In this document: positions 1 through 61,438 of the stretch, one piece after another
How the letters are laid out: each line of letters starts with the position of its first letter
Numbering within the stretch: the first letter of the stretch is position 1
Notes under the pieces: model-generated
What the model saw: only the letters and a program-made list of their open reading frames with translations
The model's database searches: none
What the model was told of the DNA's origin: nothing
Assembly (NCBI GenBank): GCA_946481205.1
Contig: CAMLNB010000002.1
Coordinates: forward strand, 1 to 61,438
Length of the DNA: 61,438 nucleotides
Direction: 5' to 3'
Origin: an uncultured Kangiella sp.
GTDB taxonomy: Bacteria > Pseudomonadota > Gammaproteobacteria > Enterobacterales > DSM-103792
Position numbers and translations under genes: made by a program

Positions 1-120
1 CGCGGCGAGCCGGATGAGTTCTATCTCGGTTTCCATGCCTTTGCCGGCGATGACGGCACGGCCGGCGGTTATCACGACGACCACGATCTGTTTGTGATTG
101 GCTGGCGCACCCAGTTCTGA
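1..120 (+). CDS. C-terminal fragment of a possible outer-membrane protein
   Basis: The first 39 codons of the window are open in frame 1 and end at a TGA. The start lies outside the window. The last residues, DLFVIGWRTQF, alternate polar and hydrophobic residues and finish on Phe, which is how many outer-membrane beta-barrels end. A His/Asp-rich turn (HDDHD) comes just before. The next gene, an MMPL/RND-type membrane protein, begins 46 bases downstream on the same strand, so the two may be co-transcribed. Too little is present to name the family. Barrel membership is inferred only from the terminal strand. Confidence 0.45.
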   Translation, partial: RGEPDEFYLGFHAFAGDDGTAGGYHDDHDLFVIGWRTQF

Positions 121-166
121 TCGATGTTATTGCGACATGAAGTCTGATGAGGAATAGGCCACGCTG

Positions 167-2452
167 ATGAAACTGCTGCCCTGGAAACTCGCTGCCGCCA
201 TTCTCGCACTGATCCTGCTGCTGCCGGCCGGATTGCTGCCGTTTCTGCTGATCAACAACTCGCCAGAAATCTACCTCAGCAAAGATGAGCCCTCCGTGCA
301 GTTGCAGGAAAAACTGCGCACGCTGTTTCCGGATTATCAGGTCGTGGTGCTGCTGTTCGAGCCAGCCGATGTTTTTGCTCCGGATTTTCTGCGCAAGCTC
401 GAAACACTGGCCGACGATGTTGGCCAACTCAGCAGCGTCAGCCGCGTGCACCGCGTCACCGATTTTGAGCAGATTGCCCGCGTCGAAGATGGCTTTGTTG
501 TCCAGCCGTTGATCGATGTCAGCAAACTGGACCGGACGGTGCTGGACGGGAAAGCGATGGTCGCCGACCCCTTTGCGCCGGGCTTTGTCCTGGCCAAAGA
601 CGGCAGCGCCGCTGCGCTCGTGGTGCGGCCCACGCACCTGCCAGATTCGCCAGCGCGTCAGCAATTGCTGGCCGATATTCAGCAGCTGGTGGCAAAGCAT
701 CAACTCAGCGACGTGCTGGCGGCGCAAGCCGGTCAAGTCAGTGTCGATGTTGCCCAGTTCGAGTCGATGCTGCGCGACAATATGATCTTCGTGCCGGCAA
801 CAATGGCAATTGGGTTGGCCTTGATCTGGTGGCTGTTCCGGCGGCCGCTGGCGGTGGTGCTGGTGGCTGTTGTCATGAGTGCCGCGGCGCAGGCGGCGCT
901 CAGTGTGTTGGTGATCGCGCGCGAGCCGTTCACGCTGGTGGCGGCGATTCTGCCGCCGTTCATGTCGGCGCTCAGTCTGGCGTTCATGGTGCATTTGCTG
1001 GGGCAGTTGCAAGCGGTTGCCGGCACCAAACTGAGCCGCGAACAACGCATCAAAACCGCGGCCAGTCATGTCTTTCGACCCAGTTTGTATGCCGCCTTGA
1101 CGACCGCGGTTGGACTCGGTTCGCTGGCCGTCAGTCCAATCCGGCCGGTTGCTTGGTTCGGCATTGCCGGCGGCTGTGCGGCGCTGGTGTTGTTTGTGAC
1201 GGTCAATTATTTACTGCCGCCGCTGCTGCTGCGGTTTGACAAAGGCGAGTGGCCACCAGAGCCGAAAAATACTCGCGTGCTGACCCGGTTTACCTTGGCC
1301 ATTGCCAAGTTCTCGATGCGGCGTGCCGGTTGGGTCGCGGCGATCTTTCTGTTGGCCACCGTGTTCTGTTTGCCGGTGCTCGGCAAGCTTTACACCGAAA
1401 CCGATATCTATCGGTTTTTCCGCGATGATCACCCCATCAATGTCTCGACGCGCGAAGTGGAAGCGCGCTTGTCCGGCGCAATGCCTCTGGATGTGGTGTT
1501 TGTTGCGCCTGGCCGCGATGGGCTAACGGACCCGGCCCGGCTGCGCTATATCGAAGCCTTTCAGGCCTATGCCGACAGCTTGCCCGAGGTCAACTACAGC
1601 ATCTCGATGGTCGACTTGCTGAAGGAAATGCATTGGGCGTTTCAAGAAGAAGAGCGCAGCGCGCGTGAGCTGCCGCAAGATGCCGCGTTGATCACCCAGT
1701 ATCTGTTCGTCTACGACGGCAAGGATCTGTACGACCTGACCGATCGTGAACTGCAGACCACCCGAGTTACGCTGGCACTGACCACGCACAGCACGCGCGA
1801 GCTGAAAGCAGTCATGGCGAAAATGAAAGCCTGGCTGGCGGCGCAACCGGCAAGCGATCTGCAAATTGATTTCGGCTCCGAAGCGCGCATCTTCACCGAT
1901 CAGGAAGACTTGCTGGTCATTGGCCAGGTCGATGGGCTGTACCTGTCGTTCGGCATGATCTTCCTGTTCTTCCTGCTGATGTGGCGCTCACCGACGATTG
2001 CCGCGCTGGCGGTGCTGCCGAATGCTGCGCCAATCTATTTCGTGTTTGTGGTGATGGCGGCAGTCAGCGTGCCGCTGGATATGGCCACGGCGCTGATCGC
2101 CGGCGTTGCGGTTGGCGTCGCGGTCGATGACACCATCCATTTTGTCGAAAGCTATTGCCTGCATGTGCAGCGTGGCCGCTCCAGTCATTACGCCCTGGTA
2201 CACACCCTGCGTGAATCCGGCAAGGCCTGCACGATCAATACCTTTGTGTTGTCATCGCAATTTTTGCTGTTGCTCAGCTCAACGTTTGTGCCGACCCAGC
2301 ATTTTGGTTTCATGACCGCGCTGGGTTTGACCACCGCCGCCATTTTTGAATTGTTGCTGTTGCCGGCGCTGCTGACGTTGCTGGCGCGTTTTGACTGGTG
2401 GTTGCACCATGTCCGTCGGGCACGAACGCCGCATCAGCTGTCGTTTTCGTGA
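167..2452 (+). CDS. MMPL/RND-superfamily membrane transporter
   Basis: This 761-residue inner-membrane protein has the duplicated RND layout: an N-terminal membrane helix, a periplasmic loop, a block of helices, then a second helix, loop and helix block. The second transmembrane block contains GVAVGVAVDDTIHFVESY, which matches the conserved MMPL/RND segment with acidic residues thought to carry the proton relay. The length fits single-chain lipid or hydrophobic-compound exporters of the MMPL type rather than the roughly 1,030-residue AcrB type. No membrane-fusion partner is adjacent. The ATG at 167 is followed directly by a signal-anchor-like helix. The stop codon lies inside a 12-bp tandem repeat that leads into the next gene. 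The transported substrate cannot be told from sequence. Confidence 0.8.
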   Translation: MKLLPWKLAAAILALILLLPAGLLPFLLINNSPEIYLSKDEPSVQLQEKLRTLFPDYQVVVLLFEPADVFAPDFLRKLETLADDVGQLSSVSRVHRVTDFEQIARVEDGFVVQPLIDVSKLDRTVLDGKAMVADPFAPGFVLAKDGSAAALVVRPTHLPDSPARQQLLADIQQLVAKHQLSDVLAAQAGQVSVDVAQFESMLRDNMIFVPATMAIGLALIWWLFRRPLAVVLVAVVMSAAAQAALSVLVIAREPFTLVAAILPPFMSALSLAFMVHLLGQLQAVAGTKLSREQRIKTAASHVFRPSLYAALTTAVGLGSLAVSPIRPVAWFGIAGGCAALVLFVTVNYLLPPLLLRFDKGEWPPEPKNTRVLTRFTLAIAKFSMRRAGWVAAIFLLATVFCLPVLGKLYTETDIYRFFRDDHPINVSTREVEARLSGAMPLDVVFVAPGRDGLTDPARLRYIEAFQAYADSLPEVNYSISMVDLLKEMHWAFQEEERSARELPQDAALITQYLFVYDGKDLYDLTDRELQTTRVTLALTTHSTRELKAVMAKMKAWLAAQPASDLQIDFGSEARIFTDQEDLLVIGQVDGLYLSFGMIFLFFLLMWRSPTIAALAVLPNAAPIYFVFVVMAAVSVPLDMATALIAGVAVGVAVDDTIHFVESYCLHVQRGRSSHYALVHTLRESGKACTINTFVLSSQFLLLLSSTFVPTQHFGFMTALGLTTAAIFELLLLPALLTLLARFDWWLHHVRRARTPHQLSFS

Positions 2453-2484
2453 TTGCAGACGTGATTGCAGACCCGATTGCAGAA
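2449..2484 (+). repeat. 12-bp tandem repeat, three copies, at a gene junction
   Basis: Two identical copies of GTGATTGCAGAC (2449-2460 and 2461-2472) are followed by a third copy with three changes, CCGATTGCAGAA (2473-2484). The first copy contains the stop codon of the membrane-transporter gene, and the third abuts the AAGGAG ribosome-binding site of the next gene. A change in copy number would move the two genes apart without altering either protein. Confidence 0.85.
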
Positions 2485-2489
2485 AGGAG
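2484..2489 (+). promoter_or_regulatory. Strong ribosome-binding site that selects a TTG start
   Basis: AAGGAG lies 7 bases before TTG at 2497 in the frame of the polysaccharide-lyase-like gene. The earlier in-frame start at 2398 would overlap the upstream gene and bury the signal peptide behind an extra 33 residues. The TTG is therefore preferred. Confidence 0.6.
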
Positions 2490-2496
2490 TCGTTCG

Positions 2497-4182
2497 TTGT
2501 TGCAAGGATGGATACGCGCTGGATCGGCAAGAACGATAGCGGCGAGCAAACGCAATGCCCGGTACGCGCTATGGCTTGGCCTGTTGGCCGTGCTGAGCAA
2601 TCCCGTAGTGGCCGATACCTGGCAATGGGCTGAAGGTGCCGCCAACGGCGAGGGCGGCGCCAGCCGCGAGTTTTACAACAGTGCAGCGTCGCTGCGCTGG
2701 CGCAACAAGCAAGGCGATTGGCGGGACCGTTCTGGCCAGCCGCAAGGCGAGTTGCCGTTTGCCGAGCTGGCAATGCCGCCCGGCAAATCCGGTTTGCAAT
2801 TGCAGCTCGATGTCACCGAGTTGGTGCGGCATTGGCGCCTTGGTCAGTTGGAGAATCGCGGCTTTTTGTTGCGCCCGCGCAGCAAAACCGGCTTGACGGT
2901 CAGCTTCGCCAGTCGTGAGCACAGTGATCGCACACTGCAGCCGCGGTTACGCTTGCAACTGCGCAGTGGCGAGCAGCTGCTGGCGCCAAGTGCCGACACC
3001 CATCTTGATCCGTCGACGTACAAAGCCAAAGGCAAAAGCGACGCACTGAAAATCAGTCAGGGCAATCACCACGCGCTGCTGCGGTTTGACTTGCCCGCCA
3101 CGACAAGCAGCACCGATGATCTGCAGCGGGCGACGCTGGAGCTGCATGTGCTGAATCGCAGTGGTGGCGCTGGCAATGTGCAGGTATTTGCCGTCGATAT
3201 TCCGGCGCCGGTGCTACCGCCGACGGCAACGGGTCTGGCACGGGAATTTCCAGCCGATCGCGGCATCGGCAAGCATCCGCAGGTGATTTATGCCAGTCAG
3301 TTTGATGACGATGATTGGCAAGAAGGCTGGCAGGAATTGCGCGGCCATTATCAATTGACCTTCGCGAAAAACACCTTGCGGGCTGAGCAATTTGTCCCGT
3401 TGCAAGGACCAGCACTGCGCATCCGGATTGAAACCGGTCAGCATTACGGCGCAACCGGCAGCCTGAAGTTTGCACCGTTGCTGCAGAACGAGCCGGAGCA
3501 ATTGTATGTGCGCTATTACCTGCGCCTCGGCGACAACTGGCGGCCGCGTTTGCAGGGCGGCAAGTTGCCCGGCTTTGCCGGCACTTATGGTCGTGCCGGT
3601 TGGGGTGGTCGCCCGAATACCGGTGCTGATGGTTGGTCTGCGCGCGGCGCGTTTGGTTTGCAGATTCCGGACGGTAATCCATTGGCGGGTCGGACGCCGA
3701 TCGGTTCCTACATTTACGAAGTCGGCAAAAGCGCCGATTTCGGCGCGCAATGGATCTGGAGTGAGGGCAATGGCGCCTTCCTTGAACGCAACCGGTGGTA
3801 CTGCATCGAGCAATACCTGAAGCTCAATACGCCTGGCCAAGATGATGGCGTGTTGCAGGCCTGGCTTGATGGGCAGGAAGTGTTGAACCGTCGTGACGTG
3901 CGCCTGCGCTTGGTGCCGGCGCTGAAGATCGAAAAGTTCTGGCTGGATGTCTATCACGGTGGCACGGCGAAATCACCGTATAACCAGGACATCTATATCG
4001 ACAATTTGGTCATTGCTCGCAGTTACATCGGGCCGATGCTGTTGCCGGAATCGCGCGCCGATTCACAGCAGCGTGATGCTCGGCACAGCGATGTGCAGCA
4101 AGACAATGTGCGACCAACCGATGCCCGACCAACCGGCTCAGGCCGAATCGCGTTACGGCGTGCCGGCACCGCCCGGCACTGA
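2497..4182 (+). CDS. Exported polysaccharide-lyase-like protein with DNRLRE/CBM96-like modules
   Basis: From the TTG at 2497 the protein has 561 residues. It begins with a basic region and a hydrophobic stretch ending VVADTW, read as a signal peptide. Residues of about 40-240 look like two beta-rich modules of the DNRLRE (CBM96) kind; the second contains SADTHLDPSTYKAKG and LLRFDLP. The C-terminal 300 residues look like a jelly-roll polysaccharide lyase of the PL14/heparin-lyase type, with GGKLPGFAGTYGRAGWGG, RNRWYCIEQYLKLNTPGQ and a YIDN segment near the end. It probably cuts or remodels a uronic-acid polymer in the periplasm or outside the cell, which fits the AlgD-like gene at 34317-35633. 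The assignment rests on motif recognition; substrate is unknown. The last 30 bases overlap the convergent gene at 4153-4530. Confidence 0.65.
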   Translation: MLQGWIRAGSARTIAASKRNARYALWLGLLAVLSNPVVADTWQWAEGAANGEGGASREFYNSAASLRWRNKQGDWRDRSGQPQGELPFAELAMPPGKSGLQLQLDVTELVRHWRLGQLENRGFLLRPRSKTGLTVSFASREHSDRTLQPRLRLQLRSGEQLLAPSADTHLDPSTYKAKGKSDALKISQGNHHALLRFDLPATTSSTDDLQRATLELHVLNRSGGAGNVQVFAVDIPAPVLPPTATGLAREFPADRGIGKHPQVIYASQFDDDDWQEGWQELRGHYQLTFAKNTLRAEQFVPLQGPALRIRIETGQHYGATGSLKFAPLLQNEPEQLYVRYYLRLGDNWRPRLQGGKLPGFAGTYGRAGWGGRPNTGADGWSARGAFGLQIPDGNPLAGRTPIGSYIYEVGKSADFGAQWIWSEGNGAFLERNRWYCIEQYLKLNTPGQDDGVLQAWLDGQEVLNRRDVRLRLVPALKIEKFWLDVYHGGTAKSPYNQDIYIDNLVIARSYIGPMLLPESRADSQQRDARHSDVQQDNVRPTDARPTGSGRIALRRAGTARH

Positions 4183-4530
4183 CCAGTGTTCGACCCGGCT
4201 GACCCGCTGTTTGTCATCGATCACAAAACTGATGCCGCCGACATTGATGCGGCCTGCCATCTGCTCGATCGCGCTGTTTGCGATGCCTTGCGCATGCAGA
4301 CCTTGCAACAGTTCAGCGCGTGACATCCGGCCGGCCAGCAAGCCGCTGAGCAGCTGCACATCGAGCTTGGTGCGGTCGAGTGCCAGCTGCGGTCGCCGAT
4401 GCGCGTCCGCGAGCAAGTACAACAACACCAGATTGACCAGCAGCAAACTGCCGGCAGCCAGAAAGAAACGCTGTCGCCAACGGGTGTGGCGACGGGAGGC
4501 GTCGGTACTGCGATGTGAGCGTGAGGCCAT
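4153..4530 (-). CDS. Small single-pass membrane protein of unknown function
   Basis: This is a 125-residue protein. A basic N-terminus (MASRSHRSTDASRRHTRWRQ) precedes one hydrophobic helix (FFLAAGSLLLVNLVLLYLLA), followed by a soluble domain of about 75 residues ending in a predicted beta-rich segment. I do not recognise a family. The start is ATG at 4530. A TTG at 4548 has a GAGAGG four bases upstream and is a real alternative that adds six residues. The gene converges on, and overlaps by 30 bases, the lyase-like gene. It diverges from the exosortase acyltransferase gene at 4698, so the 167 bases between them may hold two promoters. Confidence 0.6.
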   Translation of the reverse strand: MASRSHRSTDASRRHTRWRQRFFLAAGSLLLVNLVLLYLLADAHRRPQLALDRTKLDVQLLSGLLAGRMSRAELLQGLHAQGIANSAIEQMAGRINVGGISFVIDDKQRVSRVEHWSVPGGAGTP

Positions 4531-4697
4531 GGTGGTAAGTCTGATCAAGATCCCTCTCAAGACCGCTACTGTACGCAAGCTCGGCACGCGGCTCAATGGT
4601 CGGCGAGGGCGCTTTCTGCTATCTTGCGCGGACGCAGGATGCGTATTCACTTTGCGCTGCTGATCCCGCGACAGCAGCCAGCCCGCCGGAGCGATGC

Positions 4698-5408
4698 ATG
4701 GAGCATCTCGCACAACATTTCTTCAGTTACTTCGACATTCGCCGCGCGCAGAGCGATGACGACATCGACGTTGCGCTGCGTTTGCGTTACGCCGTCTATT
4801 GCGAAGAGCTCGGTTACGAAGACAAGCATGCCTTTCCCGATGGTCGCGAGCAGGATCGTTTTGATCAGCGCGCCCAGCATTGTTTTTTGCTGCACCGAGC
4901 AACCGGTCGTGCCGCCGGTTGCTTCCGTTTGATCCTGAATCCGCCCGGCACCGATCCGCTGCCGTTCGAGCAAGTCTGTGCTGGCACCTTCCTGCCCGGG
5001 CCGCTGGCACCGGATCCGCAGCACCGGCAGATCTACGGCGAGATCTCCCGGCTGGCCGTGCACAGCGATTTCCGTCGTCGTGCCGGCGAGCAGCAATCAC
5101 CGCTTGGCCTTGCCGCTGAATCGGAGAGCGATCTGGACAGCCGGCATTACCCAATGGTTGCAATGGGGCTGTTTCTCGGCGCCTCGGCGCTGGCGTTGAA
5201 TCTGGGTCTGGATCGGGTCTATGTGATGATGGAGCCACGCTTGGCGCGCTTGCTGCGCAGCTGCGGCATCGTCTTCACCCAAATCGGCGACATCATTGAT
5301 TATCACGGCCGCCGCGGCCCGTTCGTGATCACCGGTGAAGGGTTGTACCGCACCTTGGCCGGCAGTGCACTGGAACTGCTCGAAGATCTGCGCGAGCGGC
5401 TACGCTAG
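4698..5408 (+). CDS. PEP-CTERM/exosortase system-associated acyltransferase
   Basis: This 236-residue cytosolic protein resembles the exosortase-associated acyltransferase family (TIGR03694), which has a GNAT-like fold related to autoinducer and N-acyl amino acid synthases. The N-terminal block has the family pattern LRLRYAVYCEELGYE near residue 30, followed by FPDGREQDRFD, GCFRLIL and an E-S-R segment in YGEISRLAVHSDFRRR. The start is ATG at 4698, behind a GGAG. By family knowledge it should move an acyl group, probably from an acyl carrier protein, to an amine; an ACP is encoded at 18028. It is followed 69 bases later by the ThiF-like gene, and the prsKRT regulators lie just beyond. Substrate unknown. 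Confidence 0.8.
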   Translation: MEHLAQHFFSYFDIRRAQSDDDIDVALRLRYAVYCEELGYEDKHAFPDGREQDRFDQRAQHCFLLHRATGRAAGCFRLILNPPGTDPLPFEQVCAGTFLPGPLAPDPQHRQIYGEISRLAVHSDFRRRAGEQQSPLGLAAESESDLDSRHYPMVAMGLFLGASALALNLGLDRVYVMMEPRLARLLRSCGIVFTQIGDIIDYHGRRGPFVITGEGLYRTLAGSALELLEDLRERLR

Positions 5409-5477
5409 TAGTCAGCATGAACCTGGCTTGACGACGGGCTGGCGCCGAGCCGCCCGCAGAGGGAGGGAGTCGCCGGC

Positions 5478-6341
5478 ATGGAAGCGTTTGACTATACCCG
5501 GGCTTACTCACGCAATATCGGTTGGTTGACCGAGCCGGAGCAGCAGCGTCTGCGCCGCAGCCGGATCGCCATTGCCGGATTGGGCGGGGTCGGCGGTGCC
5601 CATTTGCTGACGCTGACCCGGCTGGGTATCGGCGCGTTTCATATCTCCGATTTTGATCGGTTCGAGCAGCAGAATTTCAATCGTCAGGCCGGCGCGATGA
5701 TGCCGCACCTGCTGCAGGAAAAATGCCCGACGCTGGCCAAGATGGCGCGCGATATCAATCCGGAATTGCAGATCGAAACCTTTCCAGCCGGCATCAACGA
5801 CAGCAATCTCGATCAGTTTCTGCATGGCGTCGATGTCTACGTCGACAGCCTCGATTTTTTTGCCGTCGATATTCGCCGAAAAGTGTTCGCTGCCTGCGCC
5901 GAGCGCGGCATTCCGGCGCTGACTGCGGCGCCGCTTGGCATGGGCACGGCCTTTCTGGCGTTTCTGCCCGGTGGCATGAGTTTCGAGCAGTATTTCCGCA
6001 TGGAAGGTCTGCCCAAAACCGAACAGCTCGCGCGCTTCATTGCCGGCCTGAGTCCGCGGATGTTCCAGCGGCCTTACTTGCAAGTGCCGGAAGCGGTCAA
6101 TTTCAGCAAGGAGAAGGGCCCATCAACGGTGATGGCCTGTGATCTCTGCGCTGGCGTCATGGGAGTGGAAGTGCTGAAAGTGCTGCTCAAGCGCGGCCGC
6201 ATACTCGCCGCGCCGTGGGGTCTGCATTTCGACGCTTACCGACAGCGCTACAAAAAAACCTGGCGGCCTTTCGGCAATGCCAACCCTTTGCAGAAATTGC
6301 TGATTGCGCTGATCCGCAGCAAGCTGAATCTGAATGGTTGA
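5478..6341 (+). CDS. ThiF/MoeB/E1-like adenylating enzyme
   Basis: This 287-residue protein has the Rossmann nucleotide-binding motif GLGGVGGAHL near residue 35, the SDFDRFEQQNFNRQ stretch that binds ATP and magnesium in E1-like enzymes, and DVYVDSLD in the middle. Such enzymes adenylate the C-terminus of a ubiquitin-like or sulfur-carrier protein. Only one CxxC pair (CDLC) is visible near residue 218, whereas MoeB/ThiF zinc sites use two. No small protein ending Gly-Gly is encoded nearby. A strong GGGAGGGAG precedes the ATG. The gene follows the acyltransferase on the same strand and ends at a terminator, so the two probably form one unit. A role in thiamine or molybdopterin synthesis is not supported by the neighbours. 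Confidence 0.75.
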   Translation: MEAFDYTRAYSRNIGWLTEPEQQRLRRSRIAIAGLGGVGGAHLLTLTRLGIGAFHISDFDRFEQQNFNRQAGAMMPHLLQEKCPTLAKMARDINPELQIETFPAGINDSNLDQFLHGVDVYVDSLDFFAVDIRRKVFAACAERGIPALTAAPLGMGTAFLAFLPGGMSFEQYFRMEGLPKTEQLARFIAGLSPRMFQRPYLQVPEAVNFSKEKGPSTVMACDLCAGVMGVEVLKVLLKRGRILAAPWGLHFDAYRQRYKKTWRPFGNANPLQKLLIALIRSKLNLNG

Positions 6342-6442
6342 GCGCCGCTGACCGCTGCAGGAGCGGCATAAGCACACCCAGCAACCAGAATCTGCGGGTA
6401 GCTGATGGGCAGGTACGAGCAAAAGCAAGCAATCATCGACGC

Positions 6443-6480
6443 ACAAACAAAAAGGCGGGTTATCCCGCCTTTTTGTTTGT
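6443..6480. terminator. Bidirectional intrinsic terminator
   Basis: A perfect 17-bp stem has a 4-base loop. Its core is AAAAAGGCGGG/CCCGCCTTTTT, with A and T runs on both sides. It lies between two convergent genes (the ThiF-like gene and prsT) and can end transcription from either side. Confidence 0.92.
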
Positions 6481-6497
6481 TGCTAAAGCGCTAGTGC

Positions 6498-9281
6498 TTA
6501 CAGCTTCTTGTACAGCGCTTCGGCATCGGCCAGTTCACTGAATTCCTGCTTGCTTTCGAGCGCCGACTTCAGCAGTTTCTTGGCTTCAGCGGCATTGCCG
6601 AGTTTTTCATGGGCTAGCGCCGCGTGATACTTCATTTCGGCGTTGTCCGGTGCACCTTTCAGTGCGGCGTTGAACAGCTCTAGCGCTTTCTTGGCGTCGC
6701 CCAGCTTCAGATGGGCATAGCCTTGGGTGTCGAGAATGCTCGGCTGGGTCAGCTTCAGTGCTTCCAATTTGCCGAGGTAGGTTTTGGTATTGGCCTTGTC
6801 GCCCGACTCGGCATAAAGCCAAGTCATGTTGTTCAGCAGCACCGCGTCGGTCGGCAGCTTTTGTTCCAGCAGCTTGTATTGCTCAAACGCCTTGGGGTAG
6901 TTCTTCAGCTGTTGATAAATCAGCGCCAAACCAAAACGCGCGCCGCGGTCGTCCGGGTTTTGTTTCAACCAGTCGAGCAGCAGCGCATCGGCCGGTTGTT
7001 TGTTCGCCCGCACCATCGCCAGCGCGTGGCTATTGGCCAGGGAATAACTCGGCATCTGTTTGTAGGCTTTTTCATACGCCTTGGCCGCTTCGGCGTTCTT
7101 GCCTTCCGCGATCAGCGTGTCGGCTTCCAGCTGCTGGCCGATCACCAGATGCGGGAATTGCTTGATCAACTCAGCGGCACGCTGGTGTGCTTCGGCGAAG
7201 CGCTTGTCGCGCAGATCAATACGGGCAATCGCCAACATTGCCTGCCAGTGCTGCGGGTGGATGCGCAGCAAATCGGCCAAGGCTGCACTGGCGCCTTTGC
7301 GATCGCCGCTGTCTTCAAGCACATCGGCCAAGGCGAAGTAATATTCCGGCACTTTGTTGTTCAGCAGGATCGCTTTGCGGAACGACGAGATCGCCGAGCT
7401 GTTGTTTTTGTTGGCGCGCTGGGCAAGGCCCAGTGCCTGATGCGCGTCACCGGCATCCGGATTGGTGGCGACCATCTGCTGGGCAACAGCCAGTGCATCC
7501 ATCGGCTTGTTGGCTTGCAGCAGACGGCGCAAGTAGGCGTTGCCGGCCGCCAGCGAACGGTTGTCGAGATCCCAGGCTTTCTTCTGCCACTGCATACCTT
7601 GCTCGCGGTCGCCTTTGGCGTCATAGAGCTGCGACAGCTGCAGTGCGATGACATTCAGTGTCGGATTTTCTTTTTGCAGCGCATGCAGCTTCTTCAGTGC
7701 GGCATCGAAGTCCTTCTTGGCGACATCGACCCGGGCCTGGTTCAGGCGAGCAGTCAGGAATTCCGGCTTCAGCTTGACTGCTTGCTCGAACAGCTGCGCG
7801 GCGCGCGGCAGATCCTTGTTCGCCAGCTTGACCACACCAAGCATGTTGGCGGCCAGCGCGTTGTCCTTGTGTTTGGCATACAACTGCTCGGCGAGGGTGT
7901 TGGCTTTGTCGTTCTGCTTCTGCGACATGTAGGTCGAGACCAACATCAGGTCGCTGATCTGCAACTCAGCATTGTCCTGGGCAGCAGTTTCGAGTTGCGC
8001 AATCGCTTGGCCGGATTGGCCTTCCTGCAATTGCAGCAGCGCCAGACCGGTGCGCAGGTTGTCGGCATCCGGCGACAGTTCGACGGCGCGTTCCATCACT
8101 TCCGCCGCTTTGTCGAATTCTTGCAGCTGGATATACGCGGTGGCCTGGTACGCCATCAGCTGGACATCCTGCGGATGATTGCGCAGCGTTTCGGTGGCCA
8201 GACGCAGTGCATCTTTCGGCAGCCGCAGACCGAGTTTGGTTTGGATCTGCAGCTTGATCGCGCCGACATGGCCGGGTTTGGTTGCCAGCGCGCGCGCCAG
8301 CATGTCTTCGGCCTGACGCCAGTGCCGCTTCTGCACGTACAGATAACCTGCGAGCAATTGCGCTTCGGTGTAATTGGGCATGACCGACAGCGCTTGTTCC
8401 AGCGTGTTGATCGCTTCTTCCGGTTTTTGCTCCAACATTAGCGCTTTTGCTTTCAGGAACAAGCCGACCGGGTGCTTTGGTGTCGAGGCCAGCACGAGGT
8501 TGATATCGTTCCAGGCGTCTTTGACTTGGTTGAGGCTGATCTGGGCTTCGGCGCGGGCGAGTCGGATACGGGCATCGTTTGGTGCCAGATCGACGGCGGT
8601 GTTGATGGTTTTCATCGCCTCGTCTTTCTGGTTTTTCAGCACCAGCAGTTCAGTCAACAGCAGGTAGTTGTTGGTGAAGCTGGCATCCGCCTTGATCGCT
8701 TGCCGGATCAGCGTTTCGGCTTTGCCCAAGTCGTTGCGCAGCCGGGCAATCTGGGCCAGACCGTAGATCGCTTCGGCCTGATCCGGTTTCAGGCTGGTGG
8801 CTTGCAGCAGGGTTTTTTCGGCGTTCTCGATATTGCCTTGTTGCAGGATGGCGAGGCCGCGCAGACCGATGGTTTCGGCGCGGATCGCAACCGGGTCGCT
8901 GGCTTCTTCGGCGAGGTTGTCGAGGATCTGCTGCGGCTGGTACATCGACAGCCACGTCCGGCCGAGATTTTTCTGCCAGCGATTCTTCGGTGCTTTGAGT
9001 TGCCGGGCTTTGTCGTATTCTTTTTCTGCTGCCGGCATGTTGCCGTCCTGGTAATACAGATCGGCCAGCAGCAGTCGTGCTTCGATGCTTTCCGGCTTTT
9101 CCTGCAGGGCATTGCGCAGTTCAATGACCGCGCCACGGGTATCTTTTTCTTTCAGCAGTTTCTGGGCTTTGTCCCAAGCTTCTTGGTAATCGTCCGCGAA
9201 TGTAACGCCGGTGCACAGTGCACTGAGGCAGAGCGCGAGCGCCGAACGGCGCAGTTGGGCAGGCAAGACCTTGTGGTTCAT
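6498..9281 (-). CDS. prsT: PEP-CTERM system TPR-repeat protein PrsT
   Basis: This 927-residue exported protein is made almost entirely of tetratricopeptide repeats after a signal peptide ending near TFADD. Repeat signatures such as AEAIYGLAQIARL, YYFALADVLEDSG and HAALAHEKLGNAAEA recur every 34 residues. Length and position match PrsT (TIGR02917), described in the family as a lipoprotein. Here the cysteines of the signal region (LCLSALCTG) do not form a good lipobox, so cleavage by signal peptidase I is at least as likely. AAGGAG precedes the ATG. It is the last gene of the protease-prsK-prsR-prsT series, 69 bases after prsR. The family is tied by co-occurrence to exosortase A; its molecular role is not established. 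Confidence 0.9.
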   Translation of the reverse strand: MNHKVLPAQLRRSALALCLSALCTGVTFADDYQEAWDKAQKLLKEKDTRGAVIELRNALQEKPESIEARLLLADLYYQDGNMPAAEKEYDKARQLKAPKNRWQKNLGRTWLSMYQPQQILDNLAEEASDPVAIRAETIGLRGLAILQQGNIENAEKTLLQATSLKPDQAEAIYGLAQIARLRNDLGKAETLIRQAIKADASFTNNYLLLTELLVLKNQKDEAMKTINTAVDLAPNDARIRLARAEAQISLNQVKDAWNDINLVLASTPKHPVGLFLKAKALMLEQKPEEAINTLEQALSVMPNYTEAQLLAGYLYVQKRHWRQAEDMLARALATKPGHVGAIKLQIQTKLGLRLPKDALRLATETLRNHPQDVQLMAYQATAYIQLQEFDKAAEVMERAVELSPDADNLRTGLALLQLQEGQSGQAIAQLETAAQDNAELQISDLMLVSTYMSQKQNDKANTLAEQLYAKHKDNALAANMLGVVKLANKDLPRAAQLFEQAVKLKPEFLTARLNQARVDVAKKDFDAALKKLHALQKENPTLNVIALQLSQLYDAKGDREQGMQWQKKAWDLDNRSLAAGNAYLRRLLQANKPMDALAVAQQMVATNPDAGDAHQALGLAQRANKNNSSAISSFRKAILLNNKVPEYYFALADVLEDSGDRKGASAALADLLRIHPQHWQAMLAIARIDLRDKRFAEAHQRAAELIKQFPHLVIGQQLEADTLIAEGKNAEAAKAYEKAYKQMPSYSLANSHALAMVRANKQPADALLLDWLKQNPDDRGARFGLALIYQQLKNYPKAFEQYKLLEQKLPTDAVLLNNMTWLYAESGDKANTKTYLGKLEALKLTQPSILDTQGYAHLKLGDAKKALELFNAALKGAPDNAEMKYHAALAHEKLGNAAEAKKLLKSALESKQEFSELADAEALYKKL

Positions 9282-9350
9282 AAGCAGCTCCTTATGGTCC
9301 GTTTTGGCAACGGTATGCCGTTATCCGTAAGCGCGTCGGGAATGGCGCTC

Positions 9351-10742
9351 TCAATGGCTGCGCGCGACCAACTGATCGTTGTCGTGCAAATGATACTTGT
9401 CGACCAGCGCATACAGGGTCGGTCGAGTGATGCCGAGCAGTTCCGCGGCGCGTGACATATTGCCTTCGGCATGCGACAGCGCGCGCAACACCGCCTCGGT
9501 TTCGGCGTGCTCACGTACCTGACGCAGGTTCAGCGGCAGATCGCGCGACAGGCTTGGCTTCAGCTGCAAATCATCGGCCGAGATATGGCTGTCTTCGGCC
9601 ATGATCACTGCGCGCTTGATGCGGTTCTCCAGCTCGCGGACATTGCCGGGCCAGGCGTGTGATTCCATCGCGGCGATGGCGTCGTCGCGGAAGCCGCGAA
9701 TATGCCGGTGCAGCTGTTCGTTGAACTTTTGCAGGAAGGCCCGCGCCAGCAGAATCACGTCGCCACTGCGCGCCGACAACGGCGGAATATCGACCGTGAT
9801 TTCACTGAGCCGGTAATACAAATCCTCACGGAAGGTTTCCGTTTTGACCATTTCCGGCAGGCTGCGATGGGTCGCGCAGATGACCCGGACATCGACCGGA
9901 ATCTCTTCCCGGCCGCCTATGCGTTCAATCACCCGCTCCTGCAAAAAGCGCAGCAGCTTGGCTTGCAATGCCATGGGCAGATCGCCAATCTCATCGAGGA
10001 ACAGCGTGCCACCATCGGCGTATTCGATCTTGCCTTTGGTTTGCCGAGCAGCGCCGGTGAAGGCGCCTTTTTCGTAGCCGAACAACTCGCTTTCGAGCAG
10101 GTTTTCCGGGATCGCGGCGCAGTTGATTGCAACCAGTCTGCTGTTGGTGCGCGGGCTCAGTTCATGGACGGCGCGAGCGATGATTTCCTTGCCGGTACCG
10201 GAGTCGCCGAGCAGCAGCACCGTCAGATCGGTCGGGGCGACTTTTTCCACCATGCGGCAGACTTTCGCCATTTCCGGCGAGCCGGCGATGATGCCGGCCA
10301 GCGGCGCGCTGTTGGCTTTCTTTTGCAGCTGGCGGTTTTCATCTTCCAGCGCATGCAGATGGAACGCGCGCTGGACGATCAGCGACAACGTGCTGGCATC
10401 GATGGGTTTCTGGTAATAGTCGTAGGCACCGAGGCTGATGGCCTTGAGCGCATTCTCGCGCTCGTCATTGCCGGTGACGACGATGATTTTGGTGTGCGGC
10501 GCCAGCCGCAAAATGGCTTGCAGCGTCGCCAGGCCTTCGGAGGCGTTGGCTGCGTCGGGCGGCAGGCCCAGATCAAGGGTAACGACTTGCGGTTCGAATC
10601 GGCGTACCGCGGCAATTGCTTCTTCGCGGTTGCCGGCGACGGTGACGTCGCAGTCTTCAAAACACCAGCGCAGCTGGCTTTGCAGGCCGGGGTCGTCCTC
10701 GACCACCAATAGCCGCTTCTGACTCCTGTCCAAGCTTCCCAT
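9351..10742 (-). CDS. prsR: PEP-CTERM-box response regulator PrsR (sigma-54 activator)
   Basis: A 463-residue NtrC-type regulator. The N-terminal receiver domain has the acidic pair near residue 16 and the likely phosphorylated Asp57 in VVTLDLGLP. The central AAA+ domain has Walker A GDSGTGKE and the GAFTGA loop that contacts sigma-54. The C-terminal Fis-type helix-turn-helix is GNMSRAAELLGITRPTLYAL. It matches PrsR (TIGR02915), thought to switch on sigma-54 promoters of PEP-CTERM genes when phosphorylated by PrsK. ATG at 10742 and GTG at 10745 are both possible starts behind an AGGGA. prsK lies 173 bases upstream on the same strand. I found no convincing -24/-12 promoter in the intergenic regions I scanned, so its targets are probably elsewhere. 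Confidence 0.93.
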   Translation of the reverse strand: MGSLDRSQKRLLVVEDDPGLQSQLRWCFEDCDVTVAGNREEAIAAVRRFEPQVVTLDLGLPPDAANASEGLATLQAILRLAPHTKIIVVTGNDERENALKAISLGAYDYYQKPIDASTLSLIVQRAFHLHALEDENRQLQKKANSAPLAGIIAGSPEMAKVCRMVEKVAPTDLTVLLLGDSGTGKEIIARAVHELSPRTNSRLVAINCAAIPENLLESELFGYEKGAFTGAARQTKGKIEYADGGTLFLDEIGDLPMALQAKLLRFLQERVIERIGGREEIPVDVRVICATHRSLPEMVKTETFREDLYYRLSEITVDIPPLSARSGDVILLARAFLQKFNEQLHRHIRGFRDDAIAAMESHAWPGNVRELENRIKRAVIMAEDSHISADDLQLKPSLSRDLPLNLRQVREHAETEAVLRALSHAEGNMSRAAELLGITRPTLYALVDKYHLHDNDQLVARSH

Positions 10743-10915
10743 CACTCATTTCCCTGTGTCTTGCTACCCGGCTTCAGGCCGGGCTGTCCTCGGGCGGCAG
10801 GCGCCGCCGGTCTGGCTCGTCGCGTACGGTACAGCGATCGCACTGCCGGCTCAGACCGACAGCAAGTGTATAAGAATTTTACAGCAGTGTCCGTAGCTTT
10901 TACCCCGACCCGGTC

Positions 10916-13036
10916 TCAGCCCGCATCGAGTACCCGGGCCAGCCGCAAGGTGAACTGGCTGCCTTGGCCAAGGCTGCTGCTGACGCTGAGCTCGCCGCCG
11001 AAACTGCGGATGGTCTCGCGCGCCTGATAGACGCCGATGCCCATGCCGGCATTGCCCTTGGTGGTCATGAACGGTTTGAACAGCTGCTGGCGAACGAAGT
11101 CAGCACTCATGCCAGTGCCAGTATCGCGGATGTGCAGCAGCAGATCCTGACCATCAAGGCCAGCGCTAATAACGATCTGGCCATCGTCCGGGGTTGCGTC
11201 CTGGGCGTTCTGGATCAGGTGTTGCAGCACCGCCAGTAGCCGCTCATGGTCGGCTCGGACCCGTTCGTTCGGGATGGCCTCGGCGCGCGGTTGCGGCTGG
11301 CGGTCATTGCACTGGCGGATGGCTTCGGTGACCACGTTGGCCAGCATCACCTCGCTGGTGGCGGCCGCGTCCAGCGAGCCTTTGCGCAGCGCCGCCAGCA
11401 TCCGCTGCATCTTGCCGGTGGCGTTGTCGACGGTCTGGATGGCGTCGTCGATGAAGGCGGGATTGTGCCGGTGTCGGTCGGCATTGCTGACGATCAACTG
11501 CAGCTGCGCGGCGACGTTTTTCAGATCGTGGACGACGAACGCACTGAGCCGGTTGAACGCTTCGAATTGGCGTGCTTCGACCAATGCCAGCGTCGTCTGG
11601 TAAAGCGCCAAGTAGGACGCGACTTGGCCGGCGGCGGTTTTCAGCAAATCGCGCACTTCCCAATTGATATTGCGCTGAGCACGCGACTTGGCCAGCAGCA
11701 TGATGCCGATCAGGTGCGCCTGGGCTTCGCGCTGGCTGCCGGCACTGGCAGCTTGTTCGCCGTGGCGCAGCGGTACAATCAGCCAGCCGTTTTGCAACTG
11801 AAACCACCAGTTCGGCAAATTCAGTTCCGAATAGCGTTCCGGGAATTGCTGGTATTCACTGAGCTCGATAATCCAGCCCGTCTGCGCCATGAAATTCAGC
11901 AAACTGGAATCCGGTTTGGCGTCGAATTCCTTGCCCGGCGCCATGCACCAGTGCTCGGCAAATTCGGCACGTTTGCCGTCGCGCGGATCGTCGCGGCAAA
12001 GCCAGAGCATGCCGGCTGGCGAATCGACCATCTCGGCCAGCGCGCGGATCGCCCGTTCATGGATGCCGCCGCCACCTTCTTCGCCGGCCAGGGTCCGGTT
12101 CAGCCGCAGCCATTCTTCGCGGTAATCGTATTGGTAATTGAAGAAATGCTTGTTGATGAACACTTTGATGCGTGCACGCACCTGGCCGGAAATGGCGACC
12201 ACCAACAGCACGATCAGCGCCAGCGCCAAGAAGACAATCCTCAGCGCATCACCGAACTCGGCATTGGTGCTGCGAATGTAGAAGCCGACCACGGCCATCA
12301 GCAGCAGATAACCACCGGCAGCGAGCACCGAGACCGAGCGCAGCATCAGGCCGCGCGAGATGAACAGATCGATCGACCAACGCGGATTGCGCGCCACCGC
12401 AACCGCCAGCAGTGGCACCGCCGCTGCGTAAACAAAACCGCGGGCCGCTTCGATGTTGGCGGCAATGGCGCGGAACAGCAGCGCATCCGAGTACAGATAA
12501 AAATCGTAGATAAAACCGACCGCCAAACCGAGGCAAAGAAACTTGATGCCCCAGCGCTGTTCCGGTCGCGTGCGCCGATACAGCTGCTCGGTCAGCACGC
12601 CGCTGCCAAGCGCCAGCACCAGCATGCCGAGCTGGTGCAACGGCACCCCGACGACGATGCTCAGCGCGACATCGATGACCGGGACCAGCGTCGCCAAGGT
12701 CAGCACCAGCACAACTGCCAGCAGCGCCAGCAACAGCCGGCGATACCAGCGCACCGCCTGACCTTCGGCTTGTACCAGCGGCTGCCAGAGTTCGCGCAGC
12801 AGCAGCAACCAGCCAAAATAGCGCAGCGTTTCAAAGCCGCCATACAACACCGCGGTCAACGGCGTCTGTTGCAAATGAAACGCGCAGGCGGCGGTTGTCC
12901 AGGCCAGCTGCAAGATCAGCGCCAGCAACAACCATTTGCCGGTCAGCCGGCCGCGCCAGCGCGATGCCAACAACAGGGCCAGTGCCGCAAACGCCAGCGT
13001 TGCAGCGGCGTAACCGATGGCGGCAAAAATGCTCAT
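10916..13036 (-). CDS. prsK: PEP-CTERM system sensor histidine kinase PrsK
   Basis: A 706-residue membrane kinase. About ten hydrophobic segments fill the first 300 residues; a GAF-like region follows (PAGMLWLC, YQQFPERYSELNLP). Near residue 500 is the H-box VVHDLKNVAAQLQLIVSN with the phosphate-accepting His. The ATP-binding domain includes IQNAQDA, DTGTGMS and a G-box GNAGMGIGVYQARE. This order matches PrsK (TIGR02916), the partner of PrsR. AGGAGG precedes the ATG. It starts 52 bases after the stop of the serine protease gene on the same strand, and prsR follows, which suggests one operon. The sensed signal is unknown. Confidence 0.92.
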   Translation of the reverse strand: MSIFAAIGYAAATLAFAALALLLASRWRGRLTGKWLLLALILQLAWTTAACAFHLQQTPLTAVLYGGFETLRYFGWLLLLRELWQPLVQAEGQAVRWYRRLLLALLAVVLVLTLATLVPVIDVALSIVVGVPLHQLGMLVLALGSGVLTEQLYRRTRPEQRWGIKFLCLGLAVGFIYDFYLYSDALLFRAIAANIEAARGFVYAAAVPLLAVAVARNPRWSIDLFISRGLMLRSVSVLAAGGYLLLMAVVGFYIRSTNAEFGDALRIVFLALALIVLLVVAISGQVRARIKVFINKHFFNYQYDYREEWLRLNRTLAGEEGGGGIHERAIRALAEMVDSPAGMLWLCRDDPRDGKRAEFAEHWCMAPGKEFDAKPDSSLLNFMAQTGWIIELSEYQQFPERYSELNLPNWWFQLQNGWLIVPLRHGEQAASAGSQREAQAHLIGIMLLAKSRAQRNINWEVRDLLKTAAGQVASYLALYQTTLALVEARQFEAFNRLSAFVVHDLKNVAAQLQLIVSNADRHRHNPAFIDDAIQTVDNATGKMQRMLAALRKGSLDAAATSEVMLANVVTEAIRQCNDRQPQPRAEAIPNERVRADHERLLAVLQHLIQNAQDATPDDGQIVISAGLDGQDLLLHIRDTGTGMSADFVRQQLFKPFMTTKGNAGMGIGVYQARETIRSFGGELSVSSSLGQGSQFTLRLARVLDAG

Positions 13037-13088
13037 GACAACAACCTCCTGCGCGCGGCAAAAACCGCGTCCTGTTGCCGCAGATCGA

Positions 13089-13895
13089 TCACGGCGTTAT
13101 CGCATCCAGCAGCGGCAACACATGCTTGACTGGAATGGCGTAAGTAATCGCGGTCGGGCTGCTCAGGGCCGATTCTTTGCTTTCTTTGATCAACACCGAA
13201 TTGATCACGCCGACCACGGCGCCATCGCTGATGCGATAGACCGGGCTGCCGCTGTTGCCAGGGTAGGCGATGGCATCGAGTTGATAAATCGGATACGGAT
13301 CTTTGAGGCGCCGAATCGTCGCGGCATTGAGTTCGGACGCTGAGCCGGCCGGAATCGCCACCGGTGCGATGTTGGCGACCATTGCCCGCGTGCTGGTCGG
13401 ATACAAGCCAAGCACATGGCCGAGCGGAAAACCGGTGAACAGCAGATCATCACCTTCTTGCACCGGCGTTGTCGCATCCAGCGTCAAGGCCGGCAGCGGT
13501 GAGCCTTCCATGCGCAGCAGCGCCAGATCGTGCTCCGGATCGCTGCGCAGCACGCGCGCGGTGCGGGTCTGGCTGTTGTCGCCGATGCCGATAAAAATGA
13601 CCAGCGTTTCGTACTGCTCCTGCGCCAGCGCTGTCGGCAGGACATGGTGATTGGTGATGACGTGGCGGCCGTCGGCAATGACAAAACCGGTGCCACGGAT
13701 CGCGCCGGGTGGCCGCCGGGTCGGCAGCAAGGTGCCGACGCCGACCACCGCGCGTTTGGCGCTGGCAATGCGCTCCGGCACGCTGATCGGTGCCCGATTG
13801 CCCAGCTCATTGGCCGGCACCGGTGCCGGCAGTGTCAGCGTGGTAAGCAAGGCCAACATCGGCAAAAGTGCGATCCGGTTGCCTGTGGTTTTCAT
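13089..13895 (-). CDS. Exported trypsin-like serine protease
   Basis: From the ATG at 13895, which has an AGGAG eight bases upstream, the protein has 268 residues. A signal peptide ends near APVPANE. The catalytic triad of chymotrypsin/trypsin-type proteases is visible: His in VITNHHVLP, Asp in PEHDLALLR and Ser in YPGNSGSPVY. There is no PDZ domain after the protease domain, unlike DegP or DegS. It probably acts in the periplasm. Its place directly upstream of prsK suggests a link to the PEP-CTERM signalling pathway, either processing a secreted protein or generating a signal. This is inferred from position only. Confidence 0.85.
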   Translation of the reverse strand: MKTTGNRIALLPMLALLTTLTLPAPVPANELGNRAPISVPERIASAKRAVVGVGTLLPTRRPPGAIRGTGFVIADGRHVITNHHVLPTALAQEQYETLVIFIGIGDNSQTRTARVLRSDPEHDLALLRMEGSPLPALTLDATTPVQEGDDLLFTGFPLGHVLGLYPTSTRAMVANIAPVAIPAGSASELNAATIRRLKDPYPIYQLDAIAYPGNSGSPVYRISDGAVVGVINSVLIKESKESALSSPTAITYAIPVKHVLPLLDAITP

Positions 13896-13993
13896 ACCTG
13901 CTCCTGCAGCGCCCTGTTTTTGCCACAATCGTCTTCTGCAACAAGCGCTTTCCACAACCATCACTTTACGCAACCCCATGCACCGGAAACGGC

Positions 13994-14024
13994 TTGAGGC
14001 GATCCGGCCCAGACACGTTACAAT
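13994..14024 (+). promoter_or_regulatory. Candidate sigma-70 promoter for the deacetylase gene
   Basis: TTGAGG (13994-13999) and TACAAT (14019-14024) are separated by 19 bases, in the 207-base region between the divergent protease and deacetylase genes. The -10 box is good; the spacing is long. Confidence 0.35.
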
Positions 14025-14102
14025 GGCCGCCATTGACCAACCGCAGGGACGGTGGCCGCTGAGATTGATCGCACCGGCAAGCCACGCCTGGAGTTTTCAC
14101 GG

Positions 14103-15053
14103 ATGAGTTTCGCGTTTCGCTGTGCCTATCGTCTGCGCTTGCTGCCGCAGCGTCATCATGTGTTCATTTTTCACCGCGTGGTCGAAAGCCGCGACCCGCT
14201 CATGCGCTTGACGCCAACCGTCGCCGAATTTCGCCACCAACTCGACCGCATTCGCGCCGCGTTCACTGTCATCCCGCTGGCCGACAGCCTCAACCGCCAA
14301 CCCAATGCCACGCCCACCGCCAGCATCACGTTTGATGATGGCTACCGCGACAACCACGATCTGGTCCTGCCGCTGCTGCAACAGTTCGGTCTGCACGCCA
14401 CGTTCTTCATCGCCACCGCGTTCACCGACGGCGATCTGATGTGGAATGACTGGCTGACCGAAACGGTGCGGCAACAACCGAACGGCTTGCTCGACCTCAG
14501 CCGTTTCGGTCTCGGTCACCACGCGCTCAGCGCCGACCTCGATCAACGCCGCAGCGTGCTCGGTCCGCTGCGCCAGCAACTCAAGTATCTGCCCGGCAGC
14601 GAACGCAGCGCGGTCGTTGCCCACTTGCGGACGTTGGTGCCGAACCCGCCGCGGCTGATGATGAATGCCGACGAGCTGCGTGCGATGCAGCGCGCCGGCA
14701 TGGGCCTCGGTGGCCACACGCATGACCACCATGTCTTGGCAACGCTGACCACCGACGAAGCGCGTTGGCAAATCCAGCACAACCGTGATCGGCTGACCGA
14801 ACTGCTCGGCGTCGTCCCGACCCTGTTCGCCTACCCGAACGGCAAACCGAGCACCGATTACCGCCGCGAACACGTGCAGCTGATCCGTGACGCCGGTTAT
14901 CACGCCGCCTGGACCACCGAACACGGCGCCTGGAACGGCCAAACCGATCGTTTCCAGATCCCGCGCTTCAGCCCGTATCGCTGGGATACGCTGGGCTTTT
15001 CCAAGCAACTGGCTGAGGTCAGTTTTCGCCAGCCAGTCTTGCTATCCGCGTAA
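14103..15053 (+). CDS. Polysaccharide deacetylase (NodB-like)
   Basis: A 316-residue protein with the carbohydrate esterase family 4 motifs: TFDDGYRDNHD (the first Asp would be the base and the second the metal ligand), GGHTHDHHVL (two metal-binding His) and LFAYPNGKPS. It should remove N-acetyl or O-acetyl groups from a polysaccharide. The start at 14103 has GGAG 12 bases upstream. A GTG at 14052 with AGGGA just before it is a possible longer start. It is the first of three deacetylases in the window (see 22368 and 44508) and converges on the AsnB-like gene. No secretion signal is obvious, so it may act on lipid-linked intermediates or be anchored by other means. Confidence 0.82.
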   Translation: MSFAFRCAYRLRLLPQRHHVFIFHRVVESRDPLMRLTPTVAEFRHQLDRIRAAFTVIPLADSLNRQPNATPTASITFDDGYRDNHDLVLPLLQQFGLHATFFIATAFTDGDLMWNDWLTETVRQQPNGLLDLSRFGLGHHALSADLDQRRSVLGPLRQQLKYLPGSERSAVVAHLRTLVPNPPRLMMNADELRAMQRAGMGLGGHTHDHHVLATLTTDEARWQIQHNRDRLTELLGVVPTLFAYPNGKPSTDYRREHVQLIRDAGYHAAWTTEHGAWNGQTDRFQIPRFSPYRWDTLGFSKQLAEVSFRQPVLLSA

Positions 15054-15112
15054 CGCGCACGGTGTGCACAAGCGGCGTAGCGTCGGCCCTCACGCGCACC
15101 GCAACGACAATG

Positions 15113-16909
15113 TCAGCCGTGCCGCTCCAGCCACAACTCCAGCACCATCAAGATCCAGTTCAGCTCGCCAAAAAACGAGGCATGCCCGGTTTCGTGTTGA
15201 TGGCGGGCGTGATCGATGAAGCTGGGCAGAAAAATATCGCGGGCTTTCAGTGCTTCGAGTTTGTTGCCGACCAGTTCGCGCAGGCCGGCGTGCTCGCGTA
15301 GCCAGACGCCGAACGGCAGACCGAAACCGTGTTTGCTCTTGTCGAGGGTTTCGTTGGCCAGAAAGCCGCGACAGGCTTCTTTGTAATAGTGGCGCAGCTG
15401 CTGGCCCGGCAGTTTTTCGTGCGCGGACAGTTGCAGCGACAGATCGAGCAGCTCGTCATCGAGCATCGGATAACGGACATCGACGCCGGCCAGCTCGCAC
15501 ATGCTGTTGACCTTGACCAGATCGTTGTCGGCCAGCGTGAATTTCCAATCGAGATAGAGCGTGGCGTCGAGCGAGTCATCGGCCTCGGCTTCGCGGTAAC
15601 GCTGTTGCCAGAGTTGCAGCGGATAAGCTTGATTGGATTGCGCCAGTTGGGTCGCGGTAAACACCGTTTCCGGCGCATGCAGATGCAGGAAGTTGTAGCT
15701 CTGCAGTCGATCTGGCATCGGCACTGCGGCCTGTTTGATGTAGCTCTGCACCTTGCCCAACGGGCCCGGCCAGCGCTTGCCGTTGTGCACGGCGCCGCCG
15801 CCAGCCAGCGACTCGCTGGCGCGGCGCAGACCGCCGGGCAGCCGCCAGTAGTATTCAAACAGTTTGTTCTTGGCGTAGCGGGCATTGCCGGCGAACAATT
15901 CGTCGCCACCGTCGCCAGCCAGCATCACCGGAATGCCGTTTTCGCGGGCAAAACGGGCGCAGAAATAGGTCGGCAGTGCGCTGGAATTGCCGAACGGTTC
16001 GTCACCGCAAGCCGCAACGCGCGGCAGCGCGTCGAGCGCTTCATCGGGCTCCAGTTTCAGCTCGAAATGCTCGGTGTTGAAATGCTTGGCCGACAGCCGG
16101 GCATAGGCGCTTTCGTCGTAACGCGGTTCGCTGAAGGCGATGTTGAACGTTGCCGGGTGCGGTTGCAGTTTGGCCAGCATGCCGGCGACGCTGGAGCTGT
16201 CGAGGCCGCCGCTCAAAAACGCACCGCAGCGCTCAGTGCCAGCTGCGCGTTGCACCGCCTGTTCCAGTGCCGGCAGCAGCTTCTGGCGGGCATCGGTCAG
16301 TGGCGCATCGCCGTGGTGGTGGAAGCGGGCGCGAAAATAATTGTCATCGCTCAGCTTGCCGGCGTGCCAATGCAGGACATGGCCGGGTTCGAGTTTGCGG
16401 CAGTCCTGAAAAATGGTGTCCGGGCTCGGCACCATATGAAAATACAGGTAGTTGTACAGCGCCTGCGGATTGATGCGGGGCCGGCGGCCATCCAGCCGGG
16501 CGACATCGGCGAGTTTGCTGCCGAACACCAACTCGCTGTCGCTGTGCCGATAGAACAATCGGCGGGTGCCGGTGCGATCGATGGCCAGCCAGTAGCGCTG
16601 GCTGGCCGGGTGGGCGACCACCAGCAGAAAATGGCCGAGCGCGTCCGCCAGGCAGCTGACGCCGTCGCGGGCGAACCGGCGCTGCAACTTGGCCAGCGCC
16701 TCATCCGGCGCACAGATGGTGTGGCGCCAGCGCAGATCGCCGAACAGCAGCACGGTCCAGCCGTCGTGTTGGTATTGCCGGGCTCCGTGGCTGAGGCATT
16801 GCAGGCCGGCGGGCAGGGTAAGGCTGACCAGGGGCTGCGGCGCGCTGGTCGTGGCGGTCAGCGCGGTGGCGGCTGCCGCCACTCCGGCTCGACCGAGTAC
16901 ATACGTCAT
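15113..16909 (-). CDS. AsnB-like amide ligase without the glutaminase cysteine
   Basis: This 598-residue protein has the two-domain layout of asparagine synthetase B. The C-terminal half carries the ATP pyrophosphatase signature FLSGGLDSSSVAGML and LAGDGGDELFAGN. The N-terminal half still resembles the class II glutaminase fold (YWLAIDRTGTRRLFYR, ELVFGSKLADVARL), but the protein begins MTYVLGRAG instead of Met-Cys, so the nucleophile needed to release ammonia from glutamine is absent. Relatives of this kind use another amine or close an intramolecular amide, as beta-lactam synthetase and lasso-peptide cyclases do. Its start overlaps the stop of the exported TPR gene upstream (ATGA), so the two should be translated together. 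The acyl carrier protein gene diverges just beyond. Substrate unknown. Confidence 0.8.
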   Translation of the reverse strand: MTYVLGRAGVAAAATALTATTSAPQPLVSLTLPAGLQCLSHGARQYQHDGWTVLLFGDLRWRHTICAPDEALAKLQRRFARDGVSCLADALGHFLLVVAHPASQRYWLAIDRTGTRRLFYRHSDSELVFGSKLADVARLDGRRPRINPQALYNYLYFHMVPSPDTIFQDCRKLEPGHVLHWHAGKLSDDNYFRARFHHHGDAPLTDARQKLLPALEQAVQRAAGTERCGAFLSGGLDSSSVAGMLAKLQPHPATFNIAFSEPRYDESAYARLSAKHFNTEHFELKLEPDEALDALPRVAACGDEPFGNSSALPTYFCARFARENGIPVMLAGDGGDELFAGNARYAKNKLFEYYWRLPGGLRRASESLAGGGAVHNGKRWPGPLGKVQSYIKQAAVPMPDRLQSYNFLHLHAPETVFTATQLAQSNQAYPLQLWQQRYREAEADDSLDATLYLDWKFTLADNDLVKVNSMCELAGVDVRYPMLDDELLDLSLQLSAHEKLPGQQLRHYYKEACRGFLANETLDKSKHGFGLPFGVWLREHAGLRELVGNKLEALKARDIFLPSFIDHARHQHETGHASFFGELNWILMVLELWLERHG

Positions 16910-17832
16910 GGTGAGGTTCCTGGCGTCGGGTCGTCGGACGTCGGTTTTGGGCTAGGGTCGGAGGTGACTGGCTGCGGGGCTGAGCCCGGAGCGGGAGCTG
17001 TTGTGGGGGCCGGGGCGTCCGCTGTCGGCATGTCTGCCGCCGGGGTTGCCGGTGCTGCTGCAGGTTCGGCGGCGGGCTGGTTCACTGGGGCGGCCGGCGG
17101 TCTGGCAACGGGTTCCTGCCAAGCGTTGGCGGCGATCAGCCGTTTCTTCAGACCGGGCAGCGGGTACTTCAATTCGTAGGCGCGGTGTGCCGATTTCAGC
17201 GCGTCTGACCAGCGCTTCTGATCGGTGTAGAGCAAGCCAAGGTTGTAATGGCCTTCGGCATAATCCGGCTGAATTTTCAACGCCGATTGATATTGCTGCT
17301 CGGCCTCGGCCAGCCGCTGGTTCTGGTGCAGATAGAGCCCAAAAATCATCCGGGCGACGGCGTCGCGCGGGCGCCAGGCAATGGCGCGGTGGAAGTAACA
17401 TTCGGCGCGCAACTCGCCTTTCCAGTCTTCCGGTTTGTGCAGCTTCAGCCAGCGGGTCAGCGCCATCAGCGCCCGGTGGTGGTTCGGGAACGCCCGCAGC
17501 GTATAGCCGAAGTCCACCTTCATTTTCGAGCCGGGCTTGTAGGTCGACAGCTCCTGCTCCTGCGAGAAGTGGAACTTCTCGACCACCGGCAGCTTGTTCT
17601 GGAAATGATCGGGGTTGGTGTAATCGAACGGGCCGTAGGTATTGGTCAAATCGCCACAATCGGATGGCAAGGTATTGGCTTGGGCCTGGGCCACATTCAG
17701 CGGGCTCAGCAGGCTCAATAAGCCGACCACAAGGCTACCGCACAGCCGCTGTTGCCAGCGCGCAGCAGGCCTGGAAGGGGCAGATCGAAGCCGTGGCGGC
17801 GGGGGGAGACGGGTGGGTAACCAGCAATCCAT
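16906..17832 (-). CDS. Exported TPR protein with a Pro/Ala-rich tail
   Basis: The chosen start is ATG at 17832, giving 308 residues. A long basic N-terminus precedes a hydrophobic signal (LCGSLVVGLLSLLSPL) ending near VAQAQA. After a Cys-containing segment (SDCGDLTNTYGPFDY), TPR-like helices run to about residue 230 (QRLAEAEQQYQSALKIQPDY, AEGHYNLGLLYTDQ). The last 60 residues are Pro, Ala and Thr with no predicted fold. It should act in the periplasm, as a scaffold. No good ribosome-binding site precedes the start, and a different start is possible. The coupling to the AsnB-like gene is tight (4-base overlap), which is odd because one protein is exported and the other is not. Confidence 0.72.
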   Translation of the reverse strand: MDCWLPTRLPPPPRLRSAPSRPAARWQQRLCGSLVVGLLSLLSPLNVAQAQANTLPSDCGDLTNTYGPFDYTNPDHFQNKLPVVEKFHFSQEQELSTYKPGSKMKVDFGYTLRAFPNHHRALMALTRWLKLHKPEDWKGELRAECYFHRAIAWRPRDAVARMIFGLYLHQNQRLAEAEQQYQSALKIQPDYAEGHYNLGLLYTDQKRWSDALKSAHRAYELKYPLPGLKKRLIAANAWQEPVARPPAAPVNQPAAEPAAAPATPAADMPTADAPAPTTAPAPGSAPQPVTSDPSPKPTSDDPTPGTSP

Positions 17833-18027
17833 GACGGTTATTGAGCGTTCTGTGCATCCAATGCGAGTGCTGATCAAGGTAACAAGCTTGCAGGTGAGCG
17901 GGCAAGCCGAACCGCTCCGGCAACGGCGACGGCCACGGCAATCTGCTGTATCCTGTGCCGCCCCGGCGCCGGCCCGAGCAAGGAGCTGCCCCGCCGGTTC
18001 AGACTGATTTGCCAGAGGAACAAGGAC

Positions 18028-18276
18028 ATGACGGTGATGGCGGATGTCATCCGGGTATTGGGCGATGTGCTGGCCCTGGGTGAGCGCACCGGTAAACTGA
18101 CCGCGGACACGGCCCTGCTCGGGGCGATCCCGGAATTCGATTCGATGGCCGTGCTGGGCGTGATCACCCGGCTCGAAGAAGTGTTCGGCATCAGCATTGC
18201 GGATGACGAGATTTCGGCCGACACCTTTGAAACCGTTGGTAGCTTGGCTGCGTTCGTCGAGCAAAAGCGCGGCTGA
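18028..18276 (+). CDS. Acyl carrier protein of the exosortase A system
   Basis: An 82-residue acidic protein with the carrier-protein fold. The phosphopantetheine attachment serine is in PEFDSMAVLGVI near residue 38, followed by the acidic helix LEEVFGISIADDE. GAGGA lies upstream of the ATG. In XrtA clusters such a carrier stands beside the two exosortase hydrolases, a CoA/AMP ligase and a PLP decarboxylase. The hydrolases follow directly here, but the ligase and decarboxylase are replaced by ATP-grasp genes. It would carry an acyl or aminoacyl group for transfer to a sugar, protein or small molecule. The acyltransferase at 4698 is a possible partner. Confidence 0.87.
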   Translation: MTVMADVIRVLGDVLALGERTGKLTADTALLGAIPEFDSMAVLGVITRLEEVFGISIADDEISADTFETVGSLAAFVEQKRG

Positions 18277-18369
18277 ACCAGCCGCCTGGCGCCGCCCGCG
18301 TGGGCTCGCCAGCACGGAATGACTTTCGCGGGATTCACGGGATAACTTTCTGATGACGGCACGGATGCC

Positions 18370-19149
18370 ATGCGCGATGCATTTTTCCTGAGCGGTGCGA
18401 CAGCACCGCTGTTCGCCCTGCACTGGCACGGCAATCCGGCGCTTGCGCCGGTGCTGCTGCTGCCGCCCTTGCTCGAAGAGCTGAACAAATCCCGTCGGCA
18501 ACTGAACCAACTGGCGCTTGCCCTGCAGGCGGCCGGTCGCGGTGTCTTGCTGGTCGACTGGTCGGGCACCGGCGACAGCGGTGCCGAGTTGGCCGATGTG
18601 ACCTGGTCGCACTGGCAAGCCGAAGTTGCGCAGGCGCGTGCGTTTCTCGCCGAACGCTATCGCCAGCCGCCGATTCTTTGTGCGCTGCGCGGTGGCGCCT
18701 TGTTGTTGCCCGAGCATCCGGATTGCGACTGGTGGTTGTGCGCGCCCGTGCTTGATGGCCAGCAGCAACTGACCCAATGGCTGCGTTTGAAACTGATGGC
18801 CGCGCGGATGGCCGGTGACAACCTGACCAGCGATCAGCTGATGGCGCAAATTGCCGCAGGCGGTGTCGAGATCGCCGGCTATTGGCTCACGTCAGCGCTG
18901 GTCGAACCGATGCGCCGCGTGCGCGTTGCCGATGCTTTATTGCAGTCGCAAGGTCAGCGCCATTTGCTCGAGTTGAGCTCCAGCAGCACACCGTCACCGG
19001 CCTTGCAGCCGCTGCTCCATTCGACGCGGGTCAGCTGGCAGGCGGTCGCGGGTGAAGCGTTCTGGCAGACAACTGAAATCACCGTGTGCCCGGCGCTGAC
19101 CGAAGCATTGGTAGCACGCTTGCAACACAGCGATGCGGGAGCGGCCTGA
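18370..19149 (+). CDS. Exosortase A system-associated hydrolase 2
   Basis: A 259-residue alpha/beta hydrolase-like protein of the XrtA hydrolase 2 family (TIGR03101). Family marks are LLPPLLEELNKSRRQ near residue 30 and LLVDWSGTGDSGAE near residue 60. The region where a catalytic GxSxG elbow would sit reads LCALRGGALL, so a normal serine nucleophile is not evident. The family is defined by genome context and its reaction is unknown. It starts 93 bases after the ACP gene and its TGA overlaps the ATG of hydrolase 1. The pairing with hydrolase 1 and the ACP is a standard XrtA submodule. Confidence 0.85.
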   Translation: MRDAFFLSGATAPLFALHWHGNPALAPVLLLPPLLEELNKSRRQLNQLALALQAAGRGVLLVDWSGTGDSGAELADVTWSHWQAEVAQARAFLAERYRQPPILCALRGGALLLPEHPDCDWWLCAPVLDGQQQLTQWLRLKLMAARMAGDNLTSDQLMAQIAAGGVEIAGYWLTSALVEPMRRVRVADALLQSQGQRHLLELSSSSTPSPALQPLLHSTRVSWQAVAGEAFWQTTEITVCPALTEALVARLQHSDAGAA

Positions 19150-20012
19150 TGCACACGGAAGCTGTGTTGCAGTTCGATTGCGCTGGCGAATCCTTGCTGG
19201 GGATTTGCCATGCCGGCGCCAGTACCGCGAGCACCGGTGTCGTGATCGTGGTCGGTGGTCCGCAGTATCGGGTCGGTAGTCATCGCCAGTTTGTTCTGTT
19301 GGCGCGCGCGTTGTCTGCACAAGGCATTCCGGTGCTCCGCTTCGATTATCGTGGCATGGGTGACAGCGCTGGCGCGCCGCGCGATTTCGAGCAAATCGAT
19401 CAGGATCTGCGCGCGGCCTGTGATGCGTTTTGCAAAGCCCAGCCGCAGCTGCGCGCTATCGTGCTATGGGGCCTGTGCGATGCTGCCTCGGCCAGCCTGT
19501 TCTACGCCGCGCGGGATCCGCGCATTGCCGGGCTGGTGTTGCTGAATCCGTGGCTGCGACAAGCGCAGGCACAGGCCCGCACCGTCATCCAGCATTACTA
19601 CAAGAAGCGCTTGTTCTCGGCCGATCTCTGGCGCAAATTGCTGCGCGGTGATTTTGATTTGCGCGGTAGCCTGCGCAGCCTGCTGGGCACGCTGAAGCAA
19701 GCCCGGCAAAGCGCGGGTCAGCTGGCGACTGCCACCGCCGCAGCGACGCCGCTCAGTCTGTCGGCGCGCATGGCTGCCGGTTGGCGTCAGTTTGCCGGCC
19801 CGATCTTGCTGGTGCTGTCTGGTGATGATCTGGTGGCAAAAGAATTTGAAACGGTCACCGTGAGCGCGCCGGAATGGCAAGGGCTGCGGGCGCAGGCACG
19901 GGTGCAGACCTTGAGCATGGGCGCGGCCAATCACACTTTTGCCCGAGCGGTTTGGCGCGATGAAGTGGCGGCTGCGACCTTGGCATTTGTGCGCGCGTTG
20001 CCGCCACGCTGA
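19149..20012 (+). CDS. Exosortase A system-associated hydrolase 1
   Basis: A 287-residue alpha/beta hydrolase-like protein of XrtA hydrolase family 1 (TIGR03100). Near residue 40 it has VVGGPQYRVGSHRQFVLLAR, followed by VLRFDYRGMGDSAG, both typical. The nucleophile elbow reads VLWGLCDAAS, so Cys rather than Ser would sit at the catalytic position. A late His is in AANHTFARAV. It probably acts on an acyl thioester or ester connected with the ACP encoded two genes upstream. The start overlaps the preceding stop (TGATG), and a 15-bp tandem repeat begins 10 bases after its stop. Confidence 0.86.
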   Translation: MHTEAVLQFDCAGESLLGICHAGASTASTGVVIVVGGPQYRVGSHRQFVLLARALSAQGIPVLRFDYRGMGDSAGAPRDFEQIDQDLRAACDAFCKAQPQLRAIVLWGLCDAASASLFYAARDPRIAGLVLLNPWLRQAQAQARTVIQHYYKKRLFSADLWRKLLRGDFDLRGSLRSLLGTLKQARQSAGQLATATAAATPLSLSARMAAGWRQFAGPILLVLSGDDLVAKEFETVTVSAPEWQGLRAQARVQTLSMGAANHTFARAVWRDEVAAATLAFVRALPPR

Positions 20013-20021
20013 GTGTTGGCC

Positions 20022-20096
20022 AGATCACCAAGATTGGAATCAGCAAGACTAGGATCACCAAAACCGGGATCACCAAAACCGGGATCACGAACAAGG
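20022..20096 (+). repeat. 15-bp tandem repeat, five copies, before an ATP-grasp gene
   Basis: Five 15-bp units lie in the 92-base gap between hydrolase 1 and the ATP-grasp gene. The third and fourth are identical (GGATCACCAAAACCG); the first, second and fifth differ at a few bases. The last unit runs into the AAGGAG (20093-20098) that serves the GTG start at 20105. The unit is five codons long; read in the frame of the next gene it would encode ITKTG-type pentapeptides, but no start codon precedes it. It is too short and lacks spacers, so it is not a CRISPR. Confidence 0.88.
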
Positions 20097-20104
20097 AGAG
20101 TGGG

Positions 20105-21178
20105 GTGTCAGGTTTGCAATCGCTGCGCAAAATACTGGTTGCCAGCAAGGAGGCGGCCGAGCAGGGCGGCTTGCCGGTGGCCCGGCAGCTGACCGAAATG
20201 CTGTTGCTGAAATTGCTGCGCGATCTCGGCCCCAATTACTACCATGCGGCGCGATTCTGGCGTCGCGATATCCCGTTTCGGCACAAATGGCGACATGCCA
20301 ACGAACGCGAATACGATGAGCTGCTGTTCGCGCTGAATCCGGCCGTTTATCAGAAAGTCTCCCAACACAAAGTCACTGAAAAGGCGACGCTGATGCTGTT
20401 TGGCGTGCCGACGCCGGCATTCATCGGCTTCTTTCATCGTTTCCGCGGCGGCGATCGGCAGAACGGCCCGTTGCGCAATGCTGCCGATTTGCAGCGGCTA
20501 CTGCAGACCCATGCCGGTCAGCGGATTTGTTTCAAGGCAGTCGAAGGCTTTGGTGGCCGCAGTTTTGCGGCGCTGGATGTCAGTGCCGACGGCAGCACCT
20601 TGCACCATCCGATCAGCGGTCAGCGCTGGAGTGTGTCGGAGTGGGCAAATGAACTGCTGCAAGCTCCGGATGGTTGGTTGCTGGAAGAATTTCTGGCCCA
20701 GCATCCGGCCCTTGCTGCAATCAACGCCAGCTCGGTCAACACGCTGCGGATCTGGGTGCTGGAGCAGCACGGTGAATTCCGATCGCATCATGCGATTTTG
20801 CGTATCGGTCGGGCCGGCAGTCAGGTCGACAACACCACCAGCGGCGGTTTCGCTTGTCCGATCGACATGATTAGTGGGCAACTACAGGCTGGCTTGGATC
20901 TTCGCTGGCCGCATCAACCGATTACACATCACCCGGATTCGGGCATTGAGCTGGTTGGCCGCACCATTCCGTTTTGGTCCGAGGCGCTGGCGCTGGGCGC
21001 GAAAGCGTTGTCGGTATTTCCGGAAATGCGATTTGCCGGACTCGATGTCGCGATCACGCCGACCGGGCCAGTCATGATCGAATTGAACGTGTTCCCGGAT
21101 CGAATCAGCGCACTGCGCTGGGACTTGCCACACAAGGATTTCTTCGAACCGGCGTTATCAACGGCAGGAGCGCCGTGA
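20105..21178 (+). CDS. Sugar-transfer-associated ATP-grasp ligase (copy 1)
   Basis: From GTG at 20105 (AAGGAG six bases upstream) the protein has 357 residues. It belongs to the ATP-grasp group found in polysaccharide clusters (PF14397-like). Visible motifs are ICFKAVEGFGGRSF for the nucleotide lysine and glycine loop, NASSVNTLRIWVL, VDNTTSGGFACPID, and the metal-binding end GLDVAITPTGPVMIELN. ATP-grasp enzymes join a carboxylate to an amine or thiol through an acyl phosphate. The paralogue at 26964-28073 shares all these blocks in order. It lies between the hydrolases and another ATP-grasp gene that starts two bases after its stop, so a stepwise ligation is plausible. Substrate unknown. Confidence 0.82.
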   Translation: MSGLQSLRKILVASKEAAEQGGLPVARQLTEMLLLKLLRDLGPNYYHAARFWRRDIPFRHKWRHANEREYDELLFALNPAVYQKVSQHKVTEKATLMLFGVPTPAFIGFFHRFRGGDRQNGPLRNAADLQRLLQTHAGQRICFKAVEGFGGRSFAALDVSADGSTLHHPISGQRWSVSEWANELLQAPDGWLLEEFLAQHPALAAINASSVNTLRIWVLEQHGEFRSHHAILRIGRAGSQVDNTTSGGFACPIDMISGQLQAGLDLRWPHQPITHHPDSGIELVGRTIPFWSEALALGAKALSVFPEMRFAGLDVAITPTGPVMIELNVFPDRISALRWDLPHKDFFEPALSTAGAP

Positions 21179-21180
21179 CG

Positions 21181-22371
21181 ATGACCGAACCAGTGTTGGT
21201 GTTCGAAGCGCAAGCCATTGGCATGATCGGCGTCATTCGCTCGCTGGGCCGGGCCGGCTATCAGGTTCACGCCGCCAGTGCCCGCGCTGATGCACCCGGC
21301 CTGCAGTCCCGTTATGCCAGTCGGAAAGCGGTGCATCCGGCCTATCACGAACCGGCGTTTCTGCCATGGTTGCACGACTATGTTCGCACCGAACAGATTG
21401 CGGCGATCGTGCCGTCGGAAGCGTTTCTGCTGGCGATCGAACCGGTCTACGCGCAGTACCGCCGCTTGCTGCCGGATGCCCCGCCCGCCGACGTGCTTTA
21501 TCGCTGTTTTGCCAAGGCCGATGTCGAACAGCATTTCGCCCAGCATAGCGATGCCTTGCTGCGAACCCAGCTGCCGCACGCGGCGGTTGTCTATCGTGGC
21601 CAGGCACTGCCCGATGCCGGGCAGTTTGCCCAGTGGCAATGGCCGCTGTATGTCAAAACCGATGGCCGCCATGCTGACCGCGATCATGCCGCTGGCGTCA
21701 AAGCCGTGCGTACACCGGCTGCGCTCGCTGATGCGTTGACTCAGGCACTGTGCACTCACAACCGCTGTCAGCTGCAGGAAACCGTGCCGGGCGTCAAAGC
21801 CACGGTCAATTTGTGGCGGCATCAGGGTGAATTCCGTGCGGAAAGCATGTGCGTGGCGATGCACGAAAATCCGCACACTGGTGGCCTGACGGCCTATCGC
21901 AAAATCTGGTGGCACGAAGCGATGCTGGCAGATGCCAAGCGTCGCTTGCAGGCGCTCGATTGGCAAGGCGTCGCGATGGTGGAGTACAAATACGATGCCG
22001 CCAGTGGCCGATTCTGGTTTCTCGAATTGAATGCCCGTTATTGGAATGCGCTGAATCTGGATTTGCTGGCCGGAAAAGATTTTCCGCGCTGGCAGCTGGA
22101 TGCGTTTTTTGGCAAGGCAACGGTGTTGGATCAAGGGCCGGGGCCGCTGGGTTTTCGCGCCCGCTATACGGTACCAGCCGATATCGGTTATGTGATGTCA
22201 CGCTGTCGTGATCAGCAAGTGCCGCTGCAGAAAAAAATCTGGGCACTGATTGAGTTTGTGCTGCTGGCGTTGAATCCGGCGGTGCGTTCGGATCTGCTGT
22301 TTCCGGGCGATCGGGGTTTGTATTGGCGCGCCTGGCGTGAGTTTTTGCGCAAGCTGGGGCAGTCATCATGA
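21181..22371 (+). CDS. ATP-grasp ligase of the carbamoyl-phosphate synthase-like group
   Basis: From ATG at 21181 the protein has 396 residues. An N-terminal Rossmann-like region (VLVFEAQAIGMIGVIRSLGRAG) is followed by an ATP-grasp domain with YVKTDGRHADRDHAAG, an ETVPGVKATVNL segment and the metal-binding FLELNARYWNALNL. It differs clearly from the sugar-transfer ATP-grasp gene next to it and is closer to the group often annotated carboxylate-amine ligase or CPS large-subunit-like. GTG at 21175 is an alternative start with the same AGGAG. It is flanked by an ATP-grasp gene and a polysaccharide deacetylase whose ATG overlaps its TGA. It probably adds an amino acid or similar group to a sugar precursor; this is inferred from neighbours. 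Confidence 0.75.
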   Translation: MTEPVLVFEAQAIGMIGVIRSLGRAGYQVHAASARADAPGLQSRYASRKAVHPAYHEPAFLPWLHDYVRTEQIAAIVPSEAFLLAIEPVYAQYRRLLPDAPPADVLYRCFAKADVEQHFAQHSDALLRTQLPHAAVVYRGQALPDAGQFAQWQWPLYVKTDGRHADRDHAAGVKAVRTPAALADALTQALCTHNRCQLQETVPGVKATVNLWRHQGEFRAESMCVAMHENPHTGGLTAYRKIWWHEAMLADAKRRLQALDWQGVAMVEYKYDAASGRFWFLELNARYWNALNLDLLAGKDFPRWQLDAFFGKATVLDQGPGPLGFRARYTVPADIGYVMSRCRDQQVPLQKKIWALIEFVLLALNPAVRSDLLFPGDRGLYWRAWREFLRKLGQSS

Positions 22372-23324
22372 GCGGGTCGCGCCGGATCAAACTGACGGTG
22401 CTGGCATTGGCGCGCGCGCTTGGCTTGTTTGCCCTGGCGCGTCAGCTGACCCGCCAGCAAGCGCGCATCCTGTGCTATCACGGCTTTGCCTACCGTGATG
22501 AACAGCAATTCGTGCCGCAGTTGTTCATGCACCCGCACACGTTTGCCGCCCGCATCGAATACATCAAACGCGCCGGATTGACACCGGTCAGTTTGGAAAC
22601 GCTGGTGCAGAAGTTGGAGCGCGGCGACTCGGTGGCCAAGCTGCTGGTGATCACGGTCGATGATGGCTGGACCGGCTTCGCGCGTTTCGCCTGGCCGCTG
22701 CTCAAGGCCAATGGCTTGCCGTGCACGCTATACCTGACCACCTGGTACGCTGAAAAAGAGCGGCCGGTCTTGAATGTCTTGCGCCGCTATTTGCGTTGGC
22801 GCGGTGTCAGCCTGCCGCCAGAAGCGAGCGATAACGCGGCCGAGTATGCCCAGCTACAGCATGCAGCGGCGGCTGCACAGATCGATCTGAGTTGTGAAGA
22901 TGGTGAGCTGTTCCGGCTCAGCCGCTTTCAGGACTTGCAAGCACTGGCTGAGCAAGGCCTGGACATTCAGCTGCATACCCATCGCCACCGCTTGCCGATT
23001 GAACCGGAAGCGCTGGCGGCCGAGCTGAGCGAAAACCGCGCGCACATTGCCCGCTTGCGGGCCGGCGCAATCGAGCATCTGTGTTACCCAAGCGGCGAGC
23101 ATCAAGCCGAACATTTGCCGCTGCTGAAAGCCAATGGCGTACGCAGTGCGACCACGACCGTGCTCGGTTTGGTGGATGCGAGCAGTAACCGCTGGCAGCT
23201 GCCGCGCTTGCTGGATGGCGAGAATTTGCATCCGCTAGAATTCGCCGCGGAATTGTCGGGCTTCAGCAGTGTGCTGCGTCGCCTGTTGGGCCGGCAGTCA
23301 AACACGATACGGACGGGCGCATGA
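22368..23324 (+). CDS. Polysaccharide deacetylase-family protein
   Basis: This 318-residue protein has the NodB fold motifs in variant form: VITVDDGWTGF in place of TFDDG, IQLHTHRHRL for the two metal His, and LCYPSGEH later. All three metal ligands seem present, so activity is likely. It may remove an acetyl group from a lipid-linked saccharide. Its ATG overlaps the stop of the ATP-grasp gene and its TGA overlaps the start of the flippase (ATGA at both ends), so it sits inside a tightly coupled set of four genes from 20105 to 24808. Confidence 0.82.
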   Translation: MSGSRRIKLTVLALARALGLFALARQLTRQQARILCYHGFAYRDEQQFVPQLFMHPHTFAARIEYIKRAGLTPVSLETLVQKLERGDSVAKLLVITVDDGWTGFARFAWPLLKANGLPCTLYLTTWYAEKERPVLNVLRRYLRWRGVSLPPEASDNAAEYAQLQHAAAAAQIDLSCEDGELFRLSRFQDLQALAEQGLDIQLHTHRHRLPIEPEALAAELSENRAHIARLRAGAIEHLCYPSGEHQAEHLPLLKANGVRSATTTVLGLVDASSNRWQLPRLLDGENLHPLEFAAELSGFSSVLRRLLGRQSNTIRTGA

Positions 23325-24808
23325 CCGGCAAGAAAATCGCGGTGGGCTCCGCGATCATGGTAGCCAAGCGCTGGGCCGTACGTTTGCTGAGTCTGATCAG
23401 CACGATGATTTTGGCCCGCCTGTTATTGCCGGCGGATTTTGGCTTGCTGGCGCTGGCTTTGAGTTTCAGCATGCTGTTTGAAGTGCTGGCGGAATTCAAT
23501 TTCGATCTGGCGCTGATCCGCAAAAAAGACGTCGATGACAGCCACTACCATACGGCCTGGACCCTGAACGTCATCGGCAACTCGGCAATTGCTGTGGCAC
23601 TGGCGCTGGCCGCGCCACTGTTCGCCAGCTTCGCCAAAGCGCCGGAAGCGACCGTCGTGTTGCAAGTCATTGCGCTGTGCTTTTTCTTTGACGGCTTGCA
23701 GAACATCGGCATGGTGGCGTGGCGGCGCGAGCTGCAATTCAGTCAGGAATTTCATCTCGAATTCTGGCGCAAGCTGCTGGAAGTGGCAGTCGCGGTGAGC
23801 TGGGCCTGGTACTCGCCGTCGGTCTGGGCGTTGGTCGCCGGCATGATCGCCGGCCGTTTCAGCGGCTTGTTGCTCAGCTATTGGTTGCATCCGTTTCGGC
23901 CGCGATTCAGTTTGCTGCACTGGCGCGAACTGGCCGGCTTCTCCGGCTGGGCGATGGGGTTCAATTTCGCGGTCAAGATTGCTCAGCGCACCGATCATTT
24001 TCTGATCAGTCGGATGCAGGGCTTGACCAGTGTCGGTTTTTATTCGAACGCACAAATGCTGGCGTCGTTGCCGACCGTTGAGTTGGTCATGCCAATCAGC
24101 CGGGCATTGTTTCCGGGCTTCAGCGCCATGCTGCATGAACCCGAGCGCCTGCGTGACACCTACCTGCAAGCCTTGAACGGTTTGCTGCTGCTGGCGTTGC
24201 CGATGGCGGTCGGTCTGGTGTTCATTGCCGATGCGGCGGTCTGGCTGCTCTTGGGTCAGCAATGGCTCAGCACGATAGGTCTGGTGCAGGCGCTGGCGCT
24301 GGCGCAAGTGGTTGCGCTGTCAGCGGCCAGCAGCGTGCCGTTGTTGATGGCGCTCGGCCAAATGCGCGGACTGTTTCTGCGGGCGCTGGCGATGATCGTC
24401 TATCGGCCACTGCTGATGTACTACGCACTCAGCTGGCAAGGTCTGGACGGGGCGCCATGGGCGGTGTTCATCGCGATGCTGATCCAGGTCGCGGTGGATA
24501 GCTGGCTGATTCGTCGGGCACTGCATTTCTCGCTGCTGGAATGGTTGCGGCGAACCTGGCGGCCTTACCTCGCTGTGGCCTTGATGGCGCTGGCGCTGCA
24601 CTTCCTGCTGCCGCAACACGCGCTGAGCTCCATCGGCGATGCGATCGGGCGTGTGTTGCTGGCCTTGCTGATCGCGATACCGAGCTATCTGCTGGCGGTA
24701 TTTTTGCTCTGGCGCTTGACTGGCCGGCCCGCCGGTCTGGAGCAAATGGCGCTGGATCTGCTGCGCCGGCGTCTGTTTGGCGCTTCGGCGACCGATCGCG
24801 CCGGCTAG
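23321..24808 (+). CDS. Wzx-like oligosaccharide flippase
   Basis: A 495-residue membrane protein with about 14 hydrophobic segments, typical of the MVF/polysaccharide transporter superfamily. The N-terminal pattern (AVRLLSLISTMILARLLLPADFGLLAL) is the standard first helix pair of O-antigen and exopolysaccharide flippases. It would move an undecaprenyl-linked repeat unit across the inner membrane for polymerisation by the Wzy-like protein encoded at 29541. The start overlaps the preceding stop by four bases. About 90 bases without clear signals separate it from the DUF1631 gene. Confidence 0.87.
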   Translation: MTGKKIAVGSAIMVAKRWAVRLLSLISTMILARLLLPADFGLLALALSFSMLFEVLAEFNFDLALIRKKDVDDSHYHTAWTLNVIGNSAIAVALALAAPLFASFAKAPEATVVLQVIALCFFFDGLQNIGMVAWRRELQFSQEFHLEFWRKLLEVAVAVSWAWYSPSVWALVAGMIAGRFSGLLLSYWLHPFRPRFSLLHWRELAGFSGWAMGFNFAVKIAQRTDHFLISRMQGLTSVGFYSNAQMLASLPTVELVMPISRALFPGFSAMLHEPERLRDTYLQALNGLLLLALPMAVGLVFIADAAVWLLLGQQWLSTIGLVQALALAQVVALSAASSVPLLMALGQMRGLFLRALAMIVYRPLLMYYALSWQGLDGAPWAVFIAMLIQVAVDSWLIRRALHFSLLEWLRRTWRPYLAVALMALALHFLLPQHALSSIGDAIGRVLLALLIAIPSYLLAVFLLWRLTGRPAGLEQMALDLLRRRLFGASATDRAG

Positions 24809-24899
24809 CCGGGTTGATCACCAACTGCCAGCCGGCCTTGAGCCAGCCATCGGTGTTGACTAGGCTTGATGCTCGAGTCCACGTCTGACTACGGTTGCG

Positions 24900-26549
24900 A
24901 TGCAAGAACTGCCCGCCCGGCTTGCTGAGTTGCTGGCGCAAGCTGATGCCTTGCTGGCGCCGGCTGCCGGCGCATCAACGGCGTTGACCGCCCGCGCACG
25001 GGTGGCATGGCGCAGTCAGTGGCTGGATGCGGCGATGCAGCGCTGGCTGCAACAGCAATCGGATCTCGACCCGCTGGCACGCAATGCCCTGCAAGCCTTG
25101 CCAGCGGTGTTGGCGACAGCGGTTGCCCATGGCGCCGAACCCTGGCAGCAACAAGACGTACCGGGCCGGCAATTGGTCGAGCTTGCGACCGGGATTCTGC
25201 GCGGCCTCGATGCGTTCAGTGGCCGGCGCAGCGAGAGTTTGCCGCAGCAAGTCGCCAGTGTGCTGCAAGCCGCCGCGCGCAATGAACTTGATGCCGTGCT
25301 GGGCTGCCAGCAGCTCGGTGATCTGGTGCGCCAGCATGCGGCGGATGTGCGGCCGCTGGAGCAGCAGCTGATTGCCAAGGAGCGTCAGCAACGCCAGCAA
25401 CTCGATGCCATGCGCGGCGCCAGTCGGCTGTTGCGCGAGCGCATCGGCGATTTGACCATGCCAGCGTTCGCGGTCGAGTTTTTCGACAGCGAATTGCGCA
25501 AGCTGCTGCAAATCGTCCATGTTCAAAGTGGCGAAGCCAGCACCAACTGGACTCAACTGGTGCAAGCGGTCGACACCTTGATCTGGGCGTTGGCAGAAGC
25601 TGAGCTCGATGCGCTGCGCCAGGCCTATGGCGAGCGCGTCACCACCAGTCAGCAATTTCTGCGCGAGCAATTCGAGCGCATTCATCACAACAACCAAGCC
25701 GTCGAGCAATTTTTTGATGCGCTCGATTTCCATCTGCTGAGTCGGCTGGCGGGTCAGAACCCCAGCATGCCGGTGCAACCCTGGCCACAATCGGAAGAAG
25801 GCGGTGCCGGCTGGAGTCTGGCTGGCGATCCCTTGCTGAAAGCGCGGGCTTTGCGCGTCGGTGACTGGGTGGCACTGAGCCTGGATCAAGGCCAGGTTCG
25901 CGCCCGTCTGATCGACAAAGATCTGACCCGCGGCGTCTATCTGTTCGCCAATCTTTCCGGTTTGCGGGTCGCGCGTCTGGCAGTGGAAGAGCTGGCCAGC
26001 AAATTTGCCGATCAGGGTCTGCGGGTGATCGATGCGCGCCCGGCGCTGACGGCGGCGCTGCCAACCATGATTGAAGAAGCCGAGAACCGTTTGCTGCAAT
26101 TGCAACTCGATGCCCAGCAGCTGGCCGCCCAGCAGCGCCAGCAAGAAGCGGAGCGATTGCAACGCGAACTGGCCAAGCAGCGCGCGTTGCAAGCGGCTGA
26201 GGCGCGCCGACTTGAAGCCGAGCAACAAGCCACGGCGAAAGCGGAAGCGGAAGCGCGCTTGCTGGCCGATTGCCGGCAAGATTGCCGTCGGCTGCAGCCC
26301 GGTGCCTGGATTGAATTGCGCGAAGGCAACACCGAGATCAGTGCGCAGCTGGCGGTGATTCTGAATCGTACTGGTGAGTTGTTGTTTGTTGATCGCAAAG
26401 GCCAGAAAGTCCTGCAAGCCGATCCGGATACGCTAGCGGCAAAACTGGCGCGTGGTGATCTTCGCATTCGAGAGTATGGTCGGGCATTGGATGATGCCTT
26501 GCAGAAACTGGTGGCGGATCACCGACAGAAACTGGATGAGTGGCGCTGA
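24900..26549 (+). CDS. Short DUF1631-family protein with a duplicated C-terminal module
   Basis: A 549-residue soluble protein. The central part (FAVEFFDSELRKLLQIVH near residue 190, NWTQLVQAVDTLIWALA after it) matches DUF1631, a gammaproteobacterial family of unknown function usually over 700 residues, so the N-terminal region is short here. The C-terminal third contains two similar beta-rich modules, residues of about 315-370 (LRVGDWVALSLDQGQ, YLFANLSGLRVARL) and 460-520 (LQPGAWIELREGNTE, LLFVDRKGQKVLQ), with a Gln/Glu/Ala-rich coiled coil between. A PilZ gene overlaps its stop, which suggests a c-di-GMP-linked pair. No clear ribosome-binding site precedes the ATG. Confidence 0.75.
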   Translation: MQELPARLAELLAQADALLAPAAGASTALTARARVAWRSQWLDAAMQRWLQQQSDLDPLARNALQALPAVLATAVAHGAEPWQQQDVPGRQLVELATGILRGLDAFSGRRSESLPQQVASVLQAAARNELDAVLGCQQLGDLVRQHAADVRPLEQQLIAKERQQRQQLDAMRGASRLLRERIGDLTMPAFAVEFFDSELRKLLQIVHVQSGEASTNWTQLVQAVDTLIWALAEAELDALRQAYGERVTTSQQFLREQFERIHHNNQAVEQFFDALDFHLLSRLAGQNPSMPVQPWPQSEEGGAGWSLAGDPLLKARALRVGDWVALSLDQGQVRARLIDKDLTRGVYLFANLSGLRVARLAVEELASKFADQGLRVIDARPALTAALPTMIEEAENRLLQLQLDAQQLAAQQRQQEAERLQRELAKQRALQAAEARRLEAEQQATAKAEAEARLLADCRQDCRRLQPGAWIELREGNTEISAQLAVILNRTGELLFVDRKGQKVLQADPDTLAAKLARGDLRIREYGRALDDALQKLVADHRQKLDEWR

Positions 26550-26929
26550 TGAGCGAACCCGATAGCAACGACAAGCCAAGTCGTATCGACAGCAGTCAGG
26601 ACAAGCGTGAAGATCCGCGGCTGCCGCGTCAGGAGCGGGCGTTCATTCGTGTACTGCTGAGTGACGGTGCGGCGCTGATGACCCAGACCGAGGATATTTC
26701 CCGCGGCGGTTTTCGTGCCACGCTGAGCGAGCCGATCGCCATCGGCAGCATTTTCCATGTGGTGATCGAGTTGCAAGCCTCTCAGCTGCGCTTCCTGCTC
26801 GCGGCGGAAGCGCGCTGGTGCCAGCCGGTGACTGCCAACGAACATCGCACCGGCTTTGCCTTGCTGGATGCCCGCGGCACCGACTACGAAGCGTGGCGGC
26901 AGTTCGCCGAGGCGCGCGGCGAAAACTAG
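26549..26929 (+). CDS. PilZ-domain protein (likely c-di-GMP receptor)
   Basis: From the ATG at 26549, which overlaps the DUF1631 stop as TGATG, the protein has 126 residues. The PilZ c-di-GMP signature is present: a basic N-terminal stretch with arginines (KREDPRLPRQERAFIR) and EDISRGGF, matching the D/NxSxxG motif. The rest is a beta-barrel of the expected length. It ends 34 bases before the convergent stop of the large EPS operon. By family knowledge it would bind c-di-GMP and pass the signal to a partner, perhaps the DUF1631 protein or the EPS machinery. Confidence 0.87.
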   Translation: MSEPDSNDKPSRIDSSQDKREDPRLPRQERAFIRVLLSDGAALMTQTEDISRGGFRATLSEPIAIGSIFHVVIELQASQLRFLLAAEARWCQPVTANEHRTGFALLDARGTDYEAWRQFAEARGEN

Positions 26930-26963
26930 TTCACGCCCGCTGATTGACGATGCTGCGCTGGAC

Positions 26964-28073
26964 TCAGTGCGCAGAAAAAAAATGCGGAAACAGCCAGCGT
27001 CCGGGTTTGTCGAAACATGCCGTTCCAATCTGGGCCGGGTTATCCAGATTGATTTCGATAACTGATGGACCGTGCTCTGTTATCGCGATATCCAGCCCGG
27101 CGATACCCATCCCAGGAAAGCAGGTCAACGCCTGGCAGGCCAACTGCTTCGCTTCGGCAAAAAACGGCACAACGATACCGCGCGGGTCGATGCCGCTGTC
27201 CGGATGTTTGGCATAAGGCCGACGCCACAGATCGCCGCTGGTCAGTTCCTGCAAGGCGCCAGTGTGGTCGTCGAGCGTGCAGATCAAGCCGCCAGCCGCG
27301 GTATTGTCGACCATGACCTGACGCCGACCGATGCGCAGAAAGCTGCCGACCACGCGCAACTCGCCGGCTTCGTTGGTCACCCAGATCCGTAGCGTATTGG
27401 CCGAATCCGGATTGAACTGAGCCAGCACCGGATGCTGGACCAGATAGGCCTCGATCAGATAGCCGGCCCGGCTTTGTTGCAACACGGTGAGCAAGGCTTC
27501 GGGTTTCAGATACTGCTGACTGACCGGATGCTGCAAACGCAGCTGCCCTTCCGCATCGGTGCAAACGATGTACGACAGGAAGCCCTCGCCGCCGGAGCCA
27601 ATCACGCGTTTGAGCACGAGACGTTGATTGCGGTGAGCGGATAGCAAAGCGGTCAGTTGATCGGCAGTGGTCAGCGGCGCACCGGATGCCGTGACGCCGT
27701 GCTCGGCGTGGAAAAAACCAAACCACTCCGGCGTGGCCACCTGATGCTGCTGCAACAGGCGTTTCTGTTCACGTTTATGGCGATACGGTTGCCGCAGTGC
27801 CGGTGGATTCAGGCCGTCGACCAGCTGGCTGAAATCGCGATGATTGAAATGCGCGCGCTTATCAGCCCAGCGCATCGTCGGGCGCCACATGCGCGCCATC
27901 AAATAGAAGCGATAGGTCTGCTGGCGACTGAGTTTGAGCCAGAGCATTTCCAGCAATTGCCGCCACGCAGGCAAGCCGCCGTCAGCCGCCTTGGCACGCA
28001 CTACCGCCAAGATGTCGCGGGCAAGCTGCATGCGCTGCAGGGCGCCACGTACTTTTGGAAATGCCGTCAACAT
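26964..28073 (-). CDS. Sugar-transfer-associated ATP-grasp ligase (copy 2)
   Basis: A 369-residue paralogue of the protein encoded at 20105. Shared blocks in the same order are LVLKRVIGSGGEGFLSY, DSANTLRIWVTNEAG, VDNTAAGGLICTLD, KHPDSGID and GLDIAITEHGPSVIEINLDN. The last holds the metal-binding Glu and Asn of ATP-grasp enzymes. It is the final gene of the long leftward operon, 124 bases after the CapK-like gene, a larger gap than any other in that operon; those 124 bases show no clear promoter. The ATG at 28073 lacks a strong ribosome-binding site. It probably makes an amide on a cell-surface sugar; substrate unknown. Confidence 0.82.
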   Translation of the reverse strand: MLTAFPKVRGALQRMQLARDILAVVRAKAADGGLPAWRQLLEMLWLKLSRQQTYRFYLMARMWRPTMRWADKRAHFNHRDFSQLVDGLNPPALRQPYRHKREQKRLLQQHQVATPEWFGFFHAEHGVTASGAPLTTADQLTALLSAHRNQRLVLKRVIGSGGEGFLSYIVCTDAEGQLRLQHPVSQQYLKPEALLTVLQQSRAGYLIEAYLVQHPVLAQFNPDSANTLRIWVTNEAGELRVVGSFLRIGRRQVMVDNTAAGGLICTLDDHTGALQELTSGDLWRRPYAKHPDSGIDPRGIVVPFFAEAKQLACQALTCFPGMGIAGLDIAITEHGPSVIEINLDNPAQIGTACFDKPGRWLFPHFFSAH

Positions 28074-28197
28074 GCTCGACCGCCCACGCCCAACTCAATC
28101 GACACGGCTTGCAGATGCGTTGCTGCCCGTGTCGCACAGACCGCCGCGGGTGCGCGAACGGCGCTGAATAGCTTTGTTGTTAACGCAACAACCGTGG

Positions 28198-29544
28198 CTA
28201 GCTTGCCACCTTGCTGATGATATAGCGAAATTTGCCGTTGGCCTCGGTGGCGATATGGTCAACCCGGTTGACCTGCACCCGGACGCCACTGCCCAGCCGC
28301 GCCTGCATGCCGCGCACCAGTTGCTGCTGCTTCGCGTCCTGCCACTGTTCCGCAACCAGCTGGACTTCCAGCTCGGTCAAGCTGTGCTGGATGATGCGGA
28401 AAGAGGCAACGCCTTCGATGTCGCGGATCACATAGATCAGCGCCAAGCCATGCATGACGGTGCCGTTCTCGGCGACGACAAAGTCGGTACTGCGCCCCTC
28501 GATACTGGCGACCAAGGGCAGGCCGCGACCGCAGGGACAGCGAGCCTCGGATAGCACTGCCACATCGCCGGTCTTGTAGCGGACAAACGGAAAATCGCCG
28601 GTACGCAGATGGGTGACCGTGACTTCGCCGGCGACACCCGGCGCTGTTGGCAAACCGTCTGCGCCCAAGGTTTCGACGATGACATCCTCCGCCATCAGGT
28701 GCATGCCGCCATGCGGGCATTCATGGACCAGAAAGCCGGCGTCGCGAGCGCCGTAGCCGTTCGCGACCGGTGCGCCAAAGACGCGCTGGATCAGTTCGCG
28801 CTGTTCGGGATACAACCGTTCGGCCGTAACAAACACGACCTGCAGCGCAGCATTGTGTAGGGAGATCTGCTGCTGTTCGGCGAAGCGAGCAACCCGGGCA
28901 ATCGCCGACGGATAGCCGAACAGCATATGCGGCTGGAACCGCTGATACTCCGCCAGAAAATGCCGAATGCCGGGTTCGGCCAGATCAAATGCTGGCACCA
29001 GCTTGCTGCGCAGAATCCGATCACGCAGCTGCTTGATCCGATCCTGTTTGCCGACCTCGATCGGTGAGCCCCACAGCACCAGCTCGCGATCGCCGATATC
29101 GACATCCCACCAGCGGGTAACACGCCACTTGGCAGCGACGTCGTGATCGGTGCGCTCACCGAGATAGAAAATCAGCGGTTGCCCACTTGAGCCACCGGTG
29201 TTGTAGCGAATCAGCCGGGTTGCGTTGGGATTTTTCAGTTGCTCCAGATGCTGCCGTATCGTCGGTTTGTCGAGCACTGGCAGCTTGGTCAAGTCGGCAA
29301 CACTGGCGATATCGTCAGCGCGCAAACCGCGCGCCGCGAACAGCTCACGGTAGTACGGCACTTCGCGGACAATCCGCTGCATGAACGCTTGCAGATGTTG
29401 TTGCTGCAGGGCACGGAGTTCGGCCGCATCAAGCCACTGGCCGCGTTCCAGCTGCGCGCGCAGCGAAACGCTGTGATGTTTCTTGAGCCGCTCATGGAGT
29501 GGAAACAACAGCGAGCTGCACAGCTTCGTGTAAGGCCGCATCAT
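28198..29544 (-). CDS. CapK/PaaK-like adenylate-forming enzyme
   Basis: A 448-residue enzyme of the phenylacetate-CoA ligase/CapK group, which activates a carboxylic acid with ATP. Visible are the phosphate-binding loop YNTGGSSGQPLIFYL near residue 115, NGYGARDAGFL, RYKTGDVAVL and a Cys pair CPCGRG, which may bind metal as in related proteins. The start is ATG-ATG at 29544, overlapping the stop of the Wzy-like gene. CapK homologues in capsule loci are thought to activate an acid for attachment to sugars. Here it could stand in for the AMP ligase usually found in XrtA clusters. That replacement is an inference. Confidence 0.83.
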   Translation of the reverse strand: MMRPYTKLCSSLLFPLHERLKKHHSVSLRAQLERGQWLDAAELRALQQQHLQAFMQRIVREVPYYRELFAARGLRADDIASVADLTKLPVLDKPTIRQHLEQLKNPNATRLIRYNTGGSSGQPLIFYLGERTDHDVAAKWRVTRWWDVDIGDRELVLWGSPIEVGKQDRIKQLRDRILRSKLVPAFDLAEPGIRHFLAEYQRFQPHMLFGYPSAIARVARFAEQQQISLHNAALQVVFVTAERLYPEQRELIQRVFGAPVANGYGARDAGFLVHECPHGGMHLMAEDVIVETLGADGLPTAPGVAGEVTVTHLRTGDFPFVRYKTGDVAVLSEARCPCGRGLPLVASIEGRSTDFVVAENGTVMHGLALIYVIRDIEGVASFRIIQHSLTELEVQLVAEQWQDAKQQQLVRGMQARLGSGVRVQVNRVDHIATEANGKFRYIISKVAS

Positions 29545-30905
29545 GGGCGAGCTCCGGATGGAGAGAACGCGTTGGCAAAGCGCGGCGCGGTATTGGTTTC
29601 AGCGGCCGCACTCTTACGGACCAAGACGTCCAAAATCACCACAATGGCGATCAGGTGATACAGCAAGTCGAAATAGCACAGACCAAGGAAGACGCCACCG
29701 GTACAGAACGCCAGTATGGAGACTTGCAGCATGTCGGACAGCTGTATCACCCAAGGCTGCTGCTGTGCCTTGCCGATGCGCCGCAGCGCACCCAGTCGCA
29801 GCCAGCACATCGCCAGCAGTGTCAGGAACAAGCCCAGCCCGACATAACCGTGTTCGCCGAGTATCTTGAAGTAAATGCTGTGGGCGTCATGGAAGTCATT
29901 AGGGTCGGGTGCGTAAATCAAGAAGGCCTGCGGATCGAAGGCATCAAAGCCGCCACCAAAGAATCGATCATTGGCCAAGTTAAAGGCAAAGCACCAGGCA
30001 TTGACCCGGCCACCAGTCGAGGTGTCATGGCTCTGGATTTTGGCGGTCATCTGACCGCACCAGGTCGAGGTGTTGATCGGGCGGGTGACTTCGATTTGCT
30101 CGACATCGACGTTCATCGTTGCCATGCGTTGGTGCCATTCTTCCGGCAGAAAGAAATACAGCGCTGGCACCAGGATGATCACGGCCATGCTGATCGGCAG
30201 CTTGTGCGGGCTTTTCCACCAGAAATACGCGCCCATAACGATCGCCGCAAGCAGCGCGCCGCGGGAGTGCGTGCCGAGTGCGGCAACAAAGCAAAGCACC
30301 ATCGCGGCAGTCAGACCGTGCTTCTGCCAGCTTTTTTCAACTTGCAGCTGCAGATAGCGCAGTAGCGGCAAAATCGTCAGCAAGGTCAAACCCAGCTCGT
30401 TGTTGCCTTCAAAGAAGCCGCCGGGCGGTCCCCAGACGCGTGAGCCGCCGCCGGTCAGAATCGTGAACAAACCGCCTTTGATGCCAAAGAAACCAATCGA
30501 CAGCGCGATGACGGCAATCAGCTGATTCAAGCGCTCCTTGGTGTTGACCAGGATGATCGTGATGAAAGTGAACAACTGGATCTTCATGATCTTGTCGAAC
30601 TGGATCCAGACGTAATCGGTTTTCTCGTTGACGAGGAACGTCACCAACCACCACAGCACCATCACGATATGCACGACCACGATCGGTGTTATCGGCAGTT
30701 TCTTCGGCTCTTTGCTGAACGCGTAGCCAAGCAGGAACAACGCACCGACCGCCATCGCGACCGGCCAATGCGAGGTCAGACCCCAGCCGAGTTTGTGCGG
30801 CACCATATAGGCCACCCAGCACCAGACCAGCAAACCGATAAACGGCCGAAACAGCACCAGCGGCAACACCCCGACAATGGCCAGCGCAATCAGGTAATCA
30901 CGCAT
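29541..30905 (-). CDS. Exosortase A-associated O-glycosylation ligase/Wzy-like polymerase
   Basis: From the ATG at 30905 this is a 454-residue membrane protein with about 11 helices and a large periplasmic loop (roughly residues 245-330, containing EEWHQRMATMNVDVEQIEVT and GRVNAWCFAFNLA). It fits the O-antigen ligase/Wzy superfamily and in particular the XrtA-associated family (TIGR03097). It would join or polymerise lipid-linked glycans on the periplasmic side. DPNDFHDAHSIYFKILGEHG is a typical late motif with His. It overlaps the glycosyltransferase gene upstream by 8 bases and the CapK-like gene downstream by 4 bases. Confidence 0.87.
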   Translation of the reverse strand: MRDYLIALAIVGVLPLVLFRPFIGLLVWCWVAYMVPHKLGWGLTSHWPVAMAVGALFLLGYAFSKEPKKLPITPIVVVHIVMVLWWLVTFLVNEKTDYVWIQFDKIMKIQLFTFITIILVNTKERLNQLIAVIALSIGFFGIKGGLFTILTGGGSRVWGPPGGFFEGNNELGLTLLTILPLLRYLQLQVEKSWQKHGLTAAMVLCFVAALGTHSRGALLAAIVMGAYFWWKSPHKLPISMAVIILVPALYFFLPEEWHQRMATMNVDVEQIEVTRPINTSTWCGQMTAKIQSHDTSTGGRVNAWCFAFNLANDRFFGGGFDAFDPQAFLIYAPDPNDFHDAHSIYFKILGEHGYVGLGLFLTLLAMCWLRLGALRRIGKAQQQPWVIQLSDMLQVSILAFCTGGVFLGLCYFDLLYHLIAIVVILDVLVRKSAAAETNTAPRFANAFSPSGARP

Positions 30906-32040
30906 GTTGGCGCATCCTGTCCTGACGGTGTTGCATCGCATCGGCGTAGCAGCGTTGCAGCTGTGGCCAAACTGCGGACCAGGTGAATTCGTTGGCGCGG
31001 CGCAAACCAGCATCGGTCAGCTGACGACGCAAGGCCTCGTCACGGTGCAGGCGGAGGATCGCGGTTGCCATTGCATCAACATCACCGCTGGCAACCAACA
31101 AGGCTTCCCGATCCGGACGACACAGCTGCGGCACGCCGCCCACCGCGGTGCTGACGATCGGCACGCCTGCGGCCATGGCTTCAATCAGGGAGTTCGGGCT
31201 GTTGTCGGCGGTGCTCGGGTTCAACACCACGCGGGCCGATTGCAACAAGCTCGCGATCTGCTCGCGTGGCAAGCGGCCGGCAAAGTGCACGCTGTCATGC
31301 AGCTGCAGTGTTTCCACCAGTGCTTGCAGCGCCGATCGTTCCGGACCTTCGCCGGCCAGTGTCAGCTGCGCATCGGGCACTTGTTGTTTGATCAGCGCGA
31401 ATGCGCGAATGGCGGATGCATTGTCGTAAAGCGGCTCGAGATTGCGCGTGACGACAATATGCAGCCGCTGTGGAGTTTCTCGCGCCGGCTGGAACAGCTG
31501 GTTATCGAGAATGTTGGGAACAATCTCGGCGCGTACGCTGCGGCCTGCAAACACCTGCTGCAGAAATTCGGTAGGTACTGCCAAGGCGTCTGCGTGTTGC
31601 AAACTGCGCCGAACCCGTGACCAAGCCTGAGCAAAAAAAGGTTCGGCCAAACCACCGCGGTAATTCAACAGCACCGGTGTTCGCCGCCAATGACAAATGT
31701 GCAGGGCCGGAGCCGCAAACAAATACCAAGCCCAGCCGCTGTTACCGAGCACATGCACCAGATCGGCACGGCCGCTGCCGCGCCACAGACGCCACAGATA
31801 CGGCAGCAAGCGGAACGCCGCCCGCAGCACTGGCACACGGCCAATCCAGGCCGGTTGATAGGCGGCGTTATTGGCGACTACTTCGACCGCAAGACCTTCC
31901 TGACGCAACTGACGAACCAGCGCTTCGGTTTGCAGAGCCATGCCACCGTTCGGCGGTGGCAAGGGGCCGACCACCAGCACCCGGCGTGGCGTTGTTGCCG
32001 TGACGGCGCTTGCTGGCGCGCTAGTGGCGACGGTATTCAT
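30898..32040 (-). CDS. GT4-type glycosyltransferase
   Basis: From ATG at 32040 the protein has 380 residues and two Rossmann-like domains. PPPNGGMALQTEALVRQL near the N-terminus is the acceptor-side glycine loop. The C-terminal domain has LTLAGEGPERSALQ, FAGRLPREQIASLL and the ExxxxxxxE region NSLIEAMAAGVPIVSTAVGG that binds the nucleotide sugar in GT4 enzymes. It should add one sugar to the lipid-linked repeat unit in the cytosol. Its ATG overlaps the stop of the next glycosyltransferase gene upstream (ATGA). The donor sugar cannot be told. Confidence 0.87.
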   Translation of the reverse strand: MNTVATSAPASAVTATTPRRVLVVGPLPPPNGGMALQTEALVRQLRQEGLAVEVVANNAAYQPAWIGRVPVLRAAFRLLPYLWRLWRGSGRADLVHVLGNSGWAWYLFAAPALHICHWRRTPVLLNYRGGLAEPFFAQAWSRVRRSLQHADALAVPTEFLQQVFAGRSVRAEIVPNILDNQLFQPARETPQRLHIVVTRNLEPLYDNASAIRAFALIKQQVPDAQLTLAGEGPERSALQALVETLQLHDSVHFAGRLPREQIASLLQSARVVLNPSTADNSPNSLIEAMAAGVPIVSTAVGGVPQLCRPDREALLVASGDVDAMATAILRLHRDEALRRQLTDAGLRRANEFTWSAVWPQLQRCYADAMQHRQDRMRQHA

Positions 32041-33245
32041 CGGTTGGCATTCCGGCGCGCGTCGGCATACACCGTTTCGTAACGGGCAATGCTGGCGGTC
32101 CAGTTGCGTTCCTGCTCGACAAAACGACGACCGTTTTGCAGCATCGCTGGCCATTGTTCGCGTGCAGCCAATGCACGCTCGATTGCGGCGGCGAGGGCGC
32201 CGGCATCGTCGGCCGGAAACAGAAAACCGGTTTCGCCGTCGCGGATCAATTCCTGGTGACCACCCACATCGGAGGCGAGCACCAGCTTGCCTTGGGCCAT
32301 CGCTTCCAGCGGTTTCAATGGCGTGACCAAATCGGTCAACCGCATCCGGTGGCGCGCGTACACCAGCACATCGACCAGACTGTAGTAGCGATTGACTTCC
32401 TTGTGCGGCACCCGGCCGGTGAAGATCACGCGGTCGGCGATGCCGAGTGCAACCGCCTGCGCTTTCAGATTGGCATCCTGCGGTCCGCCACCGACCAACA
32501 GTACGCGCAGCTCCGGCTGGCGGTCTTTCAGTTTGGCGACGGCATCAAGCAGGAGATCGAGACCTTCATAGGCGTAGAAGGAACCGAGAAAACCCAGCAC
32601 CGTTTTGCCGTGCAGACCGAGCTGTGTTGCCAAGCTTTCATCGCGCTGATCGATCCATTGGAATTGGTCGATATCGACTGCATTGGGGATCACGGTGATC
32701 CGTTCAGGCGCAACCCCGCGACTGATGATGTCGCGACGCAGCCCTTCGCAAATGCAGGTGATCGCGTCGGCGCGTTTCAGCGTCCAGCTTTCCAGCGCAC
32801 GGGCGGCGCGGTAACGCAGGCTGCCTTCGCGGGTCGTGCCGTGATCGACAGCGGCATCTTCCCACAGTGCGCGCATCTCGTAGACCCAAGGCAGTTTCTG
32901 TTCGCGCGCCACACTGACGGCAGCCATGCCGTTCAGACACGGTGAGTGAACATGAATCAGATCAACGCTTTCTTGCGCCAGCACCTCGCGCAACCGCGCT
33001 TTCAAGGTGCTGACCACATCCCATTGATTGAGCACCGGGAGTTTGGCCAGGCTGCCAGCTTCGGTTCGATAAAAGCGCAGACCGTCAAACTCTTCTATGG
33101 CAGCTTTGGCATCGTAATGCTTGCTGCTGGTGACATGCGCCGTCTGCCATCCGCGCGCGTGCTGCTCGCGCAGAATCGCCCGGCTACGAAAGGTGTAGCC
33201 GCTTTGCAAAGGCAGTGAGTGATCAAATACATGCAAAATTCGCAT
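32037..33245 (-). CDS. Exosortase A system-associated glycosyltransferase (TIGR04063-like)
   Basis: A 402-residue GT4 protein. The start MRILHVFDHSLPLQSGYTFR and HVHSPCLNGMAAVSVARE are characteristic of the XrtA-linked family TIGR04063. The donor-binding domain has VLGFLGSFYAYEGLDLLL, VIFTGRVPHKEVNRYYSL and LKPLEAMAQGKLVLASDVGG with the usual glutamate. It is one of four sugar transferases in the operon, which suggests a repeat unit of at least four sugars, or five with the missing initiating transferase. The ATG has only a weak ribosome-binding site; the transglutaminase-like gene ends 29 bases upstream. Confidence 0.88.
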   Translation of the reverse strand: MRILHVFDHSLPLQSGYTFRSRAILREQHARGWQTAHVTSSKHYDAKAAIEEFDGLRFYRTEAGSLAKLPVLNQWDVVSTLKARLREVLAQESVDLIHVHSPCLNGMAAVSVAREQKLPWVYEMRALWEDAAVDHGTTREGSLRYRAARALESWTLKRADAITCICEGLRRDIISRGVAPERITVIPNAVDIDQFQWIDQRDESLATQLGLHGKTVLGFLGSFYAYEGLDLLLDAVAKLKDRQPELRVLLVGGGPQDANLKAQAVALGIADRVIFTGRVPHKEVNRYYSLVDVLVYARHRMRLTDLVTPLKPLEAMAQGKLVLASDVGGHQELIRDGETGFLFPADDAGALAAAIERALAAREQWPAMLQNGRRFVEQERNWTASIARYETVYADARRNANR

Positions 33246-33274
33246 CAGCCGTGTCAGTCCGTGTCATCGTTGTT

Positions 33275-34300
33275 TTATGGGCCGGTTGTCGGGTGCTTGG
33301 CGCGGCGCGCACGCCAAGCCCGGCGCAGTTGCCAGAGCAGCGCCAGACCGAGCAGGAACTCCGCAACCGCAGCCAGCAGCAGCCACGTCTTCAATCGCAG
33401 GATCGCCTCGGTCGCAGCGCTGTTCTGTTCATTTGCCAGGATCTTGAAGCCGGCCAGCGCGCCGGTCAGCACGCCGGCGATTTGCTCCGGCATGCGGCCA
33501 AACTTGGCGGCGAATGCGACCAGCGGTTGCTGGTCATAGGCCAGCGGGTCATTGCCCCACCACAAATACCATTCGTTGGCGCCGTTGCGGAAATACTCGA
33601 GCGCGGCCGCATCGTCGGCGAAACCAAAGCGACCGTCCTCAATGCGCTGCCAGATGATCTGGTTGGGCGCATTCAGCAGTCGATCGCGAAACGCCAGCGC
33701 CGACATCACTTCGCCATCGGCCGGATCGCGCGGATAAAAACCATTGAACACATCGATCATGCGCCAACGCTGTGCCTGATTGTCCCAGACTTCGTTGAAG
33801 GTATGGCCCCAACCGCCGAAGCCATCAAATGAGAATGACCATTGCCGCACCTGCAAACCCGCCGAATAGCCCAGCGCGTTGGTGACCTTGGTGTAGTCGG
33901 CGCAATAGCCGGCACCGGTTTGTTCGATAATCGCCAGCGTCAGCAAGGTAGGTTTGGCAATCATATTGCCTTTGCGCGGCTTGCCGGTCAGTGCCTTGGC
34001 CAGTGCCAAAGTTTTCGGCCAATCACCGCTGGCCTGTGCGACGGCGACGTCTTGCCAGTTGCGCAAACTGTTCGGCACTTCCGCTTGCTCGCGACGGAAA
34101 TCACCCGGCCAGTTGGCCGGCGTCCAGTCGAAATCCGCTGCGGTGCCGCGCTCCGCCAGCAAGGCATTGCGATAACGGGTGACTTCGGTACCGCGTTGAT
34201 CGCGCAGAATCGGCCAGACAATCAGCAACGCCAAGACCAGCATCGCGAACAGAATCGCGAGGCTGGTCGGAAGCGGTGAGCGCAGTCGCTGCGGGATCAT
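33275..34300 (-). CDS. Membrane-anchored transglutaminase-like protein
   Basis: From ATG at 34300 the protein has 341 residues, with one hydrophobic helix near each end (SLAILFAMLVLALLIVW and WLLLAAVAEFLLGLALLW). Between them lies a transglutaminase-like core: Cys133 in GYCADYTKV, His166 in WGHTFNEVW and Asp183 in WRMIDVFNG make a complete papain-like triad. The domain probably faces the periplasm. Such domains can cross-link, hydrolyse or transfer amide bonds. It sits between the AlgD-like and glycosyltransferase genes in the EPS operon. I do not recall it as a standard XrtA-locus component. A TTG at 34333 would give 11 more residues. Confidence 0.75.
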   Translation of the reverse strand: MIPQRLRSPLPTSLAILFAMLVLALLIVWPILRDQRGTEVTRYRNALLAERGTAADFDWTPANWPGDFRREQAEVPNSLRNWQDVAVAQASGDWPKTLALAKALTGKPRKGNMIAKPTLLTLAIIEQTGAGYCADYTKVTNALGYSAGLQVRQWSFSFDGFGGWGHTFNEVWDNQAQRWRMIDVFNGFYPRDPADGEVMSALAFRDRLLNAPNQIIWQRIEDGRFGFADDAAALEYFRNGANEWYLWWGNDPLAYDQQPLVAFAAKFGRMPEQIAGVLTGALAGFKILANEQNSAATEAILRLKTWLLLAAVAEFLLGLALLWQLRRAWRARRAKHPTTGP

Positions 34301-34316
34301 CACCAGTGTCCGCGTC

Positions 34317-35633
34317 TTACCAGGCCAAGCCAATGTACTGGCAAGGCAGATCGCTGATGTCTTTCAACGGCGCCAAATCGATCAGCTTGTGCTGCGGTTT
34401 CAGCAGCGGTTTCAGCAGGGCATGGACGTTCTTGTCGCCGCTGCCGAGTACCAGCACATCGGCGTGATTGATGACCTCTTCCAGCGTCGGCCGCAGCAGC
34501 TCACCGATATGCGGAATATGTTCTTCGATGTAACGCTTGTTGGCGCCAAGCAGCTGTGACAGATGCACTTCGCCATCATAAATCGCCAGCTGCACGCCCT
34601 TGCCGAGCAGGCGCTCGGCCAGCGTGACCAGCGGGCTTTCACGCAGATCATCGGTGCCCGGTTTGAATGCGAGGCCAATCATGGCGACTTTGCGTGAACC
34701 GAGGCCGAGCACTTTGTTGATGGCGTGATCGATATGAACACGGTTCGATGGCAGCATGCTGCCGGTCAGCGGCAGATCAATGTCGTGGTTCTTAGCCATG
34801 TACATCGTTGCGCGCAAATCTTTTGGCAGGCAGGAGCCGCCGAAAGCGAAGCCAGGTTTCAGGTAAGCGGTCGAGATATTCAGCTGCTTGTCCTGGCAGA
34901 CCAAATCCATCACCTCGAAGGCATTGACCTTCAACGGTTCGCACAGCCGAGCGACTTCGTTGGCAAAGGTGATTTTCAGCGCGTGGAAGTTATTGCAGCA
35001 GTACTTGACCATTTCGGCGGTGCGGATACTGGTCCGGTTGAACTGGCAGGGCAGGTGGCCGAACAGATCCTTCAGTACTTCGGTGGCGCGATCCGAATCG
35101 GTGCCAATAATGGTGAATGGCGGTTTGTCGTAATCTTTAATCGAGCTGCCTTCGCGCAAGAATTCCGGCTGGAAGCCGACCGAGAAATCGACGTTACGTT
35201 TCTTGCCTGAATGCTGCTCGATCAAGGGCACCAGCAGATCTTCGACGGTGCCCGGCACTACGGTCGAGCGGAAGATAAAGACATGATGGCGGTCTTTCTG
35301 CTTCATTGCTTCGCCGAACTGCCGGGCGATGGCGAACAGCGCGCCCTGATCCTGACTGCCGTTGTAAGAAGATGGTGTGCCGACGCAGATGAACGACAAA
35401 TCCGTTTCCCGCAGGGCTTCGCCCACCTGATCAGTGACGGTAGCGCGGCCACTGCTGACCACTTGCGCCATCAGCTCCTGGATGCCTTCCTCGACAATCG
35501 GTGACTTGCCACTGCGGATCAGCGCCAGCTTGTGCGGATCGATGTCGACACCAATGACGCGATGACCATCGCGAGCCAAGCAGGCCAGCGATACCGCACC
35601 GACATAACCCAAGCCAAAAATACTGATGTTCAT
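34317..35633 (-). CDS. algD: Nucleotide-sugar dehydrogenase, GDP-mannose 6-dehydrogenase-like
   Basis: A 438-residue enzyme with an N-terminal NAD-binding motif (MNISIFGLGYVGAVSLACL), the substrate region GFQPEFLREGSSIKDYDKPP and the catalytic cysteine in FAFGGSCLPKDLRA. The CLPKD form and the KSPIVEEG motif near residue 45 resemble GDP-mannose 6-dehydrogenase (AlgD) more than UDP-glucose dehydrogenase. It would oxidise C6 of a nucleotide hexose twice to give a uronic acid donor for the polymer. No alginate polymerase genes (alg8/alg44) are in the window. AAGGAAGG precedes the ATG. The mannose preference is inferred, so UDP-glucose cannot be excluded. Confidence 0.82.
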   Translation of the reverse strand: MNISIFGLGYVGAVSLACLARDGHRVIGVDIDPHKLALIRSGKSPIVEEGIQELMAQVVSSGRATVTDQVGEALRETDLSFICVGTPSSYNGSQDQGALFAIARQFGEAMKQKDRHHVFIFRSTVVPGTVEDLLVPLIEQHSGKKRNVDFSVGFQPEFLREGSSIKDYDKPPFTIIGTDSDRATEVLKDLFGHLPCQFNRTSIRTAEMVKYCCNNFHALKITFANEVARLCEPLKVNAFEVMDLVCQDKQLNISTAYLKPGFAFGGSCLPKDLRATMYMAKNHDIDLPLTGSMLPSNRVHIDHAINKVLGLGSRKVAMIGLAFKPGTDDLRESPLVTLAERLLGKGVQLAIYDGEVHLSQLLGANKRYIEEHIPHIGELLRPTLEEVINHADVLVLGSGDKNVHALLKPLLKPQHKLIDLAPLKDISDLPCQYIGLAW

Positions 35634-35703
35634 GACGACCTTCCTTAGCTGAGGGTGCTGCGGCAACGCAGCACCGAAATGCAAAATCAGACAAACATAG
35701 AAC

Positions 35704-36927
35704 TCAGGCACGCGCCGCGACGGTAGCCCCGCGCCGCAGCGCCGCCTGTTTCTGCGCGGCCAGCAAAATCGCATCAAGCCGTTGCATCGAATTGGGCCAG
35801 TAGTGATGCGACAACATCCGCGCCCGACCGGCCTCGGCCAACTGCTGACGCTTGCTGCGGTCCTGCATCAGACTCAGCACCGCCGTGGCGATGTCATCAG
35901 CGCTATCGGCCACCAACAGATGCTCACCGGCGACACAATCCACGCCGTCGGCGGCGAGTGAGCTGGTCACCACCGGCACGCCCATCGCCAAGGCCTCCAG
36001 AATCTTGTTCTGGGTACCGCGAGCGATGGCCAGCGGCGCAACCATCACCGCTGAGCGACGAACATAGGGTTGCACTTCCGGCACGCTGCCGGTCACGGTG
36101 ACGCCCGGCAGCTGACCGAGCGCGCGAATTTCCGGGCTGGGATCAGCACCAACGATCACCAGTTTCGCCGACGGTCGCTTTGCCTGGATTTTCGGCAGCA
36201 CGTCTTTGCAGAAGCGCAGCATGCATTCCTGATTCGGGTAGTAGTCCATCCGGCCGATAAAGCTGATGGTGTCCGCATCGTAATCGCTGCCATCAGGCGC
36301 GAACACTTTGCTGTCGACGCCATTCGGGAACCAGTCACTGGCAACACCGGGTGCCAGTTCGCGCAATGTATTCAGCTCCATGCGGGTGGTCGCGGTGCAG
36401 TAATCAAACTTGGCGGCCAAGCGACGTTCGGCTCGCTCCATCTTTTTGCCTTCCCACCAGTAACCGAGGCTTAGCGGGAACGGCTTGTAGTTGGCGTACT
36501 CCAGCCATTTCTGTGAATCCATGTCGCCGTAATCGAGCACCTTGACCGCATCAGTAATGTCCTCGACATACTGGGCGACCGAGGAGCAATGCACGAAAAT
36601 CAGATCGTATTTGTGCTCGGCATGCAGCGCACGGATGCGCTGTTTCAGTTCGCTGGAATAGAAGTAACCCATCGACGACGGCGTCGGCACCGGCAGCCGG
36701 ACAATCATCCGCAAGGTCTGCCACGGCTCGCTGACCACTGAGCATTCGGTGTGGGCACAGTGTTCGCGCAAGCCCTTGCCTTCCTCTTTTTCCTGCGCTG
36801 TGCGTGCCAGCGAGCAGACATGTACTTCATGCTGCTGAGCCAGGTGCTTGATCATATTGAACGGCCGGATCTTGCCGCCGCGCTTGGGCGGAAACGGAAA
36901 CCGGTGACAGACATACAGAATCTTCAT
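35704..36927 (-). CDS. PEP-CTERM/EpsH1-associated sugar transferase (stp1 family)
   Basis: From ATG at 36927 the protein has 407 residues. MKILYVCHRFPFPPKRGGKIR at the start and YGDMDSQKWLEYA in the first domain are typical of TIGR03087 (stp1), a GT4-like family restricted to XrtA loci. The donor domain has ISFIGRMDYYPNQECML, TVTGSVPEVQPYVRRS and NKILEALAMGVPVVTSSLAADG with the nucleotide-sugar glutamate. It would add a sugar to the growing lipid-linked unit. The AGAGAA before the start is weak. The gene lies between the first asparagine synthase paralogue and algD, with a 70-base gap to algD. Confidence 0.88.
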   Translation of the reverse strand: MKILYVCHRFPFPPKRGGKIRPFNMIKHLAQQHEVHVCSLARTAQEKEEGKGLREHCAHTECSVVSEPWQTLRMIVRLPVPTPSSMGYFYSSELKQRIRALHAEHKYDLIFVHCSSVAQYVEDITDAVKVLDYGDMDSQKWLEYANYKPFPLSLGYWWEGKKMERAERRLAAKFDYCTATTRMELNTLRELAPGVASDWFPNGVDSKVFAPDGSDYDADTISFIGRMDYYPNQECMLRFCKDVLPKIQAKRPSAKLVIVGADPSPEIRALGQLPGVTVTGSVPEVQPYVRRSAVMVAPLAIARGTQNKILEALAMGVPVVTSSLAADGVDCVAGEHLLVADSADDIATAVLSLMQDRSKRQQLAEAGRARMLSHHYWPNSMQRLDAILLAAQKQAALRRGATVAARA

Positions 36928-36962
36928 TGTGTTCTCTTTATCGCAGCCGTCGCGCAGCACGC

Positions 36963-38882
36963 TCAAGCGGCAACTTTCAGCAATTCATCTTTGACTTGTT
37001 CGACACTGTGGCCATCAAGATACAGCCGGCACCACAACTCCAGATTCAACAGCGCTTGCAGGTGATCGGTGTGATCAGCCTGCTGGCTCATATGCTCCTG
37101 CATCACCTGTTGCACCGCAGCCGGGGCAAACAGACCGCGCGCCGCCACCGTTTCCGGTGACAGAACTTGTTGCATCAGCGGCAGCAGCTGGCCACGCAGC
37201 CAGGCGCCCATTGGCGCACCAAAGCCGCGCTTCTTGCGATACAGGATCTCGTCTGGCAGCAGGCCACGCAGCGATTGCTTCAGCAGCGACTTCAATTCAC
37301 CGCCTTTGACCTTGATCGACGCTGGCATCTGGGCAGCGAGTTCCACCAGCTCATGATCCAGCAGCGGCACCCGGCACTCCAGCGATACCGCCATGCTCAT
37401 CTTGTCAGTCAGCAGCAGCAGATCGTCCGGCAACTGGGTCTGGGCATCGACCTGCAGCAAACGGTTCAGCTGATCCGGATTGTTGGCGCGGGCAAAGGCC
37501 TCGTGCACCGGATCGCGGGCGCCGCTGACCGGGCCCAGCAATTGCTGGATTGCGCTCGGCGCAAACACCTGGACATAGCTGCGGTAGCGATCTTCAAACG
37601 GCATGTCAGCCGAAAGAATAAAGCCACGCGCCAGTCGCGCCAGATCAAGCCAGCGGTTATGGCGGTCGGCCGGCAATTTTTTCGCGATGGCGCGCAGACC
37701 GCTACGGGCAAAGCTCGGCAGTCGCTGATAGCGAGCAGCGTAATGTTCGCCCAGATAGCGGCGATAGCCGCCAAACAATTCGTCACCGCCAACACCGCTG
37801 AGTATCACCGTGACATCACGGCGGGCAAATTCCGAGACCAAATAGGTGGTCAGGAAAGCGGAGTCGGCCATCGGTTCGTCGAGCTGCCACAGCAATTGTG
37901 GCAACAGCCGTGCGACATCCGGCTTGACCAGGATCTCGTGATGCTCGGTGCCAAACAAGTCGGCGACTTTGCGGGCATATGGCAGCTCGTTGTAGTAACG
38001 GCTGGCGGCGTCGCCGTCGAAACCGATCGCATAGGTTTTGACCGGGCCGCTGGCATGCTTGGCCATGTAGGCGACAACTGCGCTGGAATCGATACCGCCG
38101 GACAGAAAAGCGCCGAGCGGGACGTCGGCCACCATCTGCATTTTGGTGGCGCGGTCGAGTTCGGCGCGGACTTTCTCTTGCCACTGGCTCTCGCTGTAGC
38201 TCGCCAGGGAACTGCCGATCTGCCAATAACTTTTCAGTTTCAGCTGACCGGCTTTCAACACCGCGACGCTGGCGACCGGCAACTTCTGGATGCCGGCAAA
38301 CAAAGTCTGCGGTGCCGGTACATAACCGAGCGACAGGTACGCCGGCAGTGCTTCTTTGTTCAACGCCGGCTGCACGCCAGCCGGAAACAGGCTTTTCGCT
38401 TCCGAAGCAAAACTGAACGCCTTGCCATCAAAGTGGTAGTACAGCGGTTTGATACCGATCCGATCACGGGCGACGATCAACTGCTCGCTACGGCCATCCC
38501 AAAGCGCAAACGCATACATGCCGTTCAGTTTTTGCAACAGGGTTTCAAGACCCCAATGCAGATAGCCCCACAGGATCGTCTCGCAATCGGAGTGCGAGCG
38601 GAACACGTGGCCGGCGGCTTCCAGTTGTTGGCGCAATTCCTGGAAGTTGTAAACCTCGCCATTGGCGACCAATGCCAGCTGGCCATCGAGCGCGGTAAAC
38701 GGCTGATGGCCGCCAGCCAAATCGATAATCGACAAGCGCCGCATGCCGATGCCGACCGGGCCGGCTGTGAAAGCGCCTTCGTCATCGGGGCCACGATGGA
38801 TCATCGCATTGCCCATGGCGGTGAGCCGTTCCCGCGCGACGCTTTGGCCATCAAAGCGCAATTGTCCGTAGATGCCACACAT
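36963..38882 (-). CDS. Asparagine synthase-type amidotransferase, XrtA locus (copy A)
   Basis: A 639-residue glutamine-dependent enzyme. It begins MCGIYG, so the glutaminase nucleophile Cys is in place after Met removal, and RLSIIDLAGGHQPF and NGEVYNFQELR follow. The C-terminal ATP pyrophosphatase domain has FLSGGIDSSAVVAYM and LSGVGGDELFGGYRRYL. It should transfer ammonia from glutamine to an activated carboxylate, in this setting probably a uronic acid or a protein or peptide. It begins one base after the stop of copy B, so the two were probably duplicated in tandem or recruited together. XrtA loci often carry one or two such genes. Confidence 0.9.
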   Translation of the reverse strand: MCGIYGQLRFDGQSVARERLTAMGNAMIHRGPDDEGAFTAGPVGIGMRRLSIIDLAGGHQPFTALDGQLALVANGEVYNFQELRQQLEAAGHVFRSHSDCETILWGYLHWGLETLLQKLNGMYAFALWDGRSEQLIVARDRIGIKPLYYHFDGKAFSFASEAKSLFPAGVQPALNKEALPAYLSLGYVPAPQTLFAGIQKLPVASVAVLKAGQLKLKSYWQIGSSLASYSESQWQEKVRAELDRATKMQMVADVPLGAFLSGGIDSSAVVAYMAKHASGPVKTYAIGFDGDAASRYYNELPYARKVADLFGTEHHEILVKPDVARLLPQLLWQLDEPMADSAFLTTYLVSEFARRDVTVILSGVGGDELFGGYRRYLGEHYAARYQRLPSFARSGLRAIAKKLPADRHNRWLDLARLARGFILSADMPFEDRYRSYVQVFAPSAIQQLLGPVSGARDPVHEAFARANNPDQLNRLLQVDAQTQLPDDLLLLTDKMSMAVSLECRVPLLDHELVELAAQMPASIKVKGGELKSLLKQSLRGLLPDEILYRKKRGFGAPMGAWLRGQLLPLMQQVLSPETVAARGLFAPAAVQQVMQEHMSQQADHTDHLQALLNLELWCRLYLDGHSVEQVKDELLKVAA

Positions 38883-38883
38883 C

Positions 38884-40782
38884 TCAGTGCACCTGCGGCT
38901 GTGTGTTGCTGAGGAAGCGGGCGAACATCATCAGTGTCCACAGCGGTGCGCTGAAATCGCGCAGCCCGGATTGGTGCTGATCGAGCAGCGTCTGCAGATA
39001 CTGGCGATTGAACAGGCCGCTGTCCGCCAGCGGACCTTGCAGCAGCTCGTCGCGAATGCGCTGTTTCAGCGGGCCGCGGAACCAGTTGGCCAGCGGCACC
39101 GCGAAGCCCATTTTTTTGCGGTACATCAGATCGTGCGGCAGATGCGGCTCCATCGCCTTCTTCAGCAGATGCTTGCCTTCGCCATCATGCAGTTTCAGCT
39201 CTGGCGGCAGGCCCGACATCCATTCGACAAAGCGAACGTCGAGGAACGGCACCCGCACTTCCAGCGCATGCGCCATCGACGCGCGGTCGACCTTGGTCAG
39301 AATGTCGCCGACCAGATACGTTTTGAAATCCAGATACTGGATCAGGCTCAGCGGATGTTCGGTCGGCGCATTGGCGGCATGGGTGCGCATCACTTCCAGC
39401 GCGTTGTAGCCTTGCAGCCGTGACTTCAGTTGCGGGCTGAACAGCTCGCGCCGCCAGTCGTCTTTGAAAATGCTGACGGCATGGAAGTAGGCTTCGACGC
39501 TGTCGCGCGCCAAGCCCTGGAAGGTTGCCTTGGCGCGGATGAAACGTGGCGCGAAATCGAGCTTCGGATAAACCTTGCCGAGTGTGCCGAAAATGGCCTG
39601 GCGCAGACCGAGTGGCAGCCGCTCGCGTACACGCTCTTCGCGCATGTGCCACAGGTAACGACGATAACCAGCGAGATTTTCGTCACCACCGTCACCGGAC
39701 AACGCCACGGTAACGCGCTCGCGCGCCAGCTGGCAGACTCGATAGGTTGGCAGCGCCGAGCTGTCGGCATAAGGCTCATCATACAGCTTGGCCAATTCGT
39801 CAATCAGCGAGAAATCATCCGGATCAACCTGGCGAACGCTATGGTTGGTTTTGTAACGCTCGGCGATCTGGTTGGCGTATTCCGATTCGTTGAATTTCGG
39901 ATCGCCAAAGCTGATCGAGCAGGTGTTGACCGGCTCGTTGCTCTCCTTGGCCATCATCGCGACAACGGCGCTCGAATCGACGCCACCGGACAGAAAGGCG
40001 CCAAGCGGCACTTCCGACATCAGCCGAATGCGAACCGCTTCGCGCAGGCGTTCGGTCAATTCTTCGCGCGCTGCCGCTTCGCTTTGTACGGCAACCGGCT
40101 GGAACGGCACATCCCAGGTGATTTTCGGTGTGTGCACACGTTCACGCGTCACCAGCAAGGTGCCTGCGGGCGGCAGCTTCTTGGCGTCGGTGAAAATGGT
40201 CCGCGGTTCCGGCACATAGCCATAGGCAAAATAGTCTTCGACCGCAATCGGGTCGAGCTTGCGGACAAAGCCCGGATGTTGCAGCAGCACTTTCAGCTCA
40301 CTGCCGAAAATCAACTCACCGGTTTGCAGCTCGGCGTAGTACAGCGGCTTCTTGCCGAGGTGATCACGCGCCAGAAACAGGCAGTCGTGGCGACCATCGT
40401 AAATGGCGAAGGCAAACATGCCGCGCAAGCGGCGGACGCAGTCCTCACCCCATTCCAGCCAGGCGTGCAGCAGCACTTCGGTATCGGAATGGGTGTGGAA
40501 ATGATGGCCGGCCTTGATCAGATCGCGCTGCAGCTCAAGGAAGTTGTAGATCTCGCCGTTGAAGACGATGACCACTTTCTTGTCGTCGCTGTACATCGGT
40601 TGCTGGCCGGAGGCCAGATCGATGATCGACAGCCGCCGGTGACCGAGGCCGACACCGTTGCGATGAAACAGGCCTGATTCATCGGGGCCACGATGCACAA
40701 TGCTGTCAGTCATCCGACGCAGCAAACCCTCGTCAACCACACCGGGTGTGCGCAAATGAAACAGGCCGGCAATGCCGCACAT
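38884..40782 (-). CDS. Exosortase A system-associated amidotransferase 1 (copy B)
   Basis: A 632-residue asparagine synthase-type protein closest to the XrtA-associated family TIGR03108. It starts MCGIAGLFHLRTPG with the catalytic Cys. HRRLSIIDLASGQQPMY, FNGEIYNFLELQRDL, FLSGGVDSSAVVAMM and LSGDGGDENLAGYRRYL are intact, so both the glutaminase and ATP-dependent synthase sites look functional. AAGGGA precedes the ATG. It lies between the stp2 sugar transferase and copy A. Likely role: amidation of a uronic acid or another carboxylate in the polymer or its precursor (inference). Confidence 0.92.
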   Translation of the reverse strand: MCGIAGLFHLRTPGVVDEGLLRRMTDSIVHRGPDESGLFHRNGVGLGHRRLSIIDLASGQQPMYSDDKKVVIVFNGEIYNFLELQRDLIKAGHHFHTHSDTEVLLHAWLEWGEDCVRRLRGMFAFAIYDGRHDCLFLARDHLGKKPLYYAELQTGELIFGSELKVLLQHPGFVRKLDPIAVEDYFAYGYVPEPRTIFTDAKKLPPAGTLLVTRERVHTPKITWDVPFQPVAVQSEAAAREELTERLREAVRIRLMSEVPLGAFLSGGVDSSAVVAMMAKESNEPVNTCSISFGDPKFNESEYANQIAERYKTNHSVRQVDPDDFSLIDELAKLYDEPYADSSALPTYRVCQLARERVTVALSGDGGDENLAGYRRYLWHMREERVRERLPLGLRQAIFGTLGKVYPKLDFAPRFIRAKATFQGLARDSVEAYFHAVSIFKDDWRRELFSPQLKSRLQGYNALEVMRTHAANAPTEHPLSLIQYLDFKTYLVGDILTKVDRASMAHALEVRVPFLDVRFVEWMSGLPPELKLHDGEGKHLLKKAMEPHLPHDLMYRKKMGFAVPLANWFRGPLKQRIRDELLQGPLADSGLFNRQYLQTLLDQHQSGLRDFSAPLWTLMMFARFLSNTQPQVH

Positions 40783-40788
40783 ATTGAA

Positions 40789-41925
40789 TTATCCCTTCAA
40801 TTTGACCGCGGGATGCGCGGTCAGCAAATGGTCATACAAAGCCTGGTAGCGCGCCATCATGCCACTCAGGCTGAACTCTTCGACCGCGCGGGTACGTGCG
40901 GCGGCACCATGACGGCCAAGCAGGCCGCGGTCATCGACGTAGCGACGCATCGCCGCTGTCAGGGCCTCCGGCTGTTCAGCCGGCACCAGAAAACCGGTTT
41001 CGCCATCGACGATCAGTTCGGCATTGCCGCCAACCTTGGTCGCCACCACCGGCAAGCCACTGGCCATCGCTTCGAGCACGGTATTGGAAATACCTTCGGC
41101 GCGCGAGCCGAGCAGATAAATATCGGCATGACGCAGTCGCTGCGGAATGTCACTGGCAGCACCGGGCAGGCTGACGCAGTCCTGCAAGCCGAAGGCGGCA
41201 ACAAATTGCTGGCAGGCATCAAACAGCGGACCGTCGCCGACCAGCTCCAGTTGCAGCTCATGCTCGGGCCGCATCGATTTCAGCTGGGCGAACGCACGCA
41301 GCACATTCAGCGGGTCTTTGACGTCCTGCAGCCGACCTACGCTGATGAAGCGCAGGCTACGGCCTGGTTGTCCGGTCGTTGCCGGGGTAAAGCGATCGCA
41401 ATCGACGCCGTTGCAGATAATCTGAATCTTGTCGCCGGCCAAACCGACTTTTTCCCGCAAGTAGTCGCCAAGATCGTGCGACAAGGCGACCACCGTTTGG
41501 GCCAACGGCAGAATCAAGCGGCGCAGGCGCTGGTAACGCTTGTTGTTGCCGTCGAGATCGTTGGTGTCGCGGCCATGCTCGCTGTGCAGCCGCGCCGGCA
41601 CCCCGGCCAAACGGGCCGGCACCAGCGCTTCGAGCGCCGAGAGATTGCGCGTGTGCACCAAGGCCGGTTGCAACTGGCGCAGCAGTTTGTACAGACGCCA
41701 CCAGACCAGCAGATCGAGGCCGGGTTGTTTCTTCAGTTCATGAATGCTGACATCGCGCCGCTGCAGCCGTTCGGCAAACACCGGATCGTGGTCGGTGACG
41801 CAGATGATGGCGTGGCGATAGCGATCGGTTGGCAGATGGTTGATCAGATTGACCACGCCATTCTCCAAGCCGCCGATCGCGAATCGGTACAGCACGTGAA
41901 CCAACAGCGGCCGGGTGTCAGTCAT
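40789..41925 (-). CDS. PEP-CTERM/EpsH1-associated sugar transferase (stp2 family)
   Basis: From ATG at 41925 the protein has 378 residues. LLVHVLYRFAIGGLENGVVN and ARLHSEHGRDTNDLDGNN are strong marks of TIGR03088 (stp2), a GT4-type transferase found with XrtA. The donor site region reads LLGSRAEGISNTVLEAMA, with GLPVVATKVGGN following. Its start overlaps the xrtA stop (ATGA), so translation is coupled to the exosortase gene. It would add a sugar to the lipid-linked repeat. Confidence 0.9.
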   Translation of the reverse strand: MTDTRPLLVHVLYRFAIGGLENGVVNLINHLPTDRYRHAIICVTDHDPVFAERLQRRDVSIHELKKQPGLDLLVWWRLYKLLRQLQPALVHTRNLSALEALVPARLAGVPARLHSEHGRDTNDLDGNNKRYQRLRRLILPLAQTVVALSHDLGDYLREKVGLAGDKIQIICNGVDCDRFTPATTGQPGRSLRFISVGRLQDVKDPLNVLRAFAQLKSMRPEHELQLELVGDGPLFDACQQFVAAFGLQDCVSLPGAASDIPQRLRHADIYLLGSRAEGISNTVLEAMASGLPVVATKVGGNAELIVDGETGFLVPAEQPEALTAAMRRYVDDRGLLGRHGAAARTRAVEEFSLSGMMARYQALYDHLLTAHPAVKLKG

Positions 41926-43409
41926 GGCGTGGCACTCCGGGCTTGTTGCAATTGCTGCTGCAGCAGTGGCAGCAGGCTGGCGAGTTGTTGATCGACGGCG
42001 CTGTCGCTCAGGGTCGCTGGTCGCAGCACCAACACCAGCAGTGCCGGTGCCGCTTGCTGGCTTAAGCGTGCTTGCAATTGATGCCATTTGGCTTGCCAGG
42101 CTGGGCCGTAGTGACCGTCGGCAAAGACATACAGGCCGTGTTGCAACACGGTGTCGCCAGCAGGATTGTTGAAGCGCAGACCGGCGGCCTGAACCCCCAA
42201 TACGGTGCGCACATCGCTTTCCAGTCGACGCCAGCGTTCGTTGTCGTAGAGCCGGTGATAGCTGTTGACCAGCTCACTGCCGCGCTTGTCCTGCGGAAAG
42301 TATCCGGCAACGATCTGGATCTCTCCGTGCTGCAACAGCAGCAATTGCCGGGCGCCGATCAGTTCGGTGCCGAGCGGATCGGCCGGCAGTGTTTGCCAGT
42401 CGCCCGACACGGTCAATTCCGGCAATTGCGCGGCGGCGGCAATGCTGTCCTGGCGCGCAATGATGCCGGGGCCGGCAATCAGAACAAGGCCGATCACGGT
42501 CAATGCCGTGCGCGGTTTCGCGTGGCCGGTGGCGCTCGGCGCGTTGGTCACGCCAGCAATCGGACCGCCATCGCTGAAGGTGCGACCGAGCAGAAACAGC
42601 AGGAACATCACAATGCCGAAGAATATCCAGCCGTAGATCAGGTGATCCACGCCGACCGCGTACTCGTTGTCGGTCAGATGGGCGGTCAGGATGATGCCAA
42701 AGGCGCGCAGGCCATTGGCAACAATCGGGACGATAATGCTGAGCGTGATGAAGAAAGCGCGGCGATAGTAGGAGCGATAAGTCAGGTAGGCATACAAAGT
42801 GCCGAGTGCCAGGGAGGCGATCAGGTAGTTGATGCCGCTGCAGGCTTCTTCGACCAGGAAATTACCGTTCGGCAGGGCAATAAAGTGGCCGTCGCGAAAT
42901 ACCGGAATATCAAACAGCCGCAGCAGAGCGACCGCCATATCGGCGGTGATGTCTTGCAGCTTCGGCACCAGGAAATCGCCGAACGGCACCGCAAACCAAA
43001 GATAGAGCAGGGGGAACAGCAGGCGGCGGCAAACGGCAGTGCCGAGCACGGTCCATATCAATGCCTGCACGCTGAGTACCAGTGCGAAATGGCCCAGCAC
43101 CGCGATGCCGGCCAGTTCCCCAGCGATGAGCAGCAACGCTGCCAACGCCAGCAATATGATGCCCCAGCCACTAGGTTGCGGCAGCAGCGTCGCCAATTCC
43201 TTTTTGCGTTCATACATCAGCCAGACACTGATGATCGGAATCAGCACGCAGTGGTTGAAGGTTTTTGAGCGCCACCAGACATTGACCAGATCACTGCTGA
43301 CCGGCCACTGCGCCAGAATCAGCAGCGCAGACAAACCACCAAGCAGCAGCAAGGCGCGCTGCCAATGGCTGTCTGTCTGCTGTGGTATCGCCGTGATATC
43401 GGACATCAT
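41922..43409 (-). CDS. xrtA: Exosortase A with fused EpsI domain
   Basis: A 495-residue inner-membrane protein from ATG at 43409. About eight helices form the exosortase core with the catalytic set: Cys190 in VEEACSGINYL, Arg235 in ANGLRAFGIILTAH and His256 in GVDHLIYGW. These would cut PEP-CTERM proteins at the membrane and probably transfer them to another acceptor. After about residue 300 a periplasmic domain (SVVVDQQ-like region absent, but GYFPQDKRGSELVNSYHRLYD and LQHGLYVFADGHYGP visible) corresponds to EpsI/DUF3485, fused as in many XrtA proteins. GTG at 43415 is an alternative start that overlaps the FemAB stop. No PEP-CTERM substrate gene is nearby. Confidence 0.95.
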   Translation of the reverse strand: MMSDITAIPQQTDSHWQRALLLLGGLSALLILAQWPVSSDLVNVWWRSKTFNHCVLIPIISVWLMYERKKELATLLPQPSGWGIILLALAALLLIAGELAGIAVLGHFALVLSVQALIWTVLGTAVCRRLLFPLLYLWFAVPFGDFLVPKLQDITADMAVALLRLFDIPVFRDGHFIALPNGNFLVEEACSGINYLIASLALGTLYAYLTYRSYYRRAFFITLSIIVPIVANGLRAFGIILTAHLTDNEYAVGVDHLIYGWIFFGIVMFLLFLLGRTFSDGGPIAGVTNAPSATGHAKPRTALTVIGLVLIAGPGIIARQDSIAAAAQLPELTVSGDWQTLPADPLGTELIGARQLLLLQHGEIQIVAGYFPQDKRGSELVNSYHRLYDNERWRRLESDVRTVLGVQAAGLRFNNPAGDTVLQHGLYVFADGHYGPAWQAKWHQLQARLSQQAAPALLVLVLRPATLSDSAVDQQLASLLPLLQQQLQQARSATP

Positions 43410-43411
43410 GC

Positions 43412-44455
43412 TCACCCGAGATAACGTGACAGCATCGGGCCCAGCAACCGTGCCACCGGTAATGGCAGGCGCTTCCAGGTTTCGATGAACAGTTTGTATT
43501 TGGGATTCAGTGGATTGACGTCCGGCACCGATTGCGCCTTGACCAGGAAATACTCATAGGCCAAAGGCTGTGGTTCAAAACCCCAGTTCTTTTTGAAGTG
43601 ATAGGCGCCGGTGTCGATCTTGCTGCGACCGTAATCGAACAGACGGGCGCCGCGACCGCCGGCATGTTTCATCAGCGCCCAGTACAGCATGTCGTTGCCG
43701 GCCAGCTGACGTGCCGCTGCACCGCCGCCGCCGTAGTAGGGCAACACCTCGTCGCGGAAATAGAAACTCATGACGCTGGCAATCGCCGCACCGTCCTTGC
43801 GGATGGTCAGGATCTCGCAATCATCACCGAAGACATCGCGCAGCACGCGGAAATATCGCCGCGGAAACACCGGCGTACCCAGATTGCAGACGCTGGTGTC
43901 ATAGCAATCGAGAAAATCACGCAAGCCGTCATCGATGCTGTGGTCAAGGCCATTGCCGATGGCTTTGCGAATCATCGCCCGCTGCTTGCGCGGAATGGCG
44001 TTCAGATCGGTTTCGGCATCGCCGCTGATCGCTTTGCGAAAAGTGACGTGCAGGTTCTTGCGTGGCCAGTCGGCATGGACCGGTTGCCGGTTGCGCACTT
44101 CCAGTGCGTCCACTTGCAATTGCTGAGCGAGCGCTTGAGCCGCCTGGTCGAGCGCTTGTTGCGCTTCGTCATCGTCACTCAGGATGCCGCCATAAACACA
44201 GAACGGCAGCGCCACCAGGTTATGACCGAACAGCAGGCTGCGCACCTGGGCGAGCGGATACACGCCGACGATGCGCTCGCCGCGTTTGGCGGTCAAAAAA
44301 TGGCTGCGATGGCCGAGGCCCTCTTCCATGACCCGGCGCCAGCCGGCCAAATGAAAAAAGCTGCCCTGCGGGTGGGCGCGGACATAGCGATCCCAGCTGT
44401 CCTGATCGCCGGTTTGAAAGCTGTCAATACGTACTGGGGTCACACGCGCATCCAT
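43412..44455 (-). CDS. FemAB-related PEP-CTERM system-associated protein
   Basis: A 347-residue GNAT-fold protein of the XrtA-linked FemAB family (TIGR03019). Typical segments are AHPQGSFFHLAGWRRVMEE, ALPFCVYGGILSDDDEAQ, SFYFRDEVLPYYGGGGAAAR and the C-terminal FDYGRSKIDTGAYHFKKNWGF. FemAB relatives move an amino acid from aminoacyl-tRNA to an amine, so this enzyme may add an amino acid to a lipid-linked saccharide or to a protein anchor. ATG at 44455 and GTG at 44470 are both possible; neither has a good ribosome-binding site. It is coupled to xrtA through a near overlap. Confidence 0.9.
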   Translation of the reverse strand: MDARVTPVRIDSFQTGDQDSWDRYVRAHPQGSFFHLAGWRRVMEEGLGHRSHFLTAKRGERIVGVYPLAQVRSLLFGHNLVALPFCVYGGILSDDDEAQQALDQAAQALAQQLQVDALEVRNRQPVHADWPRKNLHVTFRKAISGDAETDLNAIPRKQRAMIRKAIGNGLDHSIDDGLRDFLDCYDTSVCNLGTPVFPRRYFRVLRDVFGDDCEILTIRKDGAAIASVMSFYFRDEVLPYYGGGGAAARQLAGNDMLYWALMKHAGGRGARLFDYGRSKIDTGAYHFKKNWGFEPQPLAYEYFLVKAQSVPDVNPLNPKYKLFIETWKRLPLPVARLLGPMLSRYLG

Positions 44456-44507
44456 GGCGTTGGTTTTCACTGGGTCCGTGGTTCACTGGGGTTGTGATTC
44501 AAAAAGA

Positions 44508-45398
44508 TCAATGCAAATCAATAATCGGTGCCGGTTGCGACAAAAAGATGTCATCCATGCGGCCCCAACGGAAATCGGTCAGCAAGCGTTGCAAGCGCGT
44601 CTGCATCCGATTCAAGTTCAAATAGTGGCGTACCCGTGTTCGCAGATCGAGCCGGTCGGGCCGCGGCTGCGCCGGGTCGATCTCCCACGGGTGAAAATAA
44701 AACACCGCCGGCATCTGGTCGCGCTCATTGACGCGAGTGATCAGCCGGCGCGACAAGGCATACGGGAACAATCGGAAATAGCCACCACCACCGGCTGGCA
44801 CATTGCGCTGGCCAAATTGCGCGGTAGTCACCGGAATCTCCAACAGCTCGGCGGCGCGTGCCGGCCGGAACGGCTGCCGCGGTGCGTCCGGAATGCCGTA
44901 CAGATCGTGCCGAACCGGATAAATGCTGGAACTGTAGCGATAGCCTGCGGCTTGCAATTCATCGAGTGCCCACAGATTGGCGCGGGTGATCGAATAACTG
45001 GCCGCCCGGTAACCGGTTACCGCGACGCCGCCAAGCTGCTCCAGCATGGTTTTGGTCTTGCGGACATCGGCAGCAAATTGCGCTGGACTTTGCTTGTGCG
45101 CGCGAGTGTGTTCGTAGCCGTGACTGGCCAGCTCGTGGCCTTCGGCGACAATACGCTGAATCAGCGCCGGGCAGCGTTCGGCAACCCAGCCCAGCGTGAA
45201 GAACGTGGCTTTGACGCCGGCATCACTGAACAGTTGCAACACCTGTTCGGTGTTTCGCTCCACCCGCAGTGGCGTCCGTTCCCAATCGCTTCGCTCGACA
45301 TAGGGTTCCATCGCCGAGACCTGGAAATAGTCTTCGACATCAACTGTCATGGCGTTGCGCAAGCTGGGCGCGAGAGTAGGGATTGCAGCAGGCATCAT
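44508..45398 (-). CDS. XrtA-associated polysaccharide deacetylase (DUF3473)
   Basis: A 296-residue protein of the family TIGR03006. It has the metal and base motifs MTVDVEDYFQVSAMEPYVE near the N-terminus and ELASHGYEHTRAHKQSP, then GYRAASYSITRANLWALDEL, and the C-terminal FYFHPWEIDPAQPRP typical of DUF3473. It should deacetylate an amino sugar of the exopolysaccharide. The first ATG is a double ATG at 45398, directly after the stop of the beta-barrel gene. The 52 bases before femAB hold no clear signal. It is the third deacetylase of the window and the one clearly specific to XrtA systems. Confidence 0.92.
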   Translation of the reverse strand: MMPAAIPTLAPSLRNAMTVDVEDYFQVSAMEPYVERSDWERTPLRVERNTEQVLQLFSDAGVKATFFTLGWVAERCPALIQRIVAEGHELASHGYEHTRAHKQSPAQFAADVRKTKTMLEQLGGVAVTGYRAASYSITRANLWALDELQAAGYRYSSSIYPVRHDLYGIPDAPRQPFRPARAAELLEIPVTTAQFGQRNVPAGGGGYFRLFPYALSRRLITRVNERDQMPAVFYFHPWEIDPAQPRPDRLDLRTRVRHYLNLNRMQTRLQRLLTDFRWGRMDDIFLSQPAPIIDLH

Positions 45399-46952
45399 TC
45401 AGAACCGCATATTCAATTCGGCGATGACTCGCCCTTCTTCGTAACTGCGAAAGCCCCGGGCGCTGTCTTGGTCCACCTGTTGCACGGTCAGCGAAGCGTA
45501 ACTGCGTGATGACAAGTCGAAGCGCAGCCCCAGGCTGGCGAGCCGGAAATCTTCTTCGCCGCCATCGCTGATGAACTCGCCCTGCTGTTCGCGATACTGC
45601 GCCAGCAGACTGACGCCGCCGGCTACCGGCCAGCTGAGGTTCAGCGCCGCGCCAATGCTGTCGTTGTCCAATTCCTGGCGGAGCAAATAGCGGCGTTGTT
45701 CGCGGTTGACACTCAGATTGATGTTGCCGCGCCGGCCTTTCCAGGTCACCGTCCAGACACCGCGGTGGCGCTCGAACTCATCGTTGGCCAAAACATAATT
45801 CGGCACCCGGATGAGAATGGGCAGCAGGGTCACCGGATCGACAACAATGTTGCCATCTGGATCCAGTATGGGCAGCAGCAGTTCGCCATCAAGCACGATT
45901 TGTTGTTCGTTGGTCACTTCCTCGTTGTAGCTGAGCGTGCTGCTCAACCGGCGGCCACGAAACCGAACATTGGCCCGCCACGACGGACCGGAGACCACGC
46001 CGATATCGGTATCGCGGTAACCGAGGCTGATATTGGTGCGCCGACTCGGCTGCCAGTTCAGATCGGTATCGCTGTAGCGGTCGCCGGTCATGGCCGACAT
46101 GTTGAAGCGGCGATTCGGTGTCCAGCGGAAACCGCCGGCGGAGTAGTTGCCGTTGCGCTCGGTATCAAAACCGCCCAGGGTGTTTTCGGTACGACCGGCA
46201 CGGCCGATGAGTGACCATGTGCCAGACACCTGATAGCTGACATCCAGCTGCGATGAGCGGTAATCCGGGTCAATCAAATCGCTGGCTTGTCGATCCAGAT
46301 AACGGCGTGAACCCGACAGCGACCAATGCAGTTGGCTGACCATCGCCGAGTTGTCGAGCCGAACCCGGTAGTTCTCGCTGACGGTGTCGTTGAGATCTTC
46401 GGTCAGTGCATCGCTGTCGCGATCAAACTCACTGACGCCGCGTTCGGCGCGCGCTTCAAAACTGATACCGGCGCGGCTACGATAACGAATATACGGCGCG
46501 ACGCTGTAGCTGTAGTAGTCGGCTTGATCGCCGGACAGCGCGATATTGTCGTAAGAGCCGCGAGTGCCACTGGAGACCAGCCGCTGACCGGCGTTGCCGC
46601 CGAGATCGATAAAGAAAAAATTGGGCACCAGCGTCGAGGTGCTTTGCAATTGCAGCTGTGGGTTGCTTTGAAAATGATCGCCATCGGCTACCGCTGCATC
46701 GCGGTAGTACAGATTCTGGCTGGAGGCAGTCATGTTCAGCTTGAGCCAATCATTGCTGCCGCGCAGATTGAAGCCGGGTGTCAGTTCGGTGACCCAGTCC
46801 GATTGCGGATCGTCCTCGCTGAGGCCGATGTTGTCGGAATAGATTTCCCGCAAAGACACGGACGGCGTGAAATCCCAGCCGTTCCCGCTTACCGTTGGGG
46901 CAAGCAGAAACAACAACAAGCTGGTCAGAGTGCCGCCAGAGACGCCTCGCAT
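45399..46952 (-). CDS. PEP-CTERM system-associated outer-membrane beta-barrel protein
   Basis: From ATG at 46952 the protein has 517 residues. A signal peptide (MRGVSGGTLTSLLLFLLAPT) ends near VSGNG. The mature part is a chain of amphipathic strands from FTPSVSLREIYSDNIGLSE to a last strand ending LNMRF, the aromatic end of outer-membrane barrels. The layout matches TIGR03016, a family known only from XrtA loci; it probably takes part in export or anchoring of the polymer. In many loci the next gene encodes an ExeA-like ATPase (TIGR03015); here the deacetylase follows directly. The kinase gene's stop lies four bases upstream of the start. Confidence 0.88.
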   Translation of the reverse strand: MRGVSGGTLTSLLLFLLAPTVSGNGWDFTPSVSLREIYSDNIGLSEDDPQSDWVTELTPGFNLRGSNDWLKLNMTASSQNLYYRDAAVADGDHFQSNPQLQLQSTSTLVPNFFFIDLGGNAGQRLVSSGTRGSYDNIALSGDQADYYSYSVAPYIRYRSRAGISFEARAERGVSEFDRDSDALTEDLNDTVSENYRVRLDNSAMVSQLHWSLSGSRRYLDRQASDLIDPDYRSSQLDVSYQVSGTWSLIGRAGRTENTLGGFDTERNGNYSAGGFRWTPNRRFNMSAMTGDRYSDTDLNWQPSRRTNISLGYRDTDIGVVSGPSWRANVRFRGRRLSSTLSYNEEVTNEQQIVLDGELLLPILDPDGNIVVDPVTLLPILIRVPNYVLANDEFERHRGVWTVTWKGRRGNINLSVNREQRRYLLRQELDNDSIGAALNLSWPVAGGVSLLAQYREQQGEFISDGGEEDFRLASLGLRFDLSSRSYASLTVQQVDQDSARGFRSYEEGRVIAELNMRF

Positions 46953-46956
46953 CGGC

Positions 46957-47847
46957 TCAGTATCCGTAGCCGTAGCCATAGCCGTAATAGCCGGGGTCCA
47001 TTTCGTGCCGGGTTTTGTTCAGCACGAAACCAACCGCGGTTTCTGGCAAGGCGCCCAAGCGCTCCAAGGATTCGCGCACATCGGAACGGGTGGTACGTTC
47101 GGCTTCGACAACGATGACGATTTGGCCCATCAAATGGGCGAGTACGCAGGACTCGGTGGTGGGCAGCAGCGGCGGCGAATCGAAAATGACGATGCGATCG
47201 CTGTAACGGCTGGACAGTTCATTGGTCAGCTGCTGCATCGCTGTCGAGGCGAGCAGCTCGGTCGATAAATGGTGTGGCGTGCCGGCCGGCAGAATGGTCA
47301 GCGTCGGCAGCTCGGTCTTGATCAGCAAATCGCCGACATCCAGGGTCGGATCAATCAGGTGATCGACTAAACCTTTTTCGGCGCTGAAACCGAGCAGATT
47401 GCCCAGCGATGGCCGGACCACATCGGCATCGACCAGCAACACAGTTTTGTCGCGTTCGGCGGCAATGCTGAGTGCCAGATTCGCCGCGGTAAATGTCTTG
47501 CCTTCGCCCGGATGCGAGCTGGTCACCATGATCAGGTTGGCGTGCTTCAGCACGCTGGTGCCTTTGCCGGCCGCGTTCATCAACAGCGGCCGTTTGATAT
47601 GGCGATATTCTTCCTTGATTTTGCTGCGGGTCGAGTCCGGCACAACCATGCCGGCCTGACGCAACCGCTCTTCATCCAGCTTCAGCAGCGGCCGCGCATC
47701 CTCGTGCGTGCGCAACAAGCTGGCGACCGGGCGCATCGGCCGTTCGCTGAAATCGCTGGCTTCGCTGTCTGGGCTGGCTTCGCTGCGACTGTCCGGTTTC
47801 TTTTCCTGCTGGGCCAGCCGGGCCGCGGCGCGTTCAATCAAATCCAT
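46957..47847 (-). CDS. Exopolysaccharide/PEP-CTERM locus tyrosine autokinase
   Basis: A 296-residue cytosolic BY-kinase of the XrtA family (TIGR03018). Walker A is SSHPGEGKTFTAANLAL near residue 111, Walker A-prime VLLVDADVVRPSLG, and Walker B IVIFDSPPLLP. The C-terminus is an unusually regular Tyr-Gly tail, YYGYGYGYGYGY, the likely autophosphorylation cluster. It would pair with the chain-length protein encoded just upstream to control polymer length and export by cycles of phosphorylation. GAGGAC precedes the ATG. No matching low-molecular-weight tyrosine phosphatase is in the window. Confidence 0.93.
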   Translation of the reverse strand: MDLIERAAARLAQQEKKPDSRSEASPDSEASDFSERPMRPVASLLRTHEDARPLLKLDEERLRQAGMVVPDSTRSKIKEEYRHIKRPLLMNAAGKGTSVLKHANLIMVTSSHPGEGKTFTAANLALSIAAERDKTVLLVDADVVRPSLGNLLGFSAEKGLVDHLIDPTLDVGDLLIKTELPTLTILPAGTPHHLSTELLASTAMQQLTNELSSRYSDRIVIFDSPPLLPTTESCVLAHLMGQIVIVVEAERTTRSDVRESLERLGALPETAVGFVLNKTRHEMDPGYYGYGYGYGY

Positions 47848-47862
47848 TTGCTTGTCCTCACA

Positions 47863-49413
47863 TCAGGAGCCGAGTAGCGCGCGGCCGGCGGTTTGCATGT
47901 ACAGCAAACTGCCGTAAACCGGTAACAACGCCAGTGCCAGCCCGAGGAATACCCAGTTCTTCATTTTCCGGATGCTTTCCGCACGCGGACTCAACACCAT
48001 CGACACGGTGCCAAGTACCGGCACTTGCAAGGCCTGCATCAGCAGCTTGGGATTATCGAAAGTGCTCAGAATTTGCGAGATCAGCAGCGCGACGGCAAAA
48101 CCGGCGCCGAGTGCGCCGGCCAACACACCGGACAGCAGCAGCGGTCGATTCGGGCCGGCCGGTTCTGGCGGTACGCGCGGCGGGTCGATCACCTGGAATT
48201 TGACGTCGCTGGTGTTCTGATCGCGATCCTGAGAGATGCGCGCTTGCTCGCGTTTGGCGATCAGCTTGTCGTAGTTTTCCTTGGTGATGCTGTAATCACG
48301 ATCGAGCTGGGCCAGTTCGGCTTCGACTTGCGGCAGCACATAGACTTTTTTGTCCAGCTCGTCGGCGCGGGAGCGATAGTCGCCGACCTTGGTCCGCAGC
48401 GAGGCGCTGCGCGCTTCCGCTTCACTGAGAGAAATTTTCAGCTGCTGATACACTGGGTTGGTATCGAGCGAACCACCGCTCATGAACCCACCGCCGGCTT
48501 TCAGCGCTTCTTTTTTCTGCGTTTCCAGTTCGGTGATGCGATTACGGGTGTTGATCACATCCGGGTGCTTGTCGGTGAACCGGGTCAGCAGTTCGTCCAA
48601 TTGCTGTTGCAACCGGTTGATGCGGCCATCGAGCTCCGGAATATTGGCACTGACCTTGGGTTCCGAGACCATGCCGAAGGTCGGATCTTCACCCTGCAGC
48701 TGCCGGCGCAGTTCCGCCGCCAGATTCTCGGCCTGACGCAGCTCCAGTTCCGCTTCTTCAACGGCCGCGCGCGCTTCTTGCAGGCGTTGGTAATAGTCTT
48801 TGCCTTGTTCCGGCATCAGGCCGAGGTTCTTGCGCTTGAATTCTTTCAGCCGGTTTTCCGAATCGGACAGGCGTTGGGCGTATTCCTCGATCTGCCGATC
48901 CAGAAAGCGCTGGGCACTATCGGTATCTTGGCGGGAATCGCCGAGCGCTTGCTCGATGAACAGGTTCAGCAGCGACTGCACAACCCGTTTGGCCATGGTC
49001 GGGTCATCAGCCTGGTAGCTAATCGAGTACAGATCGTTATTGCCGGCACGGCGGAACTGGATATTTTTCTCCAGCTCTTTGATCAGGTCTTCAAACTCGG
49101 TATCGGTGGTGGCTTTCAGATCCATGTCCGAGCTGCGGATGACTTTTTCCAGGTTCGGCCGGGCCAGAATGGTTTGTTGCAGCTGGCGCACGCGCTCCGG
49201 TGCCGCGATCGGCACCGTCATGTCGTTCAGCAGCGGCTGCAGCATGGAGTAAGTATCGACCTGCACCCGCGTCGTCGCCTGATACTGATCCGGCATGTGC
49301 ATGACGAAGGCCCAGCCGGCGATGCAGACTGACCAGGTTACCAGCAAGGCATACCAGCGCTGGCGCCAGATCCCGCGCAGATAACTCAGAAGTTGTTCAA
49401 TAACGTCCTGCAT
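47863..49413 (-). CDS. XrtA-associated chain-length determinant (Wzz-like) protein
   Basis: A 516-residue polysaccharide co-polymerase. The N-terminal helix (WYALLVTWSVCIAGWAFVM) and the C-terminal helix region (PLLLSGVLAGALGAGFAVALL) bracket a long periplasmic part. This is helical, with a coiled-coil from about residue 170 to 390 (RLSDSENRLKEFKRKNLGLM, ELELRQAENLAAELRRQLQ). Pro-rich VIDPPRVPPEPAGP before the second helix is the standard Wzz motif. It belongs to the family TIGR03007. It would set chain length together with the tyrosine kinase encoded next. It sits 64 bases after the export lipoprotein gene. Confidence 0.92.
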   Translation of the reverse strand: MQDVIEQLLSYLRGIWRQRWYALLVTWSVCIAGWAFVMHMPDQYQATTRVQVDTYSMLQPLLNDMTVPIAAPERVRQLQQTILARPNLEKVIRSSDMDLKATTDTEFEDLIKELEKNIQFRRAGNNDLYSISYQADDPTMAKRVVQSLLNLFIEQALGDSRQDTDSAQRFLDRQIEEYAQRLSDSENRLKEFKRKNLGLMPEQGKDYYQRLQEARAAVEEAELELRQAENLAAELRRQLQGEDPTFGMVSEPKVSANIPELDGRINRLQQQLDELLTRFTDKHPDVINTRNRITELETQKKEALKAGGGFMSGGSLDTNPVYQQLKISLSEAEARSASLRTKVGDYRSRADELDKKVYVLPQVEAELAQLDRDYSITKENYDKLIAKREQARISQDRDQNTSDVKFQVIDPPRVPPEPAGPNRPLLLSGVLAGALGAGFAVALLISQILSTFDNPKLLMQALQVPVLGTVSMVLSPRAESIRKMKNWVFLGLALALLPVYGSLLYMQTAGRALLGS

Positions 49414-49477
49414 AGGTGCGTTCCGTGCGTATCAGGGCCACAAACCTCACGCATCCCTGCGTGTGCGTGGCGAAAAC

Positions 49478-50101
49478 TCAGAAGAAAGCTTCGGGAATGA
49501 TGATCACGTCGCCCGGCAGCAATTCCGCGTTGGCACTGATGTCGCCGTCGCGGATCAGATCTTCAAGCCGGACGCTGAACTGCTGCTGCTGGCCACCGAT
49601 GATCCGGACCACAACGGCATCATTGCCGTCGGCAAACTCGGTCAGACCGCCGACTGCGATCATCACGTCGAGCAGGGTCATGTTCTGGCGGTAGGACAGC
49701 GACTGCGGCTTGGCGGCTTCGCCAACCACCCGAACTTGTTCGGAATACGGGCCGACAAAGCCGGTGGCGGTAACGGTGACGATCGGGTCCTTGATATAGG
49801 AGGCCAGTGCCTTCTCCATATCCCGGGCCAGCTGGGTTGGGGTCTTGTTGGCGGCCATGACATCTTCGACCAACGGGGTCGTGATGCGGCCATCCGGGCG
49901 GACGGTGACGCCGGAACTGACATCCGGGTTACGCCAAACGAAGATGCTGAGGTTGTCGCCCGGGCCGATCAGGTACTGATACTGGGTCGGATCGGTGGTG
50001 AACGGTTGCTTGGGGGCGGCGGTCGGCAGCGGCTGAATACCGCTACAAGCGGCCAGCAGGCCAGTGACCAGAACAGCAAAAATGCGGGTGGCGTGGCGCA
50101 T
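49478..50101 (-). CDS. Polysaccharide export lipoprotein (Wza/EpsE-like)
   Basis: The preferred start is ATG at 50101, because GAGAGG (50111-50116) lies nine bases before it and touches the ATG at 50110. This gives 207 residues. The signal ends in a lipobox, VTGLLAACSG, so the mature protein would be lipid-anchored. The polysaccharide export domain (YLIGPGDNLSIFVWRNPDVS, VRPDGRITTPLVEDVMA) and a SLBB-like domain (MTLLDVMIAVGGLTEFADGN) follow. The length matches the short XrtA export family (TIGR03027) rather than Wza of about 380 residues. It is the first gene of the long leftward operon and diverges from serA. Confidence 0.9.
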   Translation of the reverse strand: MRHATRIFAVLVTGLLAACSGIQPLPTAAPKQPFTTDPTQYQYLIGPGDNLSIFVWRNPDVSSGVTVRPDGRITTPLVEDVMAANKTPTQLARDMEKALASYIKDPIVTVTATGFVGPYSEQVRVVGEAAKPQSLSYRQNMTLLDVMIAVGGLTEFADGNDAVVVRIIGGQQQQFSVRLEDLIRDGDISANAELLPGDVIIIPEAFF

Positions 50102-50177
50102 GTGAGACATCCTCTCGATCCGTTGCTTGCCTATGGGCTCCATCCCAAGGTCGCTATTGTGGGCGCCCCTTGTGAAA

Positions 50178-50206
50178 TTGGCAAGAAAGCTGACATCAAG
50201 TGTAAA
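50178..50206 (+). promoter_or_regulatory. Candidate sigma-70 promoter for serA
   Basis: TTGGCA (50178-50183) and TGTAAA (50201-50206) are separated by 17 bases, in the 195-base region between the divergent EPS operon and serA. It would give a leader of about 80 bases. Confidence 0.4.
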
Positions 50207-50296
50207 TGACGCACTGCAGCACCAGTTTGCAATAGCCATCTAAACGTGCGAAAGTCGGCCATCTCCTGCTCCGATCTGTTCCCTGTTGAGGTTCCT

Positions 50297-51529
50297 GTGA
50301 CTGTCCGCGAATCACTCGGCAAAGACCGCATCCGTTTCCTGCTGCTTGAAGGCATCCACGCCAAGGCAGTCGATTATCTGAAAGCCGACGGCTACACCAA
50401 TATCGGCTATTTCGAAAAGTCCCTGCCGCCGGAGCAGCTCGAAGCTGAGCTCGCCCAAGCGCATTTTGTCGGCATCCGCTCGAACACCCAGCTGACGGCG
50501 GACTTGCTGAACAAAGCCACCAAGCTCAACGCCATTGGCTGCTTCTGTATCGGTACCAATCAGGTCGATCTGGACACCGCGCAGTCGCTTGGCATTCCGG
50601 TATTCAACGCGCCGTTTGCCAACACCCGTTCAGTGGCCGAACTCGTGCTCGGTGAAATCATTCTGCTGCTGCGCCGGGTGCCGGAAAAAAGCGCTGCGGC
50701 GCATCGTGGCGAATGGCAGAAAGCCGCCAACGGCTGTTTTGAAGCGCGCGGCAAAACGCTCGGCATCATCGGTTACGGCCATATCGGCACCCAGCTCGGC
50801 ATTCTGGCCGAGAACCTCGGCATGAAAGTGCGCTACTACGATGTCGAGAACAAACTGGCGCTGGGTAACGCGCAGTCGGTTGCAACGCTGGATGAGTTGT
50901 TGGCTATCGCCGATGTCGTCACCTTGCATGTGCCGGAAACGGCGCAAACCAAGAACATGATCGGCGCGACCCAGCTGGCCAAAATGAAACCGGGCGCACT
51001 GCTGATCAACGCCTCACGCGGTACCGTGATCGATATCGATGCCCTGTATGGCGTGCTGAAAAGTGGCCATCTGGCCGGCGCTGCGATCGATGTGTTCCCG
51101 AAAGAGCCGAAATCGAACAAGGACGAATTTGTCTCGCCGCTGCGCGAATTTGACAACGTGATCCTGACTCCGCATATCGGCGGCAGTACGCAAGAGGCAC
51201 AAGCCGCGATCGGCATGGAAGTGATCGAGAAGTTGGTCAAGTACAGCAACAACGGCTCGACGCTGTCGGCGGTCAACTTCCCGGAAGTGTCGCTGCCAAC
51301 TCACGTCGGCAAGCACCGGCTGCTGCATATTCACCGCAACGAGCCGGGCATTCTGCGCCAGGTCAACAATATTTTCGCCGACGGCAACATCAACATCTCG
51401 GCGCAGTACCTGCAGACCAATGCCGAGATCGGCTATGTGGTCACCGATATCGATCAGGAATCCAGCGATGTCGCGTTCGAAAAGCTGAAAGCGATTCCGG
51501 GCACGATCCGGGCGCGTTTGTTGTACTGA
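50297..51529 (+). CDS. serA: D-3-phosphoglycerate dehydrogenase
   Basis: From GTG at 50297 (GAGG five bases upstream) the protein has 410 residues, the same length as E. coli SerA. It oxidises 3-phosphoglycerate with NAD, the first step of serine synthesis. The NAD domain has GIIGYGHIGTQLGILAENLG, and the catalytic His is in LTPHIGGSTQEAQ. GCFCIGTNQVDLDTAQSLGIP and SAVNFPEVSLP are near-invariant family blocks. A C-terminal ACT domain (RLLHIHRNEPGILRQVN to PGTIRARLLY) suggests feedback inhibition by serine. It is divergent from the EPS operon and ends at a bidirectional terminator. Confidence 0.97.
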   Translation: MTVRESLGKDRIRFLLLEGIHAKAVDYLKADGYTNIGYFEKSLPPEQLEAELAQAHFVGIRSNTQLTADLLNKATKLNAIGCFCIGTNQVDLDTAQSLGIPVFNAPFANTRSVAELVLGEIILLLRRVPEKSAAAHRGEWQKAANGCFEARGKTLGIIGYGHIGTQLGILAENLGMKVRYYDVENKLALGNAQSVATLDELLAIADVVTLHVPETAQTKNMIGATQLAKMKPGALLINASRGTVIDIDALYGVLKSGHLAGAAIDVFPKEPKSNKDEFVSPLREFDNVILTPHIGGSTQEAQAAIGMEVIEKLVKYSNNGSTLSAVNFPEVSLPTHVGKHRLLHIHRNEPGILRQVNNIFADGNINISAQYLQTNAEIGYVVTDIDQESSDVAFEKLKAIPGTIRARLLY

Positions 51530-51565
51530 GGCCGAGAGTGCGGCGTCATCGCTGCGACAGGCAAG

Positions 51566-51592
51566 AAAAAGGCGGGATTTCCCGCCTTTTTT
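51566..51592. terminator. Bidirectional intrinsic terminator
   Basis: AAAAAGGCGGG pairs with CCCGCCTTTTT around a 4-base loop, with T and A runs on both sides. It lies between the convergent serA and the small exported protein gene. Its core stem is the same as that of the terminator at 6443-6480. Confidence 0.9.
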
Positions 51593-51595
51593 GTT

Positions 51596-52090
51596 TCAGT
51601 CTTCCCAATCCTCGTCGTCCAGCCAACTCTCCTCATCAGCCGCCGGACGAAACGCCAGCTTGAACAACTCCACCCGGCCTTTCGTTTGTGGATCAACCAT
51701 CCACTCACCAACCAGATTGCCGTTGGCATCGTAGGTGAGTCGAAGATGCACGGCATGCTGCTGACCGCCGCTGCCGTCATACTGTTTGATCAGGCTGATC
51801 ACCCCGCCACTGCTGAGGCCTTTCAGATTGGCGCTGAGACCGATTGACGGTTCCGAACCAAAGGTCTGCACTTCCAGCGAACGGCCTTTGACTTCATCGC
51901 CTTGGCCTTCAAAGACCACCGAAAACCAAACCGCCTGTGGCCCGATCTGATCGCCGTAATCATAGGCGCCGGACCACATGCCGTTGAGTTGATCATCACT
52001 GTGCACCGCCGTGACCGGCCCGAGTGCGACCAGGCAGAGCGAGGCCGCGCGCAACGAAACCAGGCGAAATAGAGAGAGAAACAAACGCAT
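51596..52090 (-). CDS. Small exported protein of unknown function
   Basis: From ATG at 52090, with GAGGAG nine bases upstream, the protein has 164 residues. A signal peptide (LSLFRLVSLRAASLCLVALG) ends near VTAVHSDD. The mature part is predicted to be mostly beta strands (LNGMWSGAYDYGDQIGPQAVWFSV, HLRLTYDANGNLVGEWMVDP) and finishes with a strongly acidic tail (DEESWLDDEDWED). I do not recognise a family. The stop lies directly beside the terminator shared with serA, and the SDR gene diverges 106 bases upstream. Confidence 0.65.
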   Translation of the reverse strand: MRLFLSLFRLVSLRAASLCLVALGPVTAVHSDDQLNGMWSGAYDYGDQIGPQAVWFSVVFEGQGDEVKGRSLEVQTFGSEPSIGLSANLKGLSSGGVISLIKQYDGSGGQQHAVHLRLTYDANGNLVGEWMVDPQTKGRVELFKLAFRPAADEESWLDDEDWED

Positions 52091-52196
52091 CGACAGCTCC
52101 TCGCTTTTCTTGTTGTTTGGGCGTGGCCGGCGACCGGGTATCGGTTGTGCGGGTAACACGCTAAGCTCAGCCTAGCAGAGCTTTGGGGAGCGCGCG

Positions 52197-53183
52197 ATGC
52201 GCACAGCCTTTGTCACCGGCGCCACCGGTTTTGTCGGCACCAATTTGTGCAAGCGTTTGAGCGAGCAGGGCTGGCAGGTGCGGGCGCTGTGCCGCGAGCC
52301 GGACCGGCCAAGCTTTCTCGATCGGTTTCCGGTTGATAAAGTGCGCGGCAGCTTGGCCGATGCGGCGACGCTGAAAGCGCTGATCCCGCGCGATGTCGAG
52401 GCGGTGTTCCATGTTGCGGGCGATACCAGCATCTGGCCGCGCGAGCGGGCGCAGCAATACCAGACCAATGTCATCGGCACTCGCAACATGGTAGAGGCCG
52501 CGCTGGCGGTTGGTGCCAAGCGTTTCATCCACACCAGCTCGATTGCGGCGTTCGGTATGCGCGACGATGTCGTCACCGAGCAGTCGCTGCCGTGCGGCAA
52601 GCAAGCGCCGATTCATTACTACCAAACCAAGGCTTTGGCGGAAGACGAAGTGCGTGCCGGCATTGCGCGCGGCTTGTCAGCCACGTTCATCAATCCCTGT
52701 CATATTCTCGGACCCTATGACAGCAACAACTGGGCGCGGATGTTTCGGTTGATCGCCACCGGCAAACTGCCCGGGGTGCCACCCGGTTCCGGCATGTTTG
52801 CCGATGTCCGTGAGGTCGCGAACGCCCAGCTTGCGGCGGTTGATCACGGTGCGGTCGGGCTGAATTATTTTCTCGGCGGCGAGGAAACCTCGTTTATGGC
52901 GTTGCTGCAGCTGGCCGGTCAGCAATTGCAGAAGCCGGTGCCGAACCGGCCGCTGCCGGCGGCGCTGATTTACTTGGTCGGCGCGACCAAGGAGCTGGTT
53001 GCGGCCATGACCGGCCAGCCACCGGATGTCACCCGCGAAGGGGCCCGGATTGTCTGCTCGCGGGTGCGCTGCGACAGCAGCCGGGCCAGCCGCGATCTGG
53101 GTTATCGGCCCGTGCCGCCCGCGCAGCTGGTCGCCGACACGTTGGCCTGGTTGCAAGCCGAAGGCCTGCTGGCCGCTCGCTAG
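52197..53183 (+). CDS. NAD-dependent epimerase/dehydratase-family protein (extended SDR)
   Basis: A 328-residue Rossmann-fold enzyme. The N-terminal FVTGATGFVGTNLCKRL binds the dinucleotide. Ser in FIHTSSIAAFG and the YYQTKALAE motif provide the SDR catalytic Ser-Tyr-Lys. VFHVAGDTSIWPRERAQQYQ is typical of the dihydroflavonol reductase/3-beta-hydroxysteroid dehydrogenase subgroup rather than sugar epimerases, so a link to the polysaccharide locus should not be assumed. GGGGAG precedes the ATG. It stands alone between the small exported protein and the iron transporter. Confidence 0.82.
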   Translation: MRTAFVTGATGFVGTNLCKRLSEQGWQVRALCREPDRPSFLDRFPVDKVRGSLADAATLKALIPRDVEAVFHVAGDTSIWPRERAQQYQTNVIGTRNMVEAALAVGAKRFIHTSSIAAFGMRDDVVTEQSLPCGKQAPIHYYQTKALAEDEVRAGIARGLSATFINPCHILGPYDSNNWARMFRLIATGKLPGVPPGSGMFADVREVANAQLAAVDHGAVGLNYFLGGEETSFMALLQLAGQQLQKPVPNRPLPAALIYLVGATKELVAAMTGQPPDVTREGARIVCSRVRCDSSRASRDLGYRPVPPAQLVADTLAWLQAEGLLAAR

Positions 53184-53284
53184 CTGTCAGTCGCACGGTG
53201 CTGGTCGCGAGGCCTAAGTCGCGACGTCCAATACCGGTGCCAGTCCGGCGCCGCTGTCGGATTTGATAAGCGTCAATTGTTTGT

Positions 53285-53325
53285 AATCAGGAATCATTCT
53301 TGTTTGCCTTCTGCTTGGCTACAAT
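53285..53325 (+). promoter_or_regulatory. Candidate iron-regulated promoter of fbpA
   Basis: TACAAT (53320-53325) is a good -10 box. The -35 area at 53297-53302 (TTCTTG) is weak and overlaps AATCATTCTT (53292-53301), which resembles half of a Fur box. The overlap of operator and -35 would suit iron repression. The match to a full Fur box is poor. Confidence 0.33.
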
Positions 53326-53375
53326 ACGCCAGTCCCCAAACGCGGCCGCCGGCCGCATCGGCAGGAGCAACTGGA

Positions 53376-54365
53376 ATGAAACAGTGGATGATGGCCGCGG
53401 CAATGCTGGCCAGCGGCGCGGCCATGGCAGCCGACGAAGTGGTGGTCTATTCGGCCCGTATCGAAGATTTGATCAAGCCGGTGTTCGAGGCCTACAGCAA
53501 GGAAACCGGCGTCGCGGTGCGCTTTATCACCGACAAGGAAGGCCCGCTGCTGACCCGCATCAAGAGTGAAGGCGCCAACACCGATGCCGATATTTTGCTG
53601 ACGGTCGATGCCGGCAATCTCTGGCAGGCGGCGAACGAAGGCATTCTGCAACCGATCGATTCGAAAGCGCTGACGGATAACGTGCCGGCGCATCTGCGCG
53701 ATCCGGGCAAGCAGTGGTTTGGTTTGTCGATCCGCGCCCGCACGGTGTTTTTCAATCCGGGCAAAGTCAAAGCTGCCGAGCTGTCGAGCTACGAAGATCT
53801 GGCCGAGCCGAAATGGCGTGGCAAGCTCTGCCTGCGCTCGGCGAAGAAGGTCTATAACCAGTCGCTGGTCGCGATGCTGATCGCCAAACATGGCGAAGCC
53901 AAAACCGAGCAGATTGTCAAAGGCTGGGTCAACAATCTGGCGACCGAACCGTTCCCCGACGATACAAAATTGCTCGAAGCCATCCATGCCGGCCAGTGCG
54001 CGGTCGGTATCGCCAATACCTACTATTACGGCCGCTTGGTCGAGAAAACGCCGGGCTTGAATGTGCAGTTGTTCTGGCCGAATCAGCAGGCCGATGGTGT
54101 GCACGTCAACATCGCCGGTGCCGGTGTCACCAAGCACGCCAAGCACAAAGCCGCGGCGGTCAAGCTGCTGGAATGGCTCAGTTCGCCGGCGGCGCAGAAC
54201 CTGTTTGCCGATCGCAACCTGGAGTACCCGGTCAACCCGGCAGTCAAGGCCGATGCAACGGTGCAGGCCTGGGGCAGCTACAAGTCGAATCTGGTCAACG
54301 TCGCCAAAGCTGGCGAGCTGCAAGCAGCGGCGGTCAAGCTGATGGATCGCGCTGGCTATCGCTGA
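53376..54365 (+). CDS. fbpA: Fe(3+) ABC transporter substrate-binding protein
   Basis: From ATG at 53376, behind an AGGAG, the protein has 329 residues. A signal peptide ends near AAMAADE. The mature protein starts VVVYSARIEDLIKPVFEAYSKETG, the usual first strand and helix of ferric-binding proteins of the FbpA/FutA type. Later RTVFFNPGKVKAAELSSYEDLA and the Tyr pair in IANTYYYGRLVEK provide the tyrosines that hold Fe(3+). It would bring iron to the permease encoded downstream. A hairpin terminator separates it from fbpB, so it is probably made in excess over the membrane parts. Confidence 0.9.
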   Translation: MKQWMMAAAMLASGAAMAADEVVVYSARIEDLIKPVFEAYSKETGVAVRFITDKEGPLLTRIKSEGANTDADILLTVDAGNLWQAANEGILQPIDSKALTDNVPAHLRDPGKQWFGLSIRARTVFFNPGKVKAAELSSYEDLAEPKWRGKLCLRSAKKVYNQSLVAMLIAKHGEAKTEQIVKGWVNNLATEPFPDDTKLLEAIHAGQCAVGIANTYYYGRLVEKTPGLNVQLFWPNQQADGVHVNIAGAGVTKHAKHKAAAVKLLEWLSSPAAQNLFADRNLEYPVNPAVKADATVQAWGSYKSNLVNVAKAGELQAAAVKLMDRAGYR

Positions 54366-54388
54366 AGCGGTCGTGACTCGCCTACAAT

Positions 54389-54421
54389 CACAATGCCGGC
54401 CTGATGCCGGCATTGTGTTTT
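54389..54421 (+). terminator. Intercistronic terminator between fbpA and fbpB
   Basis: CACAATGCCGGC (54389-54400) and GCCGGCATTGTG (54406-54417) form a perfect 12-bp stem with a 5-base loop, followed by TTTT. It lies 24 bases after the fbpA stop. Partial read-through would give more binding protein than permease. Confidence 0.85.
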
Positions 54422-54473
54422 CTGCGGCGGCCATTGCGCGCGCCACACCGATCATAACGAGGACCTGTCTGTC

Positions 54474-56177
54474 GTGAGCGTTGTTGCTGCCAGCAAGTGG
54501 ATGCCTGTGTCGCGGCGCTGGTCGCGCGCGCATACGCTGGCCGTGCTGATTGCCGCGCTGACGTTGGTGCCGCTGCTCGTGTTGTTGGCGCAGTTTCTGT
54601 TTCCGCAACCGGAGATCTGGAGCCATCTGCGCGAATGGGTGCTGCCACGCGTGCTCGGCAATACGCTGTGGCTGCTCGTTGGTGTGCTGATTGGCGTGCT
54701 GCTGCTCGGTGTGCCGTTGGCGTGGCTGACCGCGGTTTGCGAGTTTCCGGGCCGGCGAATGTTTCGCTGGGCGCTGTTGCTGCCGTTGGCGATGCCGGCT
54801 TATGTGCTGGCGTTTGTCCATGTCGGGCTGTGGGATTACACCGGGCCCGTGCAAACGCTGTTGCGGGATGGGTTTGGTGCCGAGTTTGCGCTGCCTTCGA
54901 TACGCTCGCGTTTGGGTGTGATCGTGGTGATGAGCTGCGCGTTCTATCCGTATGTGTATTTGCTGGCGCGCAGTGCGTTTCTCAGTCAGGGCCGGCGAGC
55001 GTTGGAAGTCGCCGCATCGCTTGGTCTGTCACCGTGGCAAGGGTTCTGCCGTGTGGTGTTGCCGCTGGCGCGCCCGGCGCTGGTCGCGGGCGCGACGCTG
55101 GCCTTGATGGAAACGCTGGCCGATTTCGGTACGGTCAGCGTATTCAATTACGACACGTTCACCACCGCGATTTATCAAAGCTGGTTTGCGCTGTACTCCC
55201 TGCCGGCGGCGGCGCAACTGGCTTCACTGCTGACACTGACGGTGCTGCTGTTGTTGGTGCTGGAGCGGCAGCTGCGCGCTGAACGTCGCTACGGCAACAG
55301 TACACGCGCCAGCGCGAGTCTGGCGCGTTTTCGTTTGCGTGGGGGCAAAGCGTTTGCAGCCAGTGCCTTTTGCGCACTGGTGTTGTTGTTGGCTTTTTTG
55401 CTGCCCTTAGCGCAACTGCTGTACTGGCTGGCTCAACGCTACGCCGACGATATCGATCTGCGCCTGCTCGGTTTTGCTGGCCGTTCGCTGCTGCTGTCGA
55501 TACTGGCAGCGGTATTGGTGACGGCGGTGGCCTTGTTGCTGGCCTATTTGCAGCGGCTGCAGCGCGACCGGCTGATGCACGGCATCGCGCGCGTTGCCAC
55601 GCTCGGTTACGCGATTCCGGGCACGGTACTGGCGGTTGGTTTTTTCATTCCGTTGGCCTGGCTCGATGCTCAGTTGGTGACGCTGGCGCAATCTTTTCAG
55701 CTCGAGATCAGCACGCTGCTGCGTGGCGGTTTGCTGGCGATGTTGCTGGCGTATCTGGTGCGCTTTCTGGCGGTCGCGCATGAGCCGCTCGACAGCGGCC
55801 TCAGCCGCATCAGCAGCCATCAGGATGATGCCGCCCGCAGCCTTGGTTTGACCGCGTGGCCCTTGCTGCGGCGCGTGCATTTGCCGCAACTGAAACCGGC
55901 GCTGCTGACCGCGTTGCTGATGGTGTTTGTCGATGTGATGAAAGAAATGCCGATCACCTTGATGACCCGACCGTTTGGCTGGGATACGTTGGCGGTGCGC
56001 GTTTACGAGATGACCAGTGAAGGGCAATGGGATCGGGCGGCACTACCGGCGCTGGCGATTGTCCTGACCGGCTTGCTGCCGGTCTGGTTGTTAGTGCGGC
56101 AAAGCGAGCGACAAAGTGAACGCCAGCTGGATGCGGCCAATCCCTTACCGACCGCGCAGACAGAGAACAAGCCTTGA
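54474..56177 (+). CDS. fbpB: Iron ABC transporter permease (fused double domain)
   Basis: A 567-residue inner-membrane protein with about 12 helices in two homologous halves, as in FbpB/SfuB. Each half has an EAA loop that docks to the ATPase: EVAASLGLSPWQGFCRVVLPLARPA in the first and DAARSLGLTAWPLLRRVHLPQLKPA in the second. DVMKEMPITLMTRPFGW near the C-terminus is characteristic of Fe(3+) permeases. The start is taken as GTG at 54474, with GAGGA 12 bases upstream; an ATG at 54501 is possible. Its TGA overlaps the start of fbpC. Confidence 0.9.
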   Translation: MSVVAASKWMPVSRRWSRAHTLAVLIAALTLVPLLVLLAQFLFPQPEIWSHLREWVLPRVLGNTLWLLVGVLIGVLLLGVPLAWLTAVCEFPGRRMFRWALLLPLAMPAYVLAFVHVGLWDYTGPVQTLLRDGFGAEFALPSIRSRLGVIVVMSCAFYPYVYLLARSAFLSQGRRALEVAASLGLSPWQGFCRVVLPLARPALVAGATLALMETLADFGTVSVFNYDTFTTAIYQSWFALYSLPAAAQLASLLTLTVLLLLVLERQLRAERRYGNSTRASASLARFRLRGGKAFAASAFCALVLLLAFLLPLAQLLYWLAQRYADDIDLRLLGFAGRSLLLSILAAVLVTAVALLLAYLQRLQRDRLMHGIARVATLGYAIPGTVLAVGFFIPLAWLDAQLVTLAQSFQLEISTLLRGGLLAMLLAYLVRFLAVAHEPLDSGLSRISSHQDDAARSLGLTAWPLLRRVHLPQLKPALLTALLMVFVDVMKEMPITLMTRPFGWDTLAVRVYEMTSEGQWDRAALPALAIVLTGLLPVWLLVRQSERQSERQLDAANPLPTAQTENKP

Positions 56178-57265
56178 TATCACTCACTCCCGCAATCCCC
56201 ACCTCAGCTACTGCGCTGCTACGCGTGCAGGAGTTGACCCTGTCGTACAACGGTAACGCGATTGTCGAGCAGTTGTCGTTCACGCTGGCCGCCGGTCAGA
56301 TCGCCTGCTTGCTTGGCGCTTCAGGTAGCGGCAAAACCACCGTGCTGCGCGCCATTGCCGGATTTGAACCGGTGCGCGCCGGTGAGATTGTGCTGGCCGG
56401 TGATTGCATCAGTTCTGCCAGCACACACAGGCCGGCGCATCTGCGCCGTATCGGCATGGTATTTCAGGATCATGCGTTGTTTCCGCATCTGACCGTTGCC
56501 GAAAACATCGGTTTTGGGTTGCAGGAACAGAGCCGTGCCGCACGTCAGCAGATCATTGCCGAGATGCTGGCCCTGGTTGGCTTGAATGATCTTGATGAGC
56601 GTTATCCGCACGAACTGTCTGGCGGCCAACAGCAGCGGGTGGCGCTGGCGCGGGCGTTGGCGCCGTCACCGCAACTGTTGCTGCTTGATGAACCGTTCGC
56701 CAATCTGGATGTCGAGCTGCGCGAGCGGTTGGGGTTGGAAGTGCGCCAGCTGCTGAAAGCGCGCAATGTTGCGGCGATACTGGTGACGCATGATCAGCAT
56801 GAGGCGTTTGCCATTGCTGACGAGATCGGTGTGTTGCACAACGGTCGCCTGAGCCAATGGGCGACGCCGTATCAGCTTTATCACGAGCCAAACAATCGTT
56901 ACGTGGCAGGGTTTGTCGGTGAGGGTGTGCTGGTGCCGGGTAAAGTCGTTCGCCGCGATTGGGTCGAGATCGAACTGGGTTGCGTCAATGCCGGTCTGCC
57001 GATCGCGTGCGCCATCGGTGACGCGGTCGAGGTGTTACTGCGGCCCGACGATATCCTGCACGATGATGGCAGCACGTTGACCGCCAAGGTCGTCGCCAAG
57101 GCCTTTCGCGGTGCCGAGTTTCTCTACACGCTGGAGCTGCCATCGGGTCAGCGCGTGCTGTCGCTGGTGCCGAGCCACCACAACCATGCGATCGGCGAAG
57201 CGATTGGTATTCGGCTTGAACTGGATCATGCGATTAGCTTTCCACCGCTGGTGGCGACCGATTGA
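56174..57265 (+). CDS. fbpC: Iron ABC transporter ATP-binding protein
   Basis: A 363-residue ATPase with Walker A LLGASGSGKTTVLRAI, Q-loop MVFQDHALFPHLTV, signature LSGGQQQRVALARAL, Walker B LLLLDEPFANLD and switch His in VTHDQHEAFA. The last 100 residues form the TOBE-type regulatory domain (VEVLLRPDDILHDDGS). It would power the permease encoded upstream. The start is read as TTG at 56174, overlapping the fbpB stop; no better in-frame start with a ribosome-binding site is seen before the ABC domain. A 14-bp tandem repeat lies just after its stop. Confidence 0.9.
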   Translation: MISLTPAIPTSATALLRVQELTLSYNGNAIVEQLSFTLAAGQIACLLGASGSGKTTVLRAIAGFEPVRAGEIVLAGDCISSASTHRPAHLRRIGMVFQDHALFPHLTVAENIGFGLQEQSRAARQQIIAEMLALVGLNDLDERYPHELSGGQQQRVALARALAPSPQLLLLDEPFANLDVELRERLGLEVRQLLKARNVAAILVTHDQHEAFAIADEIGVLHNGRLSQWATPYQLYHEPNNRYVAGFVGEGVLVPGKVVRRDWVEIELGCVNAGLPIACAIGDAVEVLLRPDDILHDDGSTLTAKVVAKAFRGAEFLYTLELPSGQRVLSLVPSHHNHAIGEAIGIRLELDHAISFPPLVATD

Positions 57266-57273
57266 TCGTTGGC

Positions 57274-57357
57274 GCTATTCGATTCACGCTATTCCACTCG
57301 TGCTACCCGATACTCATTATTCAGTATCCGCTATTCGGCACTCGCTATTCGGCAAAC
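57274..57357. repeat. 14-bp degenerate tandem repeat, six copies
   Basis: Six consecutive 14-base units follow the pattern GCTATTCggcactc. Units 5 and 6 share their first eleven bases, and units 1, 2, 5 and 6 keep GCTATTC. They fill the gap between the convergent fbpC and YbaK-type genes, and the last unit covers the stop codon of the latter. No terminator-type hairpin is seen in this gap. Confidence 0.8.
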
Positions 57358-57845
57358 CAGCGCGCACCGGTTTGACTGCTGACGCTGAAATACCCACAGA
57401 TGCAGTCGCGGGTCAGTGACCGGAATTGTTCCTGGCTCAGCTGAATCAGTTCTTCGTGATCGCCGGCTTCCAGAAACACTTCCGGTTTGCGCAGCAAGCT
57501 GTCATCGACCACGGTTTCCAGATCGTAGGCCTGACCAAAAGCGGGCACGGCACCGCGCCGGCAATCATCAAACTGGTTGATGACATGATCCTCTCCGACC
57601 AATTGAAAACCGCGCCGCATCGCCTGCGACAGATGGAACAGGCTGAGTTGGCGATCGGCCGGAATCAACGCCAGCACATGCTGTCCGGCTTCATCCTGCA
57701 CCAACACTGCCTTGACCATGCGCTCCAATGGCACGCCGCTGCAGCTGGCCGTGCGTGCGCTGCCTTCGGCATAGGGGTGGCGGCGCCGGCTGTACTGAAC
57801 GCCTTGCCGATGCAGATAGGTTTGCACGCGCTGAGCAATGGTCAT
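57345..57845 (-). CDS. YbaK/ProX-type aminoacyl-tRNA deacylase domain protein
   Basis: From ATG at 57845 the protein has 166 residues. The YbaK/EbsC fold is visible: YAEGSARTASCSGVPLERMVKAVLV with the conserved Lys near residue 46, LIPADRQLS, and DDCRRGAVPAFGQAYDLETVVD, which forms the substrate loop. Such proteins free tRNA from wrongly attached amino acids. A dyad ACCGGT-GTG-ACCGGT (57898-57912) lies 53 bases upstream of the start and TAAGAT follows it on this strand, so an operator is possible but unproven. The 3' end is inside a tandem repeat. Confidence 0.85.
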   Translation of the reverse strand: MTIAQRVQTYLHRQGVQYSRRRHPYAEGSARTASCSGVPLERMVKAVLVQDEAGQHVLALIPADRQLSLFHLSQAMRRGFQLVGEDHVINQFDDCRRGAVPAFGQAYDLETVVDDSLLRKPEVFLEAGDHEELIQLSQEQFRSLTRDCICGYFSVSSQTGARWFAE

Positions 57846-57964
57846 GGGCGATTCCTGCGTTGTAGCCGTGGCGGGGAGCAAAATCTTACTCGTCTGTACC
57901 GGTGTGACCGGTTTTCAGAAAGGATGTGGCTAAGCCCGCGCGATTACGCTGCGGACCGGGAATA

Positions 57965-57990
57965 AAAACGGCCGCTGGTGCGGCCGTTTT
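57965..57990 (-). terminator. Intrinsic terminator after the metallopeptidase gene
   Basis: A perfect 11-bp stem (AAAACGGCCGC with GCGGCCGTTTT) has a 4-base loop. On the minus strand it ends in TTTTTATT, 30 bases after the stop at 58021. Confidence 0.8.
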
Positions 57991-58020
57991 GGATTGTCGT
58001 ATCAGATCGCCGTCACCGAC

Positions 58021-59151
58021 TCAGGGCAGCGACGGCGTGTTCTCGGCGAAATATTCGTGGTTGTCGGCATTGTCCAGCGCGCGCGTCGGGTTGCTGTTGG
58101 CCAGACTTTTGGCTGCCGATTGGCCGTAGGCATGATCATCGGTGCCGGCGACCACATTGAAGTGACTCAACTCGTGAACGATGGTGCCGCCTTTGGAGTC
58201 GGTGCCGGTCATCGGTGCACTCCAGAACGCATTGCACAGATAAACCCGATAGGGCTGGCTCGGATAGACGTAAGCGTAAGCGCTGCTGGTGCAGCCGCAA
58301 TCGAACACCAGCGCTTTGGTGTCGAGCGCATCATCGATTTTGACGAAGTGATTGGTTGCCGTTGTCCAGCGGCTGCTGGTGTAGCTGCCAAACCAGGTGC
58401 GATAGCGCTGGCTGCTGGCACGGTTGGCGGTGGGTGTGTTTTGCAGATAGCTTTTTGCCGTCGTGGCCATGCTGTTGGCGGCATTGACGGCGTTGGTGAT
58501 AGTGGTGCGCCGGCTGTTGCTGCAGTTGCTGGCGAAACTGACGCTTTGCATCACGATGGCATCATTGGCATACGCTTGTTGCAGCTGCTTCTCGAACAGG
58601 GACTCAGTCGCGCCTTGCACCCAGATGGTGACCGACGGCGAGGTGCCGAGTCCGGCAATGGTTTCGGCGCCCGCTTTATTCGCGGCAACGCTGCTGCGAT
58701 CAATTGGCACGAAATGATGCGGCGCGTACTGCACGCTATAGCTGCCGGTGACGGTGAAATCGAACTGGGTCGACAGATCGATGGTGCGAGTCAGCGTTTC
58801 ACCCGGTTGCAGCACCAGATAATCAGCCGCGGTGGGTTTGCCCCGCTTGTAATGCTTGCCGACATACAACACATCGCGGCCATCGCGCTTCACTTCAAAG
58901 AACGAGGCTTCATCGGTTTCACCGGGAATATCCCATTTCAGCAGGCGCAGCGGTCGGCGACCATTGTTGCTGATGCTGACGGTGAACTCGACATCATCGG
59001 CTTGGGTCAGGCTGCTGCGGGTCGCCTGCAAATCGATGCCGACATCAGCGCTGATTTGCTGGGCGATTACCGCAGAGATACTGGCGATACCCATCAGCAG
59101 CACGGCTGCCAGCCAGCGTTTGAGATGCATGCGCTTGAAATACGTAGTCAT
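58021..59151 (-). CDS. M35-family (aspzincin) metallo-endopeptidase
   Basis: A 376-residue exported protein. The N-terminal helix ([17 protein letters not shown]) is a signal peptide. Residues of about 30-165 form a beta-sandwich ([36 protein letters not shown]) like the pro-region of deuterolysins. The C-terminal peptidase domain has VHELSHF with the two zinc His and catalytic Glu, followed by GTDDHAYG with the third ligand Asp, the marks of M35/peptidyl-Lys peptidases. Four Cys in the peptidase domain may form disulfides. GAGGAGGGAG precedes the ATG. It stands alone with its own terminator. Target proteins are unknown. Confidence 0.9.
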
Positions 59152-59529
59152 GCTCGGTCTCCCTCCTCAGGTTGTCGAACCGACACAGCCGTCAACGGGA
59201 GCGCTCGCAGGCACCGCGCTGACCGGTCGGGCGCTGGTCGCAGTGCGGCGATTCACCACACATCGCGCCAAGCGTTGGCTTACACCGACCGCAGTTCTGG
59301 TGCGTGACAGAACATGGAAGAGCGCCCGGGCGCTGTCAAGCTGCAGCCGCCAAATGGCAGTACGGCAGACTTCGTCGTTCTGCTGAGATGGATACATGGC
59401 GATACGCAGCGATACAAACTGCGCCGCACGCGTCCGCCGGTTGGCAACAATGGGATCCAGAAAGCAGCAATCGTTTGCGTGTCGCCAACCTGACGATGGG
59501 AGCCACCCGCTCAGGCGGCGAGCGAACAT
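59152..59529. other. Gene-free stretch upstream of the metallopeptidase gene
   Basis: No coding region here has a convincing start, ribosome-binding site or recognisable product. A reading frame of about 120 codons on the minus strand shows the Arg/Ala-rich composition of chance frames. The only structure noted is the phased GATAC repeat at 59391-59415. Promoter elements of the metallopeptidase should lie here. Confidence 0.6.
59391..59415. repeat. GATAC motif three times at exact 10-bp spacing
   Basis: GATAC begins at 59391, 59401 and 59411, each followed by different bases. The spacing is close to one DNA turn, so the three motifs would face the same side of the helix. It lies 240 bases upstream of the metallopeptidase start. 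Confidence 0.6.
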
Positions 59530-59563
59530 AAAAAAAGCCAGCTGTCGTCAGCTGGCTTTTTTT
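59530..59563 (-). terminator. Intrinsic terminator after pssA
   Basis: The stem GCCAGCTG/CAGCTGGC with a 4-base loop is extended by seven A-T pairs, leaving a run of T on either strand. It lies 17 bases beyond the pssA stop. Confidence 0.92.
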
Positions 59564-59579
59564 GAATCACGTCAGGCGA

Positions 59580-60200
59580 TCAGAGTTTCGGAATCCGAAT
59601 GGTGCTGACCATCAGGGAACCGGACAACGCAAACATCAGCGTCAGCGGATGCAAAACCCCGGGGCCGAGCTGCAATTGCCCGAACCACAATGTGTCGCCG
59701 ATGCGACCCTGCGATGCGGCAACCGCAAGCACCACCACCAGAATCGTCGAACTCGGAATCGGCGTGCCTTCAAAGAATTTCACTTTGCCGCTGCTGTTCT
59801 CGCTCATCGCTTCAGCAGTGATGTTGTAGCGCGCCAAGCGGCTGACACCGCAAGCCACGAAACAGACCAGGATCAGCGCGTCCCACAAGCCGTGCATGCC
59901 GCTGCTGTATGCAATGGCCGCCGGCGCGACGCCGAACGAGATCACATCAGCCAGCGAGTCGAGCTCGCGACCGAGTGCCGATTGTTCTTGGCGCCAGCGG
60001 GCGATGCGGCCATCGAGAATGTCGAACACCAATGCCGCCGGAATAAAAGCCGCGGCCATCAGCAGGTAGTCGACGTTCTGGCTTTGCAAAAAGGCCATTG
60101 CCGCGAACACCGCGCCCATGCCGCAAAAGGCATTGCCGAGTGTGAACCAATCCGCCAGATGAAAATCGCGGATCATCGAGAAGGGTTTTTTAACGGCCAT
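59580..60200 (-). CDS. pssA: CDP-diacylglycerol-serine O-phosphatidyltransferase
   Basis: A 206-residue inner-membrane enzyme with about six helices. The CDP-alcohol phosphatidyltransferase motif is complete: DILDGRIARW, then ALGRELDSLADVISFG, with the paired Asp residues that hold metal and the CDP group. It makes phosphatidylserine, the precursor of phosphatidylethanolamine. The N-terminus (DWFTLGNAFCGMGAVFAAM) fits the PssA type found in most bacteria rather than the E. coli phospholipase-D type. The start ATG at 60200 lacks a strong ribosome-binding site. A 6-bp hairpin (60231-60246) stands in the leader. Confidence 0.9.
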   Translation of the reverse strand: MAVKKPFSMIRDFHLADWFTLGNAFCGMGAVFAAMAFLQSQNVDYLLMAAAFIPAALVFDILDGRIARWRQEQSALGRELDSLADVISFGVAPAAIAYSSGMHGLWDALILVCFVACGVSRLARYNITAEAMSENSSGKVKFFEGTPIPSSTILVVVLAVAASQGRIGDTLWFGQLQLGPGVLHPLTLMFALSGSLMVSTIRIPKL

Positions 60201-60327
60201 GCAAGGATCGTCTTTTTCTGGGTTGACCGGGCAGCCGTCCGGCTGCGAAACGGGCCTTAGTGTAACACCGGCTCCGGAGCTGGCCAGTCCTGGCTGTTAC
60301 CGGGTTTTTCCGTCGGCCTGAAACGCC

Positions 60328-60349
60328 GCACCCTGCCGAAGCAGGGTGC
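60328..60349 (-). terminator. UUCG-capped hairpin, possible weak terminator after fba
   Basis: On the minus strand GCACCCTGC and GCAGGGTGC form a 9-bp stem closed by a C-TTCG-G loop, a very stable tetraloop. It begins about 41 bases after the fba stop. The T-run after it is short (GTTT), so it may act as an RNA-stabilising end rather than a true terminator. Confidence 0.5.
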
Positions 60350-60389
60350 TTTGCTAGCCCGTCGTTACTGACCACACGGAGGCGTGCGC

Positions 60390-61438
60390 TCAGTTCACCT
60401 TCTGGGCCAACTCACCCTTGGCATAGCGGGTGGTCATGGTCTCGAGGTTCAGCACCTTGATCTTCGAGGCCTGACCGGCGCAGTTGAACTGCTCATAGCG
60501 CTCTTTGCAGATCGCCATCATCGCCTTGGTCGACTCGGCCAGGAATTTGCGCGGATCGAACTCTTTCGGGTTCTTGGCCAGGAAGCGGCGCACCGCGCCG
60601 GTCGAGGCGAGGCGCAAATCGGTATCGATATTGACCTTGCGCACACCGTGCTTGATCGCTTCCTGGATTTCGCTGACCGGCACGCCGTAGGTTTCGCCGA
60701 GATCGCCACCGTACTCGTTGATGATCTTCAGCCAATCCTGCGGCACGCTCGACGAGCCGTGCATGACCAGGTGAGTGTTCGGAATACGGGCGTGGATCTC
60801 TTTGACGCGGCCGATGGCGAGGATGTCGCCTGTCGGCGGCCGGGTGAACTTGTAGGCGCCATGCGACGTGCCGATGGCAATCGCCAGCGCATCGACGCCG
60901 GTGTCCTTGACGAAGCGCGCCGCTTCTTCCGGATCGGTCAGCAGCTGCGAATGATCGAGCGCGCCTTCGGCGCCGTGACCATCTTCCTCGCCCATCATGC
61001 CGGTTTCGAGCGAACCGAGGCAGCCGATTTCACCTTCGACCGAGACGCCACAGGCATGCGCCATTTCAACCACTTGGCGGGTCACGCGCATGTTGTAGTC
61101 ATAGTCTTTCGGGGTCTTGCCGTCCTCGCCGAGCGAGCCATCCATCATGACCGACGAAAAGCCCATCTGGATCGAACGCTGGCAGACCGCTGGCGAGACG
61201 CCGTGATCCTGGTGCATGACCACCGGAATATGCGGAAACTCTTCAATCGCCGCCAGAATCAGGTGGCGCAGGAACGCCGAACCGGCGTATTTGCGGGCGC
61301 CGGCCGAGGCCTGGATGATCACCGGCGCATCGACGGCATTGGCCGCTTCCATCACCGCGCGCATTTGCTCGAGGTTGTTGACGTTGAACGCCGGAACGCC
61401 GTAGTTGTGCTCGGCGGCGTGATCGAGCAATTGCCGCA
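60390..61438 (-). CDS. fba: Class II fructose-bisphosphate aldolase (Calvin-cycle subtype), 5' end missing
   Basis: The frame stays open to the right edge ([20 protein letters not shown]), so the first few codons lie outside the window; about 348 residues are present. [14 protein letters not shown] holds the zinc His and catalytic Asp. [27 protein letters not shown] and VMHGSSSVP carry the other zinc ligands and the substrate loop, and [11 protein letters not shown] is the family signature. The Calvin subtype is widely used in glycolysis and gluconeogenesis as well, so its presence does not prove carbon fixation. It splits fructose 1,6-bisphosphate into two triose phosphates. Confidence 0.96.

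What the first reader, a model, noticed from the sequence alone, without database searches (positions are those of the whole stretch)
4698..44455. Many carboxylate-activating and amide-forming enzymes in one exosortase A locus
Seen: three ATP-grasp genes (20105, 21181, 26964), three AsnB-type genes (15113, 36963, 38884), a CapK-like adenylating enzyme (28198), a ThiF-like enzyme (5478), FemAB (43412), an acyltransferase (4698), an ACP (18028) and a transglutaminase-like protein (33275). Known: XrtA loci usually carry ACP, hydrolases 1 and 2, one AMP ligase, one PLP decarboxylase and one or two AsnB. Here the ligase and decarboxylase are absent from the window and ATP-grasp and CapK-like genes occupy their place. 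Inference: this could be a variant pathway that builds an aminoacyl- or peptide-decorated glycan, or a small molecule attached to PEP-CTERM proteins.
Basis: partly seen in the sequence, partly recalled or inferred. Interest (0 to 1): 0.75.

Follow-up and report, generated by a model that had tools for sequence, protein, structure and literature searches.

The report
Amide-building genes in exosortase A locus
This stretch is a bacterial gene cluster for making a surface sugar coat and attaching proteins to it; it carries an extra, recurring set of enzymes that probably strips an acetyl group from a sugar and puts an amino-acid-like group in its place.

Summary
The listed genes are real, and no TIGR03098 ligase or TIGR03099 decarboxylase was found in the window. 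That ATP-grasp and CapK genes replace them is not supported. The nearest named relative, Permianibacter sp. IMCC34836, has the same locus, and its ligase/decarboxylase pair lies 1.5 Mb away with no second XrtA. Of 36 genomes with XrtA and this ATP-grasp type, 34 have the decarboxylase, against 26 of 71 other XrtA genomes. New: (1) these ATP-grasp genes travel with a distinct CE4 deacetylase, pdaY (25 of 26 ATP-grasp genomes not used for its profile; 1 of 71 other XrtA genomes), here overlapping by 4 bp. (2) The glutaminase-dead AsnB (15113) is a widespread XrtA companion (49 of 73 XrtA genomes, 5 of 296 others; Cys2 aligned in 0 of 53). (3) The decarboxylase's closest solved relative is butirosin BtrK, an aminoacyl-ACP decarboxylase (3 of 3 tested); the one ligase tested resembles NRPS adenylation domains. 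Best reading: an XrtA exopolysaccharide locus with an accessory "deacetylate, then N-acylate" module that puts an amino-acid-type group on an amino sugar. The chemistry is inferred, not shown.

The parts
4596..5408 (+). PEP-CTERM/exosortase-associated acyltransferase (TIGR03694)
   Evidence: 205.3 bits vs cut-off 112
5478..6341 (+). ThiF/E1-like protein (NF006077)
   Evidence: 435 bits vs cut-off 266; also beside the acyltransferase in Permianibacter
6498..9281 (-). PrsT, XrtA-system TPR protein (TIGR02917)
   Evidence: 569 bits vs 312
9351..10745 (-). PrsR response regulator (TIGR02915)
   Evidence: 743 bits vs 503
10916..13036 (-). PrsK histidine kinase (TIGR02916)
   Evidence: 703 bits vs 300
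14052..15053 (+). pdaX: CE4 deacetylase; Asp-Asp and His-x3-His kept in 10 of 10 aligned rows (window included)
   Evidence: PF01522 87 bits; alignment A4
15113..16909 (-). asnB3: AsnB-family amide synthetase that lacks the glutaminase Cys2
   Evidence: PF00733 244 bits, below TIGR01536/TIGR03108 cut-offs; residue analysis; AlphaFold pLDDT 92.7
16906..17889 (-). TPR protein next to asnB3 (start uncertain)
   Evidence: TPR Pfam hits; homologues next to asnB3 in 5 of 53 class-sample loci and in Permianibacter and G050
18028..18276 (+). acyl carrier protein
   Evidence: PF00550 26.5 bits vs 20.8; best solved match 2LKI 89.5 bits
18370..19149 (+). hydrolase 2 (TIGR03101-like, below cut-off)
   Evidence: 158.5 vs 202.75
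19086..20012 (+). hydrolase 1 (TIGR03100), Cys in the nucleophile elbow
   Evidence: 346.6 vs 168; GxCD[AG]A in 23 of 25 sequences
20105..21178 (+). AG1: sugar-transfer-associated ATP-grasp
   Evidence: PF14397 134.6 bits; K144, D314, E326, N328 invariant in the 43-row alignment
21181..22371 (+). AG2: second ATP-grasp type, 2 bp after AG1
   Evidence: AlphaFold/Foldseek; gap
22368..23324 (+). pdaY: CE4 deacetylase overlapping AG2 by 4 bp
   Evidence: PF01522 49 bits; Asp-Asp and both His invariant in 13 of 13 rows, window included; linked to AG
23321..24808 (+). Wzx-type MOP flippase overlapping pdaY by 4 bp
   Evidence: NF007773 147 bits, below its cut-off 273; gap
26964..28073 (-). AG3: sugar-transfer-associated ATP-grasp
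   Evidence: PF14397 138.7 bits
28198..29544 (-). CapK/PaaK-like adenylate-forming enzyme
29541..31013 (-). O-antigen-ligase-like protein (TIGR03097)
   Evidence: 457.6 vs 188
30898..32154 (-). GT4 glycosyltransferase
32037..33245 (-). XrtA glycosyltransferase TIGR04063
   Evidence: 626.7 vs 442
33275..34333 (-). membrane transglutaminase-like protein
   Evidence: PF01841 18.8 bits, below cut-off; Cys/His/Asp kept in 3 of 3 rows
34317..35777 (-). nucleotide-sugar dehydrogenase (UDP-glucose dehydrogenase type)
   Evidence: TIGR03026 373 vs 190
35704..36966 (-). XrtA glycosyltransferase TIGR03087
   Evidence: 464 vs 317
36963..38882 (-). asnB2: glutamine-dependent AsnB with Cys2
   Evidence: TIGR01536 488 vs 267; N-terminus MCGI
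38884..40782 (-). asnB1: XrtA amidotransferase TIGR03108
   Evidence: 1024 vs 817
40789..42087 (-). XrtA glycosyltransferase TIGR03088
   Evidence: 464 vs 409
41922..43415 (-). exosortase A, XrtA (TIGR03109)
   Evidence: 343 vs 208
43412..44470 (-). FemAB-family XrtA protein (TIGR03019; VimA-like)
   Evidence: 476 vs 260
44508..45398 (-). XrtA CE4 deacetylase TIGR03006
   Evidence: 441 vs 276
45399..50239 (-). TIGR03016, tyrosine autokinase, chain length and export proteins of the XrtA system
   Evidence: all four pass cut-offs

Best explanation
The window holds an XrtA (exosortase A) exopolysaccharide locus whose ligase/decarboxylase pair has probably moved elsewhere on the chromosome, as in its relatives. 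Added to it is an accessory N-acylation module: pdaY removes an N-acetyl group from a sugar in the cytoplasm, and the adjacent ATP-grasp enzymes (AG1, AG2, probably AG3) activate a carboxylate as acyl phosphate and couple it to the exposed amine before the flippase exports the unit. The acyl group is probably amino-acid derived and connected with the ACP route: the distant A-domain-like ligase loads an amino acid on the ACP, and the BtrK-like decarboxylase decarboxylates it there. asnB3 forms a second amide from an adenylated carboxylate with an amine other than glutamine-derived ammonia, while asnB1/asnB2 amidate uronic acids (a UDP-glucose-dehydrogenase-type gene is in the locus). Shown by computation: locus identity, displaced pair in relatives, ATP-grasp/pdaY/decarboxylase co-occurrence, loss of the glutaminase site. 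Inferred: substrates, order of steps, acceptor sugar, cellular place, and the pair's presence in this very genome.
For: Same locus in Permianibacter (G094), ligase and decarboxylase 1.5 Mb away, one XrtA match. Decarboxylase over cut-off in 34 of 36 genomes with ATP-grasp and XrtA, versus 26 of 71 other XrtA genomes at E <= 1e-100 (24 of 71 over cut-off). pdaY in 37 of 38 ATP-grasp genomes, 25 of 26 of those not used for its profile, versus 1 of 71; within 35 kb of XrtA in 34 of 34 genomes with both on one contig; next to an ATP-grasp gene in 10 of 14 loci taken one per genus or lineage, 3.4 expected, p = 6e-4; AG1-AG2-pdaY-wzx spaced 2, -4, -4 bp. Likely catalytic residues kept in pdaY (13 of 13 rows), pdaX (10 of 10 rows) and AG1 (43 rows). 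Decarboxylase: best solved match BtrK in 3 of 3 tested, of 20 fetched; ligase (one tested): best solved match the gramicidin A-domain; SFD[YA]G with the A4 Asp in 13 of 13 deduplicated ligases. asnB3: Cys aligned to Cys2 in 0 of 53, PPi loop in 53 of 53. Precedent: CE4 deacetylase then aminoacyl transfer plus AsnB amidation in the Wbp/Vim linking sugar (PMC7468200 passages).
Against: The window's own genome is not held, so its ligase/decarboxylase were not seen. No substrate is known to me for any member. pdaX-asnB3 pairing is weak in the broad sample (8 of 26 adjacent, 4.1 expected, p = 0.04); asnB3 sits more often beside the TIGR03097 gene (13 of 27). One ATP-grasp genome (G025) lacks pdaY; two XrtA genomes with ATP-grasp (G016, G019) lack the decarboxylase; G516 (with one in-frame stop) has pdaY without an ATP-grasp match at E 1e-40, G075 without one at 1e-60. 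ATP-grasp and pdaY also occur together in two genomes without XrtA or decarboxylase over cut-off (G021, G023), so the module does not need either. Uronic-acid carboxylate as the ATP-grasp substrate is equally compatible with the enzyme class. Genomes of one genus are counted separately in the Fisher tests, and several 'not used' genomes are congeners of genomes that gave sequences to the pdaY profile.
Confidence: 0.48

Rival explanations
1. The ATP-grasp enzymes amidate the carboxylate of a uronic acid in the repeat unit with an amine or amino acid (teichuronopeptide/TupA-like logic); pdaY acts on another sugar of the same unit.
For: A UDP-glucose-dehydrogenase-type gene and two AsnB enzymes with Cys2 are in the locus; ATP-grasp enzymes can use either carboxylate; a decarboxylase can supply amines. 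TupA is recalled, not tested.
Against: The asnB2-stp1-ugd-tgl block occurs, among the loci mapped, only in Permianibacter and Arsukibacterium besides the window, whereas pdaY is found in 37 of 38 ATP-grasp genomes.
Confidence: 0.25
2. One reading: a variant XrtA pathway in which ATP-grasp and CapK enzymes replace the ligase and decarboxylase.
For: Neither gene was found in the window; the window's genome is not held.
Against: 3 of 3 family genomes have both elsewhere; ATP-grasp co-occurs with the decarboxylase (34 of 36); ligase and decarboxylase lie in the same locus as ATP-grasp, CapK and asnB3 in Arsukibacterium, Lacimicrobium, Sediminihaliea and Bowmanella.
Confidence: 0.05
3. The module builds the acceptor (linking sugar) to which XrtA joins PEP-CTERM proteins, rather than a decoration of the polymer.
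For: Wbp/Vim precedent, with the authors' own speculation on XrtA (PMC7468200); pdaY lies close to XrtA.
Against: The ATP-grasp type is rare: 2 of 369 class genomes, both among the 73 with XrtA; a universal acceptor would need universal enzymes. The core TIGR03006/TIGR03019/TIGR03108 trio fits that role better. A C-terminal pattern scan found no PEP-CTERM protein in the window.
Confidence: 0.12
4. The amide-forming genes make a free small molecule or peptide unrelated to the glycan.
For: ACP, adenylating and ATP-grasp enzymes are typical of small-molecule clusters; AG relatives occur in tandem arrays elsewhere (L055).
Against: Overlap of pdaY with a Wzx flippase gene, flanking glycosyltransferases, and pdaY within 35 kb of XrtA in 34 of 34.
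Confidence: 0.07

Closest known systems
XrtA/PEP-CTERM exopolysaccharide locus (Haft 2006, PMC1569441, one passage seen; NCBIfam TIGR03109 and companions)
   Same: XrtA, PrsT/PrsK/PrsR, TIGR03087/03088/04063 glycosyltransferases, FemAB, deacetylase, TIGR03108, chain length, export, hydrolase 1 pass curated cut-offs
   Different: Adds ATP-grasp, pdaY and CapK genes and a glutaminase-dead AsnB; the ligase/decarboxylase pair is not in the locus; hydrolase 2 is below its cut-off
Wbp/Vim linking-sugar pathway of Porphyromonas gingivalis (PMC7468200)
   Same: CE4 deacetylase beside a FemAB/VimA-like gene, plus an AsnB amidotransferase; amino acid on a de-acetylated sugar
   Different: No WbpB/D/E-type hits among scanned ORFs; different sorting enzyme; extra ATP-grasp and pdaY genes
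Butirosin side-chain pathway (BtrI ACP, BtrK decarboxylase, BtrJ ATP-grasp; functions recalled apart from the PDB name of BtrK)
   Same: TIGR03099's best solved match is BtrK (261 vs 171 bits to the next family); ACP, ATP-grasp and an amino-sugar product in view
   Different: The loading enzyme is an A-domain-like ligase, not ATP-grasp; AG1-3 were not compared with BtrJ; glycan, not an aminoglycoside
Beta-lactam synthetase / TsnB9 (AsnB-fold amide formers)
   Same: asnB3 model is nearest to TsnB9 and beta-lactam synthetase in the PDB; glutaminase site lost as in beta-lactam synthetase (recalled)
   Different: Identity 15-17 percent; human and E. coli asparagine synthetases score almost as well, so the fold match does not decide function

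Membership tests
XrtA/PEP-CTERM exopolysaccharide system | XrtA TIGR03109 over cut-off | tested here: met
   343 vs 208 bits
XrtA/PEP-CTERM exopolysaccharide system | Companion EPS genes (TIGR03007, 03018, 03027, 03087, 03088, 03006, 03019, 03108) | tested here: met
   all over cut-off
XrtA/PEP-CTERM exopolysaccharide system | PEP-CTERM substrate proteins in the genome | not testable with these tools
   none in the window by a C-terminal pattern scan; own genome not held
XrtA subtype with TIGR03098 ligase and TIGR03099 decarboxylase | both genes in the genome | not testable with these tools
   not found in the window; present in 3 of 3 family genomes
ATPgrasp_ST (PF14397) | profile match for AG1 and AG3 | tested here: met
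   134.6 and 138.7 vs 31.4 bits
ATPgrasp_ST (PF14397) | profile match for AG2 | tested here: not met
   no PF14397 hit at E 0.01; a different ATP-grasp type by fold
XrtA amidotransferase TIGR03108 | asnB3 over cut-off | tested here: not met
   259 vs 817 bits
Glutamine-dependent AsnB | asnB3 has N-terminal Cys nucleophile | tested here: not met
   window residue is Thr; Cys aligned at position 2 in 0 of 53 class-sample homologues, though one (L201, MTGMCGF) has a second Met directly before a Cys
Glutamine-dependent AsnB | asnB3 keeps the ATP-pyrophosphatase SGGxDS loop | tested here: met
   53 of 53, and the window
Wbp/Vim pathway | deacetylase + FemAB/VimA-like + WbpS-like AsnB | tested here: met
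   44508, 43412, 38884 over their TIGR cut-offs; likeness to VimA and WbpS as stated in PMC7468200
Wbp/Vim pathway | WbpB/D/E sugar genes in the locus | tested here: not met
   only a nucleotide-sugar dehydrogenase among scanned ORFs
Butirosin-like aminoacyl-ACP route | decarboxylase nearest BtrK | tested here: met
   3 of 3 relatives' TIGR03099 proteins tested; no such gene in the window
Butirosin-like aminoacyl-ACP route | ATP-grasp related to BtrJ | not tested
   no BtrJ sequence was at hand
Butirosin-like aminoacyl-ACP route | decarboxylation of an ACP-bound amino acid | not testable with these tools
   needs biochemistry

The most novel reading that the evidence does not exclude
XrtA loci contain an unrecognised aminoacyl-ACP assembly line of the butirosin kind (A-domain-like ligase, ACP, BtrK-like decarboxylase, Cys-nucleophile 'hydrolase 1' as acyltransferase) whose amino-acyl product is placed, directly or through ATP-grasp and glutaminase-dead AsnB amide synthetases, on de-acetylated amino sugars. 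That aminoacyl sugar provides the amine which exosortase A uses as acceptor for cleaved PEP-CTERM proteins, as the seryl/glycyl sugars do in type IX secretion.
Probability: 0.15. Interest if true: 0.85.

Novelty: new variant of a known kind. Interest (0 to 1): 0.52.

Why it matters
What exosortase A attaches its proteins to, and what the ACP, ligase, decarboxylase and hydrolases of its loci make, has been open since 2006 as far as I know. The BtrK and A-domain relationships, the ATP-grasp/pdaY linkage and the glutaminase-dead AsnB family turn that into concrete, single-enzyme tests, and give a marker (asnB3) found in two thirds of sampled XrtA genomes; the window's copy passes no NCBIfam cut-off.

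Tried and rejected
Rejected: ATP-grasp/CapK as replacements for the ligase/decarboxylase. Rejected as a general rule: a pdaX-asnB3 pair; it looked strong in near relatives (4 of 7, 0.7 expected) but weak in the class sample (8 of 26, 4.1 expected, p = 0.04). Considered: asnB3 active as glutaminase through the Cys at position 5 (MSGICGW type); rejected because the R49 loop (gapped in 50 of 53) and mostly the Asn/Glu/Asp positions are lost too. Fold search of asnB3 did not discriminate between AsnB and beta-lactam synthetase. Profile search of AG1 against the PDB gave only weak C-terminal matches to RimK-like glutamate ligases. Full-text searches for ATP-grasp with PEP-CTERM or exosortase gave one paper, with those terms only in its reference list; ATP-grasp with exopolysaccharide, amide and uronic acid none; 'sugar-transfer associated ATP-grasp' none; butirosin with exosortase none. 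A looser search listed papers with ATP-grasp and exopolysaccharide that I did not read, e.g. PMC12419801. The library holds only openly licensed papers. Dropped before counts: of the 77 loci, 37 were passed to the genome searches; left out were 7 of L001-L044 (L002, L009, L014, L021, L026, L035, L042) and the 33 loci L045-L077; asnB3 matches of 310-326 bits (5 of 59 genomes) were not counted as asnB3; in the relatives' shuffle test I used 14 loci chosen by me, one per genus or lineage; G094 and G552 were taken out of the 73 XrtA genomes for the comparison group of 71. Papers: PMC7468200, PMC11631085, PMC11340318 and PMC1569441 were seen as found passages only; all others as search listings.


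Full report
WHAT IS THERE. The window carries an XrtA locus between about 4.6 and 50.2 kb. XrtA, PrsT, PrsR, PrsK, the three XrtA glycosyltransferases, FemAB, the TIGR03006 deacetylase, TIGR03108, TIGR03097, TIGR03016, autokinase, chain length, export and hydrolase 1 pass curated cut-offs; hydrolase 2 does not (158.5 vs 202.75). Neither TIGR03098 nor TIGR03099 was found in the window.

THE WINDOW'S ORIGIN. No whole genome is held. AG1's best named relatives are Permianibacter (70-71 percent). G094, whose contig length (3,483,234) equals that of the Permianibacter sp. IMCC34836 protein, carries the same genes in the same order; it has two AG3-like frames, one of them 131 aa, where the window has one, and two extra frames next to them.

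THE LIGASE AND DECARBOXYLASE ARE DISPLACED, NOT REPLACED. In G094 the only XrtA match is at C1:231,656 and the pair is at C1:1,770,709-1,773,504; in G050 XrtA is at 2,386,912 and the pair at 1,122,726-1,125,526; in G075 they are on different contigs. In G094 and G050 the pair stands without ACP, hydrolase or glycosyltransferase matches around it; its neighbours there include dxs, an OmpA-like gene and a subtilase-like gene, plus one unannotated gene with a weaker homologue beside the G050 pair; in G050 an AG3-type ATP-grasp gene lies about 10 kb from the pair. In Arsukibacterium, Lacimicrobium, Sediminihaliea and Bowmanella the pair lies in the same locus as ATP-grasp, CapK and asnB3. A genome-contig scan gave 77 loci; 37 of them (all from L001-L044) were passed on and lie in 36 genomes. 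TIGR03098 is over cut-off in 31 of these 36 (one more is full-length just below it, one is split over two contigs, three lack it) and in 3 of 3 family genomes. With the family genomes added, TIGR03099 is over cut-off in 35 of 39 and XrtA in 37 of 39. In an even sample of 369 genomes of the class, XrtA is in 73, the decarboxylase in 28 of those 73 at E <= 1e-100, 26 of them over cut-off, and AG1-type ATP-grasp in 2 of 369 at E <= 1e-40. So the decarboxylase is in 34 of 36 genomes having ATP-grasp and XrtA, against 26 of 71 other XrtA genomes (24 of 71 over cut-off; p = 2e-9 for 26 of 71). Genomes of one genus (8 Massilia and 6 Arsukibacterium among others) are not independent and many sampled genomes are drafts, so the p value is too small; the direction is clear.

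THE ATP-GRASP/PDAY MODULE. AG1, AG2, pdaY and wzx follow each other at 2, -4 and -4 bp, after ACP and the two hydrolases on the same strand. A pdaY profile (A3) finds a strong match in 37 of 38 ATP-grasp genomes, 25 of 26 of those that gave no sequence to the profile (several are congeners of genomes that did), and in 1 of 71 other XrtA genomes (G516, with one in-frame stop). The lower group of matches (about 92-119 bits) is a separate family; in the three cases I compared by position (G438, G641, G761) it is the pdaX gene. In 34 of 34 genomes with both on one contig, pdaY is within 35 kb of XrtA; in two more they are on different contigs. pdaY is next to an ATP-grasp gene in 10 of 14 loci (one per genus or lineage), 3.4 expected from shuffled orders, p = 6e-4. 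Exceptions: G025 lacks pdaY; G075 and G516 have it without a strong ATP-grasp match; G021 and G023 have the module without an XrtA match. AG2 is an ATP-grasp by fold.

ASNB3. The 15113 gene belongs to a family found at 500 bits or more in 54 of 369 class genomes, 49 of them XrtA-positive (49 of 73 versus 5 of 296). Of the 49, 29 have it on the XrtA contig: 25 within 50 kb and 4 at 70 kb to 2 Mb; in 20 it is on another contig. In 53 of 53 fetched homologues no Cys aligns with Cys2 (Ser 17, Thr 9, Asn 6, others; two gaps); one (L201) could regain it from an internal start. The R49 loop is gapped at that residue in 50 of 53; SGGxDS is intact in 53 of 53. Control: of 28 full-length asnB1/asnB2 entries (some loci counted twice), 24 have MCG[IVL], two more MCGF, and two have unresolved N-termini. 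The AlphaFold model (92.7) matches TsnB9, beta-lactam synthetase and AsnB. Its preferred neighbour in the class sample is the TIGR03097 gene (13 of 27, 4.1 expected) rather than pdaX (8 of 26).

WHAT THE ACP ROUTE MAY MAKE. The closest solved relative of the Permianibacter decarboxylase is BtrK, L-glutamyl-[BtrI ACP] decarboxylase, at 261 bits; the next, a diaminopimelate decarboxylase, scores 171. Two further relatives agree (232 vs 161 and 258 vs 180 bits); the other fetched decarboxylases were not tested. The best solved matches of the one ligase tested (G050) are gramicidin-synthase adenylation domains (304 bits), and the A4 Asp that binds the amino group in such domains (role recalled) is present in 13 of 13 deduplicated ligases. 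Hydrolase 1 has Cys in the nucleophile elbow in 23 of 25, as acyltransferases such as PhaC do (recalled). Together this suggests an aminoacyl-ACP rather than an acyl-CoA route. This is inference from homology.

MECHANISM. Precedent from print: in P. gingivalis a CE4 deacetylase (VimE, putative), an amino-acid transferase related to TIGR03019 (VimA) and an AsnB (WbpS) make 2-N-seryl, 3-N-acetylglucuronamide, and the authors speculate that XrtA loci make an amino-acid-modified sugar (PMC7468200, passages). The window has that trio (44508, 43412, 38884) and, beyond it, pdaY with ATP-grasp and, less firmly, pdaX with asnB3: three types of amide-forming enzyme beside three CE4 deacetylases. I therefore favour 'deacetylate, then N-acylate' of amino sugars of the repeat unit. 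The main rival is amidation of a uronic acid by the ATP-grasp enzymes.

NOVELTY. No paper found in the searched library joins ATP-grasp with exosortase beyond a reference list, or butirosin with exosortase. The XrtA system and the general idea of an amino-acid-modified sugar are known; the module, the asnB3 family's distribution and the BtrK link did not turn up in those searches.

Noticed in passing
L055:4900-13700: In Roseovarius albus about seven or eight consecutive stretches match sugar-transfer-associated ATP-grasp genes in tandem, all on one strand.
   Followed up: no
L094:2000-3500 (G094:C1 about 247.0-248.5 kb): Permianibacter has two AG3-like frames side by side, one only 131 aa but closely matching the window's AG3, suggesting a truncated copy next to a full-length paralogue.
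   Followed up: no
window 4596-6341: The exosortase-associated acyltransferase and the ThiF-like gene are neighbours here and in Permianibacter; the NCBIfam families hit by the ThiF gene include longer proteins PRK14851/PRK14852 (679 and 989 positions).
   Followed up: no
window 4596-50239: No initiating sugar-transferase family was hit among the scanned ORFs, and a C-terminal pattern scan found no PEP-CTERM substrate protein.
   Followed up: partly
L164-L216: asnB3 is most often next to the TIGR03097 O-antigen-ligase-like gene (13 of 27 loci holding both, 4.1 expected).
   Followed up: partly
L192: G472 has ligase, decarboxylase, both hydrolases, ACP, asnB3, FemAB and XrtA-type glycosyltransferases together but no XrtA match at E 1e-60.
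   Followed up: no
window 33275-38882: The block asnB2-stp1-ugd-transglutaminase-like occurs, among the loci mapped, only in Permianibacter and Arsukibacterium besides the window, and may have moved as a unit.
   Followed up: no
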